From: Paraburkholderia sp. BL23I1N1
GTDB lineage: Bacteria; Pseudomonadota; Gammaproteobacteria; Burkholderiales; Burkholderiaceae
Length of the DNA: 64,000 nt
Assembly: GCF_003610295.1 (NCBI RefSeq)
Contig: NZ_RAPV01000001.1
Span: 992,001 to 1,056,000, forward strand
Reading direction: 5' to 3'
Below, in pieces: positions 1-64,000 of the stretch (its first letter is position 1; the number at the start of each line of letters is the position of its first letter). The position numbers and the translations under genes are program-made. Under the pieces are notes generated by a model that saw only the letters and a program-made list of their open reading frames with translations, was not told where the DNA came from and searched no databases.

Positions 1-683
1 CCGAGGCGCAGATAGCCTTTCACCAGCGGCGGCGGTGCGACGTCGGCGCCGGTTTGCAATTCTTCGACCGGCAGTGGCGTGTGCGGGAACGCGCGATATT
101 CCGGCGCCGTCAGCGCATTGTCGCGCAGCGCGCAGTACAGATTCGCCGCGTAGTGGCCACCGTCGACCATCGCGACGCTCGCGCAGCCGAGCATCGTTTC
201 GTAGTTGTTGTGCTTCATGTATGCGGCGAGCCCTGCCCACAGCGACATGATCACCGCGCCGCTGCGATAGTCCGGGTGCACGCACGAACGGCCCACTTCG
301 ACCATCTTCGCGCGCAGGTGCGTGAGGCGCGACACGTCGAATTCGCTTTCGGCATACAGGCGTCCGATACGGGCGGCCTGGTGCGGCGGCAGCGCGCGAT
401 AGGTGCCGACCACTTTCAGCGTGTCCAGATCGCGCACCAGCAGGTGATCGCAGTACGAATCGAACGAATCGACGTCGAGACCGGCCGGACCTGACAGGCG
501 TGCGCCCATTTCATCGGCGAAGACACGGTAGCGCAGACGCTGGGCTTCGCGCAGTTCTTCGTCGGTGCGCGCCCACGTAACTTGCAGGCGATGCTGGGCG
601 GTGACCGTCTCTTCGGCGCGCGGTAGGCGGCGCGTTTCGAAGATCGAAGCCAGGGGCAGGGTGGGCGTCGGCAGTTCTCGCAT
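1..683 (-). CDS. olsB: OlsB-like L-ornithine N-alpha-acyltransferase (GNAT fold), C-terminus outside window
   Basis: The minus-strand frame stays open from ATG at 683 to the window edge (227 codons seen), so the C-terminus is missing. Family knowledge: OlsB moves a 3-hydroxyacyl group from acyl-ACP to ornithine, giving lyso-ornithine lipid, a phosphorus-free membrane lipid. The protein shows the acyl-homoserine-lactone-synthase/GNAT-like pattern RLRYRVFADEMGA near residue 48, then VGTYRAL and VEVGRSCVHPDYRSGAVI, typical of the OlsB/hemolysin-like group. AGGA lies about 9 nt upstream of the ATG. It stands alone here; sixA is 215 bp away on the same strand. A related N-acyl amino acid synthase is the main alternative. 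Confidence 0.75.
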   Translation of the reverse strand, partial: MRELPTPTLPLASIFETRRLPRAEETVTAQHRLQVTWARTDEELREAQRLRYRVFADEMGARLSGPAGLDVDSFDSYCDHLLVRDLDTLKVVGTYRALPPHQAARIGRLYAESEFDVSRLTHLRAKMVEVGRSCVHPDYRSGAVIMSLWAGLAAYMKHNNYETMLGCASVAMVDGGHYAANLYCALRDNALTAPEYRAFPHTPLPVEELQTGADVAPPPLVKGYLRL

Positions 684-845
684 GTGGCGTCCTGGTCGAA
701 AAAAGGGAGATTTCTTTTTTCGCCAATGTAGTAACGCCTGGTGACGCTCGCGTGGCAAAGACGTGACGATTGGATGACTGCCCGTAAGCCGCGTGCGCGC
801 GGCTTGTAATGTCGGGGGTCGGGCGGCGCGAGTGTTGTTTCTGTG

Positions 846-902
846 CTACCGGCCGAGGTGCGACCGGCTTAGGTTCTACCGGCTGAGATGCGACCGGCCT
901 AG
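846..902. repeat. Two-copy 27-bp tandem repeat at the sixA stop
   Basis: Units 846-872 and 876-902 share CTACCGGC-GAG-TGCGACCGGC-TAG with 3 mismatches and a 3-bp spacer (period 30). The second copy contains the sixA stop codon (899-901), so the tail of sixA has been partly duplicated downstream. No function is evident. Confidence 0.7.
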
Positions 903-1357
903 ATCAGATCCGGGCTCATCGCCGCGCGCAGCACGGCCTGGTCGTCGCCGTCGCGCTCACGGCTTTCGATCCACCACAGGCCGGCTTTCTTCAGCGGCCA
1001 ACTCGCTTCGCTGTTGCCGAGCAGGCGCGCCGTAACGTGGCCGAGCGTCGGCTGATGGCCGACGATCACCACAGTCTCCGAGATGCCTTTGGGCCAGCCG
1101 GCGGCCGTGAGCACATCGTCCGCACTGGCGTTAGGCGCGAGTTCGCGCACTACGCGATACTGGTCGCTCAAGGTTTCGGCGGTCTGGATGGTGCGTATCG
1201 CAGGGCTCGCGAGGACTAGCGCGTCTTCGGGCAGGCGGGTGCGCAGCCATTTGGCGACGTTCTGCGCCTGTTTGCGGCCTCGCGTGGTGAGCGCGCGGGC
1301 GAGATCGCTCGCGGCGAATTCTTCAGCTTCGGCGTGACGCCAGAGGATCAGATTCAT
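899..1357 (-). CDS. sixA: SixA-type phosphohistidine phosphatase
   Basis: 152 aa. It belongs to the histidine phosphatase (phosphoglycerate mutase-like) superfamily. The catalytic RH motif is at the very N-terminus (LILWRHAEAEE) and the second histidine is in VVIVGHQPTLGHV near residue 100. SixA removes phosphate from histidine phosphotransfer proteins such as ArcB or the nitrogen PTS NPr. The ATG at 1357 is chosen because AAGGAG lies 7 nt upstream and the RH motif follows at once. The frame is open further upstream, but those residues do not look like protein. Monocistronic. Confidence 0.85.
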   Translation of the reverse strand: MNLILWRHAEAEEFAASDLARALTTRGRKQAQNVAKWLRTRLPEDALVLASPAIRTIQTAETLSDQYRVVRELAPNASADDVLTAAGWPKGISETVVIVGHQPTLGHVTARLLGNSEASWPLKKAGLWWIESRERDGDDQAVLRAAMSPDLI

Positions 1358-1789
1358 GTTGAACTCCTTGTCTGTGCGGCAGCGGCAGGGCGGCACCGCT
1401 TTGTAGCACTGTCGCATGACGGTATGTAGGACGGCAAGGCGCGGCAATGCGGCGTGGAGTTCGGCTGCCGGACCGGGGGCACGATCGAAAGAAAACCGCA
1501 AAGCCTATCGTGGCGAGGGTTTGGGATATCCGCCGAGTGGCTGTTTGATGGCAGCACATTTCTCTCGCTCTCCAGACCAGGATTCGTCTGATTGATCGAT
1601 GCAACGTGGCCGTGGTCTATTTGCGCGCTATCCGCGAAGCGGTAGTCATCGGGTATCTGACAAAAGTGCCGTCCGAACGATGCCCTTTGATTACCAGAGG
1701 CGGTGGTCGAAATAAAAAAATCGAAACCTGGTACAGATCCAAAGATCGGCCTCTCCTGAACGGCACAGCAACCATGGATTTGCCTTCGC
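1358..1789. other. Intergenic region between sixA and the methyltransferase gene
   Basis: 432 bp between divergent genes, so it must hold both promoters. It is richer in A and T near 1709-1730 (run AAATAAAAAAAT), but I see no clear -35/-10 pair, RNA gene or convincing ORF. Short frames here overlap the start of the next gene and have no ribosome binding site. Confidence 0.5.
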
Positions 1790-3424
1790 ATGAATGCCCA
1801 GACTGAACGCATCGCCAAAACGTACGACGATTTGCCCTACATATCGGGGTGCTTTCCACAAAGCGCCCCCGAGCACCTTCGGGCAGTGGCCTATCTGTTT
1901 GGGCTCGACGCTCCTCCGCTTCATCAGGCGCGCGTGCTGGACCTCGGCTGCGCCGCCGGCGGCAACGTCATTCCCTTTGCTACCCGCTATCCGCAGGCCA
2001 CAGTGGTCGGGGTGGATCTCCCCGCGGTGCAGATCGAGGCCGGCCGGCGTGCGATCGAGACAATCGGGCTGAGCAACATCACGCTGAGGCAGGGGAGCAT
2101 TGCCGATCTCGACGCCAGCCTTGGGCAATTCGACTACATCATTTGCCACGGCGTTTACAGTTGGGTTCCCGACGACGTCCGCGAAGCCATTCTGCGCGTT
2201 GCGAGCGAATGTTTGAGCCCCGAAGGCGTCGCCTATATCAGCTACAACACCTATCCTGGCTGGAAGGCGAAGGAAGTGGTGCGCGACGCCATGATGCTGC
2301 GCGGCGGCGGCCGTGCTTCGCAAGAAGAGGGGCTGGCTTATGCGCGCGGCATGATCGATTTCCTGCACGACACGGCGCAGCCCGGCAGCCTGCTGGAAAA
2401 GATCATGGATGACAACATTCAGATGGTTCGTCACGGCGACGCCTGTTACCTCAATCACGAGTATCTTGAGCTGTGCAACAGTCCCTGCTATTTCCGGGAG
2501 TTTCTCGCGAAGGCTGCACACCGTGGTCTGAGCTACCTGGCCGAGGCGGAGATCGCGAGCATGTTTGCCGGCAACCACGGACGGCATACTGCGGAATTGT
2601 TGTTGAATGAGTGCGCCGGTGAACAGGTGGTACTTGAGCAATTGATGGATTTCATCAATAACCGGACCTTCCGCGAGACCTTGCTGGTTCATGACAAACG
2701 CGCTGACCAGATACGCTATCGGCTCGACCCGAGCCGGCTCGTTAGCCTCCATCTCGCCGGCCGCTATGTGCCCCAGCCCGATAACGACGGTCGTTGGCAG
2801 GAGGTTCACAGCGGCAGGGCTGTCGCTACCGGACCGGACACACAGCAGGTGATCGATGCGCTCAACGAGGCCTGGCCGGCAACGGTCGCTGTTGAGGCGC
2901 TTGTGCGGCGGGTGGCAAGCGTTTCCCGGCAAGCGGCGGAGGAAGTTGAATCCAGCGTACTGAAGATCGTTTACAGCCTGATTATCAGTAATGCAGTGCG
3001 GTTTCGGCTAGAGCCTGTCATCGCGCCGCCCCGTCCGATTGCGTACCCGGAGGTGCCGGCAGTGTTGCGCCGGCTTGCCGAACTGCGCGTCAGCGGCGAC
3101 GTGCCGCTGACGCTGTTCAACGCGTGGCACGAATGTCTGGTGACACTTGGGCCGGTCGAGCAGAAGCTGCTGCCCCTGCTGGACGGCGGCCGCGATATCA
3201 ATGCGCTGGGGGAGATCATCGGCCGCAGCGTGGCAAACGACGAATTGCATTTCCAGCGTGATGGAAAGTTACTGGTGCAGCCTGAGGACATCGCCGCTGC
3301 GATCGAGGAAAACGTCCGGCGCTCCGTGCAATGGTTTGCCGAAATCGCGACGCTTGCGGCATCCAGCGAAACGGCGCCTGCCGGCAAACCAGCTCCGAAA
3401 CGGCGTGATCGAAAGGCGCAGTAA
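1790..3424 (+). CDS. Class I SAM-dependent methyltransferase with methyltransferase regulatory domain
   Basis: 544 aa. Residues about 40-150 form a Rossmann methyltransferase: motif I is VLDLGCAAGGNVIPFA, followed by VGVDLPAVQIE and FDYIICHGVYSWVPD. The middle part (about 215-300) looks like the methyltransferase regulatory domain (PF10119 type) often fused to this enzyme type, with a winged-helix-like C-terminal region ending in a basic tail. Substrate unknown; the family is mostly uncharacterised, and some members are near polysaccharide or peptide-modification genes, which is not the case here. ATG at 1790 lacks a strong ribosome binding site. It ends 66 bp before the shared tRNA-Pro terminator. 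Confidence 0.85.
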   Translation: MNAQTERIAKTYDDLPYISGCFPQSAPEHLRAVAYLFGLDAPPLHQARVLDLGCAAGGNVIPFATRYPQATVVGVDLPAVQIEAGRRAIETIGLSNITLRQGSIADLDASLGQFDYIICHGVYSWVPDDVREAILRVASECLSPEGVAYISYNTYPGWKAKEVVRDAMMLRGGGRASQEEGLAYARGMIDFLHDTAQPGSLLEKIMDDNIQMVRHGDACYLNHEYLELCNSPCYFREFLAKAAHRGLSYLAEAEIASMFAGNHGRHTAELLLNECAGEQVVLEQLMDFINNRTFRETLLVHDKRADQIRYRLDPSRLVSLHLAGRYVPQPDNDGRWQEVHSGRAVATGPDTQQVIDALNEAWPATVAVEALVRRVASVSRQAAEEVESSVLKIVYSLIISNAVRFRLEPVIAPPRPIAYPEVPAVLRRLAELRVSGDVPLTLFNAWHECLVTLGPVEQKLLPLLDGGRDINALGEIIGRSVANDELHFQRDGKLLVQPEDIAAAIEENVRRSVQWFAEIATLAASSETAPAGKPAPKRRDRKAQ

Positions 3425-3490
3425 CGTCAGGCGGCGCTTGCCACAGTCTTCGCGATGCGCCGCCAACCGAAGCACTTGAAGCGCCAATAG

Positions 3491-3522
3491 AAAAGGGGTC
3501 ATGAGTAAACTCATAACCCCTT
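3491..3522 (-). terminator. Rho-independent terminator of tRNA-Pro
   Basis: A 14-bp stem (3493-3506 with 3509-3522, one G-T type mismatch) is followed on the minus strand by TTTT. It begins 8 nt downstream of the tRNA CCA end. The A-rich flank on the other side means it may also stop transcription arriving from the methyltransferase gene. Confidence 0.85.
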
Positions 3523-3529
3523 GATTCCG

Positions 3530-3606
3530 TGGTCGGAGCGAAAGGATTCGAACCTTCGACCCTCTGATCCCAAATCAGATGCGCTACCAGGCTGCGCTAC
3601 GCTCCG
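3530..3606 (-). tRNA. tRNA-Pro, anticodon UGG
   Basis: Reads 5'-CGGAGCG on the minus strand with a complete cloverleaf. The anticodon stem TCTGA/TCAGA encloses loop TTTGGGA (anticodon TGG), the T-arm contains GGTTCGAATCC, acceptor CGGAGCG pairs with CGCTCCG, and CCA is encoded (3530-3532). 77 nt. Confidence 0.97.
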
Positions 3607-3755
3607 ACGAATCCGAGATTCTACGTGGCATTGGGTGCCAGAGTCAATCACGAATTGCGTCGGAATGAAAAAAGGGTCGCAGACTTCAGCAGCGGACAGG
3701 AAGCGTTGCTCGTCAGTGCGCGCTCGCCGGTTGTACGTCGGCGAGCTTTAGCCCT

Positions 3756-3929
3756 TCAATGCCGGCGCCGCATCCAGTGCGGCATGTGCTGGTGTGCGAT
3801 CCAGTGATGCAGCATGCCCTCGCCGTCGTGTTCGCGCCTGTAGGTTCTCGACTCAAAAATCGACAGGGCAAGCAGCACGAGCAGTCCTATTGCAAGTCCG
3901 ATCAGACCTGCGATCGATTCAGCGTCCAT
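3756..3929 (-). CDS. Small single-pass membrane protein, 57 aa
   Basis: AGGAG lies 6 nt upstream of the ATG at 3929. The product begins MDAESIAGLIGLAIGLLVLL and has one hydrophobic helix (residues about 6-25), then a charged, His/Met/Trp-rich tail (MLHHWIAHQHMPHWMRRRH). That tail resembles a metal-binding or amphipathic end, but no family is recognised. It is transcribed divergently from the lipoprotein gene at 4084 across a 154-bp gap. The good ribosome binding site and clean helix make it a plausible real gene despite its size. Confidence 0.6.
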   Translation of the reverse strand: MDAESIAGLIGLAIGLLVLLALSIFESRTYRREHDGEGMLHHWIAHQHMPHWMRRRH

Positions 3930-4083
3930 GGCAGTCTCCTATGACACGCAGCTGTGCCTCTATAGTAGATCACGCGTCACAAAATGGGAGGGGGAGACTG
4001 CCGGGCCCAACATCGTCGAATTCGAATTGCAGGTAGACTCTCGGCGCTTCGTTGCCGTTATCGTCATTCTGTATCGAGAGTCT

Positions 4084-4263
4084 ATGAACCGCGTTGTATT
4101 GATTGTGTTGATGCTGGCTGCCGGACTCGCCGGCTGTGCCAACGATCCTGCCGGGCATCATGGCGGGCCGCCGCCGAAAGATCCCGTCGACTACCACGGC
4201 GTCCCTACCGACGACCGGCCGCCGGTCATGGCGCCCGCGCCCGGAGCGCCTGCTGGGGAATGA
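4084..4263 (+). CDS. Small lipoprotein, 59 aa
   Basis: Starts MNRVVLIVLMLAAGLAGCAN: a short basic N-terminus, hydrophobic stretch and lipobox LAGC (Cys18), so the mature lipoprotein is only about 42 residues, rich in Pro, His and Asp. GAGAG lies about 8 nt before the ATG; the longer upstream frame has no signal character and was rejected. No known domain. The divergent 57-aa membrane protein is the only neighbour. An inverted repeat GAAGCGCCGGCG/CGCCGGTGCTTC (about 4268-4294) follows the stop but lacks a T-run. Confidence 0.65.
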   Translation: MNRVVLIVLMLAAGLAGCANDPAGHHGGPPPKDPVDYHGVPTDDRPPVMAPAPGAPAGE

Positions 4264-4511
4264 AAGCGAAGCGCCGGCGCGGGCACGCCGGTGCTTCTGA
4301 CCCGCGCAGACAAGTCGCGCGGAGAGCGCGGGCTGCAATTATTCTAGGGCGAAGCGCGCGCGTGATATGTATGCGCTTGTTTCAAGCCGTAACTGTGTGC
4401 GGCATTGGGGAGATGAGCGCATAGCGCGTGATTCCTCTGCGGCGGAGCACAACGTATGCGTTCCTAAGACGAAAAACCGTCGCGCATGCAAGCCGGGCGC
4501 TGAAGCAAAAG
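4264..4511. other. Intergenic region left of IS1182 copy 1
   Basis: About 250 bp with the hairpin just after the lipoprotein gene and nothing else I can support. It ends at the CTAG (4512-4515) used as IS target. Confidence 0.5.
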
Positions 4512-4515
4512 CTAG

Positions 4516-6041
4516 GAGTCCGCGCGGCAGACAGAATTTGAGCCTCCGGAGTTGACGCCAGATCGGGCGGCGTCAACTGCGATTGCAGTTTTGCCCGCCA
4601 GTGCGCGCAAAAATGGTTTGCCCGGGGGCGAAATCAGGCAAACTTGCCCCCTTCCGGGCTTACGCAAGTTTCATTTTCGACATTCTGCGCAGGTTCAGCG
4701 CCACGCAGACGAGCTTCCACTCGGCCTGAGCCTTGGCCAGTCCGCGCATGCTGAATTGTCGAAATCCGAGAACGCTTTTTACCCAGGCATTCGGCGGTTC
4801 GGACAGCCATTTGCGCTTTCGATAGGCCGCCTGAGTTTGCGCAGAGGTAAACTTTTCTGCCATCGCGGCGCACAGCGGGCGCTTCAGGGCATCGACCCTC
4901 ACATCTTTCTTGCCCTCGCGTCCGGGCGCCACAATCAGCTCGGCGGGATGCTCGCGCAATTGCTCGAACGTCGCTTCCGACCGGTAGCCCGCGTCGGCAA
5001 GGACTTGCCTGGGATTGGCGCCAGCGTCACGCAGCACGGCAGCAAGAACGCCTGGCAACTGGCCGCTGTCGGCGGCACTGTTACCCAGTTCGGCCGCGAC
5101 GATGATGTGGGCCGTGTCGTCGACGGCAGCCTGGGCATTGTAGGAATAGTCGAAGCCGCCGCCGGCGTGCTTCATGATCCGGCTTTCCGGGTCAGTAAAA
5201 TTCTCCTGGGCGTCGGGCTTGGGCTCGCCGAACCTGTACTTGAAGCGCGACTTCTTTTTCGGCTTGTCGCCGCCGTCCGGCGGCGTGTCGTCGTCGCTAC
5301 GACCACGCGCGATATCGGCCTGGCGCTGGCGCTCTTCCAGACGCGCACGCGCAGCACGGATGACCGCAAGCCGGTCCTCGCGCCGCGTGATCTCGGCCGG
5401 AATATCGAGTTCAGGCTCGTTCTTCTCAGCGTCATCGGCCACTTTCGCTTTTGCCAGCAGCGCATCGATCTGTTCTTTCAGTTCAAGCTCGGCTTTCTTC
5501 ATCCGGTCGTAGCTCATCGCCTTGTGGCGCGAGGCATTGGCCTTGATCTTCGTGCCGTCAACGGCAATCGTCCCGAGCCTGATCAGTCCGCACTCCCTGG
5601 CCAGTTTCACCACCTGCACAAACAGGTCCGACAGTTCTTTGAGGTGAAAGGCGCGGAAGTCGCACAGCGTCCGGTGCGCCGGATAGTTGCCCGCCGCCAG
5701 GACCCGGAACGCGACATCCTCATGCAGCTTCCTGGCCAGCTTGCGCGACGAGAACACGCCGGTCGCATAGCCGTACACGAGCACCTTCACCATCATCGCC
5801 GGATGAAAGGGCTGGTTGCGCTGACCACCGCCGGCATACCGCGCATGGAAAGCGGAGAGGTCGAGTGAGTCCACCGTGTCGCTGATGTAGTAGGCAAGGT
5901 GCCCTTCGGGCAGCCAGTCTTGCAGCGCGTGGGGCAGCAACATCTGCTGCTGCGGCTCGTAGGGGAGATAGCTTGTTGTCATCTGCTAACAACGTTTACC
6001 CTGCCCGACCGGATGACATCAGACTTCTGCCGCGCACGCTC
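4516..6041 (-). mobile_element. IS1182-family insertion sequence, copy 1
   Basis: 1526 bp with imperfect 16-bp terminal inverted repeats (GAGTCCGCGCGGCAGA left, GAGCGTGCGCGGCAGA right after complementing). It is flanked by CTAG on both sides (4512-4515, 6042-6045), the palindromic 4-bp target duplication. Two hairpins lie just inside the left end: GTTGACGCC/GGCGTCAAC at 4551-4577 and AACTGC/GCAGTT at 4575-4590. It is in opposite orientation to copy 2 (9732-11257), has the same length and differs by only a few bases, so both moved recently or are kept alike by recombination. Confidence 0.92.
4660..5982 (-). CDS. IS1182 family transposase
   Basis: 440 aa, full length for the family. It has an N-terminal DUF772-like region (about 1-110), then the DDE catalytic region: TIAVDGTKIKANAS near residue 140, VLADAGYRSEATFEQL near 335, and a basic C-terminal helix with YRKRKWLSEPPNAWVKSVLG containing the late acidic/basic motif. 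A lysine/arginine-rich insertion of about 80 residues separates the catalytic parts. It differs from copy 2 at residue 25 (Pro here, Leu in copy 2). The frame is intact and probably active. A long open frame on the opposite strand is a shadow. Confidence 0.93.
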   Translation of the reverse strand: MTTSYLPYEPQQQMLLPHALQDWLPEGHLAYYISDTVDSLDLSAFHARYAGGGQRNQPFHPAMMVKVLVYGYATGVFSSRKLARKLHEDVAFRVLAAGNYPAHRTLCDFRAFHLKELSDLFVQVVKLARECGLIRLGTIAVDGTKIKANASRHKAMSYDRMKKAELELKEQIDALLAKAKVADDAEKNEPELDIPAEITRREDRLAVIRAARARLEERQRQADIARGRSDDDTPPDGGDKPKKKSRFKYRFGEPKPDAQENFTDPESRIMKHAGGGFDYSYNAQAAVDDTAHIIVAAELGNSAADSGQLPGVLAAVLRDAGANPRQVLADAGYRSEATFEQLREHPAELIVAPGREGKKDVRVDALKRPLCAAMAEKFTSAQTQAAYRKRKWLSEPPNAWVKSVLGFRQFSMRGLAKAQAEWKLVCVALNLRRMSKMKLA

Positions 6042-7481
6042 CTAGGCGGCCACGCCCGCCATGCCTCGTACGACGCGTGGCAAAAAGCGCGCGAGCGTTA
6101 CGCCGCGGGCGGCCATGAAGATCAGCATCGCGGCCCACAAACCGTGATTGCCGTACAGCGCAAGCAAGGCCCACGAAGCCGCGACGAACACCGCAAACGA
6201 CACCACCATCGACGACATCAACTCATGCGTGCGCGTGGCGCCGATGAACACGCCGTCGAGCAGAAAACCCCACACCGAAATCACCGGAAGGACCGCGGCC
6301 CATGGCAGATACGTCTCGGCTGTGGCGCGCACCGCGGCCTGATTGGTCAGACCTTCGATGATCCACGAACCCGCGCCCCAGTACACGAGCGAGAAGCCCA
6401 GCGCGCCGAGTGCGGACCACAGCGCCGTGACCTTGATGGCCTGCGCGAACGCGGGCCGGTCGCGCGCGCCGATCGCAGCGCCTACCAGCGCTTCGGCAGC
6501 ATGCGCGAAGCCGTCGAGTCCGTAGGCCATGAAGGTCTGAAAATTAAGCAGCAGCGCGTTGGCGGCAAGTGTGGTGTCGCCTTGCCTCGCGCCGAGATGC
6601 GCGAACCAGCCGAACGACGACAGCAGACAGAGCGTACGCACGAAGATGTCGCGATTCAGCACCACCAGACGCTTGAGCGCGGCAGAGTCGAGGAGGGCGG
6701 CGCGGTTCAGCGCAGGCAGGCTGCGGGGTCGGCCGTACCACAACAGTGCGGAGCCGAGTACGAAGCCGAGCGCGTCGGCCGTGGCCGTGGCCGCGCCGAT
6801 GCCGGCCACGCCCCAGTCGTACACGTACACGTACAACAGCACCGCTACGATGTTCACGCTGTTGATGAACACTTGTGAGAGCAGCGCGAGCCGCACCTTC
6901 TGCGTACCGAGCAGCCAGCCGAGCACCACATAATTGCCGAGCGCGAGCGGCGCGGCCCAGATGCGCGCGTGACAGTAGATCTGCGCGTGGCGCTGCACCG
7001 CGTCGCTGCCGCCGATCAAGCGCAACGCGTAGCCGATCAGCGGCCCTTGGAGCAGAAGCACCGCTGCACCGATCGCCGCCGCCAGCAACAGCGCGCGCAC
7101 GACGTTGTTGCGCAACTCGGCGTGGTCGCCCGCGCCGTGCGCTTGTGCGACGAGGCCCGTGGTGCCCATGCGCAGGAAGCCGAAGCCCCAGAACACGAAG
7201 TTGAAGAACAGGCCGCCGAGCGCCACGCCGCCGAGATAGGACGCGCCGTCCAGATGGCCGGCAACGGCGGTGTCGACCGCGCCGAGAATCGGCTGCGTCA
7301 GATTGGCGAGGACGATGGGGAACGCCAGCGTCAGCACCCGGCGGTGCCAGTGCACAGGGACGGCAGGTGGCGTCGCAGCCGCGCCGTTCTCGACTCCCCC
7401 AAGGGGACTTCCTTCGGGGCGGGGGACTTCCTCCGCGGCGTGTGCGCTGTCGCTCAACGGCGTTCCTGCACGCACACCCAT
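6042..7481 (-). CDS. MATE family efflux transporter (DinF/NorM-like)
   Basis: 479 aa with about 12 hydrophobic helices in two similar halves. It contains the MATE-type segments ANLTQPILGAVDTAVAGHL and LGGLFFNFVFWGFGFLRMGT, as in DinF proteins. Family knowledge: Na+- or H+-driven export of cationic drugs and metabolites at the inner membrane. The ATG at 7481 is chosen over an upstream start; it overlaps the DUF2288 gene by 28 bp, implying translational coupling. The stop codon TAG is part of the CTAG duplicated by IS1182 copy 1, so the IS sits directly at the 3' end without changing the protein. Confidence 0.9.
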   Translation of the reverse strand: MGVRAGTPLSDSAHAAEEVPRPEGSPLGGVENGAAATPPAVPVHWHRRVLTLAFPIVLANLTQPILGAVDTAVAGHLDGASYLGGVALGGLFFNFVFWGFGFLRMGTTGLVAQAHGAGDHAELRNNVVRALLLAAAIGAAVLLLQGPLIGYALRLIGGSDAVQRHAQIYCHARIWAAPLALGNYVVLGWLLGTQKVRLALLSQVFINSVNIVAVLLYVYVYDWGVAGIGAATATADALGFVLGSALLWYGRPRSLPALNRAALLDSAALKRLVVLNRDIFVRTLCLLSSFGWFAHLGARQGDTTLAANALLLNFQTFMAYGLDGFAHAAEALVGAAIGARDRPAFAQAIKVTALWSALGALGFSLVYWGAGSWIIEGLTNQAAVRATAETYLPWAAVLPVISVWGFLLDGVFIGATRTHELMSSMVVSFAVFVAASWALLALYGNHGLWAAMLIFMAARGVTLARFLPRVVRGMAGVAA

Positions 7482-7762
7482 GGCGAGACGACCACCGCCC
7501 GCAGATCGGGATCGCGCGCGGCGAAATCGGCGGCGGTTTCCGCCTGCACACGCTCGACAAGGCCGGAAGACAGCCATTGCGTGATCTGCGTGGTGTCGTC
7601 GCTGGCGATGGCCTCGGCGACGCTCACCAGATCGATGTCGCTCGCGACGCGCAGCAGGATGCCGCGCGCGAAAAAGCGTTCAAGTTCGGTCCAGCCGATT
7701 TTGGCGGTTTCGGCGAGCAGCTTGGCGTACAGCGGGCTATGGGTGGCGTCGTTGGAAGTCAT
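7454..7762 (-). CDS. DUF2288 family protein
   Basis: 102 aa. It shows the DUF2288 pattern LYAKLLAETAKIGWTELERF near the N-terminus followed by FARGILLRVASDIDLVSVAEA. Function unknown in the family. It probably forms a two-gene operon with the MATE gene, whose start lies inside its 3' end. It is divergent from the pentapeptide-repeat gene, with 107 bp between them. Confidence 0.8.
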   Translation of the reverse strand: MTSNDATHSPLYAKLLAETAKIGWTELERFFARGILLRVASDIDLVSVAEAIASDDTTQITQWLSSGLVERVQAETAADFAARDPDLRAVVVSPWVCVQERR

Positions 7763-7869
7763 CGTAAGCGGGTTCTGACGGGGCCGTTACTATAAACCAT
7801 CGGCGCGGACCGCCAGGGCGGCGCGCGTTCCGGTACGCTTGAGGCTTTCGAAAATCATTCTGAACCTTC

Positions 7870-8598
7870 ATGTCACTGGATTCAACGGCGCTGGCTTCGG
7901 GCGCGCAAGCTTACGCGGTGAGCGACACCACACTCACGCGCGCCGACGTGGAGCGCCTCATCACTGCGAGCCTGGCAGGGAGTAAAGCGCCGCTCCATTT
8001 CACCGACTGCGATTTCGAAGGCACCGATCTGTCGCGACTCGATCTGCGCGGCGCCGAATTTCATCGTTGCACGATTGTCGAGACGTCGTTTTTTGGCTCT
8101 GCGCTGTCGCACACCCGTTGGGTCCGTTGCCGCGGACGCGAGGCGGATTTCGCCTTGGCCGATCTGGTCGACGCGGCGTTCCAGTCGAGCGATCTGAACA
8201 ACACCAGTTGGCGGCGCGCCAAGCTTGCCTCCGCGTCGTTTCACAGTTGCAAGCTGACCGGTGCCAATTTCGAAGCCTGCACGGCGCTGGGTTTGAGCTT
8301 TGTCGAAACCTTGCTGGTGGGCGCGCATTTGCGCGGCTTGTCGTTTCGCAAGGCCACGCTCCAGCAACTCGATTTCTCCGACGCCGATCTGGCCGGTGTC
8401 GATTTCCGCGAGGCAATCTTCGATGGCGGCAGTCTGAAGGATGCGCATCTGAAAGGCGCGCGCTTTGACGGCGCGGACCTGCGCGAGGCTGACCTGAGCG
8501 GCGTGCGGCTCGTCGATGCGGCGCTTTTCAAAGGCGCGACGATTTCGCATCAACAGGCGGCGGTGCTCGTGACCGAACTGGGTCTGCGAGTCATGTGA
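7870..8598 (+). CDS. Pentapeptide-repeat protein
   Basis: 242 aa. From about residue 42 to 235 the chain repeats the A(D/N)LXX pattern with the central Leu/Phe every fifth residue, for example DLSRLDLRGAEFHRC, ADLAGVDFREAIF and ADLREADLSGVRL. This predicts a right-handed beta-helix. Some such proteins (Qnr, McbG) mimic DNA and protect gyrase, but I cannot assign that role here. Divergent from DUF2288/MATE, and a hairpin follows the stop. Confidence 0.85.
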   Translation: MSLDSTALASGAQAYAVSDTTLTRADVERLITASLAGSKAPLHFTDCDFEGTDLSRLDLRGAEFHRCTIVETSFFGSALSHTRWVRCRGREADFALADLVDAAFQSSDLNNTSWRRAKLASASFHSCKLTGANFEACTALGLSFVETLLVGAHLRGLSFRKATLQQLDFSDADLAGVDFREAIFDGGSLKDAHLKGARFDGADLREADLSGVRLVDAALFKGATISHQQAAVLVTELGLRVM

Positions 8599-8607
8599 TG
8601 GCTGTTT

Positions 8608-8642
8608 TCAAGCTGGCCGGTTTAGCCATTCGGCCAGCTTGA
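8608..8642 (+). terminator. Hairpin after the pentapeptide-repeat gene
   Basis: Perfect 11-bp inverted repeat CAAGCTGGCCG (8609-8619) / CGGCCAGCTTG (8631-8641), starting 10 bp after the stop codon. It has no T-run on the plus strand, so it is a weak or Rho-assisted terminator, or an mRNA 3' end protector. Confidence 0.55.
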
Positions 8643-8748
8643 ATGAATCGCTGCGTGTGCCTATCATCCGATTTATCGATTCACCGAAATCAGTCGATTT
8701 TAAACTTCGCAATTTGTCAGTTTATCTGAAGATTTTTAATCTATTCGC

Positions 8749-8811
8749 TATTCGCGAATATGTTGTGAAGAAATGCAGCTGCTTATTGGCGTCTCTCAAT
8801 ATTCGCGAATA
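8749..8811. promoter_or_regulatory. Twin 12-bp palindromes TATTCGCGAATA in an AT-rich stretch
   Basis: Two identical perfect palindromes lie at 8749-8760 and 8800-8811, 51 bp apart (about five helical turns). They sit inside a distinctly AT-rich segment (about 8650-8815) with no supported gene; the frame across it has no ribosome binding site. The spacing and symmetry suggest a dimeric regulator binding two sites on one DNA face. No promoter partner is certain; a loose candidate is TTCGCA-N19-TATACT at 8842-8872. Confidence 0.5.
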
Positions 8812-9103
8812 CATCAGTATGGTGCGTTGGCGCACTAAAGGTTCGCAATGCATTAAGCGTCCGGATTATACTGGGCGCGGCTGGCGGGGGCGTCCAAAGG
8901 GCTTTCGTCAGGCTTTTCCAGTCGTGTGCGAGCAGGTGCTTGATTAATAAGGTCTTGCGGGCGGCGTGCGTGATTTTCATGCGCCGTTTGCACGGTGTTT
9001 CGCGTGAAAAATATAAGGGTATTTACCCTGCTCATTTCCGACATTCTCCTTCACATAATGCGGATTCCGTACGCAGTGTCACATTGCTCGCGAAATTAAT
9101 CCA

Positions 9104-9132
9104 TTGCACTTGTAAAAGCCGATTGTTAGATT
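9104..9132 (+). promoter_or_regulatory. Sigma-70-type promoter for the small-RNA candidate
   Basis: TTGCAC (9104-9109), 17-bp spacer, TAGATT (9127-9132). Start of transcription is expected near 9139-9140, exactly where the stem GGCGCAT begins. Confidence 0.6.
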
Positions 9133-9138
9133 CCGTTC

Positions 9139-9214
9139 TGGCGCATGGTGAACCGGTCCTTTGCCGATATGCGCCGAACCCCCGTTAGCCCGGCCTCGTG
9201 CCGGGCATTTTTTT
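9139..9214 (+). ncRNA. Candidate small RNA, about 75 nt
   Basis: A predicted start at about 9139 is followed by a hairpin GGCGCAT (9140-9146) / ATGCGCC (9169-9175) with a C/U-containing 22-nt loop, a short single-stranded CCCCC stretch, and a textbook rho-independent terminator ending in seven T. There is no ORF with a ribosome binding site. The unit stands alone between the pentapeptide gene (own hairpin upstream) and a convergent lipoprotein gene, so the terminator belongs to nothing else. Identity with a known Rfam family (for example betaproteobacterial sRNAs) could not be tested. Confidence 0.65.
9188..9214 (+). terminator. Strong rho-independent terminator
   Basis: Stem GCCCGGC (9188-9194), loop CTCGT, stem GCCGGGC (9200-9206), then ATTTTTTT. 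It ends the small-RNA candidate. Confidence 0.9.
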
Positions 9215-9276
9215 GCCCGGTCATTGTCGATTCAATCCGGAGTTGCCGCGTTGCTCTATTGCGTGTTGTCGTGTCT

Positions 9277-9603
9277 TCACTGCTTGCAGCGAATCACCAT
9301 TGACCGGTTTTTGACGTTCGCACCGAAAATCCCACCGACCGAACCGCCCGAGGTGGCACCGTTGTCGACGTCCTTCGAAACGACGTCGTAGCCATAGTTG
9401 CCGCAGACTTCACCCGCGCGTTTGTAGCACTCGGCCCAACTGGAGCTTGCATCACTGCCGCTGCAGTTGATCGCGAAGCCGGTGTCACCGCTCGGCAAAT
9501 AGGTCATGATGGTGGTGCTGGAGCAGCCACCGAGGCTGCCGAGCGTCAACAGGCCGAGGCCGATCGCTGCGGCCGTTGTTAAGGACGCCAATGCGCTCTT
9601 CAT
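9277..9603 (-). CDS. Cysteine-rich lipoprotein of unknown function
   Basis: 108 aa. The start at 9603 is supported by AAGGAAT about 7 nt upstream. The signal peptide ends in lipobox LGGC (near residue 26). The mature part has four further cysteines (INCSGS, AECYKRAGEVCGNYGYDV, VIRCKQ), likely two disulfides in the periplasm, and a Gly/Ser-rich turn. The family is not recognised beyond a hypothetical lipoprotein. It is convergent with the small-RNA candidate; the 128 bp upstream run into IS1182 copy 2. Confidence 0.75.
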   Translation of the reverse strand: MKSALASLTTAAAIGLGLLTLGSLGGCSSTTIMTYLPSGDTGFAINCSGSDASSSWAECYKRAGEVCGNYGYDVVSKDVDNGATSGGSVGGIFGANVKNRSMVIRCKQ

Positions 9604-9731
9604 TGCAGATTCCTTACAGATAACAAGGGAGAACGTGGCGCGAGGCCACGTCATGCATAGGATTGAGCGTTTCATAGTATGCCCGGTTCCCGCGACTACA
9701 GCAGGGCGCATGCCTACCGTTGGGCGGCTAG

Positions 9732-11257
9732 GAGCGTGCGCGGCAGAAGTCTGATGTCATCCGGTCGGGCACGGTAAACGTTGTTAGCAGATGACAACAA
9801 GCTATCTCCCCTACGAGCCGCAGCAGCAGATGTTGCTGCCCCACGCGCTGCAAGACTGGCTGCTCGAAGGGCACCTTGCCTACTACATCAGCGACACGGT
9901 GGACTCACTCGACCTCTCCGCTTTCCATGCGCGGTATGCCGGCGGTGGTCAGCGCAACCAGCCCTTTCATCCGGCGATGATGGTGAAGGTGCTCGTGTAC
10001 GGCTATGCGACCGGCGTGTTCTCGTCGCGCAAGCTGGCCAGGAAGCTGCATGAGGATGTCGCGTTCCGGGTCCTGGCGGCGGGCAACTATCCGGCGCACC
10101 GGACGCTGTGCGACTTCCGCGCCTTTCACCTCAAAGAACTGTCGGACCTGTTTGTGCAGGTGGTGAAACTGGCCAGGGAGTGCGGACTGATCAGGCTCGG
10201 GACGATTGCCGTTGACGGCACGAAGATCAAGGCCAATGCCTCGCGCCACAAGGCGATGAGCTACGACCGGATGAAGAAAGCCGAGCTTGAACTGAAAGAA
10301 CAGATCGATGCGCTGCTGGCAAAAGCGAAAGTGGCCGATGACGCTGAGAAGAACGAGCCTGAACTCGATATTCCGGCCGAGATCACGCGGCGCGAGGACC
10401 GGCTTGCGGTCATCCGTGCTGCGCGTGCGCGTCTGGAAGAGCGCCAGCGCCAGGCCGATATCGCGCGTGGTCGTAGCGACGACGACACGCCGCCGGACGG
10501 CGGCGACAAGCCGAAAAAGAAGTCGCGCTTCAAGTACAGGTTCGGCGAGCCCAAGCCCGACGCCCAGGAGAATTTTACTGACCCGGAAAGCCGGATCATG
10601 AAGCACGCCGGCGGCGGCTTCGACTATTCCTACAATGCCCAGGCTGCCGTCGACGACACGGCCCACATCATCGTCGCGGCCGAACTGGGTAACAGTGCCG
10701 CCGACAGCGGCCAGTTGCCAGGCGTTCTTGCTGCCGTGCTGCGTGACGCTGGCGCCAATCCCAGGCAAGTCCTTGCCGACGCGGGCTACCGGTCGGAAGC
10801 GACGTTCGAGCAATTGCGCGAGCATCCCGCCGAGCTGATTGTGGCGCCCGGACGCGAGGGCAAGAAAGATGTGAGGGTCGATGCCCTGAAGCGCCCGCTG
10901 TGCGCCGCGATGGCAGAAAAGTTTACTTCTGCGCAAACTCAGGCGGCCTATCGAAAGCGCAAATGGCTGTCCGAACCGCCGAATGCCTGGGTAAAAAGCG
11001 TTCTCGGATTTCGACAATTCAGCATGCGCGGACTGGCCAAGGCTCAGGCCGAGTGGAAGCTCGTCTGCGTGGCGCTGAACCTGCGCAGAATGTCGAAAAT
11101 GAAACTTGCGTAAGCCCGGAAGGGGGCAAGTTTGCCTGATTTCGCCCCCGGGCAAACCATTTTTGCGCGCACTGGCGGGCAAAACTGCAATCGCAGTTGA
11201 CGCCGCCCGATCTGGCGTCAACTCCGGAGGCTCAAATTCTGTCTGCCGCGCGGACTC
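9732..11257 (+). mobile_element. IS1182-family insertion sequence, copy 2
   Basis: 1526 bp, with the same ends and length as copy 1 but inverted, flanked by CTAG at 9728-9731 and 11258-11261. Single-base differences from copy 1 are visible in the leader (GGGCAC vs GGGCAG), at transposase codon 25 and at one synonymous site near 10926. The right target CTAG contains the stop codon of the M23 peptidase gene. Confidence 0.92.
9791..11113 (+). CDS. IS1182 family transposase
   Basis: 440 aa, identical to the product of copy 1 except Leu at residue 25. The same DDE motifs are present and the frame is intact. It starts 59 bp inside the left end; 144 bp of non-coding DNA with two hairpins follow it. 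Confidence 0.93.
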   Translation: MTTSYLPYEPQQQMLLPHALQDWLLEGHLAYYISDTVDSLDLSAFHARYAGGGQRNQPFHPAMMVKVLVYGYATGVFSSRKLARKLHEDVAFRVLAAGNYPAHRTLCDFRAFHLKELSDLFVQVVKLARECGLIRLGTIAVDGTKIKANASRHKAMSYDRMKKAELELKEQIDALLAKAKVADDAEKNEPELDIPAEITRREDRLAVIRAARARLEERQRQADIARGRSDDDTPPDGGDKPKKKSRFKYRFGEPKPDAQENFTDPESRIMKHAGGGFDYSYNAQAAVDDTAHIIVAAELGNSAADSGQLPGVLAAVLRDAGANPRQVLADAGYRSEATFEQLREHPAELIVAPGREGKKDVRVDALKRPLCAAMAEKFTSAQTQAAYRKRKWLSEPPNAWVKSVLGFRQFSMRGLAKAQAEWKLVCVALNLRRMSKMKLA

Positions 11258-11977
11258 CTAGCGCGCCGGCAGCGCGCGCGATGGGTCGATCGAGCGGCCT
11301 TGATAGCGCAGTTCGAAGTGCAGCATGACCCGATCGGTGTCGGTGTCGCCCATCTCGGCGATCTTCTCGCCGCGGCTGACCGATTGACCTTCCTTCACGA
11401 GCAGCACGCGGTTGTGCGCGTAGGCGGTCAGATATTCGGCGTTGTGCTTGATGATCAGCAGGTTGCCGTAACCGCGCAAGCCGTTACCCGCATAGACCAC
11501 CGTGCCGGGCGCTGCGGCGATTACCGGAGTGCCCGCTGCCGCGGAAATGTCGATGCCCTTCGAGTTGGAGCCGTCGAAGCGCCGGATCACCGTGCCGTCA
11601 GCCGGCCACACCAGCGAGATCGTTGAAGCCGGAGCGGGCGACGGCGCGCTATCGGCGGGCGCCGGGCGCGGCGCTGCCGACGCGCTCGCGCTGCCCGCGC
11701 CGCTGCTGCGTGCTGCACCACCGCTTGTGGACGCCACGTTCCCCGGCGGCGCGACGCGCAGCACCTGTCCGACCTCGATGCTGTCCGGATTGGTCAGATT
11801 GTTCCAGCGCACGATGCTTTGCATCGACTGCCGGTTACTGCGCGCGATCTTCGACAGCGTATCGCCCCGTTCGACGCGGTAAAAGCCTGGCCCCGCCGGA
11901 GCGGACCCGCAGGCGGCGAGTACCGCCAGCAACGACGCGCAGGCGAGCCGTTTCATCATTCTTGTTGTGTTACGCAT
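11258..11977 (-). CDS. LysM / M23 peptidase-fold lipoprotein (NlpD/YgeR-like)
   Basis: 239 aa. Signal peptide with lipobox LAAC, a LysM domain (about 30-75; YRVERGDTLSKIARSNRQ), an Ala/Ser/Pro-rich linker, and a C-terminal LytM/M23 domain (about 125-235; GIDISAAAGTPVIAAAPGTV, HNRVLLVKEGQSVSRG). The zinc ligands of active M23 enzymes are incomplete, since the usual H-x-D is replaced at GSNSKGIDIS. It is therefore probably an amidase activator like NlpD/EnvC, acting at the septum. The start at 11977 has GAGG 7 nt upstream. Its stop TAG lies in the CTAG target of IS1182 copy 2. Confidence 0.85.
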   Translation of the reverse strand: MRNTTRMMKRLACASLLAVLAACGSAPAGPGFYRVERGDTLSKIARSNRQSMQSIVRWNNLTNPDSIEVGQVLRVAPPGNVASTSGGAARSSGAGSASASAAPRPAPADSAPSPAPASTISLVWPADGTVIRRFDGSNSKGIDISAAAGTPVIAAAPGTVVYAGNGLRGYGNLLIIKHNAEYLTAYAHNRVLLVKEGQSVSRGEKIAEMGDTDTDRVMLHFELRYQGRSIDPSRALPAR

Positions 11978-12160
11978 TGGACCTCGCAAAGCGCTGCCAC
12001 GCGCCGATCCCGATCACGCGGCAGGTAGATGCAAAGCGTCCGATTCTAACGGTTTTGCGCTGCAACATCCGAAAAACGGATGCAGAAGAGGGTACGCACG
12101 GCCGGGAACGTGGCGAAACGCCGCGTTCCCGGCACGTCGCGATAGACGGAAAACCCGCGA

Positions 12161-13069
12161 TCAGCGCAGCTTGCTGACGTTGATACGGAGCGCGGCCGTC
12201 TCGGTTTGTCCCGCTTCGAGCCAGCGCAGTCCCATGCCGTTGTGGATCGCATCCGGCAGACCCAGCCATGGCTCGACGCAGTAGAAGTCCGAGGTAGCGG
12301 CTTCGCTCCACGTCGTGACCGCGTACCAGGGCACCGAGCCCGGCCGTTGCAGATCGATCGTGATGAGCCGGTTCAGACCGGGCGCGATGAGCCGCACAGG
12401 TTGGTCCGGCTCACCGACGAGACGATGGAAGCGGTCGTGAATGCGCGCCTCGTCGAGCGTGTAGCGCGCAGCGCCCGGTTCGGCCGCGCTGATCGAGCCG
12501 TCATCCTGCTGATAGCACCGTTCGGTGCGCGGCAGTTCCAGCGAGGTCTCGGCGCGCTGCGTGTGCGGCAGCGTGAAATAGAAGTGGTGACCCGCGTAGT
12601 AGGGCAGCCGCGTGTTGCCGGTATTGGCGGTGCTCAGCGTAACGTCCAGCGTATGCGTATCGACGAGCTGGTACGTTGCTTCGAAACGGAAGCCGAACGG
12701 ATAGCCGCCGCGTGTCGCATCGCTGTCGGTGAGGGTCATGCGCAAGCCGGCGCCGTGAACGTCGGCGTGAGCTTCGAACGGCAGGTCGCGTGCAAAACCG
12801 TGCATCGGCAATTCGCGCACCGTGCGTTGTGCATCACGCCAATAGCCGATCTTGCCGTCGACGCGATGCCGGCCGAGAAACGGAAACAGCAGCGGGTTGC
12901 CGCCGCGAATCCTCGCGGGCTGGCTCCAGTCGGCGTTCTCGGGCCAGTGAATCACCTCTTCGTCGTCGATGGTCCACGACAAAAGACGGCCACCGGCTTG
13001 CGGCGCGAAACGGAGCACGGAGGCGTCCTGGGCGATCTCGAGAATGTCCTGTTGCGGGGAGAGGGGCAT
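12161..13069 (-). CDS. Aldose 1-epimerase family protein
   Basis: 302 aa. Galactose-mutarotase-like fold with the family elements GGRLLSWTIDDEEVIHWP, GGNPLLFPFLGRH, MHGFARDLPFE and YYAGHHFYFTLP. It likely interconverts anomers of a free or phosphorylated sugar; substrate unknown. The start at 13069 is chosen because alignment to the fold begins shortly after; a further 24 codons upstream are open but low-complexity. No partner genes nearby. Confidence 0.85.
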   Translation of the reverse strand: MPLSPQQDILEIAQDASVLRFAPQAGGRLLSWTIDDEEVIHWPENADWSQPARIRGGNPLLFPFLGRHRVDGKIGYWRDAQRTVRELPMHGFARDLPFEAHADVHGAGLRMTLTDSDATRGGYPFGFRFEATYQLVDTHTLDVTLSTANTGNTRLPYYAGHHFYFTLPHTQRAETSLELPRTERCYQQDDGSISAAEPGAARYTLDEARIHDRFHRLVGEPDQPVRLIAPGLNRLITIDLQRPGSVPWYAVTTWSEAATSDFYCVEPWLGLPDAIHNGMGLRWLEAGQTETAALRINVSKLR

Positions 13070-13305
13070 GGTCGATGGACTAGTTGATAAAGGTTTGAAT
13101 GCGGTTCGCGTGCGGTTCGAGTGTGGCTTGGATGCGAGCAACAGGTGAGTTGAGCGTGCCTCGAACGTGGGTTTAGAACGTTTGAAGGCGCCGCAGAGCG
13201 ACCTCGCGAGAGCACGATTTTGCGCTGCTTTCCGCTACGGGGAAACCCTTCTGGGGAAATTGCGGGTGTCGAAGAAGCCTCGTTTTTGGCAATAATCCGC
13301 TGACT

Positions 13306-13328
13306 GCCCGGTCAATCAACGACCGGGC
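13306..13328 (+). promoter_or_regulatory. 5'-leader hairpin of the 28-aa gene
   Basis: Perfect 8-bp inverted repeat GCCCGGTC (13306-13313) / GACCGGGC (13321-13328) with a 7-nt loop, ending 11 bp before the AGGAGG of the small gene. It could be an operator or an mRNA stabiliser. Confidence 0.45.
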
Positions 13329-13349
13329 GAGACCGGCTCAGGAGGTGTT

Positions 13350-13436
13350 ATGGATCTCGCAATGGCAATGGGTGTGGCGCTGTTCGGCATGTTCGCAGCA
13401 AGCACTGTCTACTTCTTCTATAAGCTCGAGCGCTGA
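13350..13436 (+). CDS. 28-aa single-pass membrane protein
   Basis: ATG at 13350 follows AGGAGGTG with 4-nt spacing, a near-ideal ribosome binding site. The product is one hydrophobic helix (MDLAMAMGVALFGMFAASTV, then YFFYKLER) with an aromatic/basic end, the usual shape of tiny inner-membrane regulators or small subunits. No family recognised. It stands alone in a 660-bp gap between the epimerase (divergent) and uppP, with its own leader hairpin and a terminator-like hairpin downstream. Confidence 0.65.
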   Translation: MDLAMAMGVALFGMFAASTVYFFYKLER

Positions 13437-13525
13437 TCCAGTCATCGGCTTCCTGTTCTGCTGGGCCGTCAAGGCGAGCCCGGTACGCGTCTCGCGCGTT
13501 CAGCGCGTCAAACCTCTTGATGACA

Positions 13526-13555
13526 GGGCGGCCGCTGGCGGCGCCCCATTTTCTT
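13526..13555 (+). terminator. Terminator-like GC hairpin upstream of uppP
   Basis: An imperfect stem GGGCG...CGCCC with an inner GCC/GGC part (13526-13546) is followed by ATTTTCTTTCT. Likely end of the small membrane-protein transcript. Confidence 0.5.
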
Positions 13556-13731
13556 TCTGCGGCGTAACAACGGTTTCCAGTTGTGATGCGGCGCATCAAT
13601 ATTTCCCTGGATGCGGTTCAAACGCTTGGCGCTGACTTTGCAGCCAGGCATAATCGGTGCGCCTTTGACGCGCCGTGTATTTCGTATTGCGGCGCGCTGT
13701 TCCCCGACATTTTCCTTACAAGGACCGCCGC

Positions 13732-14562
13732 GTGAACCTGTCGTTTCTAATCTTCCTTAGCGTGCTGCAAGGCGTCACCGAACTGTTTCCGGTCAGCAGC
13801 CTCGGCCACACGTTGCTCGTGCCCGCATTGTTCGGTATGCATATCGACAAGCATGCGCCGCAGTTGCTGCCGTTCCTCGTCGCGTTGCATCTCGGCACGG
13901 CGTTCGCGCTGCTGTGGTACTTCCGCAAGCGCTGGTACGAATTGGTGAGCGGCTTCTTCGCTTCGTTCGGCGGCCGTAGCAATGACAACGCGCACATGAT
14001 GTGGGCGCTTATCATCGGCACGATTCCGGCGGGCCTCGTCGGGCTGATCCTTGAGAAACGTCTTGAGCGGATTTTTCACGATCTGCGCATCGTTGCAATC
14101 GCGTTGATCGTGAACGGCGTGCTGCTGTGGTTTGGCGATCGTCTGCAACGTTCGCGCGCGCATCAGGCGCCGGAGAAGCTCACTTTCCGCCAGGCGTTTT
14201 TTGTCGGCCTCGCGCAGGTCGGCGCATTGATTCCGGGCTTCTCGCGCAGCGGTCTGACGATGATCGCCGGCAATGCGGCCGGCCTGACGACTGAGAAGGC
14301 CGCCGAGTTTTCGTTCCTGCTCGGCACGCCGATCATTTTCGCGGCCGGCGTGCTCGAACTGCCGAAACTGTTCCATGCGCCGGGCCAACTCGCCGATGCA
14401 TTGCTCGGCGGCGTGCTGACCGCCATCGCCGCGTATCTCAGCGTGCGTTTCCTGATGCGTTATTTCGAAGGTCGCGGACGTCTGGCTTCGTTCGGCGTGT
14501 ACTGCGTGATCGCGGGGGTCGTGTTCCTCGGCTGGTTCATGCTGCATCCGCAGCCGGTCTGA
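13732..14562 (+). CDS. uppP: Undecaprenyl-diphosphatase UppP (BacA)
   Basis: 276 aa, the usual length. Integral inner-membrane enzyme that dephosphorylates undecaprenyl diphosphate for recycling of the cell-wall lipid carrier; overexpression gives bacitracin resistance. The family motifs are present: [15 protein letters not shown] (acidic motif 1, near residue 10) and PGFSRSGLT (near 170), plus about 8 hydrophobic helices. The GTG start at 13732 is chosen because AAGGA lies 7 nt upstream and the helix begins at once; the ATG-less frame upstream adds non-family residues. A terminator lies 77 bp downstream. Confidence 0.95.
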
Positions 14563-14638
14563 TTTCGCGAGACATGCCCGCTACTGTGCGTTGAGTGCGA
14601 GCGTGCGGCTGGCAGGCAAGAAGCGATCGGTTATAATC

Positions 14639-14673
14639 CGGGCCCGGCTCAATTCGCCGGGCCCGTTTGTTTT
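14639..14673 (+). terminator. Rho-independent terminator after uppP
   Basis: Perfect 10-bp stem CGGGCCCGGC (14639-14648) / GCCGGGCCCG (14656-14665), 7-nt loop, then TTTGTTTT. Confidence 0.85.
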
Positions 14674-14897
14674 ATGACGCGTTTGCGATGCGATGCGATT
14701 CGACGGGGCGGAGCGGTAGGCAATCAGGGTTGCCGCGAGCCGGACAGATTTTCACAGTCTCCGGCCTGGTCAGTTAGAATTTCGGTATTCAGCGAACCTT
14801 GGGGCTGCGATACCGCACAGGTTCCAATACCCGGCACGGGTTCTCATTGCAGGCGATGCAGCTTGTACACGTTTGTGTAGCATCGCCTCACTTCATT

Positions 14898-14974
14898 ACG
14901 GCAGTAGCTCAGCTGGATAGAGCATCGGCCTTCTAAGCCGAGGGTGGGGGGTTCGAGTCCCTCCTGCCGTACCA
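14898..14974 (+). tRNA. tRNA-Arg, anticodon UCU
   Basis: 77 nt. Acceptor ACGGCAG pairs with CTGCCGT, the D-arm is GCTCAGCTGGATAGAGC, the anticodon stem CGGCC..AAGCCG carries loop CTTCTAA (anticodon TCT), the T-loop contains GGTTCGAGTCC, and CCA is encoded at the end. A typical spot for integration of islands. Confidence 0.96.
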
Positions 14975-14988
14975 AGATTCTAATTAAA

Positions 14989-15078
14989 AATCAGTCACTT
15001 GCGACAATATCAGCTCGACTGTGTGAGTTGAGAAAGTGCCCGTAGTCACAAATCAGTGTGACTACGGTGTGACTGATT
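14989..15078 (+). other. Nested inverted repeats just 3' of tRNA-Arg
   Basis: Outer arms AATCAGTCAC (14989-14998) / GTGACTGATT (15069-15078) enclose a perfect 11-bp stem CCGTAGTCACA (15040-15050) / TGTGACTACGG (15057-15067) and a smaller CTC/GAG hairpin. The fold would be a three-way junction. There is no T-run, so it is not a standard terminator. It may be an att-site relic, a processed RNA, or a protein-binding site. Confidence 0.5.
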
Positions 15079-15477
15079 CTAGCTCAGCCATTCATGTCTG
15101 CGGCCTAACCTTTCCGCACCGACAACATACCCCATCGGCGTCGTGCGTCAGGCAAATTGAATTTTGCAGGGCCGACTAGCGTAGTGCGCCTCACATGCGC
15201 GCGTGGAGGGCTGATTTCGGCGGGTTCCCATACACGCGCCGCCAGCCAGGGACGTTATGAAAAAGACCCTGGTGGGGGTAGTGGTTGCCGGAAATTTTCC
15301 GGTCATCTTTTCGGACGCAGGTCGTTCGAAAGGGGCGCGGAATGTCTAATAGGACAGATGATATACAGCAGACGTAAACCTTAGCACCTTGGGCCGTCCA
15401 CGGTGCAGGGTTTCACAGACCAGCGACACCGCGACTTAGAGTAGATGGCATACAGGTGCGGGTATGGGAGATCGAAG
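15079..15477. other. Gene-poor stretch with a possible degraded gene start
   Basis: About 400 bp with no convincing gene. At 15257 a 30-codon frame begins MKKTLVGVVVAG, like the signal peptide of a Gram-negative porin, with AGGGAC upstream, but the rest does not resemble a porin and stops at 15349. I read it as a relic or chance. The nearby tRNA-Arg makes past insertion/deletion plausible. Confidence 0.4.
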
Positions 15478-16746
15478 ATGAAAGTCTTAGTGATTGTGGT
15501 GCTCACATTGGCTACGGTGATAACCGGTGTCGCTGCGGCACCGCCTCTACCGTGAAAGTGGCTGCCCATGAAGCCGGCCAGACCCGCGCGGAAGTCTACA
15601 AATCCGTGCGGCAGATGACGGCGCTCGGCAAGCAGTTGTTCTTCGACGCATCGCTGTCCGGCTCGGGCAGGCTGGCGTGCGCGTCGTGCCACAGTCCCGA
15701 TCACGGTTTTTTCGCCGGCGAATTCGCTGTCGGTGCAACTGGGCGGTAACGACATGCACCGCACCGGCATGCGCGCCGCGCCGACGCTCAAGTATCTGCA
15801 ATCGGTGCCGGCGTTCGCCGAGCACTATCACGAGTCGGACGACGAAGGCGACGAAAGCGTGGATGCCGGGCCGACCGGCGGTTTGACATGGGACGGCCGG
15901 GTCGACCGCGGCTCGGATCAGGCGCGCATTCCGCTGCTGTCGTCGTTCGAAATGGGCAGCACACCGGCGAAGGTCACGGCGGCGGTGAAGGCCGCGCCGT
16001 ATGCTGACGCGTTCCGCGCGGCATTCGGCGAGCATATTTTCGATAGCGACGACGCCACCTTCAAAGCCGTGCTGCAAGCGTTGGAAACGTTCGGGCAGAC
16101 GCCCGAGCTTTTTTATCCGTACACCAGCAAGTACGACGCGTATCTGGCCGGCAAAGCCCAGCTGACCCAGGCAGAGCTACACGGTCTGCAAGTCTTCAAC
16201 GACGAAAAGAAGGGCAATTGCGCGAGCTGTCACATCAGCCAGCGCACCATGGACGGCGCGCCGCCGCAGTTCACGGACTTCGGTCTGATTGCGATCGGCG
16301 TGCCGCGCAACTGCGCGCTGCCGGTGAATCGCGATCCGCATTTCTACGACCTCGGCGCATGCGGGCCGGAGCGGACCGACCTGAAGGGCCGCGCCGAGTT
16401 TTGCGGCATCTTCCGCACGCCGACGCTGCGTAACGTCGCGTTGAAGAAGCGGTTTTTCCACAACGGCATCTATGAGTCTCTGGATCAGCTGCTGCGCTTT
16501 TATGCGCAACGCGACACGAATCCGGAAAAGTTTTATTCGGTCTCGAAAAGCAAAGTGCAGAAGTTCGACGATCTGCCGCAGCGTTACTGGGCCAATCTGA
16601 ATACCGATCCGCCGTTCGATCGCAAGCCGGGTGACAAACCGGCGCTCGACGAGGCCGAAATCAAGGACATGATCGCGTTTTTGAATACGCTCACGGATGG
16701 CTATAAAGCGGAAGACAAACCGGGACATAGTGCGGCCGCGAATTGA
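15478..16746 (+). pseudogene. Di-haem cytochrome-c peroxidase (CCP/MauG family), two frameshifts
   Basis: Three pieces in two frames add up to one protein: a signal peptide MKVLVIVVLTLATVITGVAA (from 15478), a haem-1 segment containing LACASCHSPDHGFF in another frame (about 15555-15720), and the rest back in the first frame (NDMHRTGMRAAPTLKYLQ, second haem motif CASCH near 16226, C-terminus at 16746). An extra G near 15719-15722 explains the second shift; the first lies near 15540-15555. These enzymes are periplasmic and reduce peroxide or modify substrates. The first haem is needed for electron entry, so the gene as written is non-functional unless the sequence has errors. Confidence 0.8.
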
Positions 16747-16802
16747 TCGCGGCGTGAGGGCTGCGCCGATGGTTGAGGCAGCCTAGGCTGCCGCGGTCGT
16801 GA

Positions 16803-17021
16803 TCAGTTGCCCGCGCCGGCAAGGATGTAATAGCAGCCGGCGAGCAACAGTGCGAACGACACCAGAAGGCATGCAGTGCCGACGCGTGTCAGCAGATTTG
16901 GCCAGCGTGCGCGGGGGAGGTTGTCCATTTGCACGATGCGCCGCGCAAGACCGGGGTCCCGGCCGATGGCGAACGGCACCAGCGCGACGGTGAAGGTTTC
17001 GAGAGTGAGCGAGATGTCCAT
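16803..17021 (-). CDS. Small membrane protein, 72 aa
   Basis: One strong hydrophobic helix near the C-terminus (VSFALLLAGCYYILAGAG) preceded by a charged region with RDPGLARRIVQMDNLPRARW. No family recognised. It is convergent with the peroxidase pseudogene, 57 bp from its stop. The ribosome binding site is weak, so the start is uncertain. Confidence 0.5.
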   Translation of the reverse strand: MDISLTLETFTVALVPFAIGRDPGLARRIVQMDNLPRARWPNLLTRVGTACLLVSFALLLAGCYYILAGAGN

Positions 17022-17298
17022 GAGGCGGCGTTGGAAGCTTGGTCGGCGCTATTGCGCAACAGACCTATCTTAAGTAGACGTTTCATAAGAGGATATGAGA
17101 CTCGTCCTAAAATTCTGGCAGCCCTCGAGCCGTTCGATCCCGATTGACGGACCGGATGCTACAGGCTCCCGCGGAGCGCTGCGAAGCAGCATCCAGGCGG
17201 TTAGCTTGAGGGCGACATGCTATGCTTTTGGGGTCCAGATCACGAGCCGCCGTGAGCGCGCTCGAGTCAGCCGAACCACTCTTCGAGGAGAACCCTTC

Positions 17299-17688
17299 AT
17301 GTCGATGCGAATCCGTGCCTTGTTTCATCTCACAGTCGGCGGCCTGCTGCTTGGTGGCGCCATCGGCGCACAAGCGGCGAACCTCGGTTTTCTGAACGAC
17401 ACGCCGATGAGCTACATGAAGCAACGCGAGGTCGATTCGATCAAGACCGCAGTCGTGAGCGCCTTGAATGACAAGCAGGACGGCGAAAGCGCGAGCTGGG
17501 TCAACGAAGGCACCGGTAACAGCGTGAAGATCGACGCGACGATCACGGTCGCCAGCACTGCGAAGGACGGCGATCGCACCTGCCGCGACGTCGGTGTTGT
17601 GCTGAATGCGAAAGGGCAGTCGATGAACCTGCGTCCGCAGTTCTGCAAACAGGGCAGCGGCAACTGGCAATTGCAGAAAAAGCACTGA
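17299..17688 (+). CDS. Secreted surface-antigen-like protein (RT0821/Lpp0805 type)
   Basis: 129 aa. Signal peptide of about 27 residues ending GAQA, then a compact domain with MKQREVDSIKTAVVSALNDK and NEGTGNSVKIDATITV, and two cysteines (TCRDVGVV, QFCKQGSGNWQL) able to form a disulfide. The pattern, a domain ending in C...GxW, is that of small outer-membrane surface antigens, function unknown. AGGAG lies 9 nt before the ATG at 17299; upstream in-frame residues lack protein character. Confidence 0.65.
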   Translation: MSMRIRALFHLTVGGLLLGGAIGAQAANLGFLNDTPMSYMKQREVDSIKTAVVSALNDKQDGESASWVNEGTGNSVKIDATITVASTAKDGDRTCRDVGVVLNAKGQSMNLRPQFCKQGSGNWQLQKKH

Positions 17689-17770
17689 GTGTGCGGGCCG
17701 GTATGACCACGTGCGCCGGCTTGCCGCCGGCGCGGTCTGAAGCCGTGCGTCCTTGCGACGCGTTGCATCG

Positions 17771-18220
17771 ATGAGCGCACGGGTTGTCTCATGTGGCGTC
17801 GTCCTGCTCGACCCGGGCGGGCGGGTGCTGCTCGCCCATGCAACCGAGACGTCTCACTGGGACGTTCCCAAAGGGCACGGCGAAGAGGGCGAGGCGCCTC
17901 ACGACACGGCCTTGCGCGAGCTGGTCGAAGAGACCGGCATTGTGATCGAGCCCGAGCGTCTGAAGGATCTCGGACTGTTCGTCTATCGGCGCGACAAGGA
18001 TCTGCATCTGTTCGCGGCGCGTGCGACTGCCGATGAACTCGATCTGACGGTGTGCACCTGCATGTCGATGTTTCCGCGCCGCTCCGACGGCACGCTGATT
18101 CCCGAAATGGACGCCTACCGCTGGGCCGCGCCGGACGAGGTCGAGCGGTACGCGAGCCGCAGCCTCACACGTCTCTTTCAGACCACGCTTTCACTCGCGG
18201 AACTGCATCGAACGCTATAG
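17771..18220 (+). CDS. Nudix hydrolase
   Basis: 149 aa. A complete Nudix box G-x5-E-x7-REUxEExGU is present as GHGEEGEAPHDTALRELVEE followed by TGIV (residues about 35-58), so it is a Mg-dependent pyrophosphohydrolase of NDP-X compounds. Substrate cannot be read from the sequence. The ATG at 17771 is preferred over an upstream TTG. Convergent with the gltI-like gene. Confidence 0.88.
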   Translation: MSARVVSCGVVLLDPGGRVLLAHATETSHWDVPKGHGEEGEAPHDTALRELVEETGIVIEPERLKDLGLFVYRRDKDLHLFAARATADELDLTVCTCMSMFPRRSDGTLIPEMDAYRWAAPDEVERYASRSLTRLFQTTLSLAELHRTL

Positions 18221-18304
18221 CGGTGGACCGGATGTTTCGCTGCGGGGCGGAAGGCGCCGGCAACCGCAACGGGTAGGTACGCGCGCCGCGCACTGCCCGT
18301 GCGC

Positions 18305-19198
18305 TCAGTCGAGTGCGTGGTCGTTCGGATGCGCGAACAGCGTGCGATTCTGTTCCGACAGCGGGAAATTCAGATTGATGCCGTGTGGAGGAATCGGCTG
18401 CGTGAACCACTGGTTATACAGACGTTCCGCGTCGCCGGCAGTCTGGCCGCGTGAGATGACGCCGTTCACGAGCGCGCGAAGCGGTTCGTCGCCCTTGCGG
18501 AACATGCAGGCGTAGACCTCATAGCCGAGCGGCGTGCCAGTCACCACAAAGTCTTCGGGGTGCGGGTCGGTTGACTTGAAGCCGTACACGATCGGCTCGT
18601 CCATCACGAACGCCACGGCCCGGTCATCCTTGAGCGCGTTGAATGCCTCTGGATGATCGCGCGCGCTCGTGATGCGCATGTTCAGGTGCTTCTCGGTATT
18701 CAGGCGGCGCAACAGGCGTTCGTCGGAGGTGCCCGCGGTCGTCACGACCGTCTTGCCGGCCAGGTCCGGAAAATCCGTGATGCCGCTGTTTTTGCGGGCG
18801 ATCATGCGTACCGCGTATTGGAAGAAGCTGTTCGAAAAGGCGGCCAGATTTTCGCGTTCCACCGTGTGCGTGGTCGAACCGCATTCCAGATCGATCTGGT
18901 TGTTGAGCAACATCGGCGTACGGTTCGACGACGTTACCGTGATTTCGTGCACTTTCAGTTGCGGCAGGCTGAGCGTTTTCTTGATTTCGTCGACGATCTG
19001 CAGCGCAATGGTTTGCGAGTAACCGACCGTATGCTGGCCGTCGAAGTACGAGAAGGGAATCGACGCTTCACGCACGCCGAGTACGACGACACCGTCGTCG
19101 TGGATTTTCTTCAGTGTGCCGGTGAGTTCTTCCGCATGGGCGGGCCTGGCGAGCGACGTTGCGCCGAACACGGCCAACGCCACGAGTGCGCAACGCAT
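18305..19198 (-). CDS. GltI-like amino-acid ABC transporter substrate-binding protein (orphan)
   Basis: 297 aa from the chosen ATG at 19198, which places a signal peptide (MRCALVALAVFGATSLARPA) at the N-terminus. The mature part is an SBP_bac_3 protein with TLKKIHDDGVVVLGVREASI, IDLECGSTTHTVERE and VTTAGTSDERLLRRL, closest to the glutamate/aspartate binder GltI. No permease or ATPase gene lies nearby, so it must work with a transporter encoded elsewhere. The frame is open 44 codons further upstream through a tandem-repeat-like stretch encoding SNSSHISHISNS; no good ribosome binding site decides the start. Confidence 0.8.
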   Translation of the reverse strand: MRCALVALAVFGATSLARPAHAEELTGTLKKIHDDGVVVLGVREASIPFSYFDGQHTVGYSQTIALQIVDEIKKTLSLPQLKVHEITVTSSNRTPMLLNNQIDLECGSTTHTVERENLAAFSNSFFQYAVRMIARKNSGITDFPDLAGKTVVTTAGTSDERLLRRLNTEKHLNMRITSARDHPEAFNALKDDRAVAFVMDEPIVYGFKSTDPHPEDFVVTGTPLGYEVYACMFRKGDEPLRALVNGVISRGQTAGDAERLYNQWFTQPIPPHGINLNFPLSEQNRTLFAHPNDHALD

Positions 19199-19472
19199 GC
19201 TGTTTGAGATATGTGAGATGTGTGAGCTATTTGAGAAAAGGGGCATGCGTGTAGCAGGAACGGTACGCGTGTGACGCGTGCCTGGTGCTGCGCCCCAAGC
19301 TCTCGCCCCGTGGCGGGCTGCAACTTTCATCGGGCCTCCCGGACTGGCGCGTGCGCCTGTGCCGCGCTGTCTCTATCGATGGAACATCGTGAAATGAAAC
19401 GGCGTGCATCCCGCTCACGAAATGCACGCTGTATTCAAGGTCAGATGCGCTTCGCGCTGTAATGGCTCCAGC

Positions 19473-21182
19473 TTACGCCGGCTTGCCCCAACTGTCGCGC
19501 AAGCTGACGATGCGATTGAACACGGGTTTGCCCGGTTTCGAATCGACGCGGTCGGCGACGAAATAGCCGTGGCGCTCGAATTGATAGCGCTGGTCCGGCA
19601 GCGCGTCGCGCGCACCCGGTTCCAGGTAGGCGTTGACCACGCGCTTCGAATCCGGATTCAGCGCTTCGAGGAAGTCGCGGCCACCGGCGTCCGGCTGCGG
19701 CTCCTTGAACAGACGGTCGTAGATGCGTACTTCGGCCGGGCAGGCGCCTGTCGCGCTGACCCAGTGAATGTTGCCCTTGACCTTGTAGTTGTTCGCGCCT
19801 TCGGTGCCCGATTTGCTGTCCGGAAAGTAGTTGCAGTGGACTGCGACGATGTTGCCGTTCTCGTCTTTGTCCGCACCGGTGCATTCGATCACATAGCCGT
19901 AGCGCAGGCGCACCTTGTTGCCCGGGAACAGGCGGAAGTAGCCCTTCGGCGGCGTTTCGGTGTAGTCATCGCGTTCGATCCACACTTCGCGCGAGATCGG
20001 GAACTCGCGAACGCCCTGTTCCGGATGATGCGGGTGGACCGGGGCGCTGCACGCCTCGGTTAGGCCTTCCGGGTAGTTGTCGATGATCAGCTTGAGCGGG
20101 TCGAGCACAGCTGCAATCCGCGGCGCCTTGTCGTCCAGATCGTCGCGCAGTGCGCCTTCGAACACGCTCATGTCGATCCATGAATCGACTTTGGTGACGC
20201 CAATGCGCTCGCAGAACAACTGGATCGCTTCCGGCGTGAAGCCGCGGCGGCGCACACCGACGATGGTCGGCATGCGCGGATCGTCCCAGCCCTCGACGTG
20301 GCCTTCGGTCACCAGTTGCAGCAGTTTGCGCTTGCTGGTGATCGCGTAGGTGAGGTTCAGGCGCGAAAACTCGATTTGTTGCGGCAGCGGGCGCGTGAAA
20401 ATTCCGGCCTCGGCCAGCTCGTTCAGAATCCAGTCGTACAGCGGACGGTGGTCTTCGAATTCGAGCGTGCACAGCGAATGCGTGATGTTTTCCAACGCGT
20501 CCGAGATACAGTGCGTGTAGTCGTACATCGGGTACACGCACCACGTGTCGCCAGTGCGGTAGTGATGCGCGAAGCGGATGCGGTAGATAACCGGGTCGCG
20601 CATGTTGAAGTTCGGCGACGACATGTCGATCTTCGCGCGCAGCACGTGCTCGCCTTCCTTGAACTCGCCGGCTTTCATGCGTCGGAACAGGTCGAGATTT
20701 TCCTGCACCGAACGTTCGCGGAAGCGCGACGGTGTGCCGACTTCGGAGGCCGAGCCGCGGTTCGCGCGCATTTCTTCGGCCGACTGGCTATCCACATACG
20801 CCTTGCCGCGTTCGATCAGCAGTTCGGCGAATTCGTACAGTTTGTCGTAGTAGTCGCTGGCGAAGTAAAGCTGTTCCTTGCCGCCTTTTTCCCATTCGAA
20901 ACCGAGCCAGCGCACGGAGTCGATAATCGAATCGACGTACTCGACGCTTTCCTTTTCCGGATTCGTATCGTCGAAGCGCAGATGGCACACGCCGCCGTAG
21001 CTGCGCGCCACGCCGAAGTTCAGGCAGATACTCTTGGCGTGACCAATGTGCAGGTAGCCGTTCGGCTCGGGCGGGAAGCGCGTTTCGACGCGCTGACCCC
21101 ACTTGCCCGTGCGGTTGTCTTCGTCAATGATGTTGCGGATGAAATTGGATGCCGCTGGCGCGTCGTTGCGTTCGGTATTCAT
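19473..21182 (-). CDS. glnS: Glutaminyl-tRNA synthetase
   Basis: 569 aa. Class I synthetase: HIGH motif in [20 protein letters not shown] (residues about 37-56), the KMSKS-equivalent in [11 protein letters not shown] (about 285), and a C-terminal anticodon-binding beta-barrel ([20 protein letters not shown]). It charges tRNA-Gln in the cytoplasm. Length is close to E. coli GlnRS (554 aa). Monocistronic, divergent from ggt. Confidence 0.97.
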
Positions 21183-21609
21183 GCGAGAAGGTGAAAGTCG
21201 GTCGGGGCGCGCAATGCGCCCACTTATCCGTCAATTCTACCTGACGCATTCGCTCGCGGCAGGCGAGTGCGGCGCACAGCCAACGTTTGAGCGGTTTCGA
21301 GCGGTTTTTGGGGCCGGGCGGGATCCTGCAAGCCGTGTTTAAGCTGCTGTAACAGGAGGTAAAACGTTTTGTTGGCGCATGCGCCAGCGGCTTAGGATGC
21401 GGGCGGCGCGTTCTCCACCCGCCGCGCACGGTGAGCCTGTTCGCCCGTTGATTTTTTCCGGCGCCGTTCCTCTGTCCATGTCGCGCACGCCAGGCAGCCA
21501 CGTTGCCTACCCGCGCCCCGCTCAACCTGCTTTGGGTTGCGCTGCCTGCGCTCTGTCGTGCAGCCCGCCAGCAGCGCGGGCGTTCGCGCAGGCCGCCTCA
21601 TCCATTGGG
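21183..21609. other. Long leader/intergenic region between glnS and ggt
   Basis: 427 bp between divergent genes. A consensus-like AGGAGGT at about 21353-21359 is followed only by an 8-codon frame (TTG at 21369), possibly a leader peptide but unsupported. No RNA family recognised. The strong hairpin at 21610-21646 is listed separately. Confidence 0.4.
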
Positions 21610-21646
21610 CCATGTTGCACGGACGCTGTCCGTTCTTGCAACATGG
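21610..21646 (+). promoter_or_regulatory. Strong stem-loop in the ggt leader
   Basis: Perfect 10-bp arms CCATGTTGCA (21610-21619) / TGCAACATGG (21637-21646) continue into an inner perfect stem ACGGAC/GTCCGT (21619-21624, 21628-21633) with a 3-nt loop and only a 3-nt bulge. It ends 27 bp before the ggt start. No T-run follows. It could be an operator, an attenuator or a barrier to ribosome access. Confidence 0.6.
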
Positions 21647-21672
21647 CGCCGTTAGTTCCCGGAGTTTCTCGG

Positions 21673-23427
21673 ATGCCCATTCCGTCGCATGACGCGCCTC
21701 GCGCGCCTTTCGCTTCTTTGTCTTTTGCCCGAATCGTGACGGTTGCGGCCGTATTCGCCGCGTTCACAGGCGGCCTGGCCGCGCCGGCCACCGCGCTCGC
21801 GAAAACGCCGCCGCCCAAGGCTGTGCTGGACGCTTCGGCTGTGGCCGTGCCCGATCGCTACAGCGCCGACACCGCGCAGCAGATCTTCGCCGCTGGCGGC
21901 AACGCGATGGACGCCGCTGTCGCGATCGCCTTCACGCTGGCCGTGACCTGTCCGGACGCGGGGAACATTGGCGGCGGCGGGTTCATGACCGTTTTCATGG
22001 ACGGCAAACCCTATTTTCTCGATTACCGCGAGCGCGCGCCGCAGCAGGCGACCCGCGATATGTACGTCGACGATAAGGGCAACCTCGTACCGGGTATGAG
22101 CCTCGTCGGCCATCGCGCCGTGGGCGTGCCGGGCACCGTCGAGGGCATGTGGGAAGCGCAGCAGCGTTTCGGCAAGCTGAAGTGGAAGCAGGTTCTGGCG
22201 CCCGCGATCCATTACGCCACCGACGGCTTCAAGGTCGAGCCGTGGTTGCAGCAGCGCCACGACACGGTGGCGAAGAATTTTGCCGGCAAGACCAATTTCG
22301 ACGCCTATTTCTCGAACCTGAAGGCGGGCGCGATGTATCGCCAGCCCGAACTCGCGCAAACCCTTTCGCGCATCGCCAGCGACGGCGGCCGTGAGTTTTA
22401 CGAAGGCCGCACCGCAGACCTGATCGCCCAGCAGATGTACGGCCACGGTCTGGTTACGAAGCAGGACCTGATTCAATACAAGGCCGTCTGGCGCCAACCG
22501 CTCACCACCGATTGGAACGGTTATAAGGTCGTGACCGCGCCGCCGCCGAGTTCAGGGGGCATCGGGTTGATCCAGATGCTGAAGATGAAAGCCGATCTGA
22601 AGCAGGCGTTCGATGGCCTCGAGTTGAATTCCGCGCCGTATATCCATCTGATCGCGCAGATCGAAGACCGCGTGTTCGCCGATCGCCAGCAATACATTGG
22701 CGACCCTGATTCGTACAAGGTGCCGGCCGACAAACTGACCGATGACGCCTACCTCGCGCAACGCGCCGACGAAGTGAAACCCGACGAAGTGCCCGGCGCC
22801 ACGGCGGTCAAAGGCGGCCTCGGCGACGCGCTACCGGAGAAAGCGCAAACCACGCATTTTTCAGTAGTCGACAAGTGGGGTAATGCTGTGTCGAACACTT
22901 ACACGCTGAACGGGTCTTTCGGTTCCGGCGTGGTGGTGGACGGCGGCGGTTTCCTGCTCAACGATGCGATGGACGACTTCGTCACCAAACCGGCTCCCGC
23001 CAGTGCGTCCGGCGCAACGGCTGACGAGTTGAATACGGTGGCGCCGGGACGCCGGCCGCTTTCGTCGATGACGCCGACCCTCCTGCTGAAGGACAACAAG
23101 GTGTCGCTCGTGATCGGCACGCCTGGCGGCTCGCGAATCCTCACGTCGATTTTCCAGGTGATGACCAACCTGTACGACTTTAATATGTCGTCTGCCGACG
23201 CTTTGGCCGCGATGCGATTCCATCATCAGTTGCTGCCGCCGAAAACGATCTACTTTGAGCCGTATCATCCGATCACGGGCGAATTGGCCGATCAGTTGAA
23301 AGCCATGGGCTACACGCTGGAAGGGCAGTCGTTCAACGGCGACGTGCAGATGATTCGCGTCGAAGGGACGACGCCCGAACCGGCGGCCGATCCGCGCGGT
23401 GTGGGCGTGGGTCGTGTGATGCCTTGA
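21673..23427 (+). CDS. ggt: Gamma-glutamyltransferase
   Basis: 584 aa. Periplasmic N-terminal-nucleophile enzyme that hydrolyses or transfers the gamma-glutamyl group of glutathione. Signal peptide to about residue 48 (ends ATALAK), then GGNAMDAAVAIAFTLAV and GNIGGGGFMTVF. The autocleavage site and nucleophile Thr is residue 393, in TTHFSVVDKWGNAVSNTYTL, which starts the small subunit. C-terminal PGGSRI and PLSSMTPT are typical substrate-binding loops. The start at 21673 has GGAG 8 nt upstream; in-frame residues further upstream are not family-like. Confidence 0.93.
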   Translation: MPIPSHDAPRAPFASLSFARIVTVAAVFAAFTGGLAAPATALAKTPPPKAVLDASAVAVPDRYSADTAQQIFAAGGNAMDAAVAIAFTLAVTCPDAGNIGGGGFMTVFMDGKPYFLDYRERAPQQATRDMYVDDKGNLVPGMSLVGHRAVGVPGTVEGMWEAQQRFGKLKWKQVLAPAIHYATDGFKVEPWLQQRHDTVAKNFAGKTNFDAYFSNLKAGAMYRQPELAQTLSRIASDGGREFYEGRTADLIAQQMYGHGLVTKQDLIQYKAVWRQPLTTDWNGYKVVTAPPPSSGGIGLIQMLKMKADLKQAFDGLELNSAPYIHLIAQIEDRVFADRQQYIGDPDSYKVPADKLTDDAYLAQRADEVKPDEVPGATAVKGGLGDALPEKAQTTHFSVVDKWGNAVSNTYTLNGSFGSGVVVDGGGFLLNDAMDDFVTKPAPASASGATADELNTVAPGRRPLSSMTPTLLLKDNKVSLVIGTPGGSRILTSIFQVMTNLYDFNMSSADALAAMRFHHQLLPPKTIYFEPYHPITGELADQLKAMGYTLEGQSFNGDVQMIRVEGTTPEPAADPRGVGVGRVMP

Positions 23428-23565
23428 CGCGTGGCTTCTTTGGTCCGGCGAGGCGAATAATTGCAGAGACGGACTGCGGAAACTTATTGCAGACGCGCGC
23501 TGGATAAATGCACCTGAGCGCACCTCAGAAACGCACCTGAAAATCAAACTGCAACGGGGAATACG

Positions 23566-24126
23566 ATGAGCGGACAAAAACTAAAGGTACTCGTGCTGCC
23601 GGGTTATCAGAATTCCGGCGCGGGCCATTGGCAGACGCGCTGGGAAGCGCTCGATCCCGCCATCGTGCGCGTGCAGATGCCTGACTGGGATCATGTGGCG
23701 CGCGACGCGTGGTGCCGCACGCTCGACGCCGCAGTGGCCGCAGCCGACTCGCCCGTGGTGTTCGCCGCACACAGCCTTGGCTGTCTGACGGTAGCCTTCT
23801 GGGCGTCGCAATACGCGAGCGCAGCCCACCTTGCCAAGGTGGCGGGTGCGCTATTGGTCGCGTTGCCCGATCCCTCCGAGGCACATTTTCCGCGGGATGC
23901 CGCTGGCTTCGCGCCGGTCCCGCTTACGCGCCTGCCGTTTGCGAGCATCGTTGTGGCGAGCAGCGACGATCCGTACGGCGGCGTGTCGTTCTCGCAAACT
24001 TGCGCGCATGCGTGGGGCAGCCGCTGGATCGACATCGGGCCGCGTGGCCACATCAATGCCGACAGCGGGCTCGGCGATTGGGACGAGGGGCGGCGCTGGC
24101 TGGCTTCGTTCGGCAAACAGCGGTAG
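23566..24126 (+). CDS. RBBP9/YdeN family alpha/beta hydrolase
   Basis: 186 aa. Begins with the family hallmark VLVLPGYQNSGAGHWQTRWE. The nucleophile elbow is AHSLGCL (Ser near residue 68), the acid is in SSDDPYGG, and the histidine is in GPRGHINADSGLGDW. A small serine hydrolase of unknown bacterial substrate. It lies 138 bp after ggt on the same strand and may be co-transcribed. Two TTGCAGA-like repeats lie in the gap (about 23460-23500). Confidence 0.9.
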   Translation: MSGQKLKVLVLPGYQNSGAGHWQTRWEALDPAIVRVQMPDWDHVARDAWCRTLDAAVAAADSPVVFAAHSLGCLTVAFWASQYASAAHLAKVAGALLVALPDPSEAHFPRDAAGFAPVPLTRLPFASIVVASSDDPYGGVSFSQTCAHAWGSRWIDIGPRGHINADSGLGDWDEGRRWLASFGKQR

Positions 24127-24212
24127 GCCCTTCATTTGCGCTGATGCGCTGATTCGGCGGGCGTTCGTCGCCCGCCAAAACATGCCGGCATGCGTTCGCC
24201 GTTCGGCCACCC

Positions 24213-25433
24213 TCAAATCACCGACTGCTCCCGCAGCCTGGCAATCCGGGCCTCGTCATAGCCCAGCACTTCGCGCAGAATGCCCTCGGTGTGCTCGCCG
24301 AGCAGCGGCGGATGGGCCAGCGCTTCGGGCGGCGTGCCGGTCATATTGATCGGATTGCGCACCAGTTTGACCGTGCCGCCCGACGGATGCGGCAGATCGA
24401 CCTGCATGCCGCGCGCCACCACCTGCTCGTTCTCGAACACTTCGTCCAGATCGTTGATCGGCCCACACGGCACACCGGCCGCTTCCAGCGCCGCGATCCA
24501 TTGCTGTTTGCCCTGCAGTCGCACCATGTCTGCAAGGATCGGCACGAGCGTGTCGCGATGGCGCACGCGCGCCGGGTTGGTCGCGAATCGCTCGTCATTG
24601 GCGAGTTCGGGGCGGCCGCCCACCTCGACGAACTTGCGAAACTGACCGTCGTTGCCGACCGCGACGATGATCCAGCCGTCGCTGGTCTGGAAGGTCTGAT
24701 AGGGCACGATGTTCGGATGCGCGTTGCCCCAGCGTACGGGCGGCTGGCCGCTCGCCAGGTAATTCGAATTCATGTTGGCGAGCATGGCCACCTGCACGTC
24801 GAGCAGCGCCATATCGATGTACTGGCCTTCGCCCGTTCGGTCGCGGTGCGTGAGCGCCGTGAGCACGGCGATGGTCGAATACATGCCGGTCATCAGGTCG
24901 GCAATCGCGACGCCGGCCTTTTGCGGGCCGCCGCCCGGCTGGCCGTCGCGCTCGCCGGTAATGCTCATGAAGCCGCCGATGCCTTGCACGATGAAGTCAT
25001 AACCGGCGCGTTGCGCATACGGCCCGGTTTGCCCGAAGCCGGTCACCGAGCAGTAGATCAGATCGGGCTTCACTTCTTTGAGCGACGCGTAGTCGAGGCC
25101 GTACTTCTTCAACTGCCCGACCTTGTAGTTCTCCAGCACCACATCGCTTTGCGCGGCCAATTCGCGGATGATCCGCTGGCCTTCGGGCGATGCGATATCG
25201 ACGGTGACCGAGCGCTTGTTGCGGTTCGCCGCGAGGTAGTAGGCGGCTTCAGGCGTATCGGCGCCTTCCGGCGTTTTCAGGTACGGGGGTCCCCAGTGGC
25301 GGGTGTCGTCGCCGACTTCAGGCCGTTCGATCTTGATGACGTCGGCGCCGAAATCGGCGAGCGTCTGCGCGCACCAAGGCCCGGCGAGCACGCGTGTGAG
25401 ATCCAGCACGCGGATATGACTGAGAGCGCCCAT
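24213..25433 (-). CDS. CaiB/BaiF family CoA-transferase
   Basis: 406 aa, normal length for class III CoA-transferases. N-terminal LSHIRVLDLTRVLAGPWCAQ, then ADVIKIERPEVGDDTRHWGP, and the catalytic Asp in VAIADLMTGMYSTIAVL (about 168). It swaps CoA between acids by a ping-pong mechanism through an aspartyl anhydride; the acid pair is unknown (formyl/oxalyl- and succinyl/hydroxymethylglutaryl-type members look similar). The start at 25433 has GGAG 12 nt upstream; 13 further codons are open. Divergent from alaS by 306 bp. Confidence 0.88.
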   Translation of the reverse strand: MGALSHIRVLDLTRVLAGPWCAQTLADFGADVIKIERPEVGDDTRHWGPPYLKTPEGADTPEAAYYLAANRNKRSVTVDIASPEGQRIIRELAAQSDVVLENYKVGQLKKYGLDYASLKEVKPDLIYCSVTGFGQTGPYAQRAGYDFIVQGIGGFMSITGERDGQPGGGPQKAGVAIADLMTGMYSTIAVLTALTHRDRTGEGQYIDMALLDVQVAMLANMNSNYLASGQPPVRWGNAHPNIVPYQTFQTSDGWIIVAVGNDGQFRKFVEVGGRPELANDERFATNPARVRHRDTLVPILADMVRLQGKQQWIAALEAAGVPCGPINDLDEVFENEQVVARGMQVDLPHPSGGTVKLVRNPINMTGTPPEALAHPPLLGEHTEGILREVLGYDEARIARLREQSVI

Positions 25434-25739
25434 ATTCTTCAATGTCTCCTTTGTAGCCAAAGCGGCGTGCATGTCGCCGCGGATGGAGGCAATCTTAAGC
25501 GATTCCCGCGCGCCGGCGCAGTCGGCCGAACGGCATAGGACGCGCGGCGGGTCTTGCCGTGCCGCTCGCTATCGGACCAAACGCGGCCAAACCTGGCCGA
25601 ATGGCTAACGGTACAGCGCAGGCGGCGCGCGCGGTCGCCGATCCCGTATAATCAGTCGTTTAAGAAACAAACAGTTGGCGCATCCCCAGGATGCCGCCGG
25701 TAACAGCCAGGGAACTGGCAAACCCGTCCCCCGCACGCT
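25434..25739 (+). promoter_or_regulatory. alaS promoter region
   Basis: 306 bp between divergent genes. TATAAT at 25647-25652 is a perfect -10 box, though the -35 position is only G/C-rich; it would give a leader of about 80 nt. Binding of AlaRS to its own promoter is known in E. coli, but no matching palindrome stands out here. Confidence 0.5.
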
Positions 25740-28364
25740 ATGAAAGCCGCCGAAATCCGCGAGAAATTCCTCAAGTTCTTCGAATCGAAGGGCCATACGA
25801 TCGTTCGCTCGTCGAGCCTTGTGCCCGGCAACGACCCGACACTGCTCTTCACCAATTCGGGAATGGTGCAGTTCAAAGATGTGTTCCTCGGCGCGGAATC
25901 GCGTCCGTATTCGCGCGCCACGACCGCGCAGCGCAGCGTGCGCGCCGGCGGCAAGCACAACGATCTGGAAAACGTCGGCTACACCGCGCGTCACCACACG
26001 TTTTTTGAAATGCTGGGCAACTTCTCGTTCGGCGACTACTTCAAGCGCGACGCGATCCACTACGCTTGGGAGTTGCTGACGGGCGTGTACCAGCTGCCGA
26101 AAGACAAGCTGTGGGTCACCGTCTATCACGAAGACGACGAAGCGCACGACATCTGGGCCAAGGAAGTGGGCGTGCCGGTCGAGCGGATCATCCGCATCGG
26201 CGACAACAAGGGCGCGCGCTACGCGTCGGACAACTTCTGGCAGATGGCCGACGTCGGCCCGTGCGGCCCGTGCTCGGAAATCTTCTACGATCACGGCCCG
26301 GACGTGTGGGGCGGCCCCCCGGGGTCTCCTGAGGAAGACGGCGACCGCTACATCGAGATCTGGAATCTCGTGTTCATGCAGTTCAGCCGCGACGCGCAAG
26401 GCAATATGACGCCGCTGCCCAAGCAGTGCGTCGATACGGGCATGGGTCTCGAGCGTATTGCCGCGGTTCTGCAGCACGTGCACAGCAACTACGAGATCGA
26501 CCTGTTCCGGGCGCTCATCAAGGCCGCGGGCCGCGAAACCGGCGTGGCCGATCTGACGAACAACTCGCTGAAGGTGATTGCCGATCACATCCGCGCCTGC
26601 TCGTTCCTGATCGTCGACGGTGTGATTCCGGGCAACGAAGGCCGCGGCTACGTGCTGCGCCGAATCGTGCGCCGCGCGATCCGCCACGGCTACAAGCTGG
26701 GCAAGAAGGGTTCGTTCTTCCATCGCATGGTGCCGGACCTCGTCGCGCAAATGGGCGGCGCCTATCCGGAACTGAAGGACGCGGAGCAACGCGTGATCGA
26801 CGTGCTGCGTCAGGAAGAAGAGCGCTTCTTCGAGACCATCGAGCATGGCATGTCGATTCTCGAAAGCGCGCTGGCCGATCTGGATGCGAAGGGCGGCAAG
26901 ACGCTCGACGGCGAACTCGCATTCAAGCTGCACGACACCTATGGCTTCCCGCTCGATCTGACGGCGGACGTGTGCCGCGAACGCGAAGTGACGGTCGACG
27001 AGGCCGCCTTCGACGAAGCGATGGCGCGTCAGCGCGAACAGGCTCGTGCGGCCGGCAAGTTCAAGATGGCGCAGGGTCTCGAATATTCGGGCGCCAAGAC
27101 CACGTTCCACGGTTATGAAGAAATCATCTTCGACGACGCGAAAGTGATCGCGCTGTATGTCGACGGCGCGTCGGTCAAAGAAGTCAGCAACGGCCAGCAG
27201 GCGGTCGTAGTGCTCGACCACACGCCGTTTTACGCAGAGTCGGGCGGCCAGGTGGGCGACCAGGGTGTGCTGGCTAACGCGAGCGTGCGTTTTGCGGTCA
27301 CCGATACGTTGAAGGTGCAGGCGGACGTGGTCGGTCATCACGGCACCCTCGAGCAGGGCACGCTGAAGGTCGGCGACGTCGTGAAGGCGGAAATCGATGC
27401 GGTGCGTCGTGCCCGCACGGAGCGCAATCACTCGGCCACCCACCTGATGCACAAGGCGCTGCGCGAAGTGCTCGGCTCGCATGTGCAGCAGAAGGGCTCG
27501 CTGGTCGATGCAGACAAGACCCGTTTCGACTTCGCGCACAACGCGCCCATGACCGACGAGCAGATCCGTCAGGTCGAAGCGATCGTCAACGCGGAAGTGC
27601 TGTCGAACGCGCCGGGCATTGTGCGCGTCATGCCGTTCGACGAAGCGGTGAAGGGCGGCGCAATGGCGCTGTTCGGCGAAAAGTACGGCGACGAAGTGCG
27701 CGTGCTCGACCTCGGTTTCTCGCGCGAGTTGTGCGGCGGTACGCACGTGCATCGCACGGGCGACATCGGCCTCTTCAAGATCGTGATGGAAGGCGGTGTG
27801 GCTGCCGGTATTCGTCGCGTGGAAGCGATCACGGGCGATAACGCCGTGCGCTTCGTGCAGGACCTCGACGCGCGGATCAATGCGGCCGCGGCCGTGTTGA
27901 AGGCGCAGCCGTCGGAGCTCACGCAGCGGATCGTGCAGGTGCAGGATCAGGTGAAGTCGCTGGAGAAGGAACTGAGCGCGTTGAAGTCGAAGATGGCGTC
28001 GAGCCAGGGCGACGAGCTTGCCGGTCAGGCAATCGAAGTGGCCGGCGTCCACGTGTTGGCTGCAACGCTCGAAGGCGCGGACGTGAAAACGCTGCGCGAG
28101 ACGGTCGACAAGCTGAAGGACAAGCTCAAGAGCGCGGCGATCGTGCTGGCCTCGGTCGAGGGTGGCAAGGTGAGTCTGATCGCCGGTGTCACGGCGGATG
28201 CCAGCAAGAAGGTCAAAGCCGGTGAACTGGTCAACTTCGTTGCGCAGCAAGTCGGCGGCAAGGGTGGCGGGCGGCCGGACATGGCACAAGCCGGCGGCAC
28301 CGAGCCGGCGAATCTGCCTGCGGCGCTGGCAGGCGTGAAGGGTTGGGTCGAAGCCCAGCTTTAA
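25740..28364 (+). CDS. alaS: Alanyl-tRNA synthetase
   Basis: 874 aa, full length. Class II catalytic domain at the N-terminus ([30 protein letters not shown]), editing domain with the zinc-binding set [11 protein letters not shown] and [13 protein letters not shown] (about 560-675), and a C-terminal coiled coil plus C-Ala domain ending [11 protein letters not shown]. It charges tRNA-Ala and clears mischarged Ser and Gly. A 948-codon open frame on the opposite strand is a codon-bias shadow. Confidence 0.97.
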
Positions 28365-28443
28365 TTCGGACTTGATTGGGCTATACGGGGCGCTAATGTT
28401 TTTTGCGTCCCGTGTGGCCCAAGTTGTTTTTACCCTGGTCTGA

Positions 28444-29355
28444 TCAGGCAACGCCTACCGGCGCATCGGCAGGTAACTTCACCGCTTCCTCTCCCGACAC
28501 CAGCGTTTGCCGCAGCGCATTGAGCGCGGACGAAAAATGCCCCCGCCGCCAGACGAGCAGCGTCTCGATCACGCCAATATCGGGAAGCTCATGAACCGTA
28601 ATATTGCTCGCATCGGTTTGCAGATCGAGCACTGATCGCGGCGCCACGGCCACTCCCGCGCCTGCGGCGACACACGCCACGATCGCGTGATATGAGCCGA
28701 GCTCCAAAACGCGAGCCGGCCTCACCCCATGCTCCAGATACCACCTCTCGATGTACGCCCGGTAAGCGCACCCTCGCTCGAACGCAATCAGCGTCGATAA
28801 AGCGATATCCCGCACGTCGTGAATTGGCCGATGCCCTCGCGGCGATAGCATCACCAGTTCTTCGCGAAAAACCGGCACTGTTTCGAATAACTCGCCGAGC
28901 GCGGCGGGATCGGGCGGCGTCGCCACCAAGGCCGCATCCACTTCGAATTCGCGGACCCGCTCGATCAGCTTGCCGGTCGTGCCGGTTTCGAGTTCAAGCG
29001 CGACATCCGGCCACTGCTGGTGATAACGCGCGAGCAAGCCGGGCAGGCGTGTCGCCGCGACGCTTTCCATCGTGCCCAAACGCAAGCGCCCACTCGGACG
29101 ATCCTCGCGCACCGCATGGCGCGCCTCGTCGGCGAGTGCGAGCAGGCGCTCCGCGTAGGGCAGCAGCGTCTCGCCGGCCGGCGTCAAAACGAGGCGCCGG
29201 CCGTCGCGAATGAACAGGTCGGTGCCCAATTGCACCTCGAGCTGTTTGATACGCGTCGTGACGTTCGACTGCACGCGATTGAGCTTGGCAGCGGCGCGTG
29301 TCACGCCGTTTTCGCGCACGACAGCACGAAAAATGGTCAAGGCAGCGAGATCCAT
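28444..29355 (-). CDS. LysR family transcriptional regulator
   Basis: 303 aa. N-terminal winged helix-turn-helix (MDLAALTIFRAVVRENGVTR, RVQSNVTTRIKQLEVQLG) and a C-terminal PBP2-type effector domain (from about 90; GRLRLGTMESVAATRLPGLL). The start at 29355 has GAGAGA upstream and matches the family's N-terminus; the open frame continues 35 codons further without family residues. Divergent from the MFS gene across 118 AT-rich bp, the classical arrangement for a regulator controlling its neighbour and itself. Confidence 0.9.
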   Translation of the reverse strand: MDLAALTIFRAVVRENGVTRAAAKLNRVQSNVTTRIKQLEVQLGTDLFIRDGRRLVLTPAGETLLPYAERLLALADEARHAVREDRPSGRLRLGTMESVAATRLPGLLARYHQQWPDVALELETGTTGKLIERVREFEVDAALVATPPDPAALGELFETVPVFREELVMLSPRGHRPIHDVRDIALSTLIAFERGCAYRAYIERWYLEHGVRPARVLELGSYHAIVACVAAGAGVAVAPRSVLDLQTDASNITVHELPDIGVIETLLVWRRGHFSSALNALRQTLVSGEEAVKLPADAPVGVA

Positions 29356-29473
29356 GATTCTCTCTCGGTGATGATTGATATCCGAATTATTCATTTTTTG
29401 TGATTGAAAGGTCAAGCTAATATGGATTGAAGAAACCGGTGACCGCCGGCCCGAATCCATTTACTGTCTGCTC
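29356..29473. promoter_or_regulatory. Divergent control region of LysR / MFS pair
   Basis: 118 bp, clearly AT-richer than its flanks (about 29360-29430). It must hold both promoters and the LysR site; several T-N11-A arrangements fit, so no single operator can be named. Confidence 0.5.
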
Positions 29474-30769
29474 ATGAACGATCTCGCTTCCAGCGCGCAC
29501 GACACCTCTGCCGAATCCCACGCCGCCCGCCGTGCGGCGCTTGCCTGCATGGTGACCTTGGCCGTGGCGCTCGGGATTGGGCGTTTTGCGTTCACCCCGC
29601 TGTTGCCGCTGATGCTTCACGGCAGCGCCTCCGGCCAGCCTCAACTCGATATCCAGCATGGCGGCTGGCTCGCCTCGTTCAACTACGCGGGCTATTTCGT
29701 CGGTGCGGTCGCTTGCGCGGCGCTGCGGGTCGAGCCGCCGCGCATGGTGCGTGCGGGGCTCGTGGCGACGGTCTTGCTGACGCTGGCGATGGGCGTGACA
29801 AACCAGTTCTGGATTTGGGCTGTCGTACGCTTCGTCGCGGGTGCGGTCAGCGCCTGGACCTTCGTGTTCGCCTCGCAGTGGGGCTTGCGGCGCCTCGCCG
29901 AACTCGGCGCGCACGGGTGGAGCGGGGTGATTTACACGGGCCCGGGCGTGGGCATTGTCGGGACGGGATTGCTGGTCAGCGCTGCGGGCAGCTTCGGCGC
30001 AACGGCCGGCTGGATCGGTTTCGGGCTTGTCGCGGCGGTGCTTTCGATCCTGGTTTGGCCGGTGTTCGCGAGCGTGGCCCATATCGCGCCACGAGGCGCG
30101 GCGCTTGCCGCGGGCGGCACAACCGCTGCCGTCCATGCGAGTAAAACCCCCGCGGCCGGCCAACACGCCCGCACAAGCAATGTCCCGCACCGCGCCGACG
30201 CCTTCTGGCTAGTCCTGCTCTACGGCGTGCCCGGCTTCGGCTACATCATCACCGCGACGTTCCTGCCGGTGATCGCGCGCCACGCGCTGCCAGGCTCGTC
30301 CTGGCCCGATCTGTTCTGGCCGATGTTTGGCGCGGCCTTGATCGTCGGTGCCTTGTGCGCGGCACGCCTGCCGGTGCATTGGGACAACCGCACGCTGCTC
30401 GCCGGTTGCTATGTGCTGCAAGCCGGCGGCATTGCGCTCGGTATCGTCTGGCCCACAGCAGGCGGCTTTTCGCTTGGCAGCATCCTGATCGGCCTGCCAT
30501 TTACGGCAATCACCCTGTTCGCGATGCGCGAAGCGCGGCGTCTGCGCGGCGACCATGCGGCCGGTCTGATGGGCTATGCGACCGCGGCCTATGGCGTGGG
30601 CCAGATCGTCGGTCCGCTGGTGGCCGCACCGATAGCGGAACATACGGGGTCTTTTTCGCCGGCTTTGTGGCTCGCGGCGGGGGCGTTGCTGCTGGGCGCC
30701 GCCGGCCTGATCATCGTGGCACGCATGCCGCGTGGCCGCGGCCGCATGCCCGATTGCGGTCGCAACTAA
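29474..30769 (+). CDS. YbfB/YjiJ family MFS transporter
   Basis: 431 aa with about 12 hydrophobic helices. The opening VTLAVALGIGRFAFTPLLPL and GGWLASFNYAGYFVGAV are typical of the YbfB/YjiJ group of the major facilitator superfamily; a basic/Ala-rich cytoplasmic loop (about 205-235) separates the two halves. Substrate unknown. Likely regulated by the divergent LysR protein. Confidence 0.85.
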   Translation: MNDLASSAHDTSAESHAARRAALACMVTLAVALGIGRFAFTPLLPLMLHGSASGQPQLDIQHGGWLASFNYAGYFVGAVACAALRVEPPRMVRAGLVATVLLTLAMGVTNQFWIWAVVRFVAGAVSAWTFVFASQWGLRRLAELGAHGWSGVIYTGPGVGIVGTGLLVSAAGSFGATAGWIGFGLVAAVLSILVWPVFASVAHIAPRGAALAAGGTTAAVHASKTPAAGQHARTSNVPHRADAFWLVLLYGVPGFGYIITATFLPVIARHALPGSSWPDLFWPMFGAALIVGALCAARLPVHWDNRTLLAGCYVLQAGGIALGIVWPTAGGFSLGSILIGLPFTAITLFAMREARRLRGDHAAGLMGYATAAYGVGQIVGPLVAAPIAEHTGSFSPALWLAAGALLLGAAGLIIVARMPRGRGRMPDCGRN

Positions 30770-30889
30770 CGGTCTTTCTCAGTCTTTCTCACACAAATAC
30801 CCAACCGAAAAACAAATAACCCACCGGCGCACTAAAATGACCGCTTTCCCGTCATCTCAGCGCGCCTGTCGCCGGACGCGCCGCCAGCC

Positions 30890-31921
30890 ATGCAGCATTT
30901 CGCGTCCGACAACTATGCCGGCATCTGTCCCGAAGCGCTCGCCGCGCTGACCGCCGCCAACAACAGCGGCCACGAGCCGGCTTATGGCGACGACTCCTGG
31001 ACCAACCAGGTGTGCGACCGTCTGCGGGATCTGTTCCAGACCGATTGCGAAGTGTTCTTCGTGTTCAACGGCACCGCCGCCAATTCGCTGGCGCTGGCGT
31101 CGCTGTGCCAGTCCTATCACTCGGTGATCTGCCATGAACTTGCGCACATCGAAACCGATGAATGCGGCGGCCCTGAGTTCTTCTCCGGCGGCTCGAAGCT
31201 GCTGACCGCACCGGGCGTCGGCGGCAAACTCACGCCGGATGCGATCGAAGCGGTTGTCACGCGCCGCGCCGATATTCACTACCCGAAGCCGAAGGTCATC
31301 ACGCTGACTCAGTCGACGGAAGTAGGCACCGTCTACACAGTGGAGGAAGTGCGCGCGATCGCGGCGATCGCCAAACGGCGTCATCTGAAAGTGCATATGG
31401 ACGGCGCGCGGTTCGCGAACGCGGTCGCGGCGCTCGACGTGCATCCATCCGAGATCACGTGGCGCGCGGGCGTCGACGTGTTGTGCTTCGGCGGGACCAA
31501 GAACGGTTTGCCGGTCGGTGAGGCCGTGGTGTTCTTCGACCGCTCGCTCGCCGACGATTTCGCCTACCGTCTGAAGCAGGCCGGCCAGCTCGCCTCGAAA
31601 ATGCGCTTCATCTCCGCGCCGTGGCTCGGTCTGCTGGATAACGACGTCTGGCTGCGCAACGGGCGTCATGCGAATGCGATGGCGGAATTGCTGCAAACGC
31701 GGTTGCAGGAAATCCCCGGCGTGAGCATCATGTTTCCGCGAGAATCGAACGCGGTCTTCGCGCAATTGCCCGCGCAGGCCGCCAAGGCAATGCGTGCGCG
31801 CGGCTGGAAGTTCTACGAGTTCATCGGCGCGGGCGGTTGCCGGCTGATGTGCGCCTGGGACACGCAGCCGGAAACCGTCGAGCGTTTCGCCGCGGACGTG
31901 CGCGAATTGTGCGTGGCATAA
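30890..31921 (+). CDS. ltaE: Low-specificity L-threonine aldolase
   Basis: 343 aa. PLP fold-type I enzyme cleaving threonine or allo-threonine to glycine and acetaldehyde. The PLP lysine is in CFGGTKNGLPVGEAVVFF (about 205), the cofactor-binding Asp/Arg are in VHMDGARFANAVAAL, and the N-terminus has DNYAGICPEALAAL and YGDDSWTN. It heads a close run of same-strand genes (Nudix 64 bp on, then thioesterase). Confidence 0.92.
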   Translation: MQHFASDNYAGICPEALAALTAANNSGHEPAYGDDSWTNQVCDRLRDLFQTDCEVFFVFNGTAANSLALASLCQSYHSVICHELAHIETDECGGPEFFSGGSKLLTAPGVGGKLTPDAIEAVVTRRADIHYPKPKVITLTQSTEVGTVYTVEEVRAIAAIAKRRHLKVHMDGARFANAVAALDVHPSEITWRAGVDVLCFGGTKNGLPVGEAVVFFDRSLADDFAYRLKQAGQLASKMRFISAPWLGLLDNDVWLRNGRHANAMAELLQTRLQEIPGVSIMFPRESNAVFAQLPAQAAKAMRARGWKFYEFIGAGGCRLMCAWDTQPETVERFAADVRELCVA

Positions 31922-31985
31922 ACCCGCGCTGCGTTCGAGTTCGAACACGATAATCAGATACAAGACATAAGACGACCCACTCGCC

Positions 31986-32516
31986 ATGACCGAATACCGA
32001 TTTTGTCCGCGCTGCGCTACGCCTTTGATCGAGCGCGCCGATGCCGAACACGAAGGCAGCCGGGTCCGCCAGACCTGTCCCGATACGGAATGCGGCTACG
32101 TCCACTGGAACAATCCGCTGCCGGTGGTGGCCGCGATCGTCGAATACGAGGGCAAGATTCTGCTCGCACGCAACGCCGCGTGGCCGGAAGGCATGTTCGC
32201 GTTGATCACCGGCTTTCTGGAAAACGGCGAGACCCCGGAAGAGGGCATTGCCCGCGAAGTGCTGGAAGAAACCTCGCTGCACGCGGAGACGGTCGAGTTG
32301 ATCGGCGTGTACGAATTCATCCGCAAAAACGAACTGATCATCGCGTATCACGTGAAGGCGTACGGGACGGTCGCGCTGTCGCCGGAATTGCTCGAATACC
32401 GGTTGATCGAACCGGCCAAATTGCGTCCGTGGCGTGCGGGCACCGGTCAGGCGCTTGGCGAATGGATGCGGCGGCGCGGCTTGCCGTTCGAGTTTGTCGA
32501 AAAACCGGGGCAATAA
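31986..32516 (+). CDS. Nudix hydrolase with N-terminal zinc ribbon (NudC-like)
   Basis: 176 aa. Zinc ribbon CPRCATPL...CPDTECGYVHWNNP (residues 7-42) and a Nudix box GFLENGETPEEGIAREVLEE (about 80-100). The zinc ribbon plus short downstream domain resembles the C-terminal half of NADH pyrophosphatase/decapping NudC, though the SQPWPFPxS signature of true NudC is not present, so the substrate is uncertain. Its stop is 3 bp before the next start, so it is translationally linked to the thioesterase. Confidence 0.88.
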   Translation: MTEYRFCPRCATPLIERADAEHEGSRVRQTCPDTECGYVHWNNPLPVVAAIVEYEGKILLARNAAWPEGMFALITGFLENGETPEEGIAREVLEETSLHAETVELIGVYEFIRKNELIIAYHVKAYGTVALSPELLEYRLIEPAKLRPWRAGTGQALGEWMRRRGLPFEFVEKPGQ

Positions 32517-32519
32517 GCG

Positions 32520-32969
32520 ATGAATAAACCCGTACCCGCAGCGCGCAGCGCCTACCCGCATTTTCTGCCGATCACCACGCGCTGGATGGACAACGACGTC
32601 TACGGCCACGTCAACAACGTCGTCTATTACAGCTACTTCGACACCGTGGTGAACGAGTATCTGATCCGCGCCGGCGTGCTCGACTTCGAGCATGGCGCGA
32701 CGATCGGCCTCGTGGTCGAGACGCATTGCAATTACTTCGCACCACTGGTGTTTCCGGAGCGGGTCGAAGCGGGCCTGCGGGTGGTGCGGCTCGGCACCTC
32801 GAGCGTGCGCTACGAAGTGGGCCTCTTCAAGGAGGGCGAGGATCAACCCGCCGCTCAGGGTCATTTCGTGCACGTGTATGTGGATCGCGTCACGCGTCGT
32901 CCGGTGAGCTTGCCCGCCGACTTGCGCGCGGCGCTCGAACCGCTGAGCGTCGCCGTGCAGGCGGAATAG
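32520..32969 (+). CDS. Acyl-CoA thioesterase, hotdog fold (4HBT/FadM-YbgC type)
   Basis: 149 aa. The catalytic Asp is in [20 protein letters not shown] (residues about 20-40), the hallmark of 4-hydroxybenzoyl-CoA thioesterase-like enzymes. It hydrolyses acyl-CoA; the chain is unknown. It lies 3 bp after the Nudix gene and 4 bp before the broken liv permease, so the operon probably once continued into the transporter genes. Confidence 0.88.
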
Positions 32970-33320
32970 GCGCGTGCAGTCGTTCGTCATCAATCTGCTC
33001 AATGGTGTCAGTTACGGCCTGCTGCTGTTCATTTTGTCGGCGGGCTTGACACTGATTTTCAGCATGCTCGGCGTGCTGAATTTCGCACACGCGAGCTTTT
33101 ACATGCTCGGCGCGTACGTCGGCTTTTCGGTGGCGGCGCATGCGGGTTTCTGGAGTGCGCTGGTGATCGCGCCGCTGATCGTCGGCGTGATCGGCGCGGC
33201 GCTGGAGCGCTCGCTGCTGCGCCGTGTGCGTGTGCACGGTCATCTCCCCGAGTTGCTGCTGACTTTCGGCGCCGCGTATCTGCTCGGCGAACTCGTTAAG
33301 CTCGGTTGGGGCCTGAGTCC

Positions 33321-34786
33321 CAGCCCTTTCAAGGTCTTTGCGCGGCAAACCTGGTAACCTGGCGACCTGTTCAAGGACGATGGGTACGAAGGGATGTTTG
33401 ACGAGGTGATGAAGCGTTTCGAGCAGCAGGCACCGGTATGCGTGATGGCACGCCTGGCACTGCAGAGAGCCCTCGCACCGCAATGGGTCGACGAGGTGTT
33501 TGCCGAGCATCGGCTGCGGCAATATCCACGGGAATTGCTGTTCTCGACGGTGGTGGAACTGATGACGCTGGTGTCGCTGGGACTGAGTCCGTCGCTGCAC
33601 GCTGCGGCGACGCAGACGAAGCACCTACCGGTGTCGCTGGCCGCGCTGTACGAGAAGCTCAACCGCACCGAACCCGCGATCCTGCGTGCCCTGGTACAGG
33701 GCAGCGCCCAGCGTCTGGAGCCGGTGCTGGCGGCGTGGCCATGCCAGGCTAGCCTGCCCGGCTGGCGTGTGCGTGTGCTTGATGGCAATCACCTGCCGGC
33801 CAGTGAGAAGCGGCTGGCAGCGCTGCGCGAACAGCGGGCGCGTTGCCCGGGCATGCTCTGGTCGTCTACGAGCCGGATCTGGGTCTGGTCACGGATCTGA
33901 TCGCTGTTGAGGATGCGCACGCGCAGGAGCGTTCCGCGGTGGCCCCGCTGCTCGAATGTGCCGGCCCGGGCGAGCTGTGGCTGGCCGACCGGAATTTCTG
34001 TACCAGCACGATCCTGCTGGGCTGGCATCAGGCACAGGCCAGCTTCATCGTGCGCGAACATGGCCGCAACAGCCCGCCGCTTGCCAGTAGTGGGCCATGG
34101 GTGGACGCTGCGCGCATCGAGACCGGACAGGTGCGTGAGCAACGCATTGACCTGAAGTCCGGGCTGCAGGGCTGGCGGCGCATCGAACTGCAGCTGGACC
34201 AGCCTACCGATGCGGGAGACACGGTGATCAGGCTGTGGAGCAATCTGCCTGCCGCGGTAGGCGCACACGAGATCGCCCGGCTGTACCGCAAGCGCTGGCG
34301 TATCGAAGGCATGTTCCAGCGACTCGAGTCGGTCCTGCATAGCGAGATCCGCACCCTGGGGCATCCACGTGCCGCGCTGCTGGGTTTTACCGTCGCGGTG
34401 CTGGCGTACAACGTGCTGGCCACGCTCAAGCGCAGTGTTCAAACTGCCCATGCTGCAGCCGATGAAACCGATGCAGCGCCAACGGAGGTCTCGACGTATT
34501 ACCTTGCTGTGCAGATTCGCACCCAGTATGAGGGCATGCTCATCGCGCTGCCGCCGGATGAATGGTCGCACTGGAGCGATGCCACGCCCGATGTGATTGC
34601 CGGCAAACTGCTCGAGCTGGCACGATGCGTCGACCCAGCCTAGGTACGCACACGCAGGCGTGGTCCCAAGACCCGCAAACGCGCCCCCTATGTCGAAGGT
34701 GCAGTAGCCCGTGCCCATCACAGTACAGCCCGCCTGCTTAAGCGCGCCAAGGGCGGGACATCTTGATCAAGACCTTGAAAGGGCTG
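33321..34786 (+). mobile_element. IS4-family insertion sequence
   Basis: 1466 bp with perfect 16-bp terminal inverted repeats (CAGCCCTTTCAAGGTC at both ends) and an 11-bp target duplication GGCCTGAGTCC (33310-33320 and 34787-34797), both usual for IS4. It is inserted in the livH-like gene in the same direction. Confidence 0.95.
33394..34643 (+). pseudogene. IS4 family transposase, frameshifted
   Basis: Two overlapping frames give one IS4 DDE transposase: an N-terminal part from 33394 (DUF4372/helix-turn-helix-like region, first catalytic Asp in RVRVLDGNHLPASEKRL) and a C-terminal part to 34643 (VVYEPDLGLVTDLIAVEDA, ELWLADRNFCTS with the second Asp, and YRKRWRIEGMFQRLE, the Y-R-E signature). 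The shift is near 33838-33843, where one base is missing in GCGCGTTGCCCGGG. No slippery heptamer is present, so I read it as a mutation; the IS can move only with help in trans. Confidence 0.85.
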
Positions 34787-35387
34787 GGCCTGAGTCCGCT
34801 GAGCGCCACCGTTCTGGCCGCGCTTGACGGGCCGTTGTTCACGGTCTACGGCGCGGCCTTCGCGCGCGATCGGGCCTTCATGATGGCGGTGTCGCTCGCG
34901 ATGCTGGCGGTGCTCTACGCGGTGCTGCGCGTGTCGAAGGCGGGCTTGAACGTGCGCGCCGCGCTCACGCATGCGAGCGCTGTCGAGGCGCTCGGCCATA
35001 ACGTGCCGCGCGTGTTCACCGGCGTATTTGCGGCGGGCACAGCGCTCGCCGCGCTCGCCGGCGTGATCGGCGCGCCGCTCTTCGTAATCGAACCGGCGAT
35101 GGCGGAGTCGCTCGGCTCGATCGTGTTCGTGGCGGTGGTGGTGGTGATCGGCGGGCTAGGCTCGCTGAGCGGGGCGCTGGCGGCGTCGCTGATTGTCGGT
35201 TGCGTGCAGACTTTTGCGGTGGCGAGCGACGTGTCGTTGGGCGATCTCACCGCGCCGTTCGGCGCCGAACTGCCGGCCGCATGGGACGCGCTCACGCTCG
35301 CGCAACTCGCGCCGCTGATTCCCTATCTGCTGCTGGTCGCGATGCTGGCGTTGCGCCCGCGTCGACTGTTCGGACGGCGTGACGATC

Positions 35388-36677
35388 ATGCGTGAGCCGC
35401 TCGAAACGCTCGCTGTGCCGGCGGCCACGTCTCGCTCAATGTTGTTCAGGTTCGCGCCGTGGCTCGCGCTCGTCCTGTTCCTCGCCGTGCCGCCCTTTGT
35501 CTGGCCGCAAAGTTGGTCGCTCGCCTATCTTGCGCAGACCGCGACGATGATCGTGTTCGCGCTCTCCTACAACCTGCTGCTTGGTGAAACCGGCTTGCTG
35601 TCCTTTGGCCATGCCGCTTATTCCGGCCTCGGCGCGCTCATCGCTGCACACGTGTTCAATCGCATTGGCGTGCCATTGGTGCTGTTGCCGTTGATCGGCG
35701 GCCTCGGCGGCGCGCTGTGCGGGGTCCCGTTCGGTTTCGTGTCGACGCGGCGTGCCGGGACGGCTTTCGCGATGATCACGCTCGGCATCGGCGAACTCGT
35801 CGCGGCGGCGGCGTGGACGCTGCCCGACTGGTTTGGCGGCGAAGCCGGCGTGCCGATCGATCGCGCGAGCGGGCCGGTGCTCGCAAGCTGGAGCTTCGGC
35901 CCGGCGCGCGAGGCGTATGCGCTGATCGCGCTGTGGTGCGTGCTGGCAAGCGTGGCGATGTTCGCGCTGTCGCGCACACCGTTCATGCGGCTCGCGAACG
36001 CCGTGCGCGACAACCCTGCGCGCGCCGCGGCGATCGGTTGCCATCCGCGCCGCATCCGCTATGGCGTGGTGGTGATGTCGGCGTTTTTTGCGGGGATCGC
36101 GGGCACCCTGGGGCTGATCAATGTCGAACTGGTGTCGACGGAAAGCGTCGGCATGATGCGCTCGGGCGCAGTGCTGATCACGACGGTGATCGGCGGCACG
36201 GCGGCATTTTTCGGGCCGGTCGCAGGGGCGATCGTCCTGACATTTTTCAGCGTCGCGGTGGCGAGCGTCACGCGGGCCTGGCTGTTCTATCTTGGGCTGT
36301 TCTTCATTGTGGTCGTGGTGGTGTCGCCGGATGGGCTTGCGGGCTTCGTGCAGTGGCACGCGGCCCGTGTCGCCGCTTACGGTTGGCGCGTGTGCAGCAA
36401 GGCATATCTATGGAGTGCGGCCTCGGCGGTTCTGTGGACGCTGGCCGCCGTACTCGCAGTGCAGTGGGCGTACGCCGTGCAATTCGGCGCGGACGACGGT
36501 GCGTCTTTCAACGTCATCGGCGTGCTGCTTGAGACGGCCTCGCCGCATTTTTGGCTCGGCGTTGCGGTGTTTATGCTGGCCGCGCTAGGGGCACTCGCTG
36601 CGCACTATGCGCTTCGCGCGCAAGCGCGTCTCGCCGTTCGCGTCCGTGCTACGCCGACTATCGGAGACGCGCGATGA
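35388..36677 (+). CDS. LivM-type branched-chain amino-acid ABC permease
   Basis: 429 aa from ATG 35388 (a GTG 9 bp upstream is also possible). About 10 helices; the family core is LSYNLLLGETGLLSFGHAAY and the coupling-helix region ANAVRDNPARAAAIGCHPRR near residue 205. It is longer than the usual 320-360 aa because of an extra C-terminal region with two more helices. It overlaps the livH remnant by 8 bp and livG by 4 bp, so it belongs to the same operon. The frame is intact but its partner permease is disrupted. Confidence 0.88.
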   Translation: MREPLETLAVPAATSRSMLFRFAPWLALVLFLAVPPFVWPQSWSLAYLAQTATMIVFALSYNLLLGETGLLSFGHAAYSGLGALIAAHVFNRIGVPLVLLPLIGGLGGALCGVPFGFVSTRRAGTAFAMITLGIGELVAAAAWTLPDWFGGEAGVPIDRASGPVLASWSFGPAREAYALIALWCVLASVAMFALSRTPFMRLANAVRDNPARAAAIGCHPRRIRYGVVVMSAFFAGIAGTLGLINVELVSTESVGMMRSGAVLITTVIGGTAAFFGPVAGAIVLTFFSVAVASVTRAWLFYLGLFFIVVVVVSPDGLAGFVQWHAARVAAYGWRVCSKAYLWSAASAVLWTLAAVLAVQWAYAVQFGADDGASFNVIGVLLETASPHFWLGVAVFMLAALGALAAHYALRAQARLAVRVRATPTIGDAR

Positions 36678-37426
36678 TCCCGGCCCTCGCGGTCTACGGC
36701 ATCGAAAAACGCTTCGGCGCCACGCAGATTCTGCGCGGCGTCGATCTGGCAATCGAGCCCGGCGAGCGTCATGCGTTGATCGGGCCGAACGGCGCCGGCA
36801 ACTCGACGCTCTTCAATTTGATCGCGGGTGGCGCGCGGCCGAACGCCGGGCGCATCGATCTGTTCGGCGCGGAGATCACGCGTCTGGCGCCGGCCGCGAT
36901 CACGCGCCGCGGCCTCGCGCGCAGCTTCCAGACCACGAGCGTGTTCGCCCGCCTCAGCGTGTTCGACAATCTGCGCTGCGCGGCCATGCTGGGCGAGCGT
37001 GACCGCACGCGCTGGTGGCAGCGTTTCAGCGGCTCACGCACGGTTGATGCGCGCGCCGAGGAGGTGCTCGACGCAGTGGGCCTAAGCGCGCGCCGGCATA
37101 GCCTGGCCGGCACACTGAGCTATGCCGAGCAGCGCGCGCTCGATCTCGGCCTCGCGCTCGCGGGCGGCGCACACACTCTGCTGCTCGATGAGCCCGCCGC
37201 CGGCATGAACCGCGCTGAAGCGGCACGCGCCATCGAACTGATTCGCGCTACCACCGCGGGCCGCACGCTGCTGATGGTCGAGCACGATATGGACGCCGTG
37301 TTCGCGATCGTCGAACGGATTTCGGTGCTGGTGCAAGGGCGCATCATCGCGACCGGTACGCCGGCGGCGATTCGCGCGGATGCGGAAGTGCGCGCTGCCT
37401 ATCTTGGCGACGGCCTGCCCACATGA
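36674..37426 (+). CDS. LivG-type ABC ATPase with defective Walker A and signature
   Basis: 250 aa, LivG length. The nucleotide-binding domain is complete in outline, but Walker A reads GPNGAGNST where GPNGAGKST is required (AAC codon at 36800-36802, Asn for the catalytic Lys), and the signature reads LSYAEQ instead of LSYGEQ. Walker B LLLDEPAAGMN and the H-loop VEHDMDAV are normal. Loss of the Walker lysine generally abolishes ATP hydrolysis. ATGA overlaps with livM and livF starts show one operon. Confidence 0.9.
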   Translation: MIPALAVYGIEKRFGATQILRGVDLAIEPGERHALIGPNGAGNSTLFNLIAGGARPNAGRIDLFGAEITRLAPAAITRRGLARSFQTTSVFARLSVFDNLRCAAMLGERDRTRWWQRFSGSRTVDARAEEVLDAVGLSARRHSLAGTLSYAEQRALDLGLALAGGAHTLLLDEPAAGMNRAEAARAIELIRATTAGRTLLMVEHDMDAVFAIVERISVLVQGRIIATGTPAAIRADAEVRAAYLGDGLPT

Positions 37427-38136
37427 CCGCTTTGCTCGACATTCGGCAATTGAACGCCTGGTACGGCGCAAGCCAGACCCTGCATGGCGTTACCTTGCAG
37501 ATCGAGGCGGGCGAAGTCGTCGCGCTGGTCGGGCGCAACGGTTTGGGACGTTCGACGCTGGCGCGCGCGATCATGGGGCTCGTGCGCAGCGAGGGCGAGT
37601 TGCGTTTTGCCGGCCATGCGCTCGGTGGTCTTCGCACCTTCGAGATTGCCCGCCTCGGGCTCGGTTACGTGCCTGAACATCGCGATGTTTTTCCGGCGCC
37701 GAGCGTCCACGAGAATCTGCAACTCGGCGTGGCGCCGCGCGCTCGCGGCCGCATCCCGCGCTTTACCTTGGACGACGCCTACGAACTGTTCCCCGTCCTA
37801 CGCGAAAGAAAGCGCACGCGCGCCGGCGCGTTATCGGGCGGCGAACAGCAGATGCTGACGCTCGCCCGGGCATTGCTTGGCGATCCTGACCTGCTGGTCA
37901 TCGACGAACCCGGCGAAGGGCTCGCTAGCCAGGTGATGGGGCAGGTCGCCGAATGTCTGCGGATGCTGCGTGATCGTGGCGTGGCGATGATGTTGATCGA
38001 ACAGCGGCTCGTGATTGCGCAAGACCTCGCCAGCCGGGTTGCGGTGATGGGGCATGGCGAGATTGTCTTCGATGGGGCGTTGGCGTCGTTTGTGGAGCGG
38101 CCGGATGTAATGCAGGAATGGCTTGGTGTGGGGTAG
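37423..38136 (+). CDS. LivF-type ABC ATPase with altered Walker A
   Basis: 237 aa, LivF length. Walker A is GRNGLGRST (Arg for Lys, Leu for Ala) in place of GRNGAGKST; the signature LSGGEQQMLTLARAL and Walker B LLVIDEPGEGLA are near normal (GEG for TEG). K-to-R in Walker A normally blocks catalysis. It overlaps livG by 4 bp and is the last gene of the cluster; no substrate-binding protein gene is present. Confidence 0.9.
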   Translation: MTALLDIRQLNAWYGASQTLHGVTLQIEAGEVVALVGRNGLGRSTLARAIMGLVRSEGELRFAGHALGGLRTFEIARLGLGYVPEHRDVFPAPSVHENLQLGVAPRARGRIPRFTLDDAYELFPVLRERKRTRAGALSGGEQQMLTLARALLGDPDLLVIDEPGEGLASQVMGQVAECLRMLRDRGVAMMLIEQRLVIAQDLASRVAVMGHGEIVFDGALASFVERPDVMQEWLGVG

Positions 38137-38635
38137 CCCGGATGTGCTGTAGCTGGCCTTGATCGCTTCTTTTCGTCTTTAGCGCTCCTTCGCTGCGGCA
38201 TGTCGGCACTTCAGCACCCCGGCACCCCGGCGCAACATGCCCGATCAACTTGCAGGTACCTCATCGCGTTTATTGCGGCGCCGCATTCGAATTTCCGGCC
38301 ATTTTGCTGTCCTGACGGACACGTCAAGCACGGCACGATTCTCGCGCACATCGCCGCGCGTCCAAATCGCTCTCAGCATGCCGTTTGAATCCCGTTTGCA
38401 CGCTGACTGCTCAAGCCCGGCGCGTGGGGCTTTCCAATGATTCAATGGGGCGATTCAAACGCTTGATCGTTTGGTGAGCGTCCTCCAGAAATCTTGTCGG
38501 CAGCGCGCCCACAAATCAAGACAATCAGGTCAAAGGCGCGCAACGGCGGCACGGTGTTTTAAGCCGGCGTATGCGCGACGGACCATGCCGTGTCGGCCGC
38601 GCGAAAGACGTGCCGCGGCTTCAGGAGGAGACATC
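38137..38635. other. Intergenic region before the large lipoprotein gene
   Basis: 499 bp. A 6-bp inverted repeat CAAACG/CGTTTG (38456-38473) is the only clear structure. No RNA gene, terminator with T-run or supported ORF seen. In-frame codons upstream of 38636 lack protein character. Confidence 0.4.
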
Positions 38636-41074
38636 ATGAGACAGACAGGCGCACTGGGCGGAAAGCCGGCTAAGGGAGGGCAGACGGAGGCTTCGTTGCG
38701 GCCGCCTCAGAGGACGCTGCGGAGTCAAAGGATGCTGCCGCTTCGAATGGCGCGATCGCCGCTTGGAGAAGCGTGGCGCGCCGGTGCGGGTGCCGTGTTG
38801 GTGACGGCTGCACTGTTGATGTCCGCGTGCGCCGACGCAAGCTCCACGACGGGCGATGCGGCATCCGCACCGTCGACACAGGCGAGCGCGTCAGTGAACG
38901 CCGTGAGCAATAACGATGGCCCGCTGACCGCAAAATCGCAGCCGGATGTGGGACTCGCCGCCAATGCCACGAACGCCGTCAACGGCGCGAACAGCGCAAC
39001 CACCGCCAGCGCCGATCAACCCGCCTCCGCATCACGTCCCGCGCTCGAACTCGCCAAGTCTAAACAACTGGCTGCCGAACAGAGCGTTGCCGCACGCGTG
39101 CCCTCTGCGAGTGGCATGACCGAAAAGCGCATCCGTCCGTTGACGCTGCGCGATTCCGGCATCGACGGTTCGTTGATGTTCGCGCGCGACGTCGACTTTC
39201 GCGTGACAGGCGACATCGGTTTCATGATTCACGACATGGCGGCGACGCTGACTCCTTCGCGCGCCGGTCAGCCGATCGTGTTCGACGATCCGACGGCAGT
39301 GACGATCAACGTGCACCGCGGCGAGGTCACGCTCGACAGTGCCAAGCTCACGGCGATTTTCAACCGTTATCTGTTCCAGTACCAGGGCTCGCCGCTGCGC
39401 AATATGCGTGTCGTGCCGCAAGACGGCGGCACCTTGCGCATCACGGGTGAAATGCATCGCGACACCTGGGTGCCGATCGTGCTGACCGGCTCGCTGTCGA
39501 TGCGTAACACTGACGATCTCGTGTTCCATGCCGACCACGTCGAAGTGGCCGGTGTTGGCGCCGACAAGTTGATGCAGGCCGCGCACGTGAAGATGGCCGA
39601 CCTGTTGAAGGTGGACACCCCGATCGCGCGTCTGGAGGGCGACGATGTTGTGATGCAGGTCGCCAAACTCACGCCGCCGCCCGCGTTGCGCATGACGATC
39701 ACAAAGATCGACACCAGTGCCGCGAGCGTGCGCTTCACGCTCGACGACCACACGATTCAGAAAATAGACTGGCCCGCGACGATGCCGCCGCGCGGCATGC
39801 TGGTGCAGGGTGGCGACGTGAAGTTCATGCGTTCGATACCGATGAACATTGACATGGCGCTGACGCCGCTCGATAAGAACGCGCCGTTCGTATTCGACCT
39901 GTACCACTACCGCGACCAGATGGCGGCCGGCTACTTCACCTTTGACGAGGCGGGCGCTCTGGACGTGCATCTCCCATCATATACGACTTTAGCCAGCGCG
40001 ATGAAAGATGTCCCGCTGCAGACGGGCAGCGCGAGCGCGCGTTTTAACGACAGCATCATTCGTGCGCAACAGGCGTCGCTTGCGCAGGCGCGTCTCGTGT
40101 GGCAACAGGTGCCGCAGACATTGCAGACCGCGTCGGTTGCACGCGCGATTCCGGTTGGCACACGAGCGGCGTTTTCCGGTCGCAGCATGGCGACGCCTGG
40201 TTCCGCGATCAGTGACGAGCGGCATTCGTCCGGACCTGCACCGTTGATTCACGTCGAAAATGTGGACTTCTACGTATCGGGCCGAATCGGTTTTCATGTA
40301 CGTTCGCTGGACGCGCAGATGGTGCCGAAGAAGCCGGGGCAACCGGTCGATCTAGATGACCCTGATCAGTATGACATTCGGATCATTGGCGGCGAGGTGA
40401 TTGAACCGTGGCCTGCGATGGCGGCGTTGTTCAACGATTACCTGCTCGACTATGAACCGCGTTCGCTGAACGATTTGCAGTTGAAGCCGGTGGACGGGAA
40501 GTTGGAAGTGTCGGGCGGGATCAAGTTATGGGATCATTTTCCTGGCGTGTGGCTGCCCACGACGATGAGCGGCACGATCGTGGCGAAGGATGAGCGGCAC
40601 CTTGTCTATGAACCGACTTCGGTGAAGGTGCTGGGGGTGCCGCAGGCGGGGTTGTTGCGGGCGTTGGATATTCCGTTGGCGTCGTTGACGCCTTTTACGC
40701 GCAAGGGTGTTGCGTTGAAGGGTAACGAGTTGGTGTTCGATCAATATACGGTGTTTCCGCCGCCGGTTTTGCAAGGGCGGCTCGCGAGTGCAACGGTGAC
40801 CGATGAAGGGTTGGTGTTGAAGTTCAAGCGTGATGGTTCGGTGGTTGCTGCGAGGCCGCCTGTCGGCGCTGGGAAGAGTTTTGTCTGGATCGAGTCTGGG
40901 GATGTGAAGATGTTTAATTCGTTGGTCACGAATGCCAGGACTTTTATTCGCGATAGTTCTAATCCTGGGGTGATGAGGTTTGATCTTTATGGGTATAGGA
41001 GGGATGTTTCCAAGGGGACTGTGAGGATGGGGGAGGATGGTGGGTTAGAGGTTGATCTTGCCGCTAGGAAATAA
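38636..41074 (+). CDS. Large lipoprotein with duplicated domain, unknown function
   Basis: 812 aa. AGGAGGAG precedes the ATG at 38636. After a basic N-terminus, a hydrophobic segment ends in LLMSAC, a likely lipobox about 60 residues in, followed by a 100-residue Ala/Ser/Thr/Asn-rich linker. Two related domains follow: about 175-370 (VDFRVTGDIGFMIHDMAATL ... TPPPALRMTITKID) and about 535-730 (VDFYVSGRIGFHVRSLDAQM ... FPPPVLQGRLASATV). Both share the order V-F-V-G-IGF, a D-DP loop, IxGGEV/VxRGEV and a PPP-L turn. No known family; an extended beta fold on the periplasmic face is a guess. The last 600 bp are strongly G/T-rich. Confidence 0.75.
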   Translation: MRQTGALGGKPAKGGQTEASLRPPQRTLRSQRMLPLRMARSPLGEAWRAGAGAVLVTAALLMSACADASSTTGDAASAPSTQASASVNAVSNNDGPLTAKSQPDVGLAANATNAVNGANSATTASADQPASASRPALELAKSKQLAAEQSVAARVPSASGMTEKRIRPLTLRDSGIDGSLMFARDVDFRVTGDIGFMIHDMAATLTPSRAGQPIVFDDPTAVTINVHRGEVTLDSAKLTAIFNRYLFQYQGSPLRNMRVVPQDGGTLRITGEMHRDTWVPIVLTGSLSMRNTDDLVFHADHVEVAGVGADKLMQAAHVKMADLLKVDTPIARLEGDDVVMQVAKLTPPPALRMTITKIDTSAASVRFTLDDHTIQKIDWPATMPPRGMLVQGGDVKFMRSIPMNIDMALTPLDKNAPFVFDLYHYRDQMAAGYFTFDEAGALDVHLPSYTTLASAMKDVPLQTGSASARFNDSIIRAQQASLAQARLVWQQVPQTLQTASVARAIPVGTRAAFSGRSMATPGSAISDERHSSGPAPLIHVENVDFYVSGRIGFHVRSLDAQMVPKKPGQPVDLDDPDQYDIRIIGGEVIEPWPAMAALFNDYLLDYEPRSLNDLQLKPVDGKLEVSGGIKLWDHFPGVWLPTTMSGTIVAKDERHLVYEPTSVKVLGVPQAGLLRALDIPLASLTPFTRKGVALKGNELVFDQYTVFPPPVLQGRLASATVTDEGLVLKFKRDGSVVAARPPVGAGKSFVWIESGDVKMFNSLVTNARTFIRDSSNPGVMRFDLYGYRRDVSKGTVRMGEDGGLEVDLAARK

Positions 41075-41075
41075 C

Positions 41076-41199
41076 GGTTTTTTGCCAGCTCGGCGCTTGG
41101 TTTGTCTGTGTTTTTATGGTGTTGGCCTTTCCTTGCTTTGTTAGTGGTCTATTAGCGTTGCCCCTGTGCGGGGCGGCACTCACTTCTCTTTGCGGCCGG
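41076..41199 (+). repeat. Palindromic repeat locus 1, left arm
   Basis: Begins GGTTTTTTGCC two bases after the lipoprotein stop and contains the shared core GTTGGCCTTTCCTTG...GCCCCTGTGCGGGGC and ACTTCTCTTTG. It matches in inverted orientation the arm at 42476-42610. Confidence 0.85.
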
Positions 41200-42475
41200 T
41201 GTATAGACCGGGGACATGGTTGACAGACGTGCGGGGACATCATTGACACTTTATGGTCAGTGATTTTCGTTCCTCAGGTCAAGGGTGAGGATGCGATGGT
41301 GGGCAAACCAGAATTCAAATACGCCGTCCTCACCCTGCTTTGCGCGGGCCGCAACCGGCAGCCCATAAAGTGCTTTCGAGACCCTGAGGCGCCGTCCCTC
41401 AAAGCGTAGCTGGCCATTCGATTTGACCCGCAGCACCACGTCATCCGGGCCGTACTCCGGCTCCTGCAGGATCGAGGGATACGCCCGGGGGCTCGGCCGG
41501 TAGCGACTGATCGGCGTGTCCATACCGATCGCCTCATGCGGGCGCTCGCAGCTATAGACGGTGCGCCAGCGGTCCAGTTCGTGTTGCACGTGCTGCTGGG
41601 TGGCGAAGCTTCGTTCGTTCAGTACTTCAGCCTTCAGCGTACGGTGAAACCGCTCGTCCTTGCCGTTGGTCTGCGGGTGGTAAGGCCGGCTGTAACTGAT
41701 GCGGATACCCAGCCGGATCAGCCAGACGGCCAGACGGCCAGCTCGGTGAGTTGCCCCGGACTGCCGGGCGAACCCCACGGCGAGCCGTTATCGGTGTTGA
41801 TGCGCAACGGCAAACCGTAGTGCCCGAACGCTTCCCGTAACCCCGCCTGCACGGTTGCGGTATCGGTTGGCCCACAGGCGCGCAGCAGGATGCTGAAGCG
41901 CGAGTGGTCGTCGAGCACGGTCAGGGGATTTCAACGCCCTTCCTGAAGGGTCTCGAAGTGTCCCTTGAAATCCATCTGCCAGAGTACGTTGGGCTGCTCG
42001 TGCTCAAAGCGCTTCCAGGGTTCGCTCATCGCGGAATCGGCCGGCAGGATCAGGTTGTGCCGGTGCAGGATGTCGGTCACGGTGCTGGGCTGTGGCGCCG
42101 CCTCAAAGCCCAGATCCCGCAGGCGTCGGCTGATCTTGCGCCCACCCCAACGCGGATGTGCCTGACGCAGCCGCACCACTTCCTGCTCCATCGCAGCGGG
42201 TGTCTTCGAGGGACTGCTGGCAGGGCGTCGGGATTGATCTGACAGCGCATTCTCGCCGCGCCTGAGCCATTTGTAGCCGGTCTGCCGGCTGATGTTAAAG
42301 CGCTGGCACAGCTCGGTGATCGTCAGCGTGTCCTGACTGGCCAGATGAACAAATTCCTCTCGGAGGCTCATGGTGTCTCTTGCGTTCCAGGGCATGGTTG
42401 GGACCGGGCGTTTTAATACCCGGAAGTGTCAACCATGTCCCCGCACACCTGTCAGCCATGTCTCCGGTCTATACA
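41200..42475 (-). mobile_element. IS481-family insertion sequence at the centre of repeat locus 1
   Basis: 1276 bp. Ends begin TGTATAGACCGG and are inverted over about 50 bp with few mismatches (ending TTGACAC on both sides). Flanked by CGGCCGG (41193-41199 and 42476-42482), the probable 7-bp target duplication. Joining the flanks gives CTTCTCTTTG-CGGCCGG-CAAAGAGAAG, so the target was the exact centre of a palindrome. Confidence 0.88.
41257..42395 (-). pseudogene. IS481 family transposase, doubly inactivated
   Basis: The minus-strand protein starts at 42395 with a helix-turn-helix (LTITELCQRFNISRQTGYKW) and continues into an rve integrase core (DDHSRFS, NTDNGSPWG, SYSRPYHPQTNGKDERFHRT with the catalytic Glu). 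It is broken twice: an in-frame TGA after QEGR (41931-41933) and a tandem duplication of 8 bp (CCAGACGG at 41722-41729 and 41730-41737) that shifts the frame after ELAVW. Removing the extra 8 bp restores the frame. The element cannot make its own transposase. Confidence 0.9.
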
Positions 42476-42610
42476 CGGCCGGCAAAGAGAAGTAGGTGCC
42501 GCCCCGCACAGGGGCGACGCGAATAGACCACTAACAAAGCAAGGAAAGGCCAACACCGCAGGCATACAGACGCAAAAGCGCCCCGCAGGCAGCCAAATCA
42601 AGAAAACCCC
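42476..42610 (-). repeat. Palindromic repeat locus 1, right arm
   Basis: Inverted match of the left arm: CAAAGAGAAG, GCCCCGCACAGGGGC, CAAGGAAAGGCCAAC, then further C/A-rich sequence to about 42610. It ends 48 bp before the iolB stop codon. Confidence 0.85.
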
Positions 42611-42657
42611 ACCGCCGCAGGCACACAAAACGAACAAGCCCTCCGCAGGAAAACCCC

Positions 42658-43458
42658 TTAACTATCCTTATTAATAATCCACTCATGCGCCGGATCATTA
42701 CGAAAATGCCAGACGCGTTGTCCTCCCGCCATAACATTCAAATAATAAGACTCATACCCATAGGGAACAACCACAGGATGATACCCACGCGGCACCATCA
42801 CAACATCGTGATCCTCAACAGCCATCGACTCATCGATATCGCGCATATCCGTATACACACGCTGAAAAGCAAACCCTTGCGGCGGATCGAGCCGATGATA
42901 GTAAGTCTCCTCAAGCGAACTCTCATGAGGCACGTTATCCGTATCATGCTTATGCGGCGGATAGCTTGAAGCATGCCCACCGGGCGTCCTCACCTCAACA
43001 ACCAGCAAAGACTCCGCAAGCTCAGTCTGCGGAAGAATATCGCATACATATCGCGTATTCAGCCCTTTCCCGCGCGTGGAACGCTTCATAGAGGAAGGCT
43101 CGATCAACCTCGCGGGGTACGCGCCCTTGGCAGGCGCACTCGCCACACCAACCTCCGCATCGCGACAGGCGCGAACCGTCGTCCGCACGCCAGGCGGCAA
43201 ATACACCGCATACGGCGCGGAATCCTCGAACACGCTATCGCGCGAACCCAATGAACGCCACGTGGTGTCAGCCGTTTCAATATCCACCGCGCCTGTGAGC
43301 ACCACAATACACACCTCTCGCGAGGGCTCAAACACATGAACGACTTCATCCGCGCCCAGCCGGTAAGCGGCGAATCCCACATACCGCCAGCACGCCGACT
43401 CAGGCGTCACCCGCGCGATCGTCTGGCCTTCGCGCTGTCCCTTCACCAATAAACTCAT
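42658..43458 (-). CDS. iolB: 5-deoxy-glucuronate isomerase
   Basis: 266 aa. Cupin-type isomerase turning 5-deoxyglucuronate into 5-dehydro-2-deoxygluconate, the fourth step of inositol breakdown. Conserved SLLVVEVRTPGGHASSYPPH plus KHD carries the metal ligands; a second cupin half ends VMAGGQRVWHF. It overlaps iolE by 4 bp and is the last gene of the operon. Its 3' third is G/T-rich on the coding strand, next to repeat locus 1. Confidence 0.95.
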   Translation of the reverse strand: MSLLVKGQREGQTIARVTPESACWRYVGFAAYRLGADEVVHVFEPSREVCIVVLTGAVDIETADTTWRSLGSRDSVFEDSAPYAVYLPPGVRTTVRACRDAEVGVASAPAKGAYPARLIEPSSMKRSTRGKGLNTRYVCDILPQTELAESLLVVEVRTPGGHASSYPPHKHDTDNVPHESSLEETYYHRLDPPQGFAFQRVYTDMRDIDESMAVEDHDVVMVPRGYHPVVVPYGYESYYLNVMAGGQRVWHFRNDPAHEWIINKDS

Positions 43459-44381
43459 GCTGCCTCCTGCCCAATCTTGTCTCCGGCATCGAGCGGTGCA
43501 TCGACCAATGCTCGCAACGTCCGGAATCCTTTTTGCGCATAGTCGTACGATGGCGCCACCACCGGGTCCTGTTCCGCTTCAACCACGAGCCAGCCACGAT
43601 AACCATGCCGCTTCAATCGATCGATGATCGCCGGGAAGTTCACCGCGCCATCGCCCGGTACCGTGAATGCACCGTTGATCACCGCGTCGAGAAAACTCCA
43701 GTTCCGATTACGAGCCAGCTTCATCACCGCGGGTCGAACGTCCTTGCAGTGCACGTGGCATACGCGGCCAATGTGTTTGTCGAGCACCGCGAGCGGATCG
43801 CCACCCGCAAACGTGATGTGCCCTGCGTCAAATAATAGGCCGACGGCGTCGCTCGTGCGCGACATCAATTGATCGACGTCAGCGGGCGTTTCGACATACG
43901 CGCCCATGTGATGGTGGTACGCAAGCCGCACGCCGCGGCTTAACGTATAGCGAGCGAATTCGTCGACGCGCGCCGCATACGCGGCCCACTGCGCGTCGCT
44001 GAAAAAACGCGGTCGTTGATAGAGCGGTTGCGGTGCGCCCTGAATCGAATCGGCGACTTCGCCGTAGACCATCGCCGTCGCGCCGTTTTGCGCGAGCAGG
44101 TCGAGATGCGGGCCGACCGAGGCGATTTCCTCTTCCACGCTGCGTCGCGCGAGTCGTCCGGAGTACCAACCAGATACCAACGCCAGATCGTATTGAGCGA
44201 GCAGCGTCTTCAGCGCCTGCGGCTCGCGCGGAAACTTGTTGCCGAGCTCGAAGCCCTGATAGCCGATCTGGCGTCCTTCGGTCAGCGCGACCTCAAGCGG
44301 CGTTTCACCGCCGAGCGAAGGCAGATCGTCGTTCATCCACGATAAAGGGTTGATGCCGATACGTACGTCGAAAGCAGTCAT
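43455..44381 (-). CDS. iolE: Inosose (2-keto-myo-inositol) dehydratase
   Basis: 308 aa TIM-barrel of the AP-endonuclease-2/sugar isomerase type. N-terminal IGINPLSWMNDDLPSLGGET is the IolE hallmark; metal ligands lie in LAYHHHMGAYVETP, LLFDAGHITFAGGDP and HVHCKDVRP. Converts scyllo-inosose to a cyclohexane-1,2-dione. 12 bp after iolD. Confidence 0.95.
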   Translation of the reverse strand: MTAFDVRIGINPLSWMNDDLPSLGGETPLEVALTEGRQIGYQGFELGNKFPREPQALKTLLAQYDLALVSGWYSGRLARRSVEEEIASVGPHLDLLAQNGATAMVYGEVADSIQGAPQPLYQRPRFFSDAQWAAYAARVDEFARYTLSRGVRLAYHHHMGAYVETPADVDQLMSRTSDAVGLLFDAGHITFAGGDPLAVLDKHIGRVCHVHCKDVRPAVMKLARNRNWSFLDAVINGAFTVPGDGAVNFPAIIDRLKRHGYRGWLVVEAEQDPVVAPSYDYAQKGFRTLRALVDAPLDAGDKIGQEAA

Positions 44382-44393
44382 GCGGGCATCCTC

Positions 44394-46364
44394 TCATTCG
44401 TTGTCGATGTGACCGGCGCGCTCGCCAGGTTCGGCGGGCGCCGCACGGGCTGCGAGTTGCGCGTCGTATTGCAAACGGGCGGCGCGCACGGTGTCGCGCG
44501 CGGATACTTCGGGCACGGCGACTTCCCACCACCAGCCACCGTCGTCCGTGGTGCGGGCAGGGTCGGTGTCGATACTGATCACGTAGGTGCGATCGGCCGC
44601 GCGCGCACGTTGCAGCGCGCTTTCAAGTTCGGCGATATTCGCAACGTGCTCGGCTTGCGCGCCGAGCGCACGTGCATGCGCGGCGAAGTCGATCTTCGGT
44701 GCGCCGAGCGGGCCCTGCATGCAGTCCTCGAGCAGGTTGTTGAACGGCGCGCCACCGCAAGCCTGCTGCAAGCGGTTGATGCAGCCGTAGCCGCGATTGT
44801 CGAGCACCACCACGATCAGCTTCGCGCCGATCATCACCGAGGTCGCGATCTCGCTGTTCATCATCAGATAGCCGCCGTCGCCGAGCATCACGATCACTTC
44901 ACGCGCGGGCCGAGCGAGTTTGACGCCGAGGCCGCCGGCGATTTCGTAGCCCATGCACGAGTAGCCGTATTCGACGTGATACGCGCCCGGTTTGCCGGCG
45001 CGCCATAGCTTGTGCAATTCGGCCGGCAAGGTGCCCGCTGCGCATACGACGATGTCGTCCATCGCGGAACGTGCGCTCGAACGCTGCACCGCGCCAATCA
45101 CGTCGCCTTCATACGGCAGCACGGTGTCGCGTTGCGGCGCATGCGTGAGGGTGCTCACGGTATCGCGCCAGCTCGCCGCGAGTTTGTGCGCGCGCGCGGT
45201 CCATGCGCGCTCCGCGTGCCAGCCTTGTAGCGGTTCGGCGAGCGCATCCAGTGCAAGACGTGCGTCGGCTTCAACCGCCAGCGCGCGATGCTTGATGCCG
45301 TCGAACGGATTCGCGTTGATGCCGATCACGTTGGCCTGCGTGAACAACGTGTTCGACCCGGTGGTGAAGTCCTGCAAGCGTGTGCCGATCGCCAGCACGC
45401 AGTCTGCATCGTGCGCGAGCGCGTTGGCGGCCGGCGAGCCGGTTACGCCCAACGCGCCGGCGTTCAACGGATCGTTCCAAGCGAGCGACCCCTTGCCGGC
45501 CTGCGTTTCCGCCACCGGAATACCATGCGCGGCGGCGAAGCGGTGCAGCGCATCGGTCGCGCGGCCATAGAGCACGCCGCCGCCCGCGACGATCAGCGGA
45601 CGCTTCGCGCGGCGCAGATGGGCAACCGCCGCGTCGATCTCTTCGGCGCGCGGTGCAGGCGAGTGAAACGTGACGACGCGCGGCGCGAAGAAATCAACCG
45701 GGAAATCCCATGCCTGCGTTTGCACGTCCTGAGGCAATGCGAGCGTGACGGGACCGCATAGCGCCGCATCGGTGATCACACGCAACGCGCGCGGCAACGC
45801 ATTGAGCAACTGCGCCGGATGCACGATCCGATCGAAGTAGCGCGACACCGGCTTGAACGCGTCGTTGGCGGAGACTGCGCCGTCATGGAAATCTTCCACC
45901 TGCTGCAACACCGGATCGGGCGCGCGCGAGATGAACACATCGCCGGGCAGCAGCAACACGGGTAGACGGTTCACATGCGCGAGCGCAGCGGCGGTGATCA
46001 GGTTGGTCGCGCCGGGTCCGATCGATGTCGTAACGGCCATCATGCGGCGACGGAAATGTGCCTTCGCGTAGGCGATCGCGCTGTGCGCCATCGCCTGTTC
46101 GTTGTGCGCCCGCAGGGTGGGCAACGCTTCGCGATGCTGATACAAGGCTTCGCCCATGCCGGCCACGTTGCCGTGCCCGAAGATCGCGAACACGCCGCCA
46201 AAGAGCGCCTCGGTGCCGCTGCCGTCTTCGGTCGCGACGCGTTGTGCCGCGAGGTAACGAACGAGCGCCTGCGCGGTCGTCAAGCGGACGGTGCCGGATG
46301 GTGCGTGTGCCTGAGTGGCGTCGTTGGCGGACGCCGCGTCATGATGCAATACGCGCTGGTTCAT
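44394..46364 (-). CDS. iolD: 3D-(3,5/4)-trihydroxycyclohexane-1,2-dione hydrolase
   Basis: 656 aa. Thiamine-diphosphate enzyme opening the inositol-derived ring. N-terminal TPP-PYR domain with the catalytic Glu in LRAHNEQAMAHSAIAYAKA, and a C-terminal PP domain with VMLGDGGYLMMNSEIATSV and VVLDNRGYGCINRLQ. The start at 46364 overlaps the iolC stop (ATGA); a longer frame upstream is the iolC region. Confidence 0.95.
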   Translation of the reverse strand: MNQRVLHHDAASANDATQAHAPSGTVRLTTAQALVRYLAAQRVATEDGSGTEALFGGVFAIFGHGNVAGMGEALYQHREALPTLRAHNEQAMAHSAIAYAKAHFRRRMMAVTTSIGPGATNLITAAALAHVNRLPVLLLPGDVFISRAPDPVLQQVEDFHDGAVSANDAFKPVSRYFDRIVHPAQLLNALPRALRVITDAALCGPVTLALPQDVQTQAWDFPVDFFAPRVVTFHSPAPRAEEIDAAVAHLRRAKRPLIVAGGGVLYGRATDALHRFAAAHGIPVAETQAGKGSLAWNDPLNAGALGVTGSPAANALAHDADCVLAIGTRLQDFTTGSNTLFTQANVIGINANPFDGIKHRALAVEADARLALDALAEPLQGWHAERAWTARAHKLAASWRDTVSTLTHAPQRDTVLPYEGDVIGAVQRSSARSAMDDIVVCAAGTLPAELHKLWRAGKPGAYHVEYGYSCMGYEIAGGLGVKLARPAREVIVMLGDGGYLMMNSEIATSVMIGAKLIVVVLDNRGYGCINRLQQACGGAPFNNLLEDCMQGPLGAPKIDFAAHARALGAQAEHVANIAELESALQRARAADRTYVISIDTDPARTTDDGGWWWEVAVPEVSARDTVRAARLQYDAQLAARAAPAEPGERAGHIDNE

Positions 46365-48427
46365 GCCGCCTGCTCCTGATGTGCATGACTCGCCGTGGTG
46401 GGTTGCACGCTCGCTGCTCCACGCGTCGCACGCCACGACGCGATCAGCGTTTCGAACGTGCGGCGCACGCGCGCGATCAGTTCGTCGTCGCCGATTTCAC
46501 CGGCGAGCCAGGCATGGCTCGGCTCGTGAAAAATCGTGCGGCCCACGGTAAAGCCCCGGCACGTCGCCGATTGTGCAGCCGCGCGAAAGCCCTCGTCCAA
46601 TTGCTCGACTGCCGCCGACAAACCGAGCAGCACCACACCCCGGCAGTACGGATCGCGCTCGGCGATCAGCGCATCGACGGCTTGCCATTGGGCGGCGTCC
46701 ATCGGTTCGAGCTTCCACCATTCCGGATAGATGCCGATGTTGTACAAGCGCTTCAACGCGCGATAGACGACGTCCGGCGCCTGCGGGAGATTTGCGTGCT
46801 TCGGCGGAATCACTTCGAGCAGCAATTCGTGGCCGCTCGCTTGTGTCGCGTCGTAAAGCGCACGCAATTGTGCTTCCTGTTCGAGGCGTTGTTCGACCGG
46901 TTCGTCGGGATGAAATTGCACGAGGCACTTGGCGATGTGTTCCTGCGGCCACGCGATCAGCGTCGTGCCGATCGAGCGGCCGTGGTCGAACACGAGCGGC
47001 ACGGAGCCCGGCAGCTCGACCGGCCGGCCGATCCACCAGCCGCGGCCGGTGGCGGCGTTCAAGGCGTCCTGACCGTAGCGGTCATCGCTCAATATGCCGA
47101 TGCGGCCTTGCAAGCCTAAGGCGGTTTCCGTCTGCGCGACAGCTTCGACGAACAATCCCTTCAGGTGCGCGATGCGTGCTTCGTCGGCGCCGGTCTGCTG
47201 GGCGAGTTCGAAGAACTGGTTGCGGTGGTCGAACGCGAATCCGAGTACTTCGTCCCATTGTTTGCGGGCAGCGGAGACGCGATGCAGGCGGGCGAGTGTC
47301 GCGTCACGGTCGGGGCGGCGCATGCGCTGCGGATCGGCTTTCGCTTCGCGCAGGAAGTAGTCGAGTTCGGCGGGCGTCGGCATCGCGGGCGCGCAGCCGT
47401 GACGCGAGACGACCAGCGCGCCGCTCGCATTGGCCGCGCGCGCGCACGCTTCGAGCGATTGATCGTGCAACCATCCGGAGAGAAAGCCCGAGGCGAAGGC
47501 GTCGCCCGCGCCGAGCACGTTCAACACTTCCACTTCGACTCCGCCGTGAACCGGCACATAGTCGAGCGTGGCGGGCACTTTGCCGTCGATGATCTGGCAG
47601 CCCATCGGTCCGCGCTTCAGGACCAGCGTGGCCGGCGTTACGGCACGCACCATCGCGAGTGCGTCAACGAGTTCGGGTTTGCCGCCGGCGATGCGGAACT
47701 CCTCTTCGGTGCCGATCACGAGATCGAACAAAGGCAGAATGCGCTGCAGATGCGCGGTCACGCCTTCGCTCGCGACGAAGCGGGTTTCGCCATCCGCCTT
47801 GCCCGTGAGACCCCACAACACAGGGCGATAATCGATATCGAGCACGGTGCGCACGTTATTGCGCCGCGCGTAATCCAGTGCGCGGCGGCTCGTGCGATTC
47901 ACCTGCTCGGTCGAAAAGTGCGTGCCGGTAATCAGCAGTGCTTTCGAGGACGCGATGTACGCCTCGTCGAAATCCGCTTCATCCACCGCCATATCCGCGC
48001 AGTTCTCACGATAGAAGATCAGTGGAAACGTATCGCGATCTTTCAGGCCGAGCAGAACGAGCGCGGTCAGCTGCCCCTGATCGACGCGGACATGACTGAC
48101 GTCGCAGCCTTCCTTCGTCAAGGTCTCGGTGAGAAAACGGCCCATGTGATCGTTGCCGACGCGCGCCAGCATCGCCGAGGCAAGCCCGAGCCGCGCACAA
48201 CCGAACGCGATATTCGCCGACGACCCGCCGAGATACTTCGCGAAGCTCGACACGTCTTCGAGCCGAGCGCCGACTTGCTGCGCGTACAGATCGACGGCAA
48301 GACGGCCAAGACAGACGATGTCGCGGCTGCGGCCCGGCGCGAAACGGCTGGCGCTTGCCGCTGAAGCCGACGCGGGACTGTTGCCGTTCGCGTTCTCAGT
48401 TCCGCTTGATGTGCTGGAATGATCCAT
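46361..48427 (-). CDS. iolC: Bifunctional 5-dehydro-2-deoxygluconokinase / DUF2090 (IolC fusion)
   Basis: 688 aa. Residues about 35-345 are a PfkB kinase (DIVCLGRLAVDLYAQQVGAR; GAGDAFASGFLSGWL with the catalytic Asp) that phosphorylates the deoxyketo acid. The C-terminal about 330 residues are a DUF2090 domain (FAFDHRNQFFELAQQTGAD, LEVIPPKHANLPQAPDVVYR), an aldolase-like TIM barrel that may do the following IolJ-type cleavage. No separate iolJ is present, which supports that idea. AGGAA lies 6 nt before the ATG. Confidence 0.93.
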   Translation of the reverse strand: MDHSSTSSGTENANGNSPASASAASASRFAPGRSRDIVCLGRLAVDLYAQQVGARLEDVSSFAKYLGGSSANIAFGCARLGLASAMLARVGNDHMGRFLTETLTKEGCDVSHVRVDQGQLTALVLLGLKDRDTFPLIFYRENCADMAVDEADFDEAYIASSKALLITGTHFSTEQVNRTSRRALDYARRNNVRTVLDIDYRPVLWGLTGKADGETRFVASEGVTAHLQRILPLFDLVIGTEEEFRIAGGKPELVDALAMVRAVTPATLVLKRGPMGCQIIDGKVPATLDYVPVHGGVEVEVLNVLGAGDAFASGFLSGWLHDQSLEACARAANASGALVVSRHGCAPAMPTPAELDYFLREAKADPQRMRRPDRDATLARLHRVSAARKQWDEVLGFAFDHRNQFFELAQQTGADEARIAHLKGLFVEAVAQTETALGLQGRIGILSDDRYGQDALNAATGRGWWIGRPVELPGSVPLVFDHGRSIGTTLIAWPQEHIAKCLVQFHPDEPVEQRLEQEAQLRALYDATQASGHELLLEVIPPKHANLPQAPDVVYRALKRLYNIGIYPEWWKLEPMDAAQWQAVDALIAERDPYCRGVVLLGLSAAVEQLDEGFRAAAQSATCRGFTVGRTIFHEPSHAWLAGEIGDDELIARVRRTFETLIASWRATRGAASVQPTTASHAHQEQAA

Positions 48428-48494
48428 GAATATTCCTGAATGACTGAGCGCGGGCGTGAGGCGCAGCGAAGCGCCGCCGACCCGCGCGAATGAA

Positions 48495-49319
48495 TCAGAT
48501 CGTCGCGCCTTCGAGTTCGCCGATCATCTTCTGCATTTCGGCGCCGCCGGCCATCATGTCGAGCACTTCATCCTTGCTGATGGTGTCCTTCGTGAACGTG
48601 CCGAGCGATTTGCCGCGATTGAGCAGCGTGAACGAATCGCCGATTGGATACGCGTGATGCACGTTGTGCGTGATGAAGATCACCGAGATGCCTTTCGCGC
48701 GGGCCGTGTGGATCAGCTTCAGGACGTTGAAGCTCTGCTTGACGCCGAGGGCGGCGGTCGGTTCGTCGAGAATCAGCACGCGCGCGCCGAAGTGAATCGC
48801 CCGCGCGATCGCCAGACATTGCTTCTCGCCGCCGGACATGGTGCCGATCGGCTGATGCGGGTCGCGCACGTTGATGCCCATTTCGGCGAGCTTTTCGCGT
48901 GCGGTGGTCGCGCTGGTTTCGAGATCCATCACGGTCAGGAAACCGAACAGTTTCTTTTGCGGCTCGCGGCCCATAAAGAAATTACGCGCCACGGAGAGCA
49001 GCGGCACGAGCGCGAGATCCTGATAGACGGTAGCGATACCGAGATCGAGCGCGTCTTTCGGCGAGTCGAACAGCACGGGTTTGCCGTCGACCAGATACTG
49101 GCCGGAAGAGGGTTGATGCACTCCGGCCAACGTTTTGATCAGCGTCGATTTGCCCGCGCCGTTATCGCCGAGCAGGCAATGCACTTCACCGCGCTTCAGA
49201 TGCAAGGTCACGCCGCTCAGTGCGATGACCTGGCCGAAGTACTTGCTGACGTTTTCGAGCGACAGGATCAGATCGTCCTGCGCCTCAGCCGCGGTGTTGA
49301 CGGTATTCGTATCGGACAT
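48495..49319 (-). CDS. Sugar (inositol) ABC transporter ATPase, single-domain
   Basis: 274 aa with one nucleotide-binding domain: Walker [19 protein letters not shown], signature [16 protein letters not shown], Walker [13 protein letters not shown]. Most carbohydrate-uptake-2 ATPases are double-domain (about 500 aa); this short form must act as a homodimer. GAGGAG precedes the ATG at 49319. It lies 13 bp after the permease and 67 bp before iolC. Confidence 0.92.
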
Positions 49320-49332
49320 GGTCGTCTCCTCG

Positions 49333-50514
49333 TTACGACTGCGCGACGCGACGGCGCACATAGTGATTGAACAGCACGGCGATCAGCAGCATTACGCCGA
49401 GGAACACGCGGAACCAGTCGGAGTCGACGTTCGTGTAAGTGATGCCGATCTGCACGACGCCGAAGATCAGTGCGCCGAAGCAGGCGCCGATCACCGAGCC
49501 GTAGCCGCCGGTCAGCAGCGTGCCGCCGATCACCGCCGCGATGATGGCTTCGAATTCCGCTTGAAGGCCGCGGTCGGCCGCGGCCGAACCGATGTCGCAC
49601 ACCTGTAGCACGGCGAACAGGCACGCGCAGAACGCGGTCAGCACGAACAGCGAAATCTTCACGCGACGCACCGGCACACCGACGTTCTTCGCCGCATTGG
49701 CGTCGCCGCCGACCGCGAAAATCCAGTTGCCGAAGCGGGTCTTGGCGAGGGTGAACGCGCAGACCGCGGCAAGCGCGAACCACCAGAGGAGAACTTTCGG
49801 AATGCCCGGCACGAGCGGATTGCCGTTGTCGAGCAACTTGACGACACCAATGTGGCCGAGCCAGACGAACAGGCCCTTGAACGCGACACCCTGGAACAGC
49901 GTATGGGCGAGCCAGTCGTGAGCGGCGACGTCGCCCACGCCGGAGATGATCGTGCGGTCGGCGAACATGACCGACAGGGCCAGCGTGAGCCCGCGCAGGA
50001 TGAACAGAAATGCCAGCGTCACGATGAATGACGGCAGGCGCGTGCGCATCACCAGATAGCCGTTGAGTGCGCCGAGCAGCATCGATCCGGCAAACGCAAA
50101 CACGATCGACAAGGCAATCGGCCAATGAAAGTACATTGTGGGCAGCGCGACCATCATCCCCGAAAAACCGATCATCGAACCGATCGACAGATCGAATTCG
50201 CCGGCAATCATCAGCAGGCATGCGCCGACTGCGATCAGGCCAAGATAGGCAGCCACTTGCGACCAGTTCATCACCCCGTCGAGGTTGAACATGCCGGAGT
50301 TGCCGGCCGCAATGCCGAACACGAGGAACACCATCACCGTGCCGGCGAGGGCGGCGAATTCCGGACGGTTCAGCAGATGCCGGAACCACGATTCCTGGCG
50401 CACGCGCTCATCGGCCGCTGCGGGCGCACCGCTGGACGTCGACGCTGATGCCGCCGGAGTGTCGGAAGCGGGCTGCTTGCGGGGATGGGGATGAAAGGGG
50501 TTGGCTACGCCCAT
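49333..50514 (-). CDS. Sugar (inositol) ABC transporter permease
   Basis: 393 aa. Starts at 50514 after AAGGAGAG. A 55-residue Pro/Ala/Ser-rich N-terminus precedes about 9-10 helices of the BPD_transp_2 family ([39 protein letters not shown]; coupling loop [20 protein letters not shown]). Inner-membrane channel of a CUT2-type importer, inositol by context. Confidence 0.92.
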
Positions 50515-50738
50515 TGAAGCTCTCCTTGATGCGCCTTGAGGTGGCGGTTGGTGGCGGTTGCTATCGCGGCCCGGAACTGGACCGCGAGCGGACCGCAATC
50601 GGCCCCTATAGCGCGTAATGCACGTAAAACGTGACGAACGCAGGCGTGGGGCGGCCGAGCCGGTGGCGGCCGGCCGCTTCCACTTTCTTCATACCTGCCG
50701 GAACGGATTTCCCGTATCCGCACTTCCAGCGAAATGCG
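50515..50738 (-). promoter_or_regulatory. Spacer with GC hairpin between binding-protein and permease genes
   Basis: 224 bp inside the operon. A perfect 7-bp GCGGCCG/CGGCCGC stem (50651-50657, 50671-50677) lies in it. Such hairpins after binding-protein genes commonly protect the upstream mRNA or stop part of the transcripts, giving more binding protein than membrane subunits; here this is inference. Confidence 0.45.
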
Positions 50739-51785
50739 TTAGCGATACTGCCCGGCGTATTTGACCACCTTGTCGATATTGGCCTTGGTGATGAAGCCCG
50801 GGCCGGAACCGATATTGCGCGGCCCATAGGCGGGTGCCAGGCCATAGGTGGCGAGGCGTTGCTGGAACTTCGGATTGGCCTCCAGGATCTGGCGGATCTT
50901 CGCCGGATCCGTGGTGTGTTCCTTCTTCACGATGGCCAGCACGGCGACCGGGATATAGCCTTGCAGGTAGGGCTGCTGATCGATCGCGAACTGGATCGTG
51001 CCGTCCTGGATGCCCTTCGCAATGTCACTGTCGAAGTCGAAGGTCGCGAACCAGACCTTGCCGGCGAGGCCCATCTGCTGCAGCGCCTTGATCGTCGGCG
51101 CTGCCGACAACGGACCGAGGGTGAGCACCGCCTGGGTGTTCGGGTGATTGCGCAGATACGCGCTCACTTTCGATTGCACGCCGGTCGGGTCCTGGCCTGC
51201 GTCGAGCGTGGAGGACTTGAAGTCGACGCCGATCGCCTCGGCAAAGCCGCGGCAGCGTTCGAACGAAGCCGGGTTGGTCGCGTAATGGTTGACGCACAGG
51301 AACGATTTGATGCCCGCTGCCTTCGCCTTTTCGCCCGCTGCCTTGCCCGCGGTGTATTCAGGCTGGCCGACGTGCATGAGTGCGCCAAGCTGCGCGCTTT
51401 GCGCCTCAGTGCCGGAATTGATCGTGACGAGCGGGATGTGTTTCTCGGTGACCTTGGCGATCGCGCTCTTGAGCACGTCGAAGTCGGCGATCGAGACGAT
51501 CACGCCGTCGTAGTTGCGCGCCGCCGCCTGTTCGACGAGGCGTGCCATATCGGCGATGTCGCCATTCGGCGGATTGCGATAGTCGGTCTCGACGTTGAAA
51601 TCTTCGTCGGCCTGTTTGATGGCGTTCTTGATGGTGTTCCACCACGAATCGGAATCCGGCGCGTGGCTGATCAGCACGAAGTGCGCGTCAGCCGCGCGGG
51701 CGGTCGACGCCGCACCGAATCCCGTCGCCAACGTCAATGCCGTCACCAGAATCCTGAGCGTAGCCTTGCCCTTGCAAAGTCTCAT
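50739..51785 (-). CDS. Sugar (inositol) ABC transporter substrate-binding protein
   Basis: 348 aa. Signal peptide to about residue 32 (ends STARAA), then a periplasmic-binding-protein type I (Peripla_BP_4) domain: HFVLISHAPDSDSWWNTIKN, GVIVSIADFDVLKSAI, TLGPLSAAPTIKALQQMG. GGTGGAG precedes the ATG at 51785. It is first in the operon transcribed leftward from the shared control region. Inositol specificity is inferred from the downstream iolCDEB genes. Confidence 0.92.
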   Translation of the reverse strand: MRLCKGKATLRILVTALTLATGFGAASTARAADAHFVLISHAPDSDSWWNTIKNAIKQADEDFNVETDYRNPPNGDIADMARLVEQAAARNYDGVIVSIADFDVLKSAIAKVTEKHIPLVTINSGTEAQSAQLGALMHVGQPEYTAGKAAGEKAKAAGIKSFLCVNHYATNPASFERCRGFAEAIGVDFKSSTLDAGQDPTGVQSKVSAYLRNHPNTQAVLTLGPLSAAPTIKALQQMGLAGKVWFATFDFDSDIAKGIQDGTIQFAIDQQPYLQGYIPVAVLAIVKKEHTTDPAKIRQILEANPKFQQRLATYGLAPAYGPRNIGSGPGFITKANIDKVVKYAGQYR

Positions 51786-51922
51786 TGTCTCCACCTTTCT
51801 CGGTCTGTCGTTATTGAAGGGAGCGTCTGGCGGGCGGCCTTCCGATTGCGTGCGTTGCGGCATACGTCAGCCGATGCACCATCGCTCACGAACAAGATTA
51901 GGCCATCTTCTCTAGCGTTGCA

Positions 51923-51964
51923 ATGAAAATTTCATGGCAAATAAAAATGGAAAATACATTCCAT
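51923..51964. promoter_or_regulatory. Candidate RpiR/IolR operators in the divergent iol control region
   Basis: Two inverted repeats lie in the AT-rich gap between the binding-protein gene and the regulator: ATGAAA-A-TTTCAT (51923-51935) and ATGGAA-N6-TTCCAT (51947-51964). The second contains GGAA-N6-TTCC, the motif reported for the RpiR-like repressor IolR of Sinorhizobium meliloti. Starts are 24 bp apart, placing both on about the same face. One regulator could control both directions. Confidence 0.65.
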
Positions 51965-52062
51965 TTGCTGGGGCGCCTGCCTATAATCGGCAACGTCAGG
52001 ACACTGTGCGGCACGCGCTGAAAACGCTTTGCGCACTGCAATAAAGCAACGAAGAGAGAGCC

Positions 52063-52944
52063 ATGGCGGAAGAGAGCACAGAAGACTTGCCGAGCGTCGA
52101 AGAATTGATGCAACGCATCGCGGAAAACTACGAAGCGTTGCCGCGTCAGTTGAAAAACGTCGCGACGTATATCGAGCAGCATCGATCGAGCGTGATGGTG
52201 GATCGCACCAGCGACATCGCCACAAGCTGCGGCGTGCATCCGTCCGCGGTGGTGCGCTTTGCGCAGCGCTTCGGTTTTTCCGGCTTCTCCGATCTGCAGG
52301 CCGTGTTCCGCCAGGCTTATACGGGCCAGGGCACTTCGTCGCCGAGTTATCAGCAGCGGATTCGCAAGCTGATCGACGAGAAACCGGGTGCGTTATCCGG
52401 CGGCGCGGTGGCACGTGAATTCATCGCGGCCTCACGAGGTGGGCTGGAAGAACTCGAAGCCGGGCTCGACGACGCGCAATTCGACGCCGCCGTGAAGATG
52501 CTGCAGCAGGCCGACAACATCTACGTGATCGGCGTGCGGCGTTCGTTTCCGGTGGCGAGCTACATCGTCTACGCTTTGCAGCACACGCCGAAGCGCGTGC
52601 ATCTGGTGTCCGGTTTCGGCGGCATGTACCGCGAACAGATTCGCAGCGTGAAGAAGGGCGACGTTGTGATCGCGATCAGCTTTGCGCCGTATGGCAAGGA
52701 AACGCAGTATTGCCTTCGTGTCGCGCATCATCACCAGGCGAAGACACTGGTTATTACGGATAGCCAACTATCTCCGCTGGCGCGTTATGCCACCACCCAA
52801 CTGTATGTGAAAGAGGGCAGCGCGTTTGCGTTCCGCTCGCTGACCAGCACGATCTGTTTGTGCCAGGCGTTGTTCATCGCGCTTGCGTACAAGCTCGAAC
52901 TGAACGTTGAAGAATCCAAAGACACTGGAGGATACGATGACTGA
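52063..52944 (+). CDS. iolR: RpiR/MurR family regulator of inositol genes
   Basis: 293 aa. N-terminal helix-turn-helix (HTH_6; DIATSCGVHPSAVVRFAQRF, GFSGFSDLQAVFRQAY) and a C-terminal SIS sugar-phosphate-binding domain (about 135-265; NIYVIGVRRSFPVASYIVYA, KKGDVVIAISFAPYGKET). By analogy with IolR it represses until an inositol intermediate binds SIS. Its 3' end overlaps iolG by 8 bp. The name rests on context. Confidence 0.85.
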   Translation: MAEESTEDLPSVEELMQRIAENYEALPRQLKNVATYIEQHRSSVMVDRTSDIATSCGVHPSAVVRFAQRFGFSGFSDLQAVFRQAYTGQGTSSPSYQQRIRKLIDEKPGALSGGAVAREFIAASRGGLEELEAGLDDAQFDAAVKMLQQADNIYVIGVRRSFPVASYIVYALQHTPKRVHLVSGFGGMYREQIRSVKKGDVVIAISFAPYGKETQYCLRVAHHHQAKTLVITDSQLSPLARYATTQLYVKEGSAFAFRSLTSTICLCQALFIALAYKLELNVEESKDTGGYDD

Positions 52945-53953
52945 TGCAGTAAAGACGATTGACGTAGCCGTATTCGGCGCGGGACGCATCGGCAAGATTC
53001 ATGCGGCGAATCTGGCGCGGCAACCGGGCGTGCGGCTCAAGTATGTGGTCGACGTGAATCGCGAGGCGGCCGCGGCGCTGGCGGTCGAGCATGGCGCGCA
53101 GGTTGCGGATATCGATGGCGCGATGGGCGATGCGTCGATCGGCGCGACGGTGATCTGTTCGAGCACGGACACGCACGCGGATCTGATCGTGAAATCGGCC
53201 GCGCAGCAGAAACATGTGTTCTGTGAAAAACCGGTCGATCTGACTTTGGAGCGGGCGCGTGCCTGTGCCGAGGCGGTGGAATGTGCGGGCGTGGTTTGCA
53301 TGATCGGATTTCAGCGTCGCTTTGATCCGACCTTTTCCGCGTTGAAAGCACGCATCGACGCGGGTGAAATCGGCACGCCTGAAATGCTCGTGGTGACGAG
53401 CCGCGATCCGGGCGCACCGCCGGTCGAGTACATCAAGCACTCGGGCGGCATTTTCAAGGACATGCTGATTCACGACTTCGACATTTTCCGCTGGATTCTC
53501 GACGACGAGGCCGACACGCTGCACGCCACTGGCAGTTGTCTTTCCGATCCGGTGATTGCCGAAGCGGGCGATATCGATTCGACCGCGGTGACGATTCGCA
53601 CGAAGCGCGGCCGTCTGTGCCAGATCAACACCGCGCGGCGTGCGGCCTATGGGTACGACCAGCGCTTCGAGGTACTTGGCAGCACCGGCATGCTGCAGGC
53701 GGGCAACGTCCGGCCCACCGAAGTCACTGCATATTCGAAAACCGAAGTATCGAGCGACGTGCCCGAGGCGTTTTTCCTCGAGCGTTATCGCGCGGCGTAC
53801 GCATTGGAAATCGCGCATTTCTTCGACGCGGTGACGCGCGGCAAGCCGGTGCGAACCACCGTCGCCGACGGCCTGAAAGCGCTCGAACTCGCCGATGCCG
53901 CGACGCGCTCGTGGCGCGAGGGCCGCGCGGTGAAATTGGGTGAGGCATTGTGA
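52937..53953 (+). CDS. iolG: myo-Inositol 2-dehydrogenase
   Basis: 338 aa Gfo/Idh/MocA protein. N-terminal NAD-binding GAGRIGKIHAANLARQPGV, EKP motif in HVFCEKPVDLTLERA (catalytic Lys), and a C-terminal half with GGIFKDMLIHDFDIFRWIL carrying the D-x3-H pair. Makes scyllo-inosose, the substrate of IolE. The ATG at 52937 has GGAGG 6 nt upstream. Confidence 0.93.
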   Translation: MTDAVKTIDVAVFGAGRIGKIHAANLARQPGVRLKYVVDVNREAAAALAVEHGAQVADIDGAMGDASIGATVICSSTDTHADLIVKSAAQQKHVFCEKPVDLTLERARACAEAVECAGVVCMIGFQRRFDPTFSALKARIDAGEIGTPEMLVVTSRDPGAPPVEYIKHSGGIFKDMLIHDFDIFRWILDDEADTLHATGSCLSDPVIAEAGDIDSTAVTIRTKRGRLCQINTARRAAYGYDQRFEVLGSTGMLQAGNVRPTEVTAYSKTEVSSDVPEAFFLERYRAAYALEIAHFFDAVTRGKPVRTTVADGLKALELADAATRSWREGRAVKLGEAL

Positions 53954-54993
53954 TGAAGGCGACGGCTGGGCGGCTTCGTTTGGGCGTGGTGGGCTTGGGG
54001 CGTTTGGGCAAGCGTCACGCGGAGAATCTGGCGTATCGCGTGCCGGGGGCGGCGCTCGTGGCCGCTTGCAGTCCGGTGGACGAGGAGCGGGCGTGGGCGC
54101 GCGAGGCGCTGCCCGAACCGCGTCTTTACGACGATTACGCGGATCTGCTCGCCGATCGCGATGTGGATGCGGTGTGGCTCGTCACGCCGTCGTCGTTGCA
54201 CGCGCAGCAGATTATTGACGCGTTGCGTGCGGGCAAACATGTGTTCTGCGAGAAGCCGTTGTCGTTGGATCTTGCCGAGTGCGAGCGGGTATTGGCCGAG
54301 GCCGCACGTTATCCGCATTTGCAGGCGACTATCGGTTTTATGCGGCGTTTTGATCCGAGCTATAAGGATGCGTTCGACAAGATTCAGTCTGGTGTGATCG
54401 GCCGGCCTTTTCTTGTGCGCTCGCAGACTACTGACCAAAACGATGCCGATGGTTTTTTCGTGCGTTTCGCGGCAACCTCGGGTGGCATTTTTCTGGACTG
54501 CACCGTGCACGATATCGATGTCGCGCGATGGTTGCTTGGGAAGCCACGAGCCAAACGCGTGTTTGCGGCGGGCGCGGTTGCATTGCACGAGGGGCTGTGT
54601 GAATTCGGCGACGTCGATAATGGCGTGGCAATCTGCGAGTTCGAGGACGGGAAGCTTGCTATGTTTTATGCGTCGAGGACGCAGGCGCATGGGAATGATA
54701 CGAATAGCGAAGTGATTGGGACTTCTGGGGCGTTGGCCATAGGCCATAATCCGCGGGCGAATCGCGTTGAGATTTATGATGCCACAGGCGTTCGGAATGA
54801 ATGTACGCCGACGTTCTTTGATCGGTTTGAGGACGCGTTTTTGTATGAGGCGAGGGCCTTCGTCGCGGCGGTGCAGGGCGGTGCGGCATCGAATGCGCAA
54901 GCAGGCGCCACGATGGCCGATGCGCTTGAAGCGACTCGTATTGGGATGGCGTTGCGGCAGTCGCTGCAGAGTGGGGAGGCTGTTGTTTTGTAG
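53953..54993 (+). CDS. Second Gfo/Idh/MocA dehydrogenase (inositol-isomer type)
   Basis: 346 aa, sharing one base with the iolG stop (TGATG). Same fold: RLGVVGLGRLGKRHAENLAY, HVFCEKPLSLDLAECERVL, GGIFLDCTVHDIDVARWLLG. It probably oxidises another inositol stereoisomer (scyllo- or chiro-) so that it can enter the same pathway; the exact substrate is unknown. The last 300 codons drift to G/T-rich codons toward repeat locus 2. Confidence 0.88.
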   Translation: MKATAGRLRLGVVGLGRLGKRHAENLAYRVPGAALVAACSPVDEERAWAREALPEPRLYDDYADLLADRDVDAVWLVTPSSLHAQQIIDALRAGKHVFCEKPLSLDLAECERVLAEAARYPHLQATIGFMRRFDPSYKDAFDKIQSGVIGRPFLVRSQTTDQNDADGFFVRFAATSGGIFLDCTVHDIDVARWLLGKPRAKRVFAAGAVALHEGLCEFGDVDNGVAICEFEDGKLAMFYASRTQAHGNDTNSEVIGTSGALAIGHNPRANRVEIYDATGVRNECTPTFFDRFEDAFLYEARAFVAAVQGGAASNAQAGATMADALEATRIGMALRQSLQSGEAVVL

Positions 54994-55008
54994 TTAAGAG
55001 AGGTCTTA

Positions 55009-55228
55009 GGTTTTTTTGCCTTCGCGGCGCTTGTCTGTGTTTTTATGGTGTTGGCCTTTCCTTGATTTCTTATTGGTTTATTAGCGTTGCCCCTGTGCGG
55101 GGCAATGCTCTCAACTGATATGACTTTCCGTGTCAATCGGGATCGGTTTTCGTTTTCCATCCATAGGTGCGTGAATTTCCTGAGGGCGACGTAGCAGTAA
55201 GTCTCGACGGTGGATCACACTTCTATGA
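55009..55228 (+). repeat. Palindromic repeat locus 2, left arm
   Basis: 220 bp from GGTTTTTTTGCC to CTTCTATGA. The outer 90 bp match the other loci (GTTGGCCTTTCCTTGAT, GCCCCTGTGCGGGGC); the inner 120 bp are specific to this locus. Nearly perfect inverted match to 56758-56975. Confidence 0.9.
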
Positions 55229-55528
55229 GCGAAATTCTGTCAAGATTACTTCGCCGAAATTTTCATAACATGTCTCCGTGTTTGGACTGAAGTCGCCGTT
55301 GCGCTCGTGAGAATAACCAGCATCTCACCACCTTCTATCCGCTGGCGTGTCACCAGCCTCATCCTGCATGCGCGTTACGCCGGAGTCATTTCCGGGAACA
55401 TGCCCCATCTGAAAATATTCGGTTGCTTCTGCAACCCAGCGTGATCACGGGCATGTTCACTCCAACCGTGTTTGCTACGTCTCTGCCTGGCCAAGCCTGT
55501 ACGTCCATGCTGCGAACCTGAAGGCGAC
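55229..55528 (-). ncRNA. Candidate bridge RNA region of the IS110-type element
   Basis: 300 nt of non-coding DNA after the transposase, where IS1111-group elements encode their bridge RNA. Structure is visible: a perfect 10-bp stem GAACATGCCC/GGGCATGTTC (55396-55405, 55449-55458) encloses a 6-bp hairpin GGTTGC-TTCT-GCAACC (55421-55436). CTTCTAT at 55332-55338 repeats the target arm sequence next to the insertion, as a target-binding loop would. Ends of the RNA are unknown. Confidence 0.5.
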
Positions 55529-56692
55529 TTAGGTTGACTTAAGGTGCGCGCCTTCGGGAATGACTCCGTCTTTCAGATAACGCCACAGCGCAATGGCAAG
55601 ACGTCGCGCTACCGCGACGATGGCGATGCGTCGCGCGCGTCGATTCGGCCCCGTGCCCTGTGTGCGCTGGCCAAACCATTTCGTTAATGCGCTGCCAGGC
55701 TGGTAGCGCAGCCAGGTCCATGCGATCTCGATCAGCAGCGCGCGTACCCGCCGGTTTCCCTGTTTGCTGATCCCCTGGTCGACCTGGCTTTCGCCGCTGT
55801 CGTAGGGCTGCGGCACCAGCCCGACGCACGCGCCGACTTCGCGGCGGTTGTTGAAGTCCCGCCAGAACAGTTCGAGGGCAAGGCGTGAAGCGCCTACTTC
55901 GCCAATCCCCTGCAGGCGCGCCAGCGCATCGCAACGCTGGCGCGCGTGTGCCGGTACGTTTGTCTGTCGCGTCTTCTCCAGCGCCGCAAGTTGCTGTTCG
56001 ACGAGTGCCAGCCGTTCGCACTCGCGCAGTAACCGCTCACGCATCTCGCACGGTAACGGCGCACCGTCGTGGCAGCGCACCTCCTCGCGCTCGAGCCGGC
56101 CGGCGAAGGTCCGGTGATCGACCGCATCCCAGCAGCCGAGCGTGGCCGGCAGCTTGCGCATCCGGTCGCGGTGCTGCAGGACTTCCTTCTGCAGTTGCCC
56201 GCGCTCGCGCATCAACTGGCGCGATGCCTCGTCCTCCGGTGACGGCACGTGCACCACGTGCACCACGTGCATGGGGTCGCGCTCGCCGCGCAGCCACGCG
56301 CGCAGGTTGATGACGAGCTTGATCACATCGAGCCGGTCGGTCTTGGCGCGCCGCTGATGGCGTTCGACCGGAATGCTTGCCGGATCGACAACATAGCACT
56401 CGATGTGTCGACGCTGCAGCGCGCGACAGATCCAGAACGCATCCTGCCCTGCCTCATAGCTCACGACGACTCGCACGTCTGCCGGCAATGACCACTTCTC
56501 CTTGTGTGCCTCGATCAGGTCCAGCACCGCCTGCAGACGCGCCGCGGCCTGCGGTTGTGCGACCGTGTGCACGGCCGGCTTCTCGCGCCGGCCGTCGTGA
56601 AGCGCGACTTTCCATTTGGCCGCCGCGAGTTCCAGCGACACTGCCAGCACCGGTACGTCGCCACTACCCGTATATGCCTGATCGGTACGCAT
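55529..56692 (-). CDS. IS110 family transposase (bridge-RNA-guided recombinase type)
   Basis: 387 aa. N-terminal RuvC-like DEDD domain: the opening VLAVSLELAAAKWKVALHDG has Glu where the first Asp is usual, then VVVSYEAGQDAFWICRAL and HQRRAKTDRLDVIKLV. A coiled coil follows (about 200-255), then the C-terminal Tnp_20 domain (LQGIGEVGASRLALELFW; QPYDSGESQVDQGISKQGNR with the catalytic Ser). Intact, so possibly active. Confidence 0.92.
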   Translation of the reverse strand: MRTDQAYTGSGDVPVLAVSLELAAAKWKVALHDGRREKPAVHTVAQPQAAARLQAVLDLIEAHKEKWSLPADVRVVVSYEAGQDAFWICRALQRRHIECYVVDPASIPVERHQRRAKTDRLDVIKLVINLRAWLRGERDPMHVVHVVHVPSPEDEASRQLMRERGQLQKEVLQHRDRMRKLPATLGCWDAVDHRTFAGRLEREEVRCHDGAPLPCEMRERLLRECERLALVEQQLAALEKTRQTNVPAHARQRCDALARLQGIGEVGASRLALELFWRDFNNRREVGACVGLVPQPYDSGESQVDQGISKQGNRRVRALLIEIAWTWLRYQPGSALTKWFGQRTQGTGPNRRARRIAIVAVARRLAIALWRYLKDGVIPEGAHLKST

Positions 56693-56757
56693 GATGTTCT
56701 CCTGTGAACAAACCTCAGCACGCTAATTTTAGGCCTCAGCTTGTCGAGGGCCTCGCT

Positions 56758-56975
56758 TCATAGAAGTGTGATCCACCGTCGAGACTTACTGCTACGTCGC
56801 CCTCAGGAAATTCACGCACCTATGGATGGAAAACGAAAACCGATCCCGATTGACACGGAAAGTCATTTCAGTTGAGAGCATTGCCCCGCACAGGGGCAAC
56901 ACTAATAAACCACTAACAAATCAAGGAAAGGCCAACACCATAAAAACACAGACAAGCGCCGCGAAGGCAAAAACC
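56758..56975 (-). repeat. Palindromic repeat locus 2, right arm
   Basis: Inverted copy of the left arm, differing at only a few positions (for example TTAGTGG vs TTATTGG). It ends about 70 bp before the valS start. Read through in frame it would add a spurious N-terminal extension to ValRS. Confidence 0.9.
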
Positions 56976-57007
56976 GCCCCCCAAAGCCCCCCGCGCGCAG
57001 CGCCCCT

Positions 57008-57013
57008 TATAAT
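57008..57013 (+). promoter_or_regulatory. Putative -10 box of valS
   Basis: TATAAT 35 bp upstream of the valS ATG, in otherwise C/A-rich DNA just outside repeat locus 2. No matching -35 box is seen at 17 bp. Confidence 0.45.
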
Positions 57014-57047
57014 CGAGCATTCTCCGCATCCACCAGCAGACCGACAA

Positions 57048-59927
57048 ATGAGCGAGACCCCGAGCGACACCACCTCTACGCTTGCCAAAAGCTTCGAGCC
57101 CCACACCATCGAAGCCCACTGGGGCCCCGAATGGGAAAAGCGCGCCTACGCGGCGCCAAGCTTCGACGAGAACAAAAAAGACTTCTCGATCCAGCTCCCG
57201 CCGCCGAACGTCACTGGCACCCTGCACATGGGCCACGCGTTCAACCAGACGGTCATGGACGGCCTCACCCGCTATCACCGCATGCTCGGCGAAAACACCC
57301 TGTGGGTGCCGGGCACGGACCACGCGGGCATCGCCACGCAAATCGTCGTCGAACGCCAGCTGGACGCCCAAGGCGTCTCGCGCCACGATCTCGGCCGCGA
57401 AAAATTCACCGAACGCGTCTGGGAATGGAAGCAGCAATCCGGCTCGACCATCACGAATCAGGTGCGCCGACTGGGCGCGTCGATCGACTGGTCGCGCGAA
57501 TATTTCACGATGGACGACAAAATGTCGGCCGCCGTGCGCGACGTGTTCGTACGCCTGTATGAACAGGGTCTGATCTATCGCGGCAAGCGCCTCGTGAACT
57601 GGGACCCGGTGTTGCTTACCGCCGTCTCCGACCTCGAAGTGGTCAGCGAAGAAGAAAACGGCCACCTCTGGCACATCCAGTATCCGCTCACGGACGGCTC
57701 CGGCCATCTGACGGTCGCCACCACGCGCCCGGAAACCATGCTCGGCGACACCGCCGTGATGGTTCATCCGGAAGACGAACGCTACGCGCACCTGATCGGC
57801 AAAACCGTCACGCTGCCGCTCTCCGGCCGCGAAGTCCCGATCATCGCCGACGGCTACGTCGATCGCGAATTCGGCACCGGCGTGGTCAAAGTTACGCCCG
57901 CACACGATTTCAACGACTATCAGGTCGGCCTGCGCCACAAGCTGCCGATGATCGAAATCCTCACGCTCGCCGCGAAGATCAACGACAACGCGCCGGGAAC
58001 ATACCGGGGTCTGGACCGTTTCGAAGCCCGCAAGCAGGTCGTGATGGACCTCGAAGCGCTCGGCGCACTCGAATCGGTCAAGCCGCACAAGCTGATGGTG
58101 CCGCGCGGCGACCGCACGGGCGTCGTGATCGAGCCGATGCTGACGGACCAGTGGTTCGTCGCGATGAGCAAGCCGGCGCCGGAAGGCACCTTCAATCCGG
58201 GCAAATCGATCGCTGAAACCGCACTGGACGTGGTTCGCAGCGGCGAAATCAAATTCGTGCCGGAGAACTGGAGCACCACGTACTACCAGTGGCTCGAAAA
58301 CATCCAGGACTGGTGTATCTCGCGCCAACTCTGGTGGGGCCATCAGATCCCGGCGTGGTACGGCGAAAACGGTGAAATCTTCGTCGCCAAGACCGAAGAA
58401 GGCGCGCGCGAGAAGGCCGCCGAGGCCGGTTACACGGGCTCGCTCAAGCGCGACGAAGACGTGCTCGACACGTGGTTCTCATCGGCACTGGTGCCGTTCT
58501 CGTCGCTCGGCTGGCCAGCCGAAACGCCTGAGCTGAAACACTTCATGCCCTCGTCGGTGCTGGTCACTGGCTTCGACATCATTTTCTTCTGGGTCGCACG
58601 CATGGTCATGATGACCACGCACTTCACGGGCAAGGTGCCGTTCGACACGGTCTACGTGCACGGTCTCGTGCGCGACGCCGAAGGCCAGAAGATGTCGAAG
58701 AGCAAGGGTAATACGCTCGATCCGATCGATATCGTCGACGGCATCGACCTCGACGCGCTGGTTGCCAAGCGCACCACCGGTCTGATGAATCCGAAGCAGG
58801 CTGCGTCGATCGAAAAGAAAACCCGCAAGGAATTCCCGGACGGCATTCCGGCGTTCGGTACGGATGCGCTGCGCTTCACCATGGCGTCGATGGCCACGCT
58901 CGGCCGCAACGTCAACTTCGACCTCGCGCGCTGCGAAGGCTATCGCAACTTCTGCAACAAGCTGTGGAATGCGACCCGTTTCGTGCTGATGAATTGCGAA
59001 GGCCACGATTGCGGTTTCGGCAAACCCGAGCAATGCGGCGAGTGCGGCCCGGACGGCCACCTGAATTTCTCGGCGGCCGACCGCTGGATCGTGTCGCGCC
59101 TGCAACGCGTGGAAGCCGAAATCGCCAAGGGTTTCGCCGACTATCGTTTTGACAATGTGGCCAACGCCCTATACAAGTTCGTGTGGGACGAATACTGTGA
59201 CTGGTATCTCGAACTCGCCAAGGTTCAGATCCAGACGGGTCTGCCGAACCAGCAGCGCGCAACACGCCGCACGCTGCTGCGCGTACTCGAGACGGTGTTG
59301 CGCCTCGCGCATCCGGTGATTCCGTTCATTACCGAAGCGTTGTGGCAAAAAGTTGCGCCATTGGCGGCCCGTTACCCCGAAGGCAAAGCCGAGGGCGAGG
59401 CGTCCATTATGGTGCAGCCCTACCCCATTGCAGAACCGTCGAAGATCGACGAAGACGCGGAGCAATGGGCGGCCGACCTGAAGGCAGTGATCGATGCGTG
59501 CCGGAATCTGCGCGGCGAGATGAATCTGTCGCCGGCGGTCAAGGTGCCGTTGCTCGCTACTGGCAACGCGGAGCGCTTGCGCACCTTCGCTGCGTACGCT
59601 CAGGCATTGGCGCGTTTGTCGGAGGTCCGGATCATGACCGACGAGGCAACTCTGGATGCGCAAGCAGATGGCGCGCCAATTGCTATCGTAGGCAACGACA
59701 AGCTAGTGCTGAAGGTGGAAATCGACGTCGCTGTGGAGCGCGAGCGTCTGTCGAAAGAGATTACGCGGCTTGGCATCGAGGTCACCAAGTGCAATGCCAA
59801 GTTGCAGAATGAAAGCTTTGTTGCAAAGGCCCCGCCGACGGTCGTTGAGCAGGAGCAGAAAAGACTGGCAGAATTCGAAATGACTATCGGCAAGCTGAAG
59901 GCCCAATTGGCTCGTTTGCCAGCCTGA
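57048..59927 (+). CDS. valS: Valyl-tRNA synthetase
   Basis: 959 aa, normal length. HIGH motif in [18 protein letters not shown] (about 45-60), [13 protein letters not shown], editing (CP1) domain with [25 protein letters not shown] in [14 protein letters not shown] (about 545), and a C-terminal coiled-coil arm. The start at 57048 is chosen because the 74 open codons upstream are the repeat arm. Its first 300 bp are unusually C/A-rich for a plus-strand gene. Confidence 0.97.
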
Positions 59928-60000
59928 TCGACGCTCCGTGTCCGCCCCATTGTGGGCTGGCGCGGATCAAATGCTAAACCAGAGGATTCAGGGTAATCAC

Positions 60001-60882
60001 ATGCTAAAAGTTACAAAGGCAGTCTTTCCAGTAGCAGGTCTTGGCACCCGGTTCCTCCCTGCCACGAAGGCGAGCCCGAAGGAGATGCTGCCGATCGTCG
60101 ACAAGCCGCTGATTCAATACGCGGTGGAAGAGGCAATGGCGGCCGGCATCACTGAAATGATCTTTGTCACGGGCCGCAGCAAGCGCGCGATCGAGGACCA
60201 TTTCGATAAGTCATACGAAATCGAGGCGGAACTCGAGGCGCGTGGCAAGCAAAAGTTGCTGGAACTGGTGCGCAGCATCAAGCCGAGTCATGTGGATTGC
60301 TTCTACGTGCGTCAGCCGGAAGCGCTCGGCCTCGGCCATGCGGTGATGTGCGCCGAAAAGCTGGTGGGCGACAACCCGTTCGCCGTCATCCTCGCGGACG
60401 ACTTGCTGTACGGCACGCCGCCCGTGATGACGCAAATGATCGAGGTGTTCGACCACTATCACAGCTCGGTGATCGGCGTGGAAGAGATCCCGGCGGCGGA
60501 GACCAAGTCGTACGGCATCGTCGACGGCAAGGAGTGGGAAGACTCGATCATCAAGATGTCGGGCATCGTCGAAAAGCCGGAGCCGACTGTTGCGCCGTCG
60601 AATCTCGGCGTGGTGGGCCGCTATGTGCTGAAGCCGCGGATCTTCGAACATCTGCGCGCGCTGAAGCCGGGCGCGGGTGGCGAATTGCAGCTGACGGACG
60701 CGATTCAATCGCTGCTCGCCGATGAACAGGTGCTGGCGTACAAGTACCACGGCACGCGGTTCGACTGCGGCAGCAAGCTGGGTTATCTGAAGGCGACGGT
60801 CGAGTTCGCGCTGCGTCACCCGGAAGTGGCAGCGGATTTCGAAGAGTATTTGCGTACCCGTTCGCCGGTGCTGGAAGGCTGA
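60001..60882 (+). CDS. galU: UTP-glucose-1-phosphate uridylyltransferase
   Basis: 293 aa. Makes UDP-glucose for LPS, exopolysaccharide and galactose use. Nucleotide-binding signature FPVAGLGTRFLPATKASPKE at the N-terminus, EALGLGHAVMCAEKLVGDNP and VILADDLLYGTPP (metal Asp), EKPEP and GRYVLKP. ATG at 60001 matches the family N-terminus. 73 bp after valS, possibly co-transcribed; a strong terminator follows. Confidence 0.95.
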   Translation: MLKVTKAVFPVAGLGTRFLPATKASPKEMLPIVDKPLIQYAVEEAMAAGITEMIFVTGRSKRAIEDHFDKSYEIEAELEARGKQKLLELVRSIKPSHVDCFYVRQPEALGLGHAVMCAEKLVGDNPFAVILADDLLYGTPPVMTQMIEVFDHYHSSVIGVEEIPAAETKSYGIVDGKEWEDSIIKMSGIVEKPEPTVAPSNLGVVGRYVLKPRIFEHLRALKPGAGGELQLTDAIQSLLADEQVLAYKYHGTRFDCGSKLGYLKATVEFALRHPEVAADFEEYLRTRSPVLEG

Positions 60883-60950
60883 GCAACTGGGTAGTCGCGC
60901 AGAATTCCTTGCGCTGTTAGCCTCTCGTTGATACACGTCAGTCAGACGTT

Positions 60951-60997
60951 AAAAAGGCGCTGTGTCCCGGATTTGCGGGTACAGCGCCTTTTGTTTT
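60951..60997 (+). terminator. Bidirectional rho-independent terminator after galU
   Basis: Stem AAGGCGCTGT (60954-60963) / ACAGCGCCTT (60981-60990) with inner CCCG/CGGG, followed by TTGTTTT on the plus strand and preceded by AAAAA, so it also serves the convergent tusA-like gene. Confidence 0.9.
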
Positions 60998-61149
60998 GGG
61001 GGGCCGAGGAACACCGTTTAGTGGAGCCTGCCTACGGGGCGCGCGGCCAGGAGTGGTTGGCCAGGGGCGTCTCTCACCGGGGACGCCTCTTGTCGCGCGT
61101 GACTCGGTGCGTGAGGTTTTCTTCACACGCGAGCTTTGATACGCGTATT

Positions 61150-61383
61150 TCAGCGTCGCTTCATCAGAAACGTGAAAATCTTGTCGTGTACTGAGCTTTC
61201 GACGATTTCGTTGCCGGTTTGCTTGGCGAACGCGGCGAAATCGCGCTGCGAGCCGGGATCGGTGGCAAGCACTTTGAGAATCTGGCCGCTTTCCATGTCG
61301 GCGAGCGCTTTCTTGGCGCGCAAAATGGGGAGCGGGCACATCAGCCCGCGCGCATCGACTTCCTTGTGAATCTGAATTTGCAT
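61150..61383 (-). CDS. TusA/SirA-like sulfurtransferase
   Basis: 77 aa. The sulfur-carrier motif CPLP is in VDARGLMCPLPILRAKKALA, with the reactive Cys near residue 16. TusA-type proteins pass persulfide sulfur from IscS to tRNA thiolation and other uses; several paralogues exist in such genomes, so the exact partner is open. The start at 61383 is chosen because AAGGTC precedes it and the fold begins at once. Convergent with galU. Confidence 0.9.
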   Translation of the reverse strand: MQIQIHKEVDARGLMCPLPILRAKKALADMESGQILKVLATDPGSQRDFAAFAKQTGNEIVESSVHDKIFTFLMKRR

Positions 61384-61536
61384 CGACGATGACCTTCGGG
61401 AGGGGGCGTCGTTGCGCGACGCCGGACAGAGGGTCAAATTCTACAGCAGGCGGGGGGGTGGCGCCGGGAGCGGTCCGGTTTGGCCTTTTCTTGAATTGGT
61501 TGCCTACTCGGTGCTTTTTGTCTACATGCCCGCGGC

Positions 61537-61746
61537 GTTGGCCTTTCCTTGATTTGATATTGGTTTATTAGCGTCGCCCCTGTGCGGGGCGGCACTCACT
61601 TCTCTTTGCCTGCCGCAAAGAGAGGCAAGAGAAAGCGGCTCAAACCGCTAATTCTTAAGCGGGTCCCCCGCGCAGATGCGGTAGTGGTGCATCTGGAATC
61701 TGTGTTCTCGCACATTCCGCGGTAGTGACAAGGCAGTCATACTTCC
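61537..61746 (+). repeat. Palindromic repeat locus 3, left arm
   Basis: 210 bp from GTTGGCCTTTCCTTG through GCCCCTGTGCGGGGC and CTTCTCTTTGCCTGCCGCAA to GGCAGTCATACTTCC. Inverted match to 62078-62289 at roughly 90% by eye. It also contains short hairpins (CTCTTTGC/GCAAAGAG; GCGG..CCGC). Confidence 0.88.
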
Positions 61747-62077
61747 CGCCTCGCACTACGTGCTCGCCGGAAGGGGCCGCTCCGAACCGCCGGATTCGAT
61801 TGGCTTGGGTGGGGGCCTTCGGCCACGCGCTGAAAACGTCGGATGGCCGCGGGAGTACCGCCGGGTGTCCGAGCGGCTAGCGGCCACTTGCGCACCCCTA
61901 ACACCCGAAGCGGCCATCGGCCCAAAGAAGTTGCGGTAAGCGCGTGATAGCTGGTGGTTGCCGAATTTCCGCTAAGGGCCGGCAACACCTGCGGCTTGAC
62001 GGCGCGGGGCGAGGCATCGGCAATAGCCGATAGCCCACGGTTTGATGAACTACCGCGTCGGCGCGCGCAGCGCCGCC
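61747..62077. repeat. Core of repeat locus 3
   Basis: About 330 bp between the arms with no IS. A 120-codon minus-strand frame spans it (62099 to 61737) but begins and ends inside the arms and lacks a ribosome binding site and domain, so I do not call a gene. Many short GC inverted repeats (for example GGCCGATGGCCGC-like stretches near 61905-61925). This locus may show the uninterrupted form of the element. Confidence 0.55.
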
Positions 62078-62289
62078 GGAAGAATGACTGCCTTGTCACT
62101 CACGCGGAGTGTGCGAGAACACAGATTCCAGATGCACCACTACCGTGGCTGCGCGGGGGACCCGCTTAAGGGTTAGCGGTTTGAGCCGCTTTCTCTTGCT
62201 TCTCTTTGCGGCAGGCAGGCAAAGAAAAGTAGGTTGCCCCGCACAGGGGCAACGCTAATAAACCAATAAGAAAACAAGGAAAGGCCAAC
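62078..62289 (-). repeat. Palindromic repeat locus 3, right arm
   Basis: Inverted partner of 61537-61746; begins GGAAGAATGACTGCC and ends AAGGAAAGGCCAAC. The following 100 bp up to the helicase start are C/A-rich. Confidence 0.88.
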
Positions 62290-62394
62290 CCCGCAGGCGA
62301 ACAACCAAAAAGCGCCGCACAGGCAAAAACCGCAAAAAAACCCTAACCCCGCAGGGGCATATAATATCGAACGCCCTCGCCGTCCTCCCAAAAA

Positions 62395-64000
62395 ATGCCC
62401 GATCTGCTAGCCAATCTAAACCCCGAACAACACGCTGCCGTCACGCTCCCCAACGAGCCAGCGCTCATCCTTGCAGGCGCGGGCAGCGGCAAAACCCGCG
62501 TCCTCATCACGCGGATCGCGTGGCTCATCCAGCACGGCCTCGCGTCACCCGCCACCATCCTGGCGGTGACCTTCACCAATAAAGCCGCCCGCGAAATGAT
62601 GTCGCGTCTGTCGGCACTCTTGCCCATCGACACACGCGGCATGTGGATTGGGACCTTCCACGGCCTGTGCAACCGCATGCTCCGCGCGCACCATCGCGAC
62701 GCAGGCCTGCCCGCCACCTTCCAGATCCTCGATACCGCGGACCAGCTCTCCGCGATCAAGCGCCTCATGAAGGGCCTCAACATCGACGATGAAAAGTACC
62801 CGGCGAAAAACCTCCAGTACTTCATCAACAATTCCAAAGAACAAGGCCTGCGGCCGAAAGACGTCGACGCCACGGATAACTTCAACCGCAAATTCGTCGA
62901 ACTCTACGAAGCCTACGACCAGCAATGCCAGCGCGAAGGCGTCGTCGACTTTCCGGAACTGCTGCTGCGCTGCTTTGAACTGCTCGCGCACAACCCGCCG
63001 CTGCGCGCCCACTATCAGGCGCGCTTCAGGCACATCCTCGTCGACGAGTTCCAGGACACCAACAAGCTGCAATATGCGTGGCTGAAGTTGCTGGCCGGGC
63101 AGACCAACTCGATCTTCGCCGTCGGCGACGACGACCAGTCGATCTACGCGTTTCGCGGCGCGAACGTCGGCAACATGCGCGACTTCGAACACGAGTTCAA
63201 CGTCCGGCACATGATCAAGCTGGAACAGAACTACCGCTCGCACGGCCATATCCTCGACGCGGCCAATCAACTGATCGCCAACAACTCGCGGCGTCTGGGC
63301 AAGAATCTGCGTACCGACGCGGGTCACGGCGAACCGGTACGCGTCTACGAGTCCGCCACCGATACACAAGAAGCCGGCTGGATCGTCGAGGAAATCAAGG
63401 CGCTGATCAGCACCGGCACGTCGCGCAGCGAAGTCGCCATCCTGTATCGCAGCAACGCGCAGTCGCGCACCATCGAACACACGCTGGTCAACGCGGGCAT
63501 CGCGTACCGGGTGTACGGCGGTCTGCGCTTTTTCGAACGTCAGGAAGTCAAGCACGCGCTCGCCTATTTGCGCCTGATCGACAATCCGAACGACGACACC
63601 GCGTTCGCCCGCGTCGTCAATTTCCCCACGCGCGGCATCGGCGCGCGCTCGATCGAGCAACTGGCCGATGCGGCGCGTCTGTACAACTGCTCGATGGCTG
63701 CGGCAATTCCGTATGTCGCGGGCAAGGCGGGGTCGAGCCTGGCGAGTTTCGCGAACCTGATCGGCAGGATGCGCGCGGAAACGCAGCAGATGAGCCTGCC
63801 GGAAACGGTCGAATACGTGGTTAGCACGAGTGGTCTCACGGAGTTCTATCAGAACGAACGCGAAGGCCAGGATCGGCTCGAGAATTTGCAGGAACTGGTC
63901 AACGCGGCGGCGGCTTTCGTCAGCGAAGAAGGCTACGGCATGGATACGCCGGCGCGCTCGATTCCGCTGCGCCCGGGCACAACCGCGGCGCCCGAGTTGG
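62395..64000 (+). CDS. uvrD: UvrD/Rep/PcrA-type DNA helicase, C-terminus outside window
   Basis: 535 codons seen, open to the window end. Superfamily 1 3'-5' helicase: motif I LILAGAGSGKTRVLITRI, Ia TFTNKAAREMM, II ILVDEFQDTNKLQYAWLKLL, III VGDDDQSIYAFRGAN, IV LEQNYRSHGHILDAANQLI. The order and the DDDQ spelling fit UvrD; Rep is the alternative. It acts in mismatch and nucleotide excision repair. The first 150 bp are C-rich/G-poor beside repeat locus 3. AT-rich ATAATAT sits at about 62361. Confidence 0.93.
   Translation, partial: MPDLLANLNPEQHAAVTLPNEPALILAGAGSGKTRVLITRIAWLIQHGLASPATILAVTFTNKAAREMMSRLSALLPIDTRGMWIGTFHGLCNRMLRAHHRDAGLPATFQILDTADQLSAIKRLMKGLNIDDEKYPAKNLQYFINNSKEQGLRPKDVDATDNFNRKFVELYEAYDQQCQREGVVDFPELLLRCFELLAHNPPLRAHYQARFRHILVDEFQDTNKLQYAWLKLLAGQTNSIFAVGDDDQSIYAFRGANVGNMRDFEHEFNVRHMIKLEQNYRSHGHILDAANQLIANNSRRLGKNLRTDAGHGEPVRVYESATDTQEAGWIVEEIKALISTGTSRSEVAILYRSNAQSRTIEHTLVNAGIAYRVYGGLRFFERQEVKHALAYLRLIDNPNDDTAFARVVNFPTRGIGARSIEQLADAARLYNCSMAAAIPYVAGKAGSSLASFANLIGRMRAETQQMSLPETVEYVVSTSGLTEFYQNEREGQDRLENLQELVNAAAAFVSEEGYGMDTPARSIPLRPGTTAAPEL

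Follow-up and report, generated by a model that had tools for sequence, protein, structure and literature searches.

Dispersed, extragenic palindromes of the REP/BIME kind occur together with RAYT transposases and may form opposed pairs. Papers on this group include PMC2817692 and PMC3733652. According to the accessible portions of the sources, REPs measure 20-40 bp (PMC3733652), and in E. coli a long palindrome cut by SbcCD shows that damage and rearrangement can arise at inverted repeats (PMC3315005, PMC8386832). E. coli RecBCD would leave no RecA-coated tail between the break and Chi (PMC8386832). At human meiotic hotspots (PRDM9/SPO11), excerpts of the source describe forward-strand C>N and A>N changes on the left and their complements on the right, within about 2 kb, and ascribe this pattern to resected single strands (PMC7615360). 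Finally, Bp1_684 (RF02421) is an sRNA candidate of Burkholderia pseudomallei, predicted and with RT-PCR support; in the accessible part of that account the words "repeat" and "palindrom" occur 0 times and skew is not mentioned (PMC3521395). Among the results listed by our literature search were one paper on Bp1_Cand684, none for four 15-base words of the repeat described below, and no description of comparable flank skew in bacteria.

The repeat analysed here, found in a 64,000-nucleotide stretch of a Paraburkholderia genome (the window), has an orientation and measures about 310 bp, in contrast to the shorter REPs, and the one Y1_Tnp gene found in the genome has no unit nearby. RF02421 matches the core and outer arm of the unit; the RT-PCR support for the family concerns B. 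pseudomallei only. Unlike the E. coli SbcCD palindrome, as far as the available text describes it, single units suffice, canonical SbcD falls below its cut-off, and the effect is largest right next to the unit, with no greater strength origin-proximally. The likeness to PRDM9/SPO11 hotspots, as excerpted, is that the same strand loses C and A, here over about 1 kb. However, those hotspots are programmed, eukaryotic, and two-sided, whereas this is a bacterial repeat, one-sided per unit and known from sequence only; moreover, in the one gene concerned C>T, C>G, and A>T are raised here and A>G does not depend on the element.

Architecture of the repeat and its loci

Each unit comprises an outer G/T-rich arm of about 100 bp, a 15-bp hairpin core, and an inner part of about 200 bp; core and inner part appear able to fold. 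The 15-base core GCCCCKGTGCGGGGC occurs in 40 forward and 40 reverse copies in the 9.12-Mb genome, with 0 matches in the reversed-sequence control of that genome, and a relative's genome holds 110 core matches; the exact repeat is present in 33 genomes of two genera. The palindromic loci of the window are two units placed head to head:

40160..41060, +, locus 1 left flank with gradient, 3' end of gene 38471-41074
41061..41174, +, locus 1 left unit, outer G/T-rich arm and core (core 41160-41174; from the alignment of 80 arms)
41198..42476 (ends approximate), -, IS481-like insertion between the locus 1 units
42501..42615, -, locus 1 right unit, core and outer C/A-rich arm (core 42501-42515)
42616..43516, -, locus 1 right flank with gradient, KduI/IolB-family gene 42658-43458 on the minus strand (PF04962)
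53950..54993, +, GFO/IDH/MocA-family oxidoreductase gene, locus 2 left flank
54990..55103, +, locus 2 left unit, outer arm and core (core 55089-55103)
55529..56692, -, IS110-family transposase gene between the locus 2 units (Pfam PF02371)
56883..56997, -, locus 2 right unit, core and outer arm (core 56883-56897)
57048..59927, +, valS, named from homologues, locus 2 right flank, reads away from the unit
60576..61465, +, locus 3 left flank with gradient, holds tusA on the minus strand, 61159-61386 (PF01206)
61466..61790 (end approximate), +, locus 3 left unit, outer arm, core, and inner part (core 61576-61590)
61498..61605, -, RF02421 (Bp1_684) match over core and outer arm of the locus 3 left unit, 50.2 bits
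62036..62360 (start approximate), -, locus 3 right unit, inner part, core, and outer arm (core 62236-62250)
62361..63250, +, locus 3 right flank with gradient, UvrD-like gene from 62395, reads away from the unit

In locus 1, the insertion has shortened the inner part of the left unit, and its transposase lies in two open frames (41257-41778, rve_3; 41931-42395, HTH_32). The inverted arms of locus 2 are 55013-55228 and 56758-56973. The gene from 62395 is presumably a UvrD-like helicase, a reading taken from similarity to a recB-type helicase model at the same place. The RF02421 match listed is the only one above the gathering score of 44 within 40900-63000, which holds six arms; in the whole genome, 28 are among the matches listed, some above and some below that threshold. 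In each of ten genomes of genus g12, the best-scoring RF02421 copy lacks skew past 200 bp. The single Y1_Tnp match in the window's genome has no unit arm within its 3.3-kb locus, and a RAYT nickase was set aside, as no link to the units was found.

Strand asymmetry of the outer flanks

The first-pass annotation had reported, from hand counts on the top strand, that GC skew flips sign at the centre of each palindromic locus. Those counts were reproduced exactly: G45/C14 (40921-41040) and G26/C57 (42661-42840) at locus 1; G41/C21 (54661-54780), G21/C7 (54961-55020), and G34/C74 (56941-57120) at locus 2; G49/C28 (61381-61500) and G20/C50 (62341-62460) at locus 3; and, farther away, G18/C22 (58861-58920) and G25/C19 (44401-44460). 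In 200-bp steps outward, GC skew runs.53,.32,.33,.12,.05 on the left of locus 1 and -.35, -.17, -.18, -.22, -.25 on its right, and.16,.11,.15,.14,.17 on the left of locus 3 and -.27, -.23, -.17, -.13, -.10 on its right. T/A skew accompanies it at all three loci, with T above A on the left and A above T on the right.

The pattern recurs at the copies genome-wide, as the annotation had proposed to check. All 80 arms whose core is exact were read on the strand that leads toward the core: at 150-900 bp, G is above C in 77 of 80 and T above A in 73 of 80, and 90% of arms exceed the 95th percentile of 4000 random control windows (control sd 0.064). Intergenic controls far from arms gave no such two-sided signal: flanks both above 0.15 were found in 0 of 278 unit-free gene gaps (0/49 convergent, 0/50 divergent, 0/179 tandem). 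Pooled base frequencies are C.313, T.187, A.188, G.312 at a distance of 4-5 kb; by 100-200 bp they have moved to C.181, T.306, A.138, G.375. The fading with distance that had been noted follows a length constant near 550 bp. The affected flank, outside the unit, covers about 1 kb. At fourfold sites of genes called with a home-made gene caller, skew falls from +.677 at 100-200 bp to +.049 at 4-5 kb in genes read toward the copy, and from +.373 to -.025 in genes read away from it. The gene directions that had been stated, leftward to the right of locus 1 and rightward to the right of loci 2 and 3, are correct, and independence of gene direction is supported at fourfold sites in genes of both directions. 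Strand, polarity, and decay are likewise direct observations.

Skew is at or below zero in 3 of 80 arms (L048 11695, L077, and L083) and only 0.02 in arm L054. The outer arms of L077 and L083 are truncated, and both were left out of the solitary-unit and copy-comparison sets. The L048 11695 and L054 arms look intact and yet carry no skew, which is unexplained.

Neither spacer length nor a partner had a visible effect on outer skew (p 1.0 and.17): means were.214 for spacers below 800 bp (n=34),.197 for longer spacers (n=12), and.179 for arms without an exact mate (n=34). In particular, 22 partnerless units in the window's genome have an outer gradient of +.283 at 120-300 bp, in 22 of 22, and only -.053 on the inner side. 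At the level of units, leaving aside those with fewer than 20 informative sites, the fourfold excess is +.338 outside and -.169 inside. In a second species, with the same limit on sites, it is +.417 outside and -.114 inside; this set comprised 14 solitary units, 6 of 20 candidates having been dropped for a partner found or a truncated arm. The palindrome centre, named earlier as the source, therefore gives way to the single unit, since these solitary units carry the outer gradient, and the sign flip at a locus centre follows from two units placed head to head. The inner side of solitary units shows a weaker opposite G/C shift and no T/A shift, and this opposite shift is unexplained by a purely outward process.

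Relatives with and without the element

Skew was found in 65 of 65, 40 of 42, and 28 of 30 arms of relatives; in the second genus, 3 of 20 stretches (L251-L253) yielded no arm under the search pattern. At 4 of 4 flanks, gene-flank skew is higher in relatives with the element than in those without, with rows having an arm and no core tallied separately (2, 1, 4, and 3 rows) and element-free rows with less than 1000 bp in view left out. Row L086 was dropped from the analysis as the same region as L177. A first version, a raw flank alignment, gave.142 with the element and.082 where the relative lacks it. At the oxidoreductase gene, element-free members of the window's clade (L167, L168, L170, L172, L176) have a skew of.11-.13, versus.42 in the window's genome and.56 in L166. 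Within the inner clade the contrast gives p.0026 for valS and is not significant for uvrD (p.064). Three uvrD rows that have an arm and lack the core show low skew (.062). For no single flank does the tree supply enough independent pairs to reach significance.

These comparisons bear on an insertion preference, in which units enter sites that are already skewed or a G/T-rich flank is selected. It is in line with the high skew of four element-free rows at the oxidoreductase gene (L181, L184, L185, L194) and with the skew of element-free rows, which is still above zero. However, the low skew of element-free relatives of the same clade and the unit-free gene gaps make it highly improbable. The four high-skew rows sit in clades with carriers, so that loss of the element leaving a lasting scar is possible.

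A further candidate is transcription, in which transcripts entering the unit would expose the coding strand, through transcription-associated mutation or R-loops before a terminator. Of 79 arms, 54 do have a nearest outer gene that points toward the unit, and skew is stronger in such genes. Nevertheless, transcription was rejected as the cause because the sign is wrong in genes reading outward: their skew has the sense seen in the inward genes and so opposes their own coding strand, as in the first 1 kb of valS and in uvrD, and it is greater where the element is present. We consider this explanation scarcely credible.

The substitution spectrum points to C being lost from the strand that leads 3' into the repeat, as first proposed. 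In the oxidoreductase gene, whose last 600 bp hold the excess, polarised counts on that strand over 12 species with the element give C>T 177 versus G>A 26, leaving out rows under the identity limit and rows of state "arm". The proposed comparison of spectra with relatives gave the excess there. At valS and uvrD, polarised counts show no C>T excess; we take these insertions to be old. Cytosine deamination alone, the cause first suggested, is too narrow, as C>G, A>T, and G>T are also raised with the element, and A>G is not (.032 per site with,.031 without). Among unit copies, the outer arm has a 3.8-fold excess of C>T over G>A per site and the inner part a 1.5-fold one, and A>G shows no excess over T>C; of the 78 copies, 1 outer arm and 27 inner parts were left out as unlike the consensus. 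A position profile without 12 of 78 copies unlike the consensus places C>T excess inside the unit too, at +60 to +120. Association with the unit and, for one gene, the spectrum are therefore directly supported.

Proposed exposure of one strand from the core outward

The C>T excess on the strand that leads 3' into the repeat, together with the fit of the skew pattern, suggests single-strand damage. The unit would mark a site where this strand recurrently turns single-stranded over some 0.5-1 kb on the outer side. Single-stranded DNA would take strand-specific damage, C>T foremost, and over evolutionary time the flank strand would lose C and A and gain T and G. The likeliest route would be a nick or break near the core, after which the other strand is removed 5'-to-3' outward and then refilled. 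We infer both steps, single-strandedness as the cause and end resection as its maker, and put the probability that one strand is recurrently exposed by resection from the core outward at roughly 45%. The match in strand and in C and A loss with human meiotic resected flanks counts for resection, as does the presence of RecB in the window's genome. Several observations count against it: E. coli RecBCD would leave no RecA-coated tail between break and Chi, yet the effect here peaks beside the unit; A>G is neither element-dependent nor above T>C; C>T is in excess inside the unit; the arm-only uvrD rows have low skew and the uvrD contrast is not significant; two intact arms are skewless; and the g12 copies of RF02421 lack skew beyond 200 bp.

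The main rival, which we regard as rather unlikely, is that replication gaps form when a folded unit stalls the polymerase copying the inward-running strand, leading or lagging, from inside outward, leaving the outer template single-stranded until refilled. Such gaps would put the right strand on the outer side under both fork directions, over a plausible range of about 1 kb. With fork direction inferred from the background skew of surrounding stretches, raw skew is directly seen to be about equal on origin-proximal and origin-distal flanks, and the origin-distal flank is stronger once background is subtracted, as gaps would allow. Fork stalling from the origin side only was rejected, the origin-distal flank being at least as strong. 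The foldable core and inner part, and a canonical SbcD for hairpin cutting that falls below the cut-off, also favour gaps. However, a two-faced hairpin predicts a similar opposite gradient on the inner side, where the raw gradient and the fourfold excess of solitary units are weak beside the outer values.

Recurrent cleavage by SbcCD had been offered as one cause. A palindrome is not needed, and the best canonical SbcD match in the window's genome is partial, at 48 bits against a cut-off of 77.65; across both genera, that cut-off is reached in 3 of the 33 genomes that carry the exact repeat and in 6 of the 46 that lack it, so that no association is shown. What survives of the proposal is a divergent Mre11/Rad50-like gene pair in the window's genome, through which an SbcCD cousin could conceivably act. 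Alternatively, the unit might be a Chi-like polar signal that switches RecBCD arriving from breaks elsewhere on the inner side, so that a 3' tail remains outside. RecB is present and both polarity and strand would be accounted for, but 40 + 40 exact cores per 9.12 Mb are rare for a distant-break signal, and we consider this improbable. The Chi octamer, tested as E. coli GCTGGTGG and look-alikes, which may not be the species' own, is not singled out: GCTGGTGG ranks 2nd of 168 permutations near units, and similar octamers are equally frequent far from them.

Returning to resection from the core, the one-strand mutation pattern looks as if it lay next to recurrent DNA breaks. Unit pairs also form the borders of an inversion between species, which would fit recombination there. 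More tentatively, the repeat may be a polar initiation site of recurrent single-strand formation, a bacterial counterpart of a recombination hotspot, with some nuclease or replication block acting at the core, strand-specific mutation of the neighbours, and inversions between copies.

The repeat can accompany shifted synonymous codons in neighbouring genes, including valS and uvrD, and local GC skew need not stem from replication or transcription. If the proposed reading is true, each genome holds dozens of natural sites whose flanks keep the trace of a DNA-processing event. Sequence would then reveal how far, on which strand, and with what polarity ends or gaps are processed in a non-model bacterium, and sites are named where ends or single strands could be sought directly.

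The repeat family and its flanking skew

The three palindromes of the window (base 992001-1056000 of contig C1, in a genome of 9.12 Mb and 4 contigs) are members of one dispersed repeat family, whose 15-base core has 40 forward and 40 reverse matches in the genome and none for a reversed control. The best named matches to the window's ValS come from Paraburkholderia polaris (97% identity), P. fynbosensis (96%) and P. terricola (95%). Of 299 family genomes, 33, in 2 of 25 genera, have the exact repeat pattern, and one unit matches 9 plasmid records from Paraburkholderia and 9 from Caballeronia; from these matches, the second genus, g10, may be Caballeronia. Rfam RF02421 matches the unit over its core and outer arm; part of the published description of this family presents it as a candidate sRNA supported by RT-PCR. 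In the literature searched, with preprints and most subscription papers outside its scope, neither the skew nor the repeat as a dispersed element is described. In four relatives (L170, L171, L177, L200) the repeat breaks the draft assembly: the contig ends there, upstream of valS by a few hundred bases. A CTGT tetranucleotide run lies directly outside a unit in stretch L031 (~8972-9050). In 11 of the 80 arms the core is directly followed by the 12 bases AATGCTCTCAAC (window 55104-56882; L032, L038, L042, L048, L053, L076), as though the unit served insertion sequences (IS110-like in locus 2) as a fixed target.

The 55 genome stretches fetched cover all 80 exact-core arms, copies with a changed core lying outside this set. 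The first-pass annotation had reported that GC skew flips at palindrome centres; its nine base counts are all exact, T/A skew goes with G/C skew at the counted positions, and the pattern is general across the genome copies (G/C sign in 77 of 80 arms, T/A sign in 73). Read on the strand running toward the core, from 4-5 kb to 100-200 bp over the 80 arms, C drops (.313 to.181), as does A (.188 to.138), and T and G climb (.187 to.306 and.312 to.375); the length constant of the decay in G/C skew is 554 +/- 33 bp. Four arms have approximately zero skew, two truncated (L077, L083) and two apparently intact (L048 11695, L054).

The skew is also independent of gene direction, as had been claimed: at fourfold-degenerate sites (686 genes from a home-made gene caller) its sign follows the unit, and gene direction alters only its size, with +.677 at 100-200 bp versus +.049 at 4-5 kb for genes read toward the unit and +.373 versus -.025 for genes read away. 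As an intergenic control, none of 278 gene gaps far from units has both flanks above.15. Elsewhere, arms are skewed alike in 65 of 65 cases among relatives around valS (53 stretches, many orthologous and non-independent), and in 40 of 42 in g10 and 28 of 30 in more distant members of the genus of the window's genome, some arms in each of these two sets being neighbours at one locus. In genus g12, the best RF02421 copy is without skew beyond 200 bp (10 genomes, one copy each).

Polarity of the single unit

Neighbouring exact cores within 5 kb stand head to head in 23 pairs and in another orientation in 1, and 22 units are solitary, being partnerless within 4 kb with two mismatches allowed. Similarity between copies stops 199-247 bp from the core start in 15 of the 22 solitary units, further in for 2, and earlier or never for 5; from these limits we take the unit as ~310 bp and a palindrome as a pair of units. 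The palindrome on which the first-pass annotation had centred the skew is not a requirement, since the 22 partnerless units carry the outer skew: outside, G exceeds C in 22/22 (skew.283 at 120-300 bp,.220 at 300-600 bp), whereas inside, at matching distances, the G/C skew is only -.053 and -.059 and T/A is not in step (+.154, +.036). The fourfold excess corrected for gene direction is +.338 outside solitary units (12/12 units with enough sites), -.169 inside (15/17 negative, p.0026) and -.159 at 1-2 kb inside. Another species, G319, has 14 solitary units with +.417 outside (11/11) and -.114 inside (7/10 negative, p.064); it and the window's genome may share some of these loci as orthologues. 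From 230 to 2000 bp, the inner side has a weaker, opposite fourfold G/C shift and no T/A shift, faint in G319.

Relatives with and without the element

The window order is oxidoreductase gene, locus 2, valS, galU, tusA, locus 3, uvrD; outgroups and a number of relatives have uvrD upstream of valS, and tusA next after the oxidoreductase gene. Compared with several relatives (window 53950-63000 versus L166-L205), the valS-galU-tusA block between loci 2 and 3 is inverted, with units of the repeat at either end; an inversion that had such units as its borders would explain the difference. At four gene flanks near these loci, relatives that have an adjacent element (the unit or units adjoining the gene) were set against relatives that lack one, and skew is higher with the element at 4/4, outgroups among the element-free rows widening the gap.

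Fourfold skew in the nearest 500 bp of each flank: with element; without; without, inner clade only (p values from rows that share ancestry)
Oxidoreductase:.467 (12 rows);.216 (33);.237 (26), p 3.6e-5
valS:.255 (29 rows);.115 (23);.179 (14), p.0026
uvrD:.259 (20 rows);.126 (22);.200 (12), p.064
galU:.297 (11 rows);.187 (37);.206 (28), p.0092

Rows with an arm and no core were counted apart; at uvrD their skew is low (.062, 3 rows). Within the window's own clade, oxidoreductase skew with the element is.42 in the window's genome and.56 in L166; without it, it is.11-.13 in L167, L168, L170, L172 and L176, and.30 in two further element-free genomes, L169 and L173. On a tree built from the far part of valS the element state changes 7-10 times, and independent pairs average 4.1, 1.8, 0.8 and 2.1 in the expected direction at the four flanks and 0.3, 0, 0 and 0 in the opposite one, too few for significance at any single flank. 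Several high-skew relatives without the element (L181, L184, L185, L194) sit in element-bearing clades, and L169 and L190 have G/T-then-C/A remnants without a core upstream of valS; we interpret these rows and remnants as scars after element loss.

A substitution spectrum was drawn up over the final 600 bp of the oxidoreductase gene; changes are departures from the majority of species without the element, read on the strand that runs 3' into the unit.

Changes in 12 species with the element; 27 without (shared ancestry, counts non-independent); per-site rates of the first-named change, with/without
C>T vs G>A: 177 vs 26; 165 vs 112;.136/.054
A>G vs T>C: 27 vs 7; 61 vs 28;.032/.031
C>G vs G>C: 59 vs 28; 66 vs 59;.045/.022
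A>T vs T>A: 23 vs 0; 21 vs 5;.027/.011
G>T vs C>A: 45 vs 23; 39 vs 28;.023/.009

Per site, C>T, C>G, A>T and G>T are thus raised with the element and A>G is unchanged. Cytosine deamination, proposed earlier, is not supported as the only process, C>G, A>T and G>T being raised as well. At valS (75 vs 92) and uvrD (24 vs 94) the C>T excess is absent with the element. In the stretch of the oxidoreductase gene beyond 900 bp, the element-bearing species show 29 C>T and 20 G>A. In single genomes, C>T:G>A is 13:2 (window's genome) and 17:0 (L166) with the element, and 1:6 (L167), 4:5 (L168), 2:5 (L170), 3:9 (L172) and 3:3 (L176) without. Unit copies compared with each other, as non-coding DNA, have per-site rates in outer arm plus core of C>T.086 vs G>A.023, G>T.053 vs C>A.006 and A>G.030 vs T>C.040, against C>T.026 vs G>A.018 and G>T.005 vs C>A.008 in the inner 225 bp. 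The asymmetry thus lies mostly outside the core, which is invariant through hit selection (exact match required). A finer-binned second alignment places the outer excess at -75 to -40 and -15 to 0, with an inner C>T excess at +60 to +120 too (.083 vs.037).

Possible source of the strand asymmetry

A strand pattern resembling this one is reported for human meiotic break flanks (PMC7615360, section 4). As far as that section goes, the likeness lies in the loss of C and A on the strand running 3' into the site, over ~1 kb here, and in the sign flip, which here falls between two opposed units. By this likeness, the outer flank is probably single-stranded recurrently on the strand that runs 3' into the unit. 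Such a reading does not explain the weaker inner G/C-only shift, the skewless intact arms (L048 11695, L054) or the skewless g12 RF02421 copies (beyond 200 bp).

As the source of the outer single strand, the main rival to a nick or break is a polymerase stall that leaves a gap. Replication direction does not account for the skew: with fork direction on C1 inferred from the background skew of fetched stretches, the raw values at 120-300 bp come to.269 for origin-proximal flanks and.312 for origin-distal ones; after background subtraction (~150-900 bp) the distal side is the higher (.235, n=27, versus.144, n=31; Mann-Whitney p 7.5e-5), with p.051 in 16 paired loci. We give this distal excess little weight because the raw values are close. 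A block acting only on arriving forks would predict the opposite, a stronger proximal side. The background GC skew of C1 itself changes sign at 2.24-2.41 Mb, near 3.73 Mb and at 5.4-5.7 Mb (L031-L032, L047-L085), giving two origin/terminus cycles in this 6.98-Mb contig, as if two chromosomes were fused or assembly-joined.

For SbcCD, suggested earlier as one possible cleaving enzyme, the canonical SbcD stays below its cut-off in the window's genome (48 bits against 77.65); the cut-off is reached in 50 of 299 family genomes, among them 3 of the 33 that have the exact repeat. Near 5.41 Mb of C1 (L271:4644-8443), a metallophosphatase gene and, next after it, an SMC-like ATPase gene form a divergent Mre11/Rad50-like pair, and RecB is present (826 bits). 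The unit arm is absent beside the lone Y1 transposase gene. For an outer flank that is recurrently single-stranded, a nick or break at the core followed by resection would be the simplest polar source.
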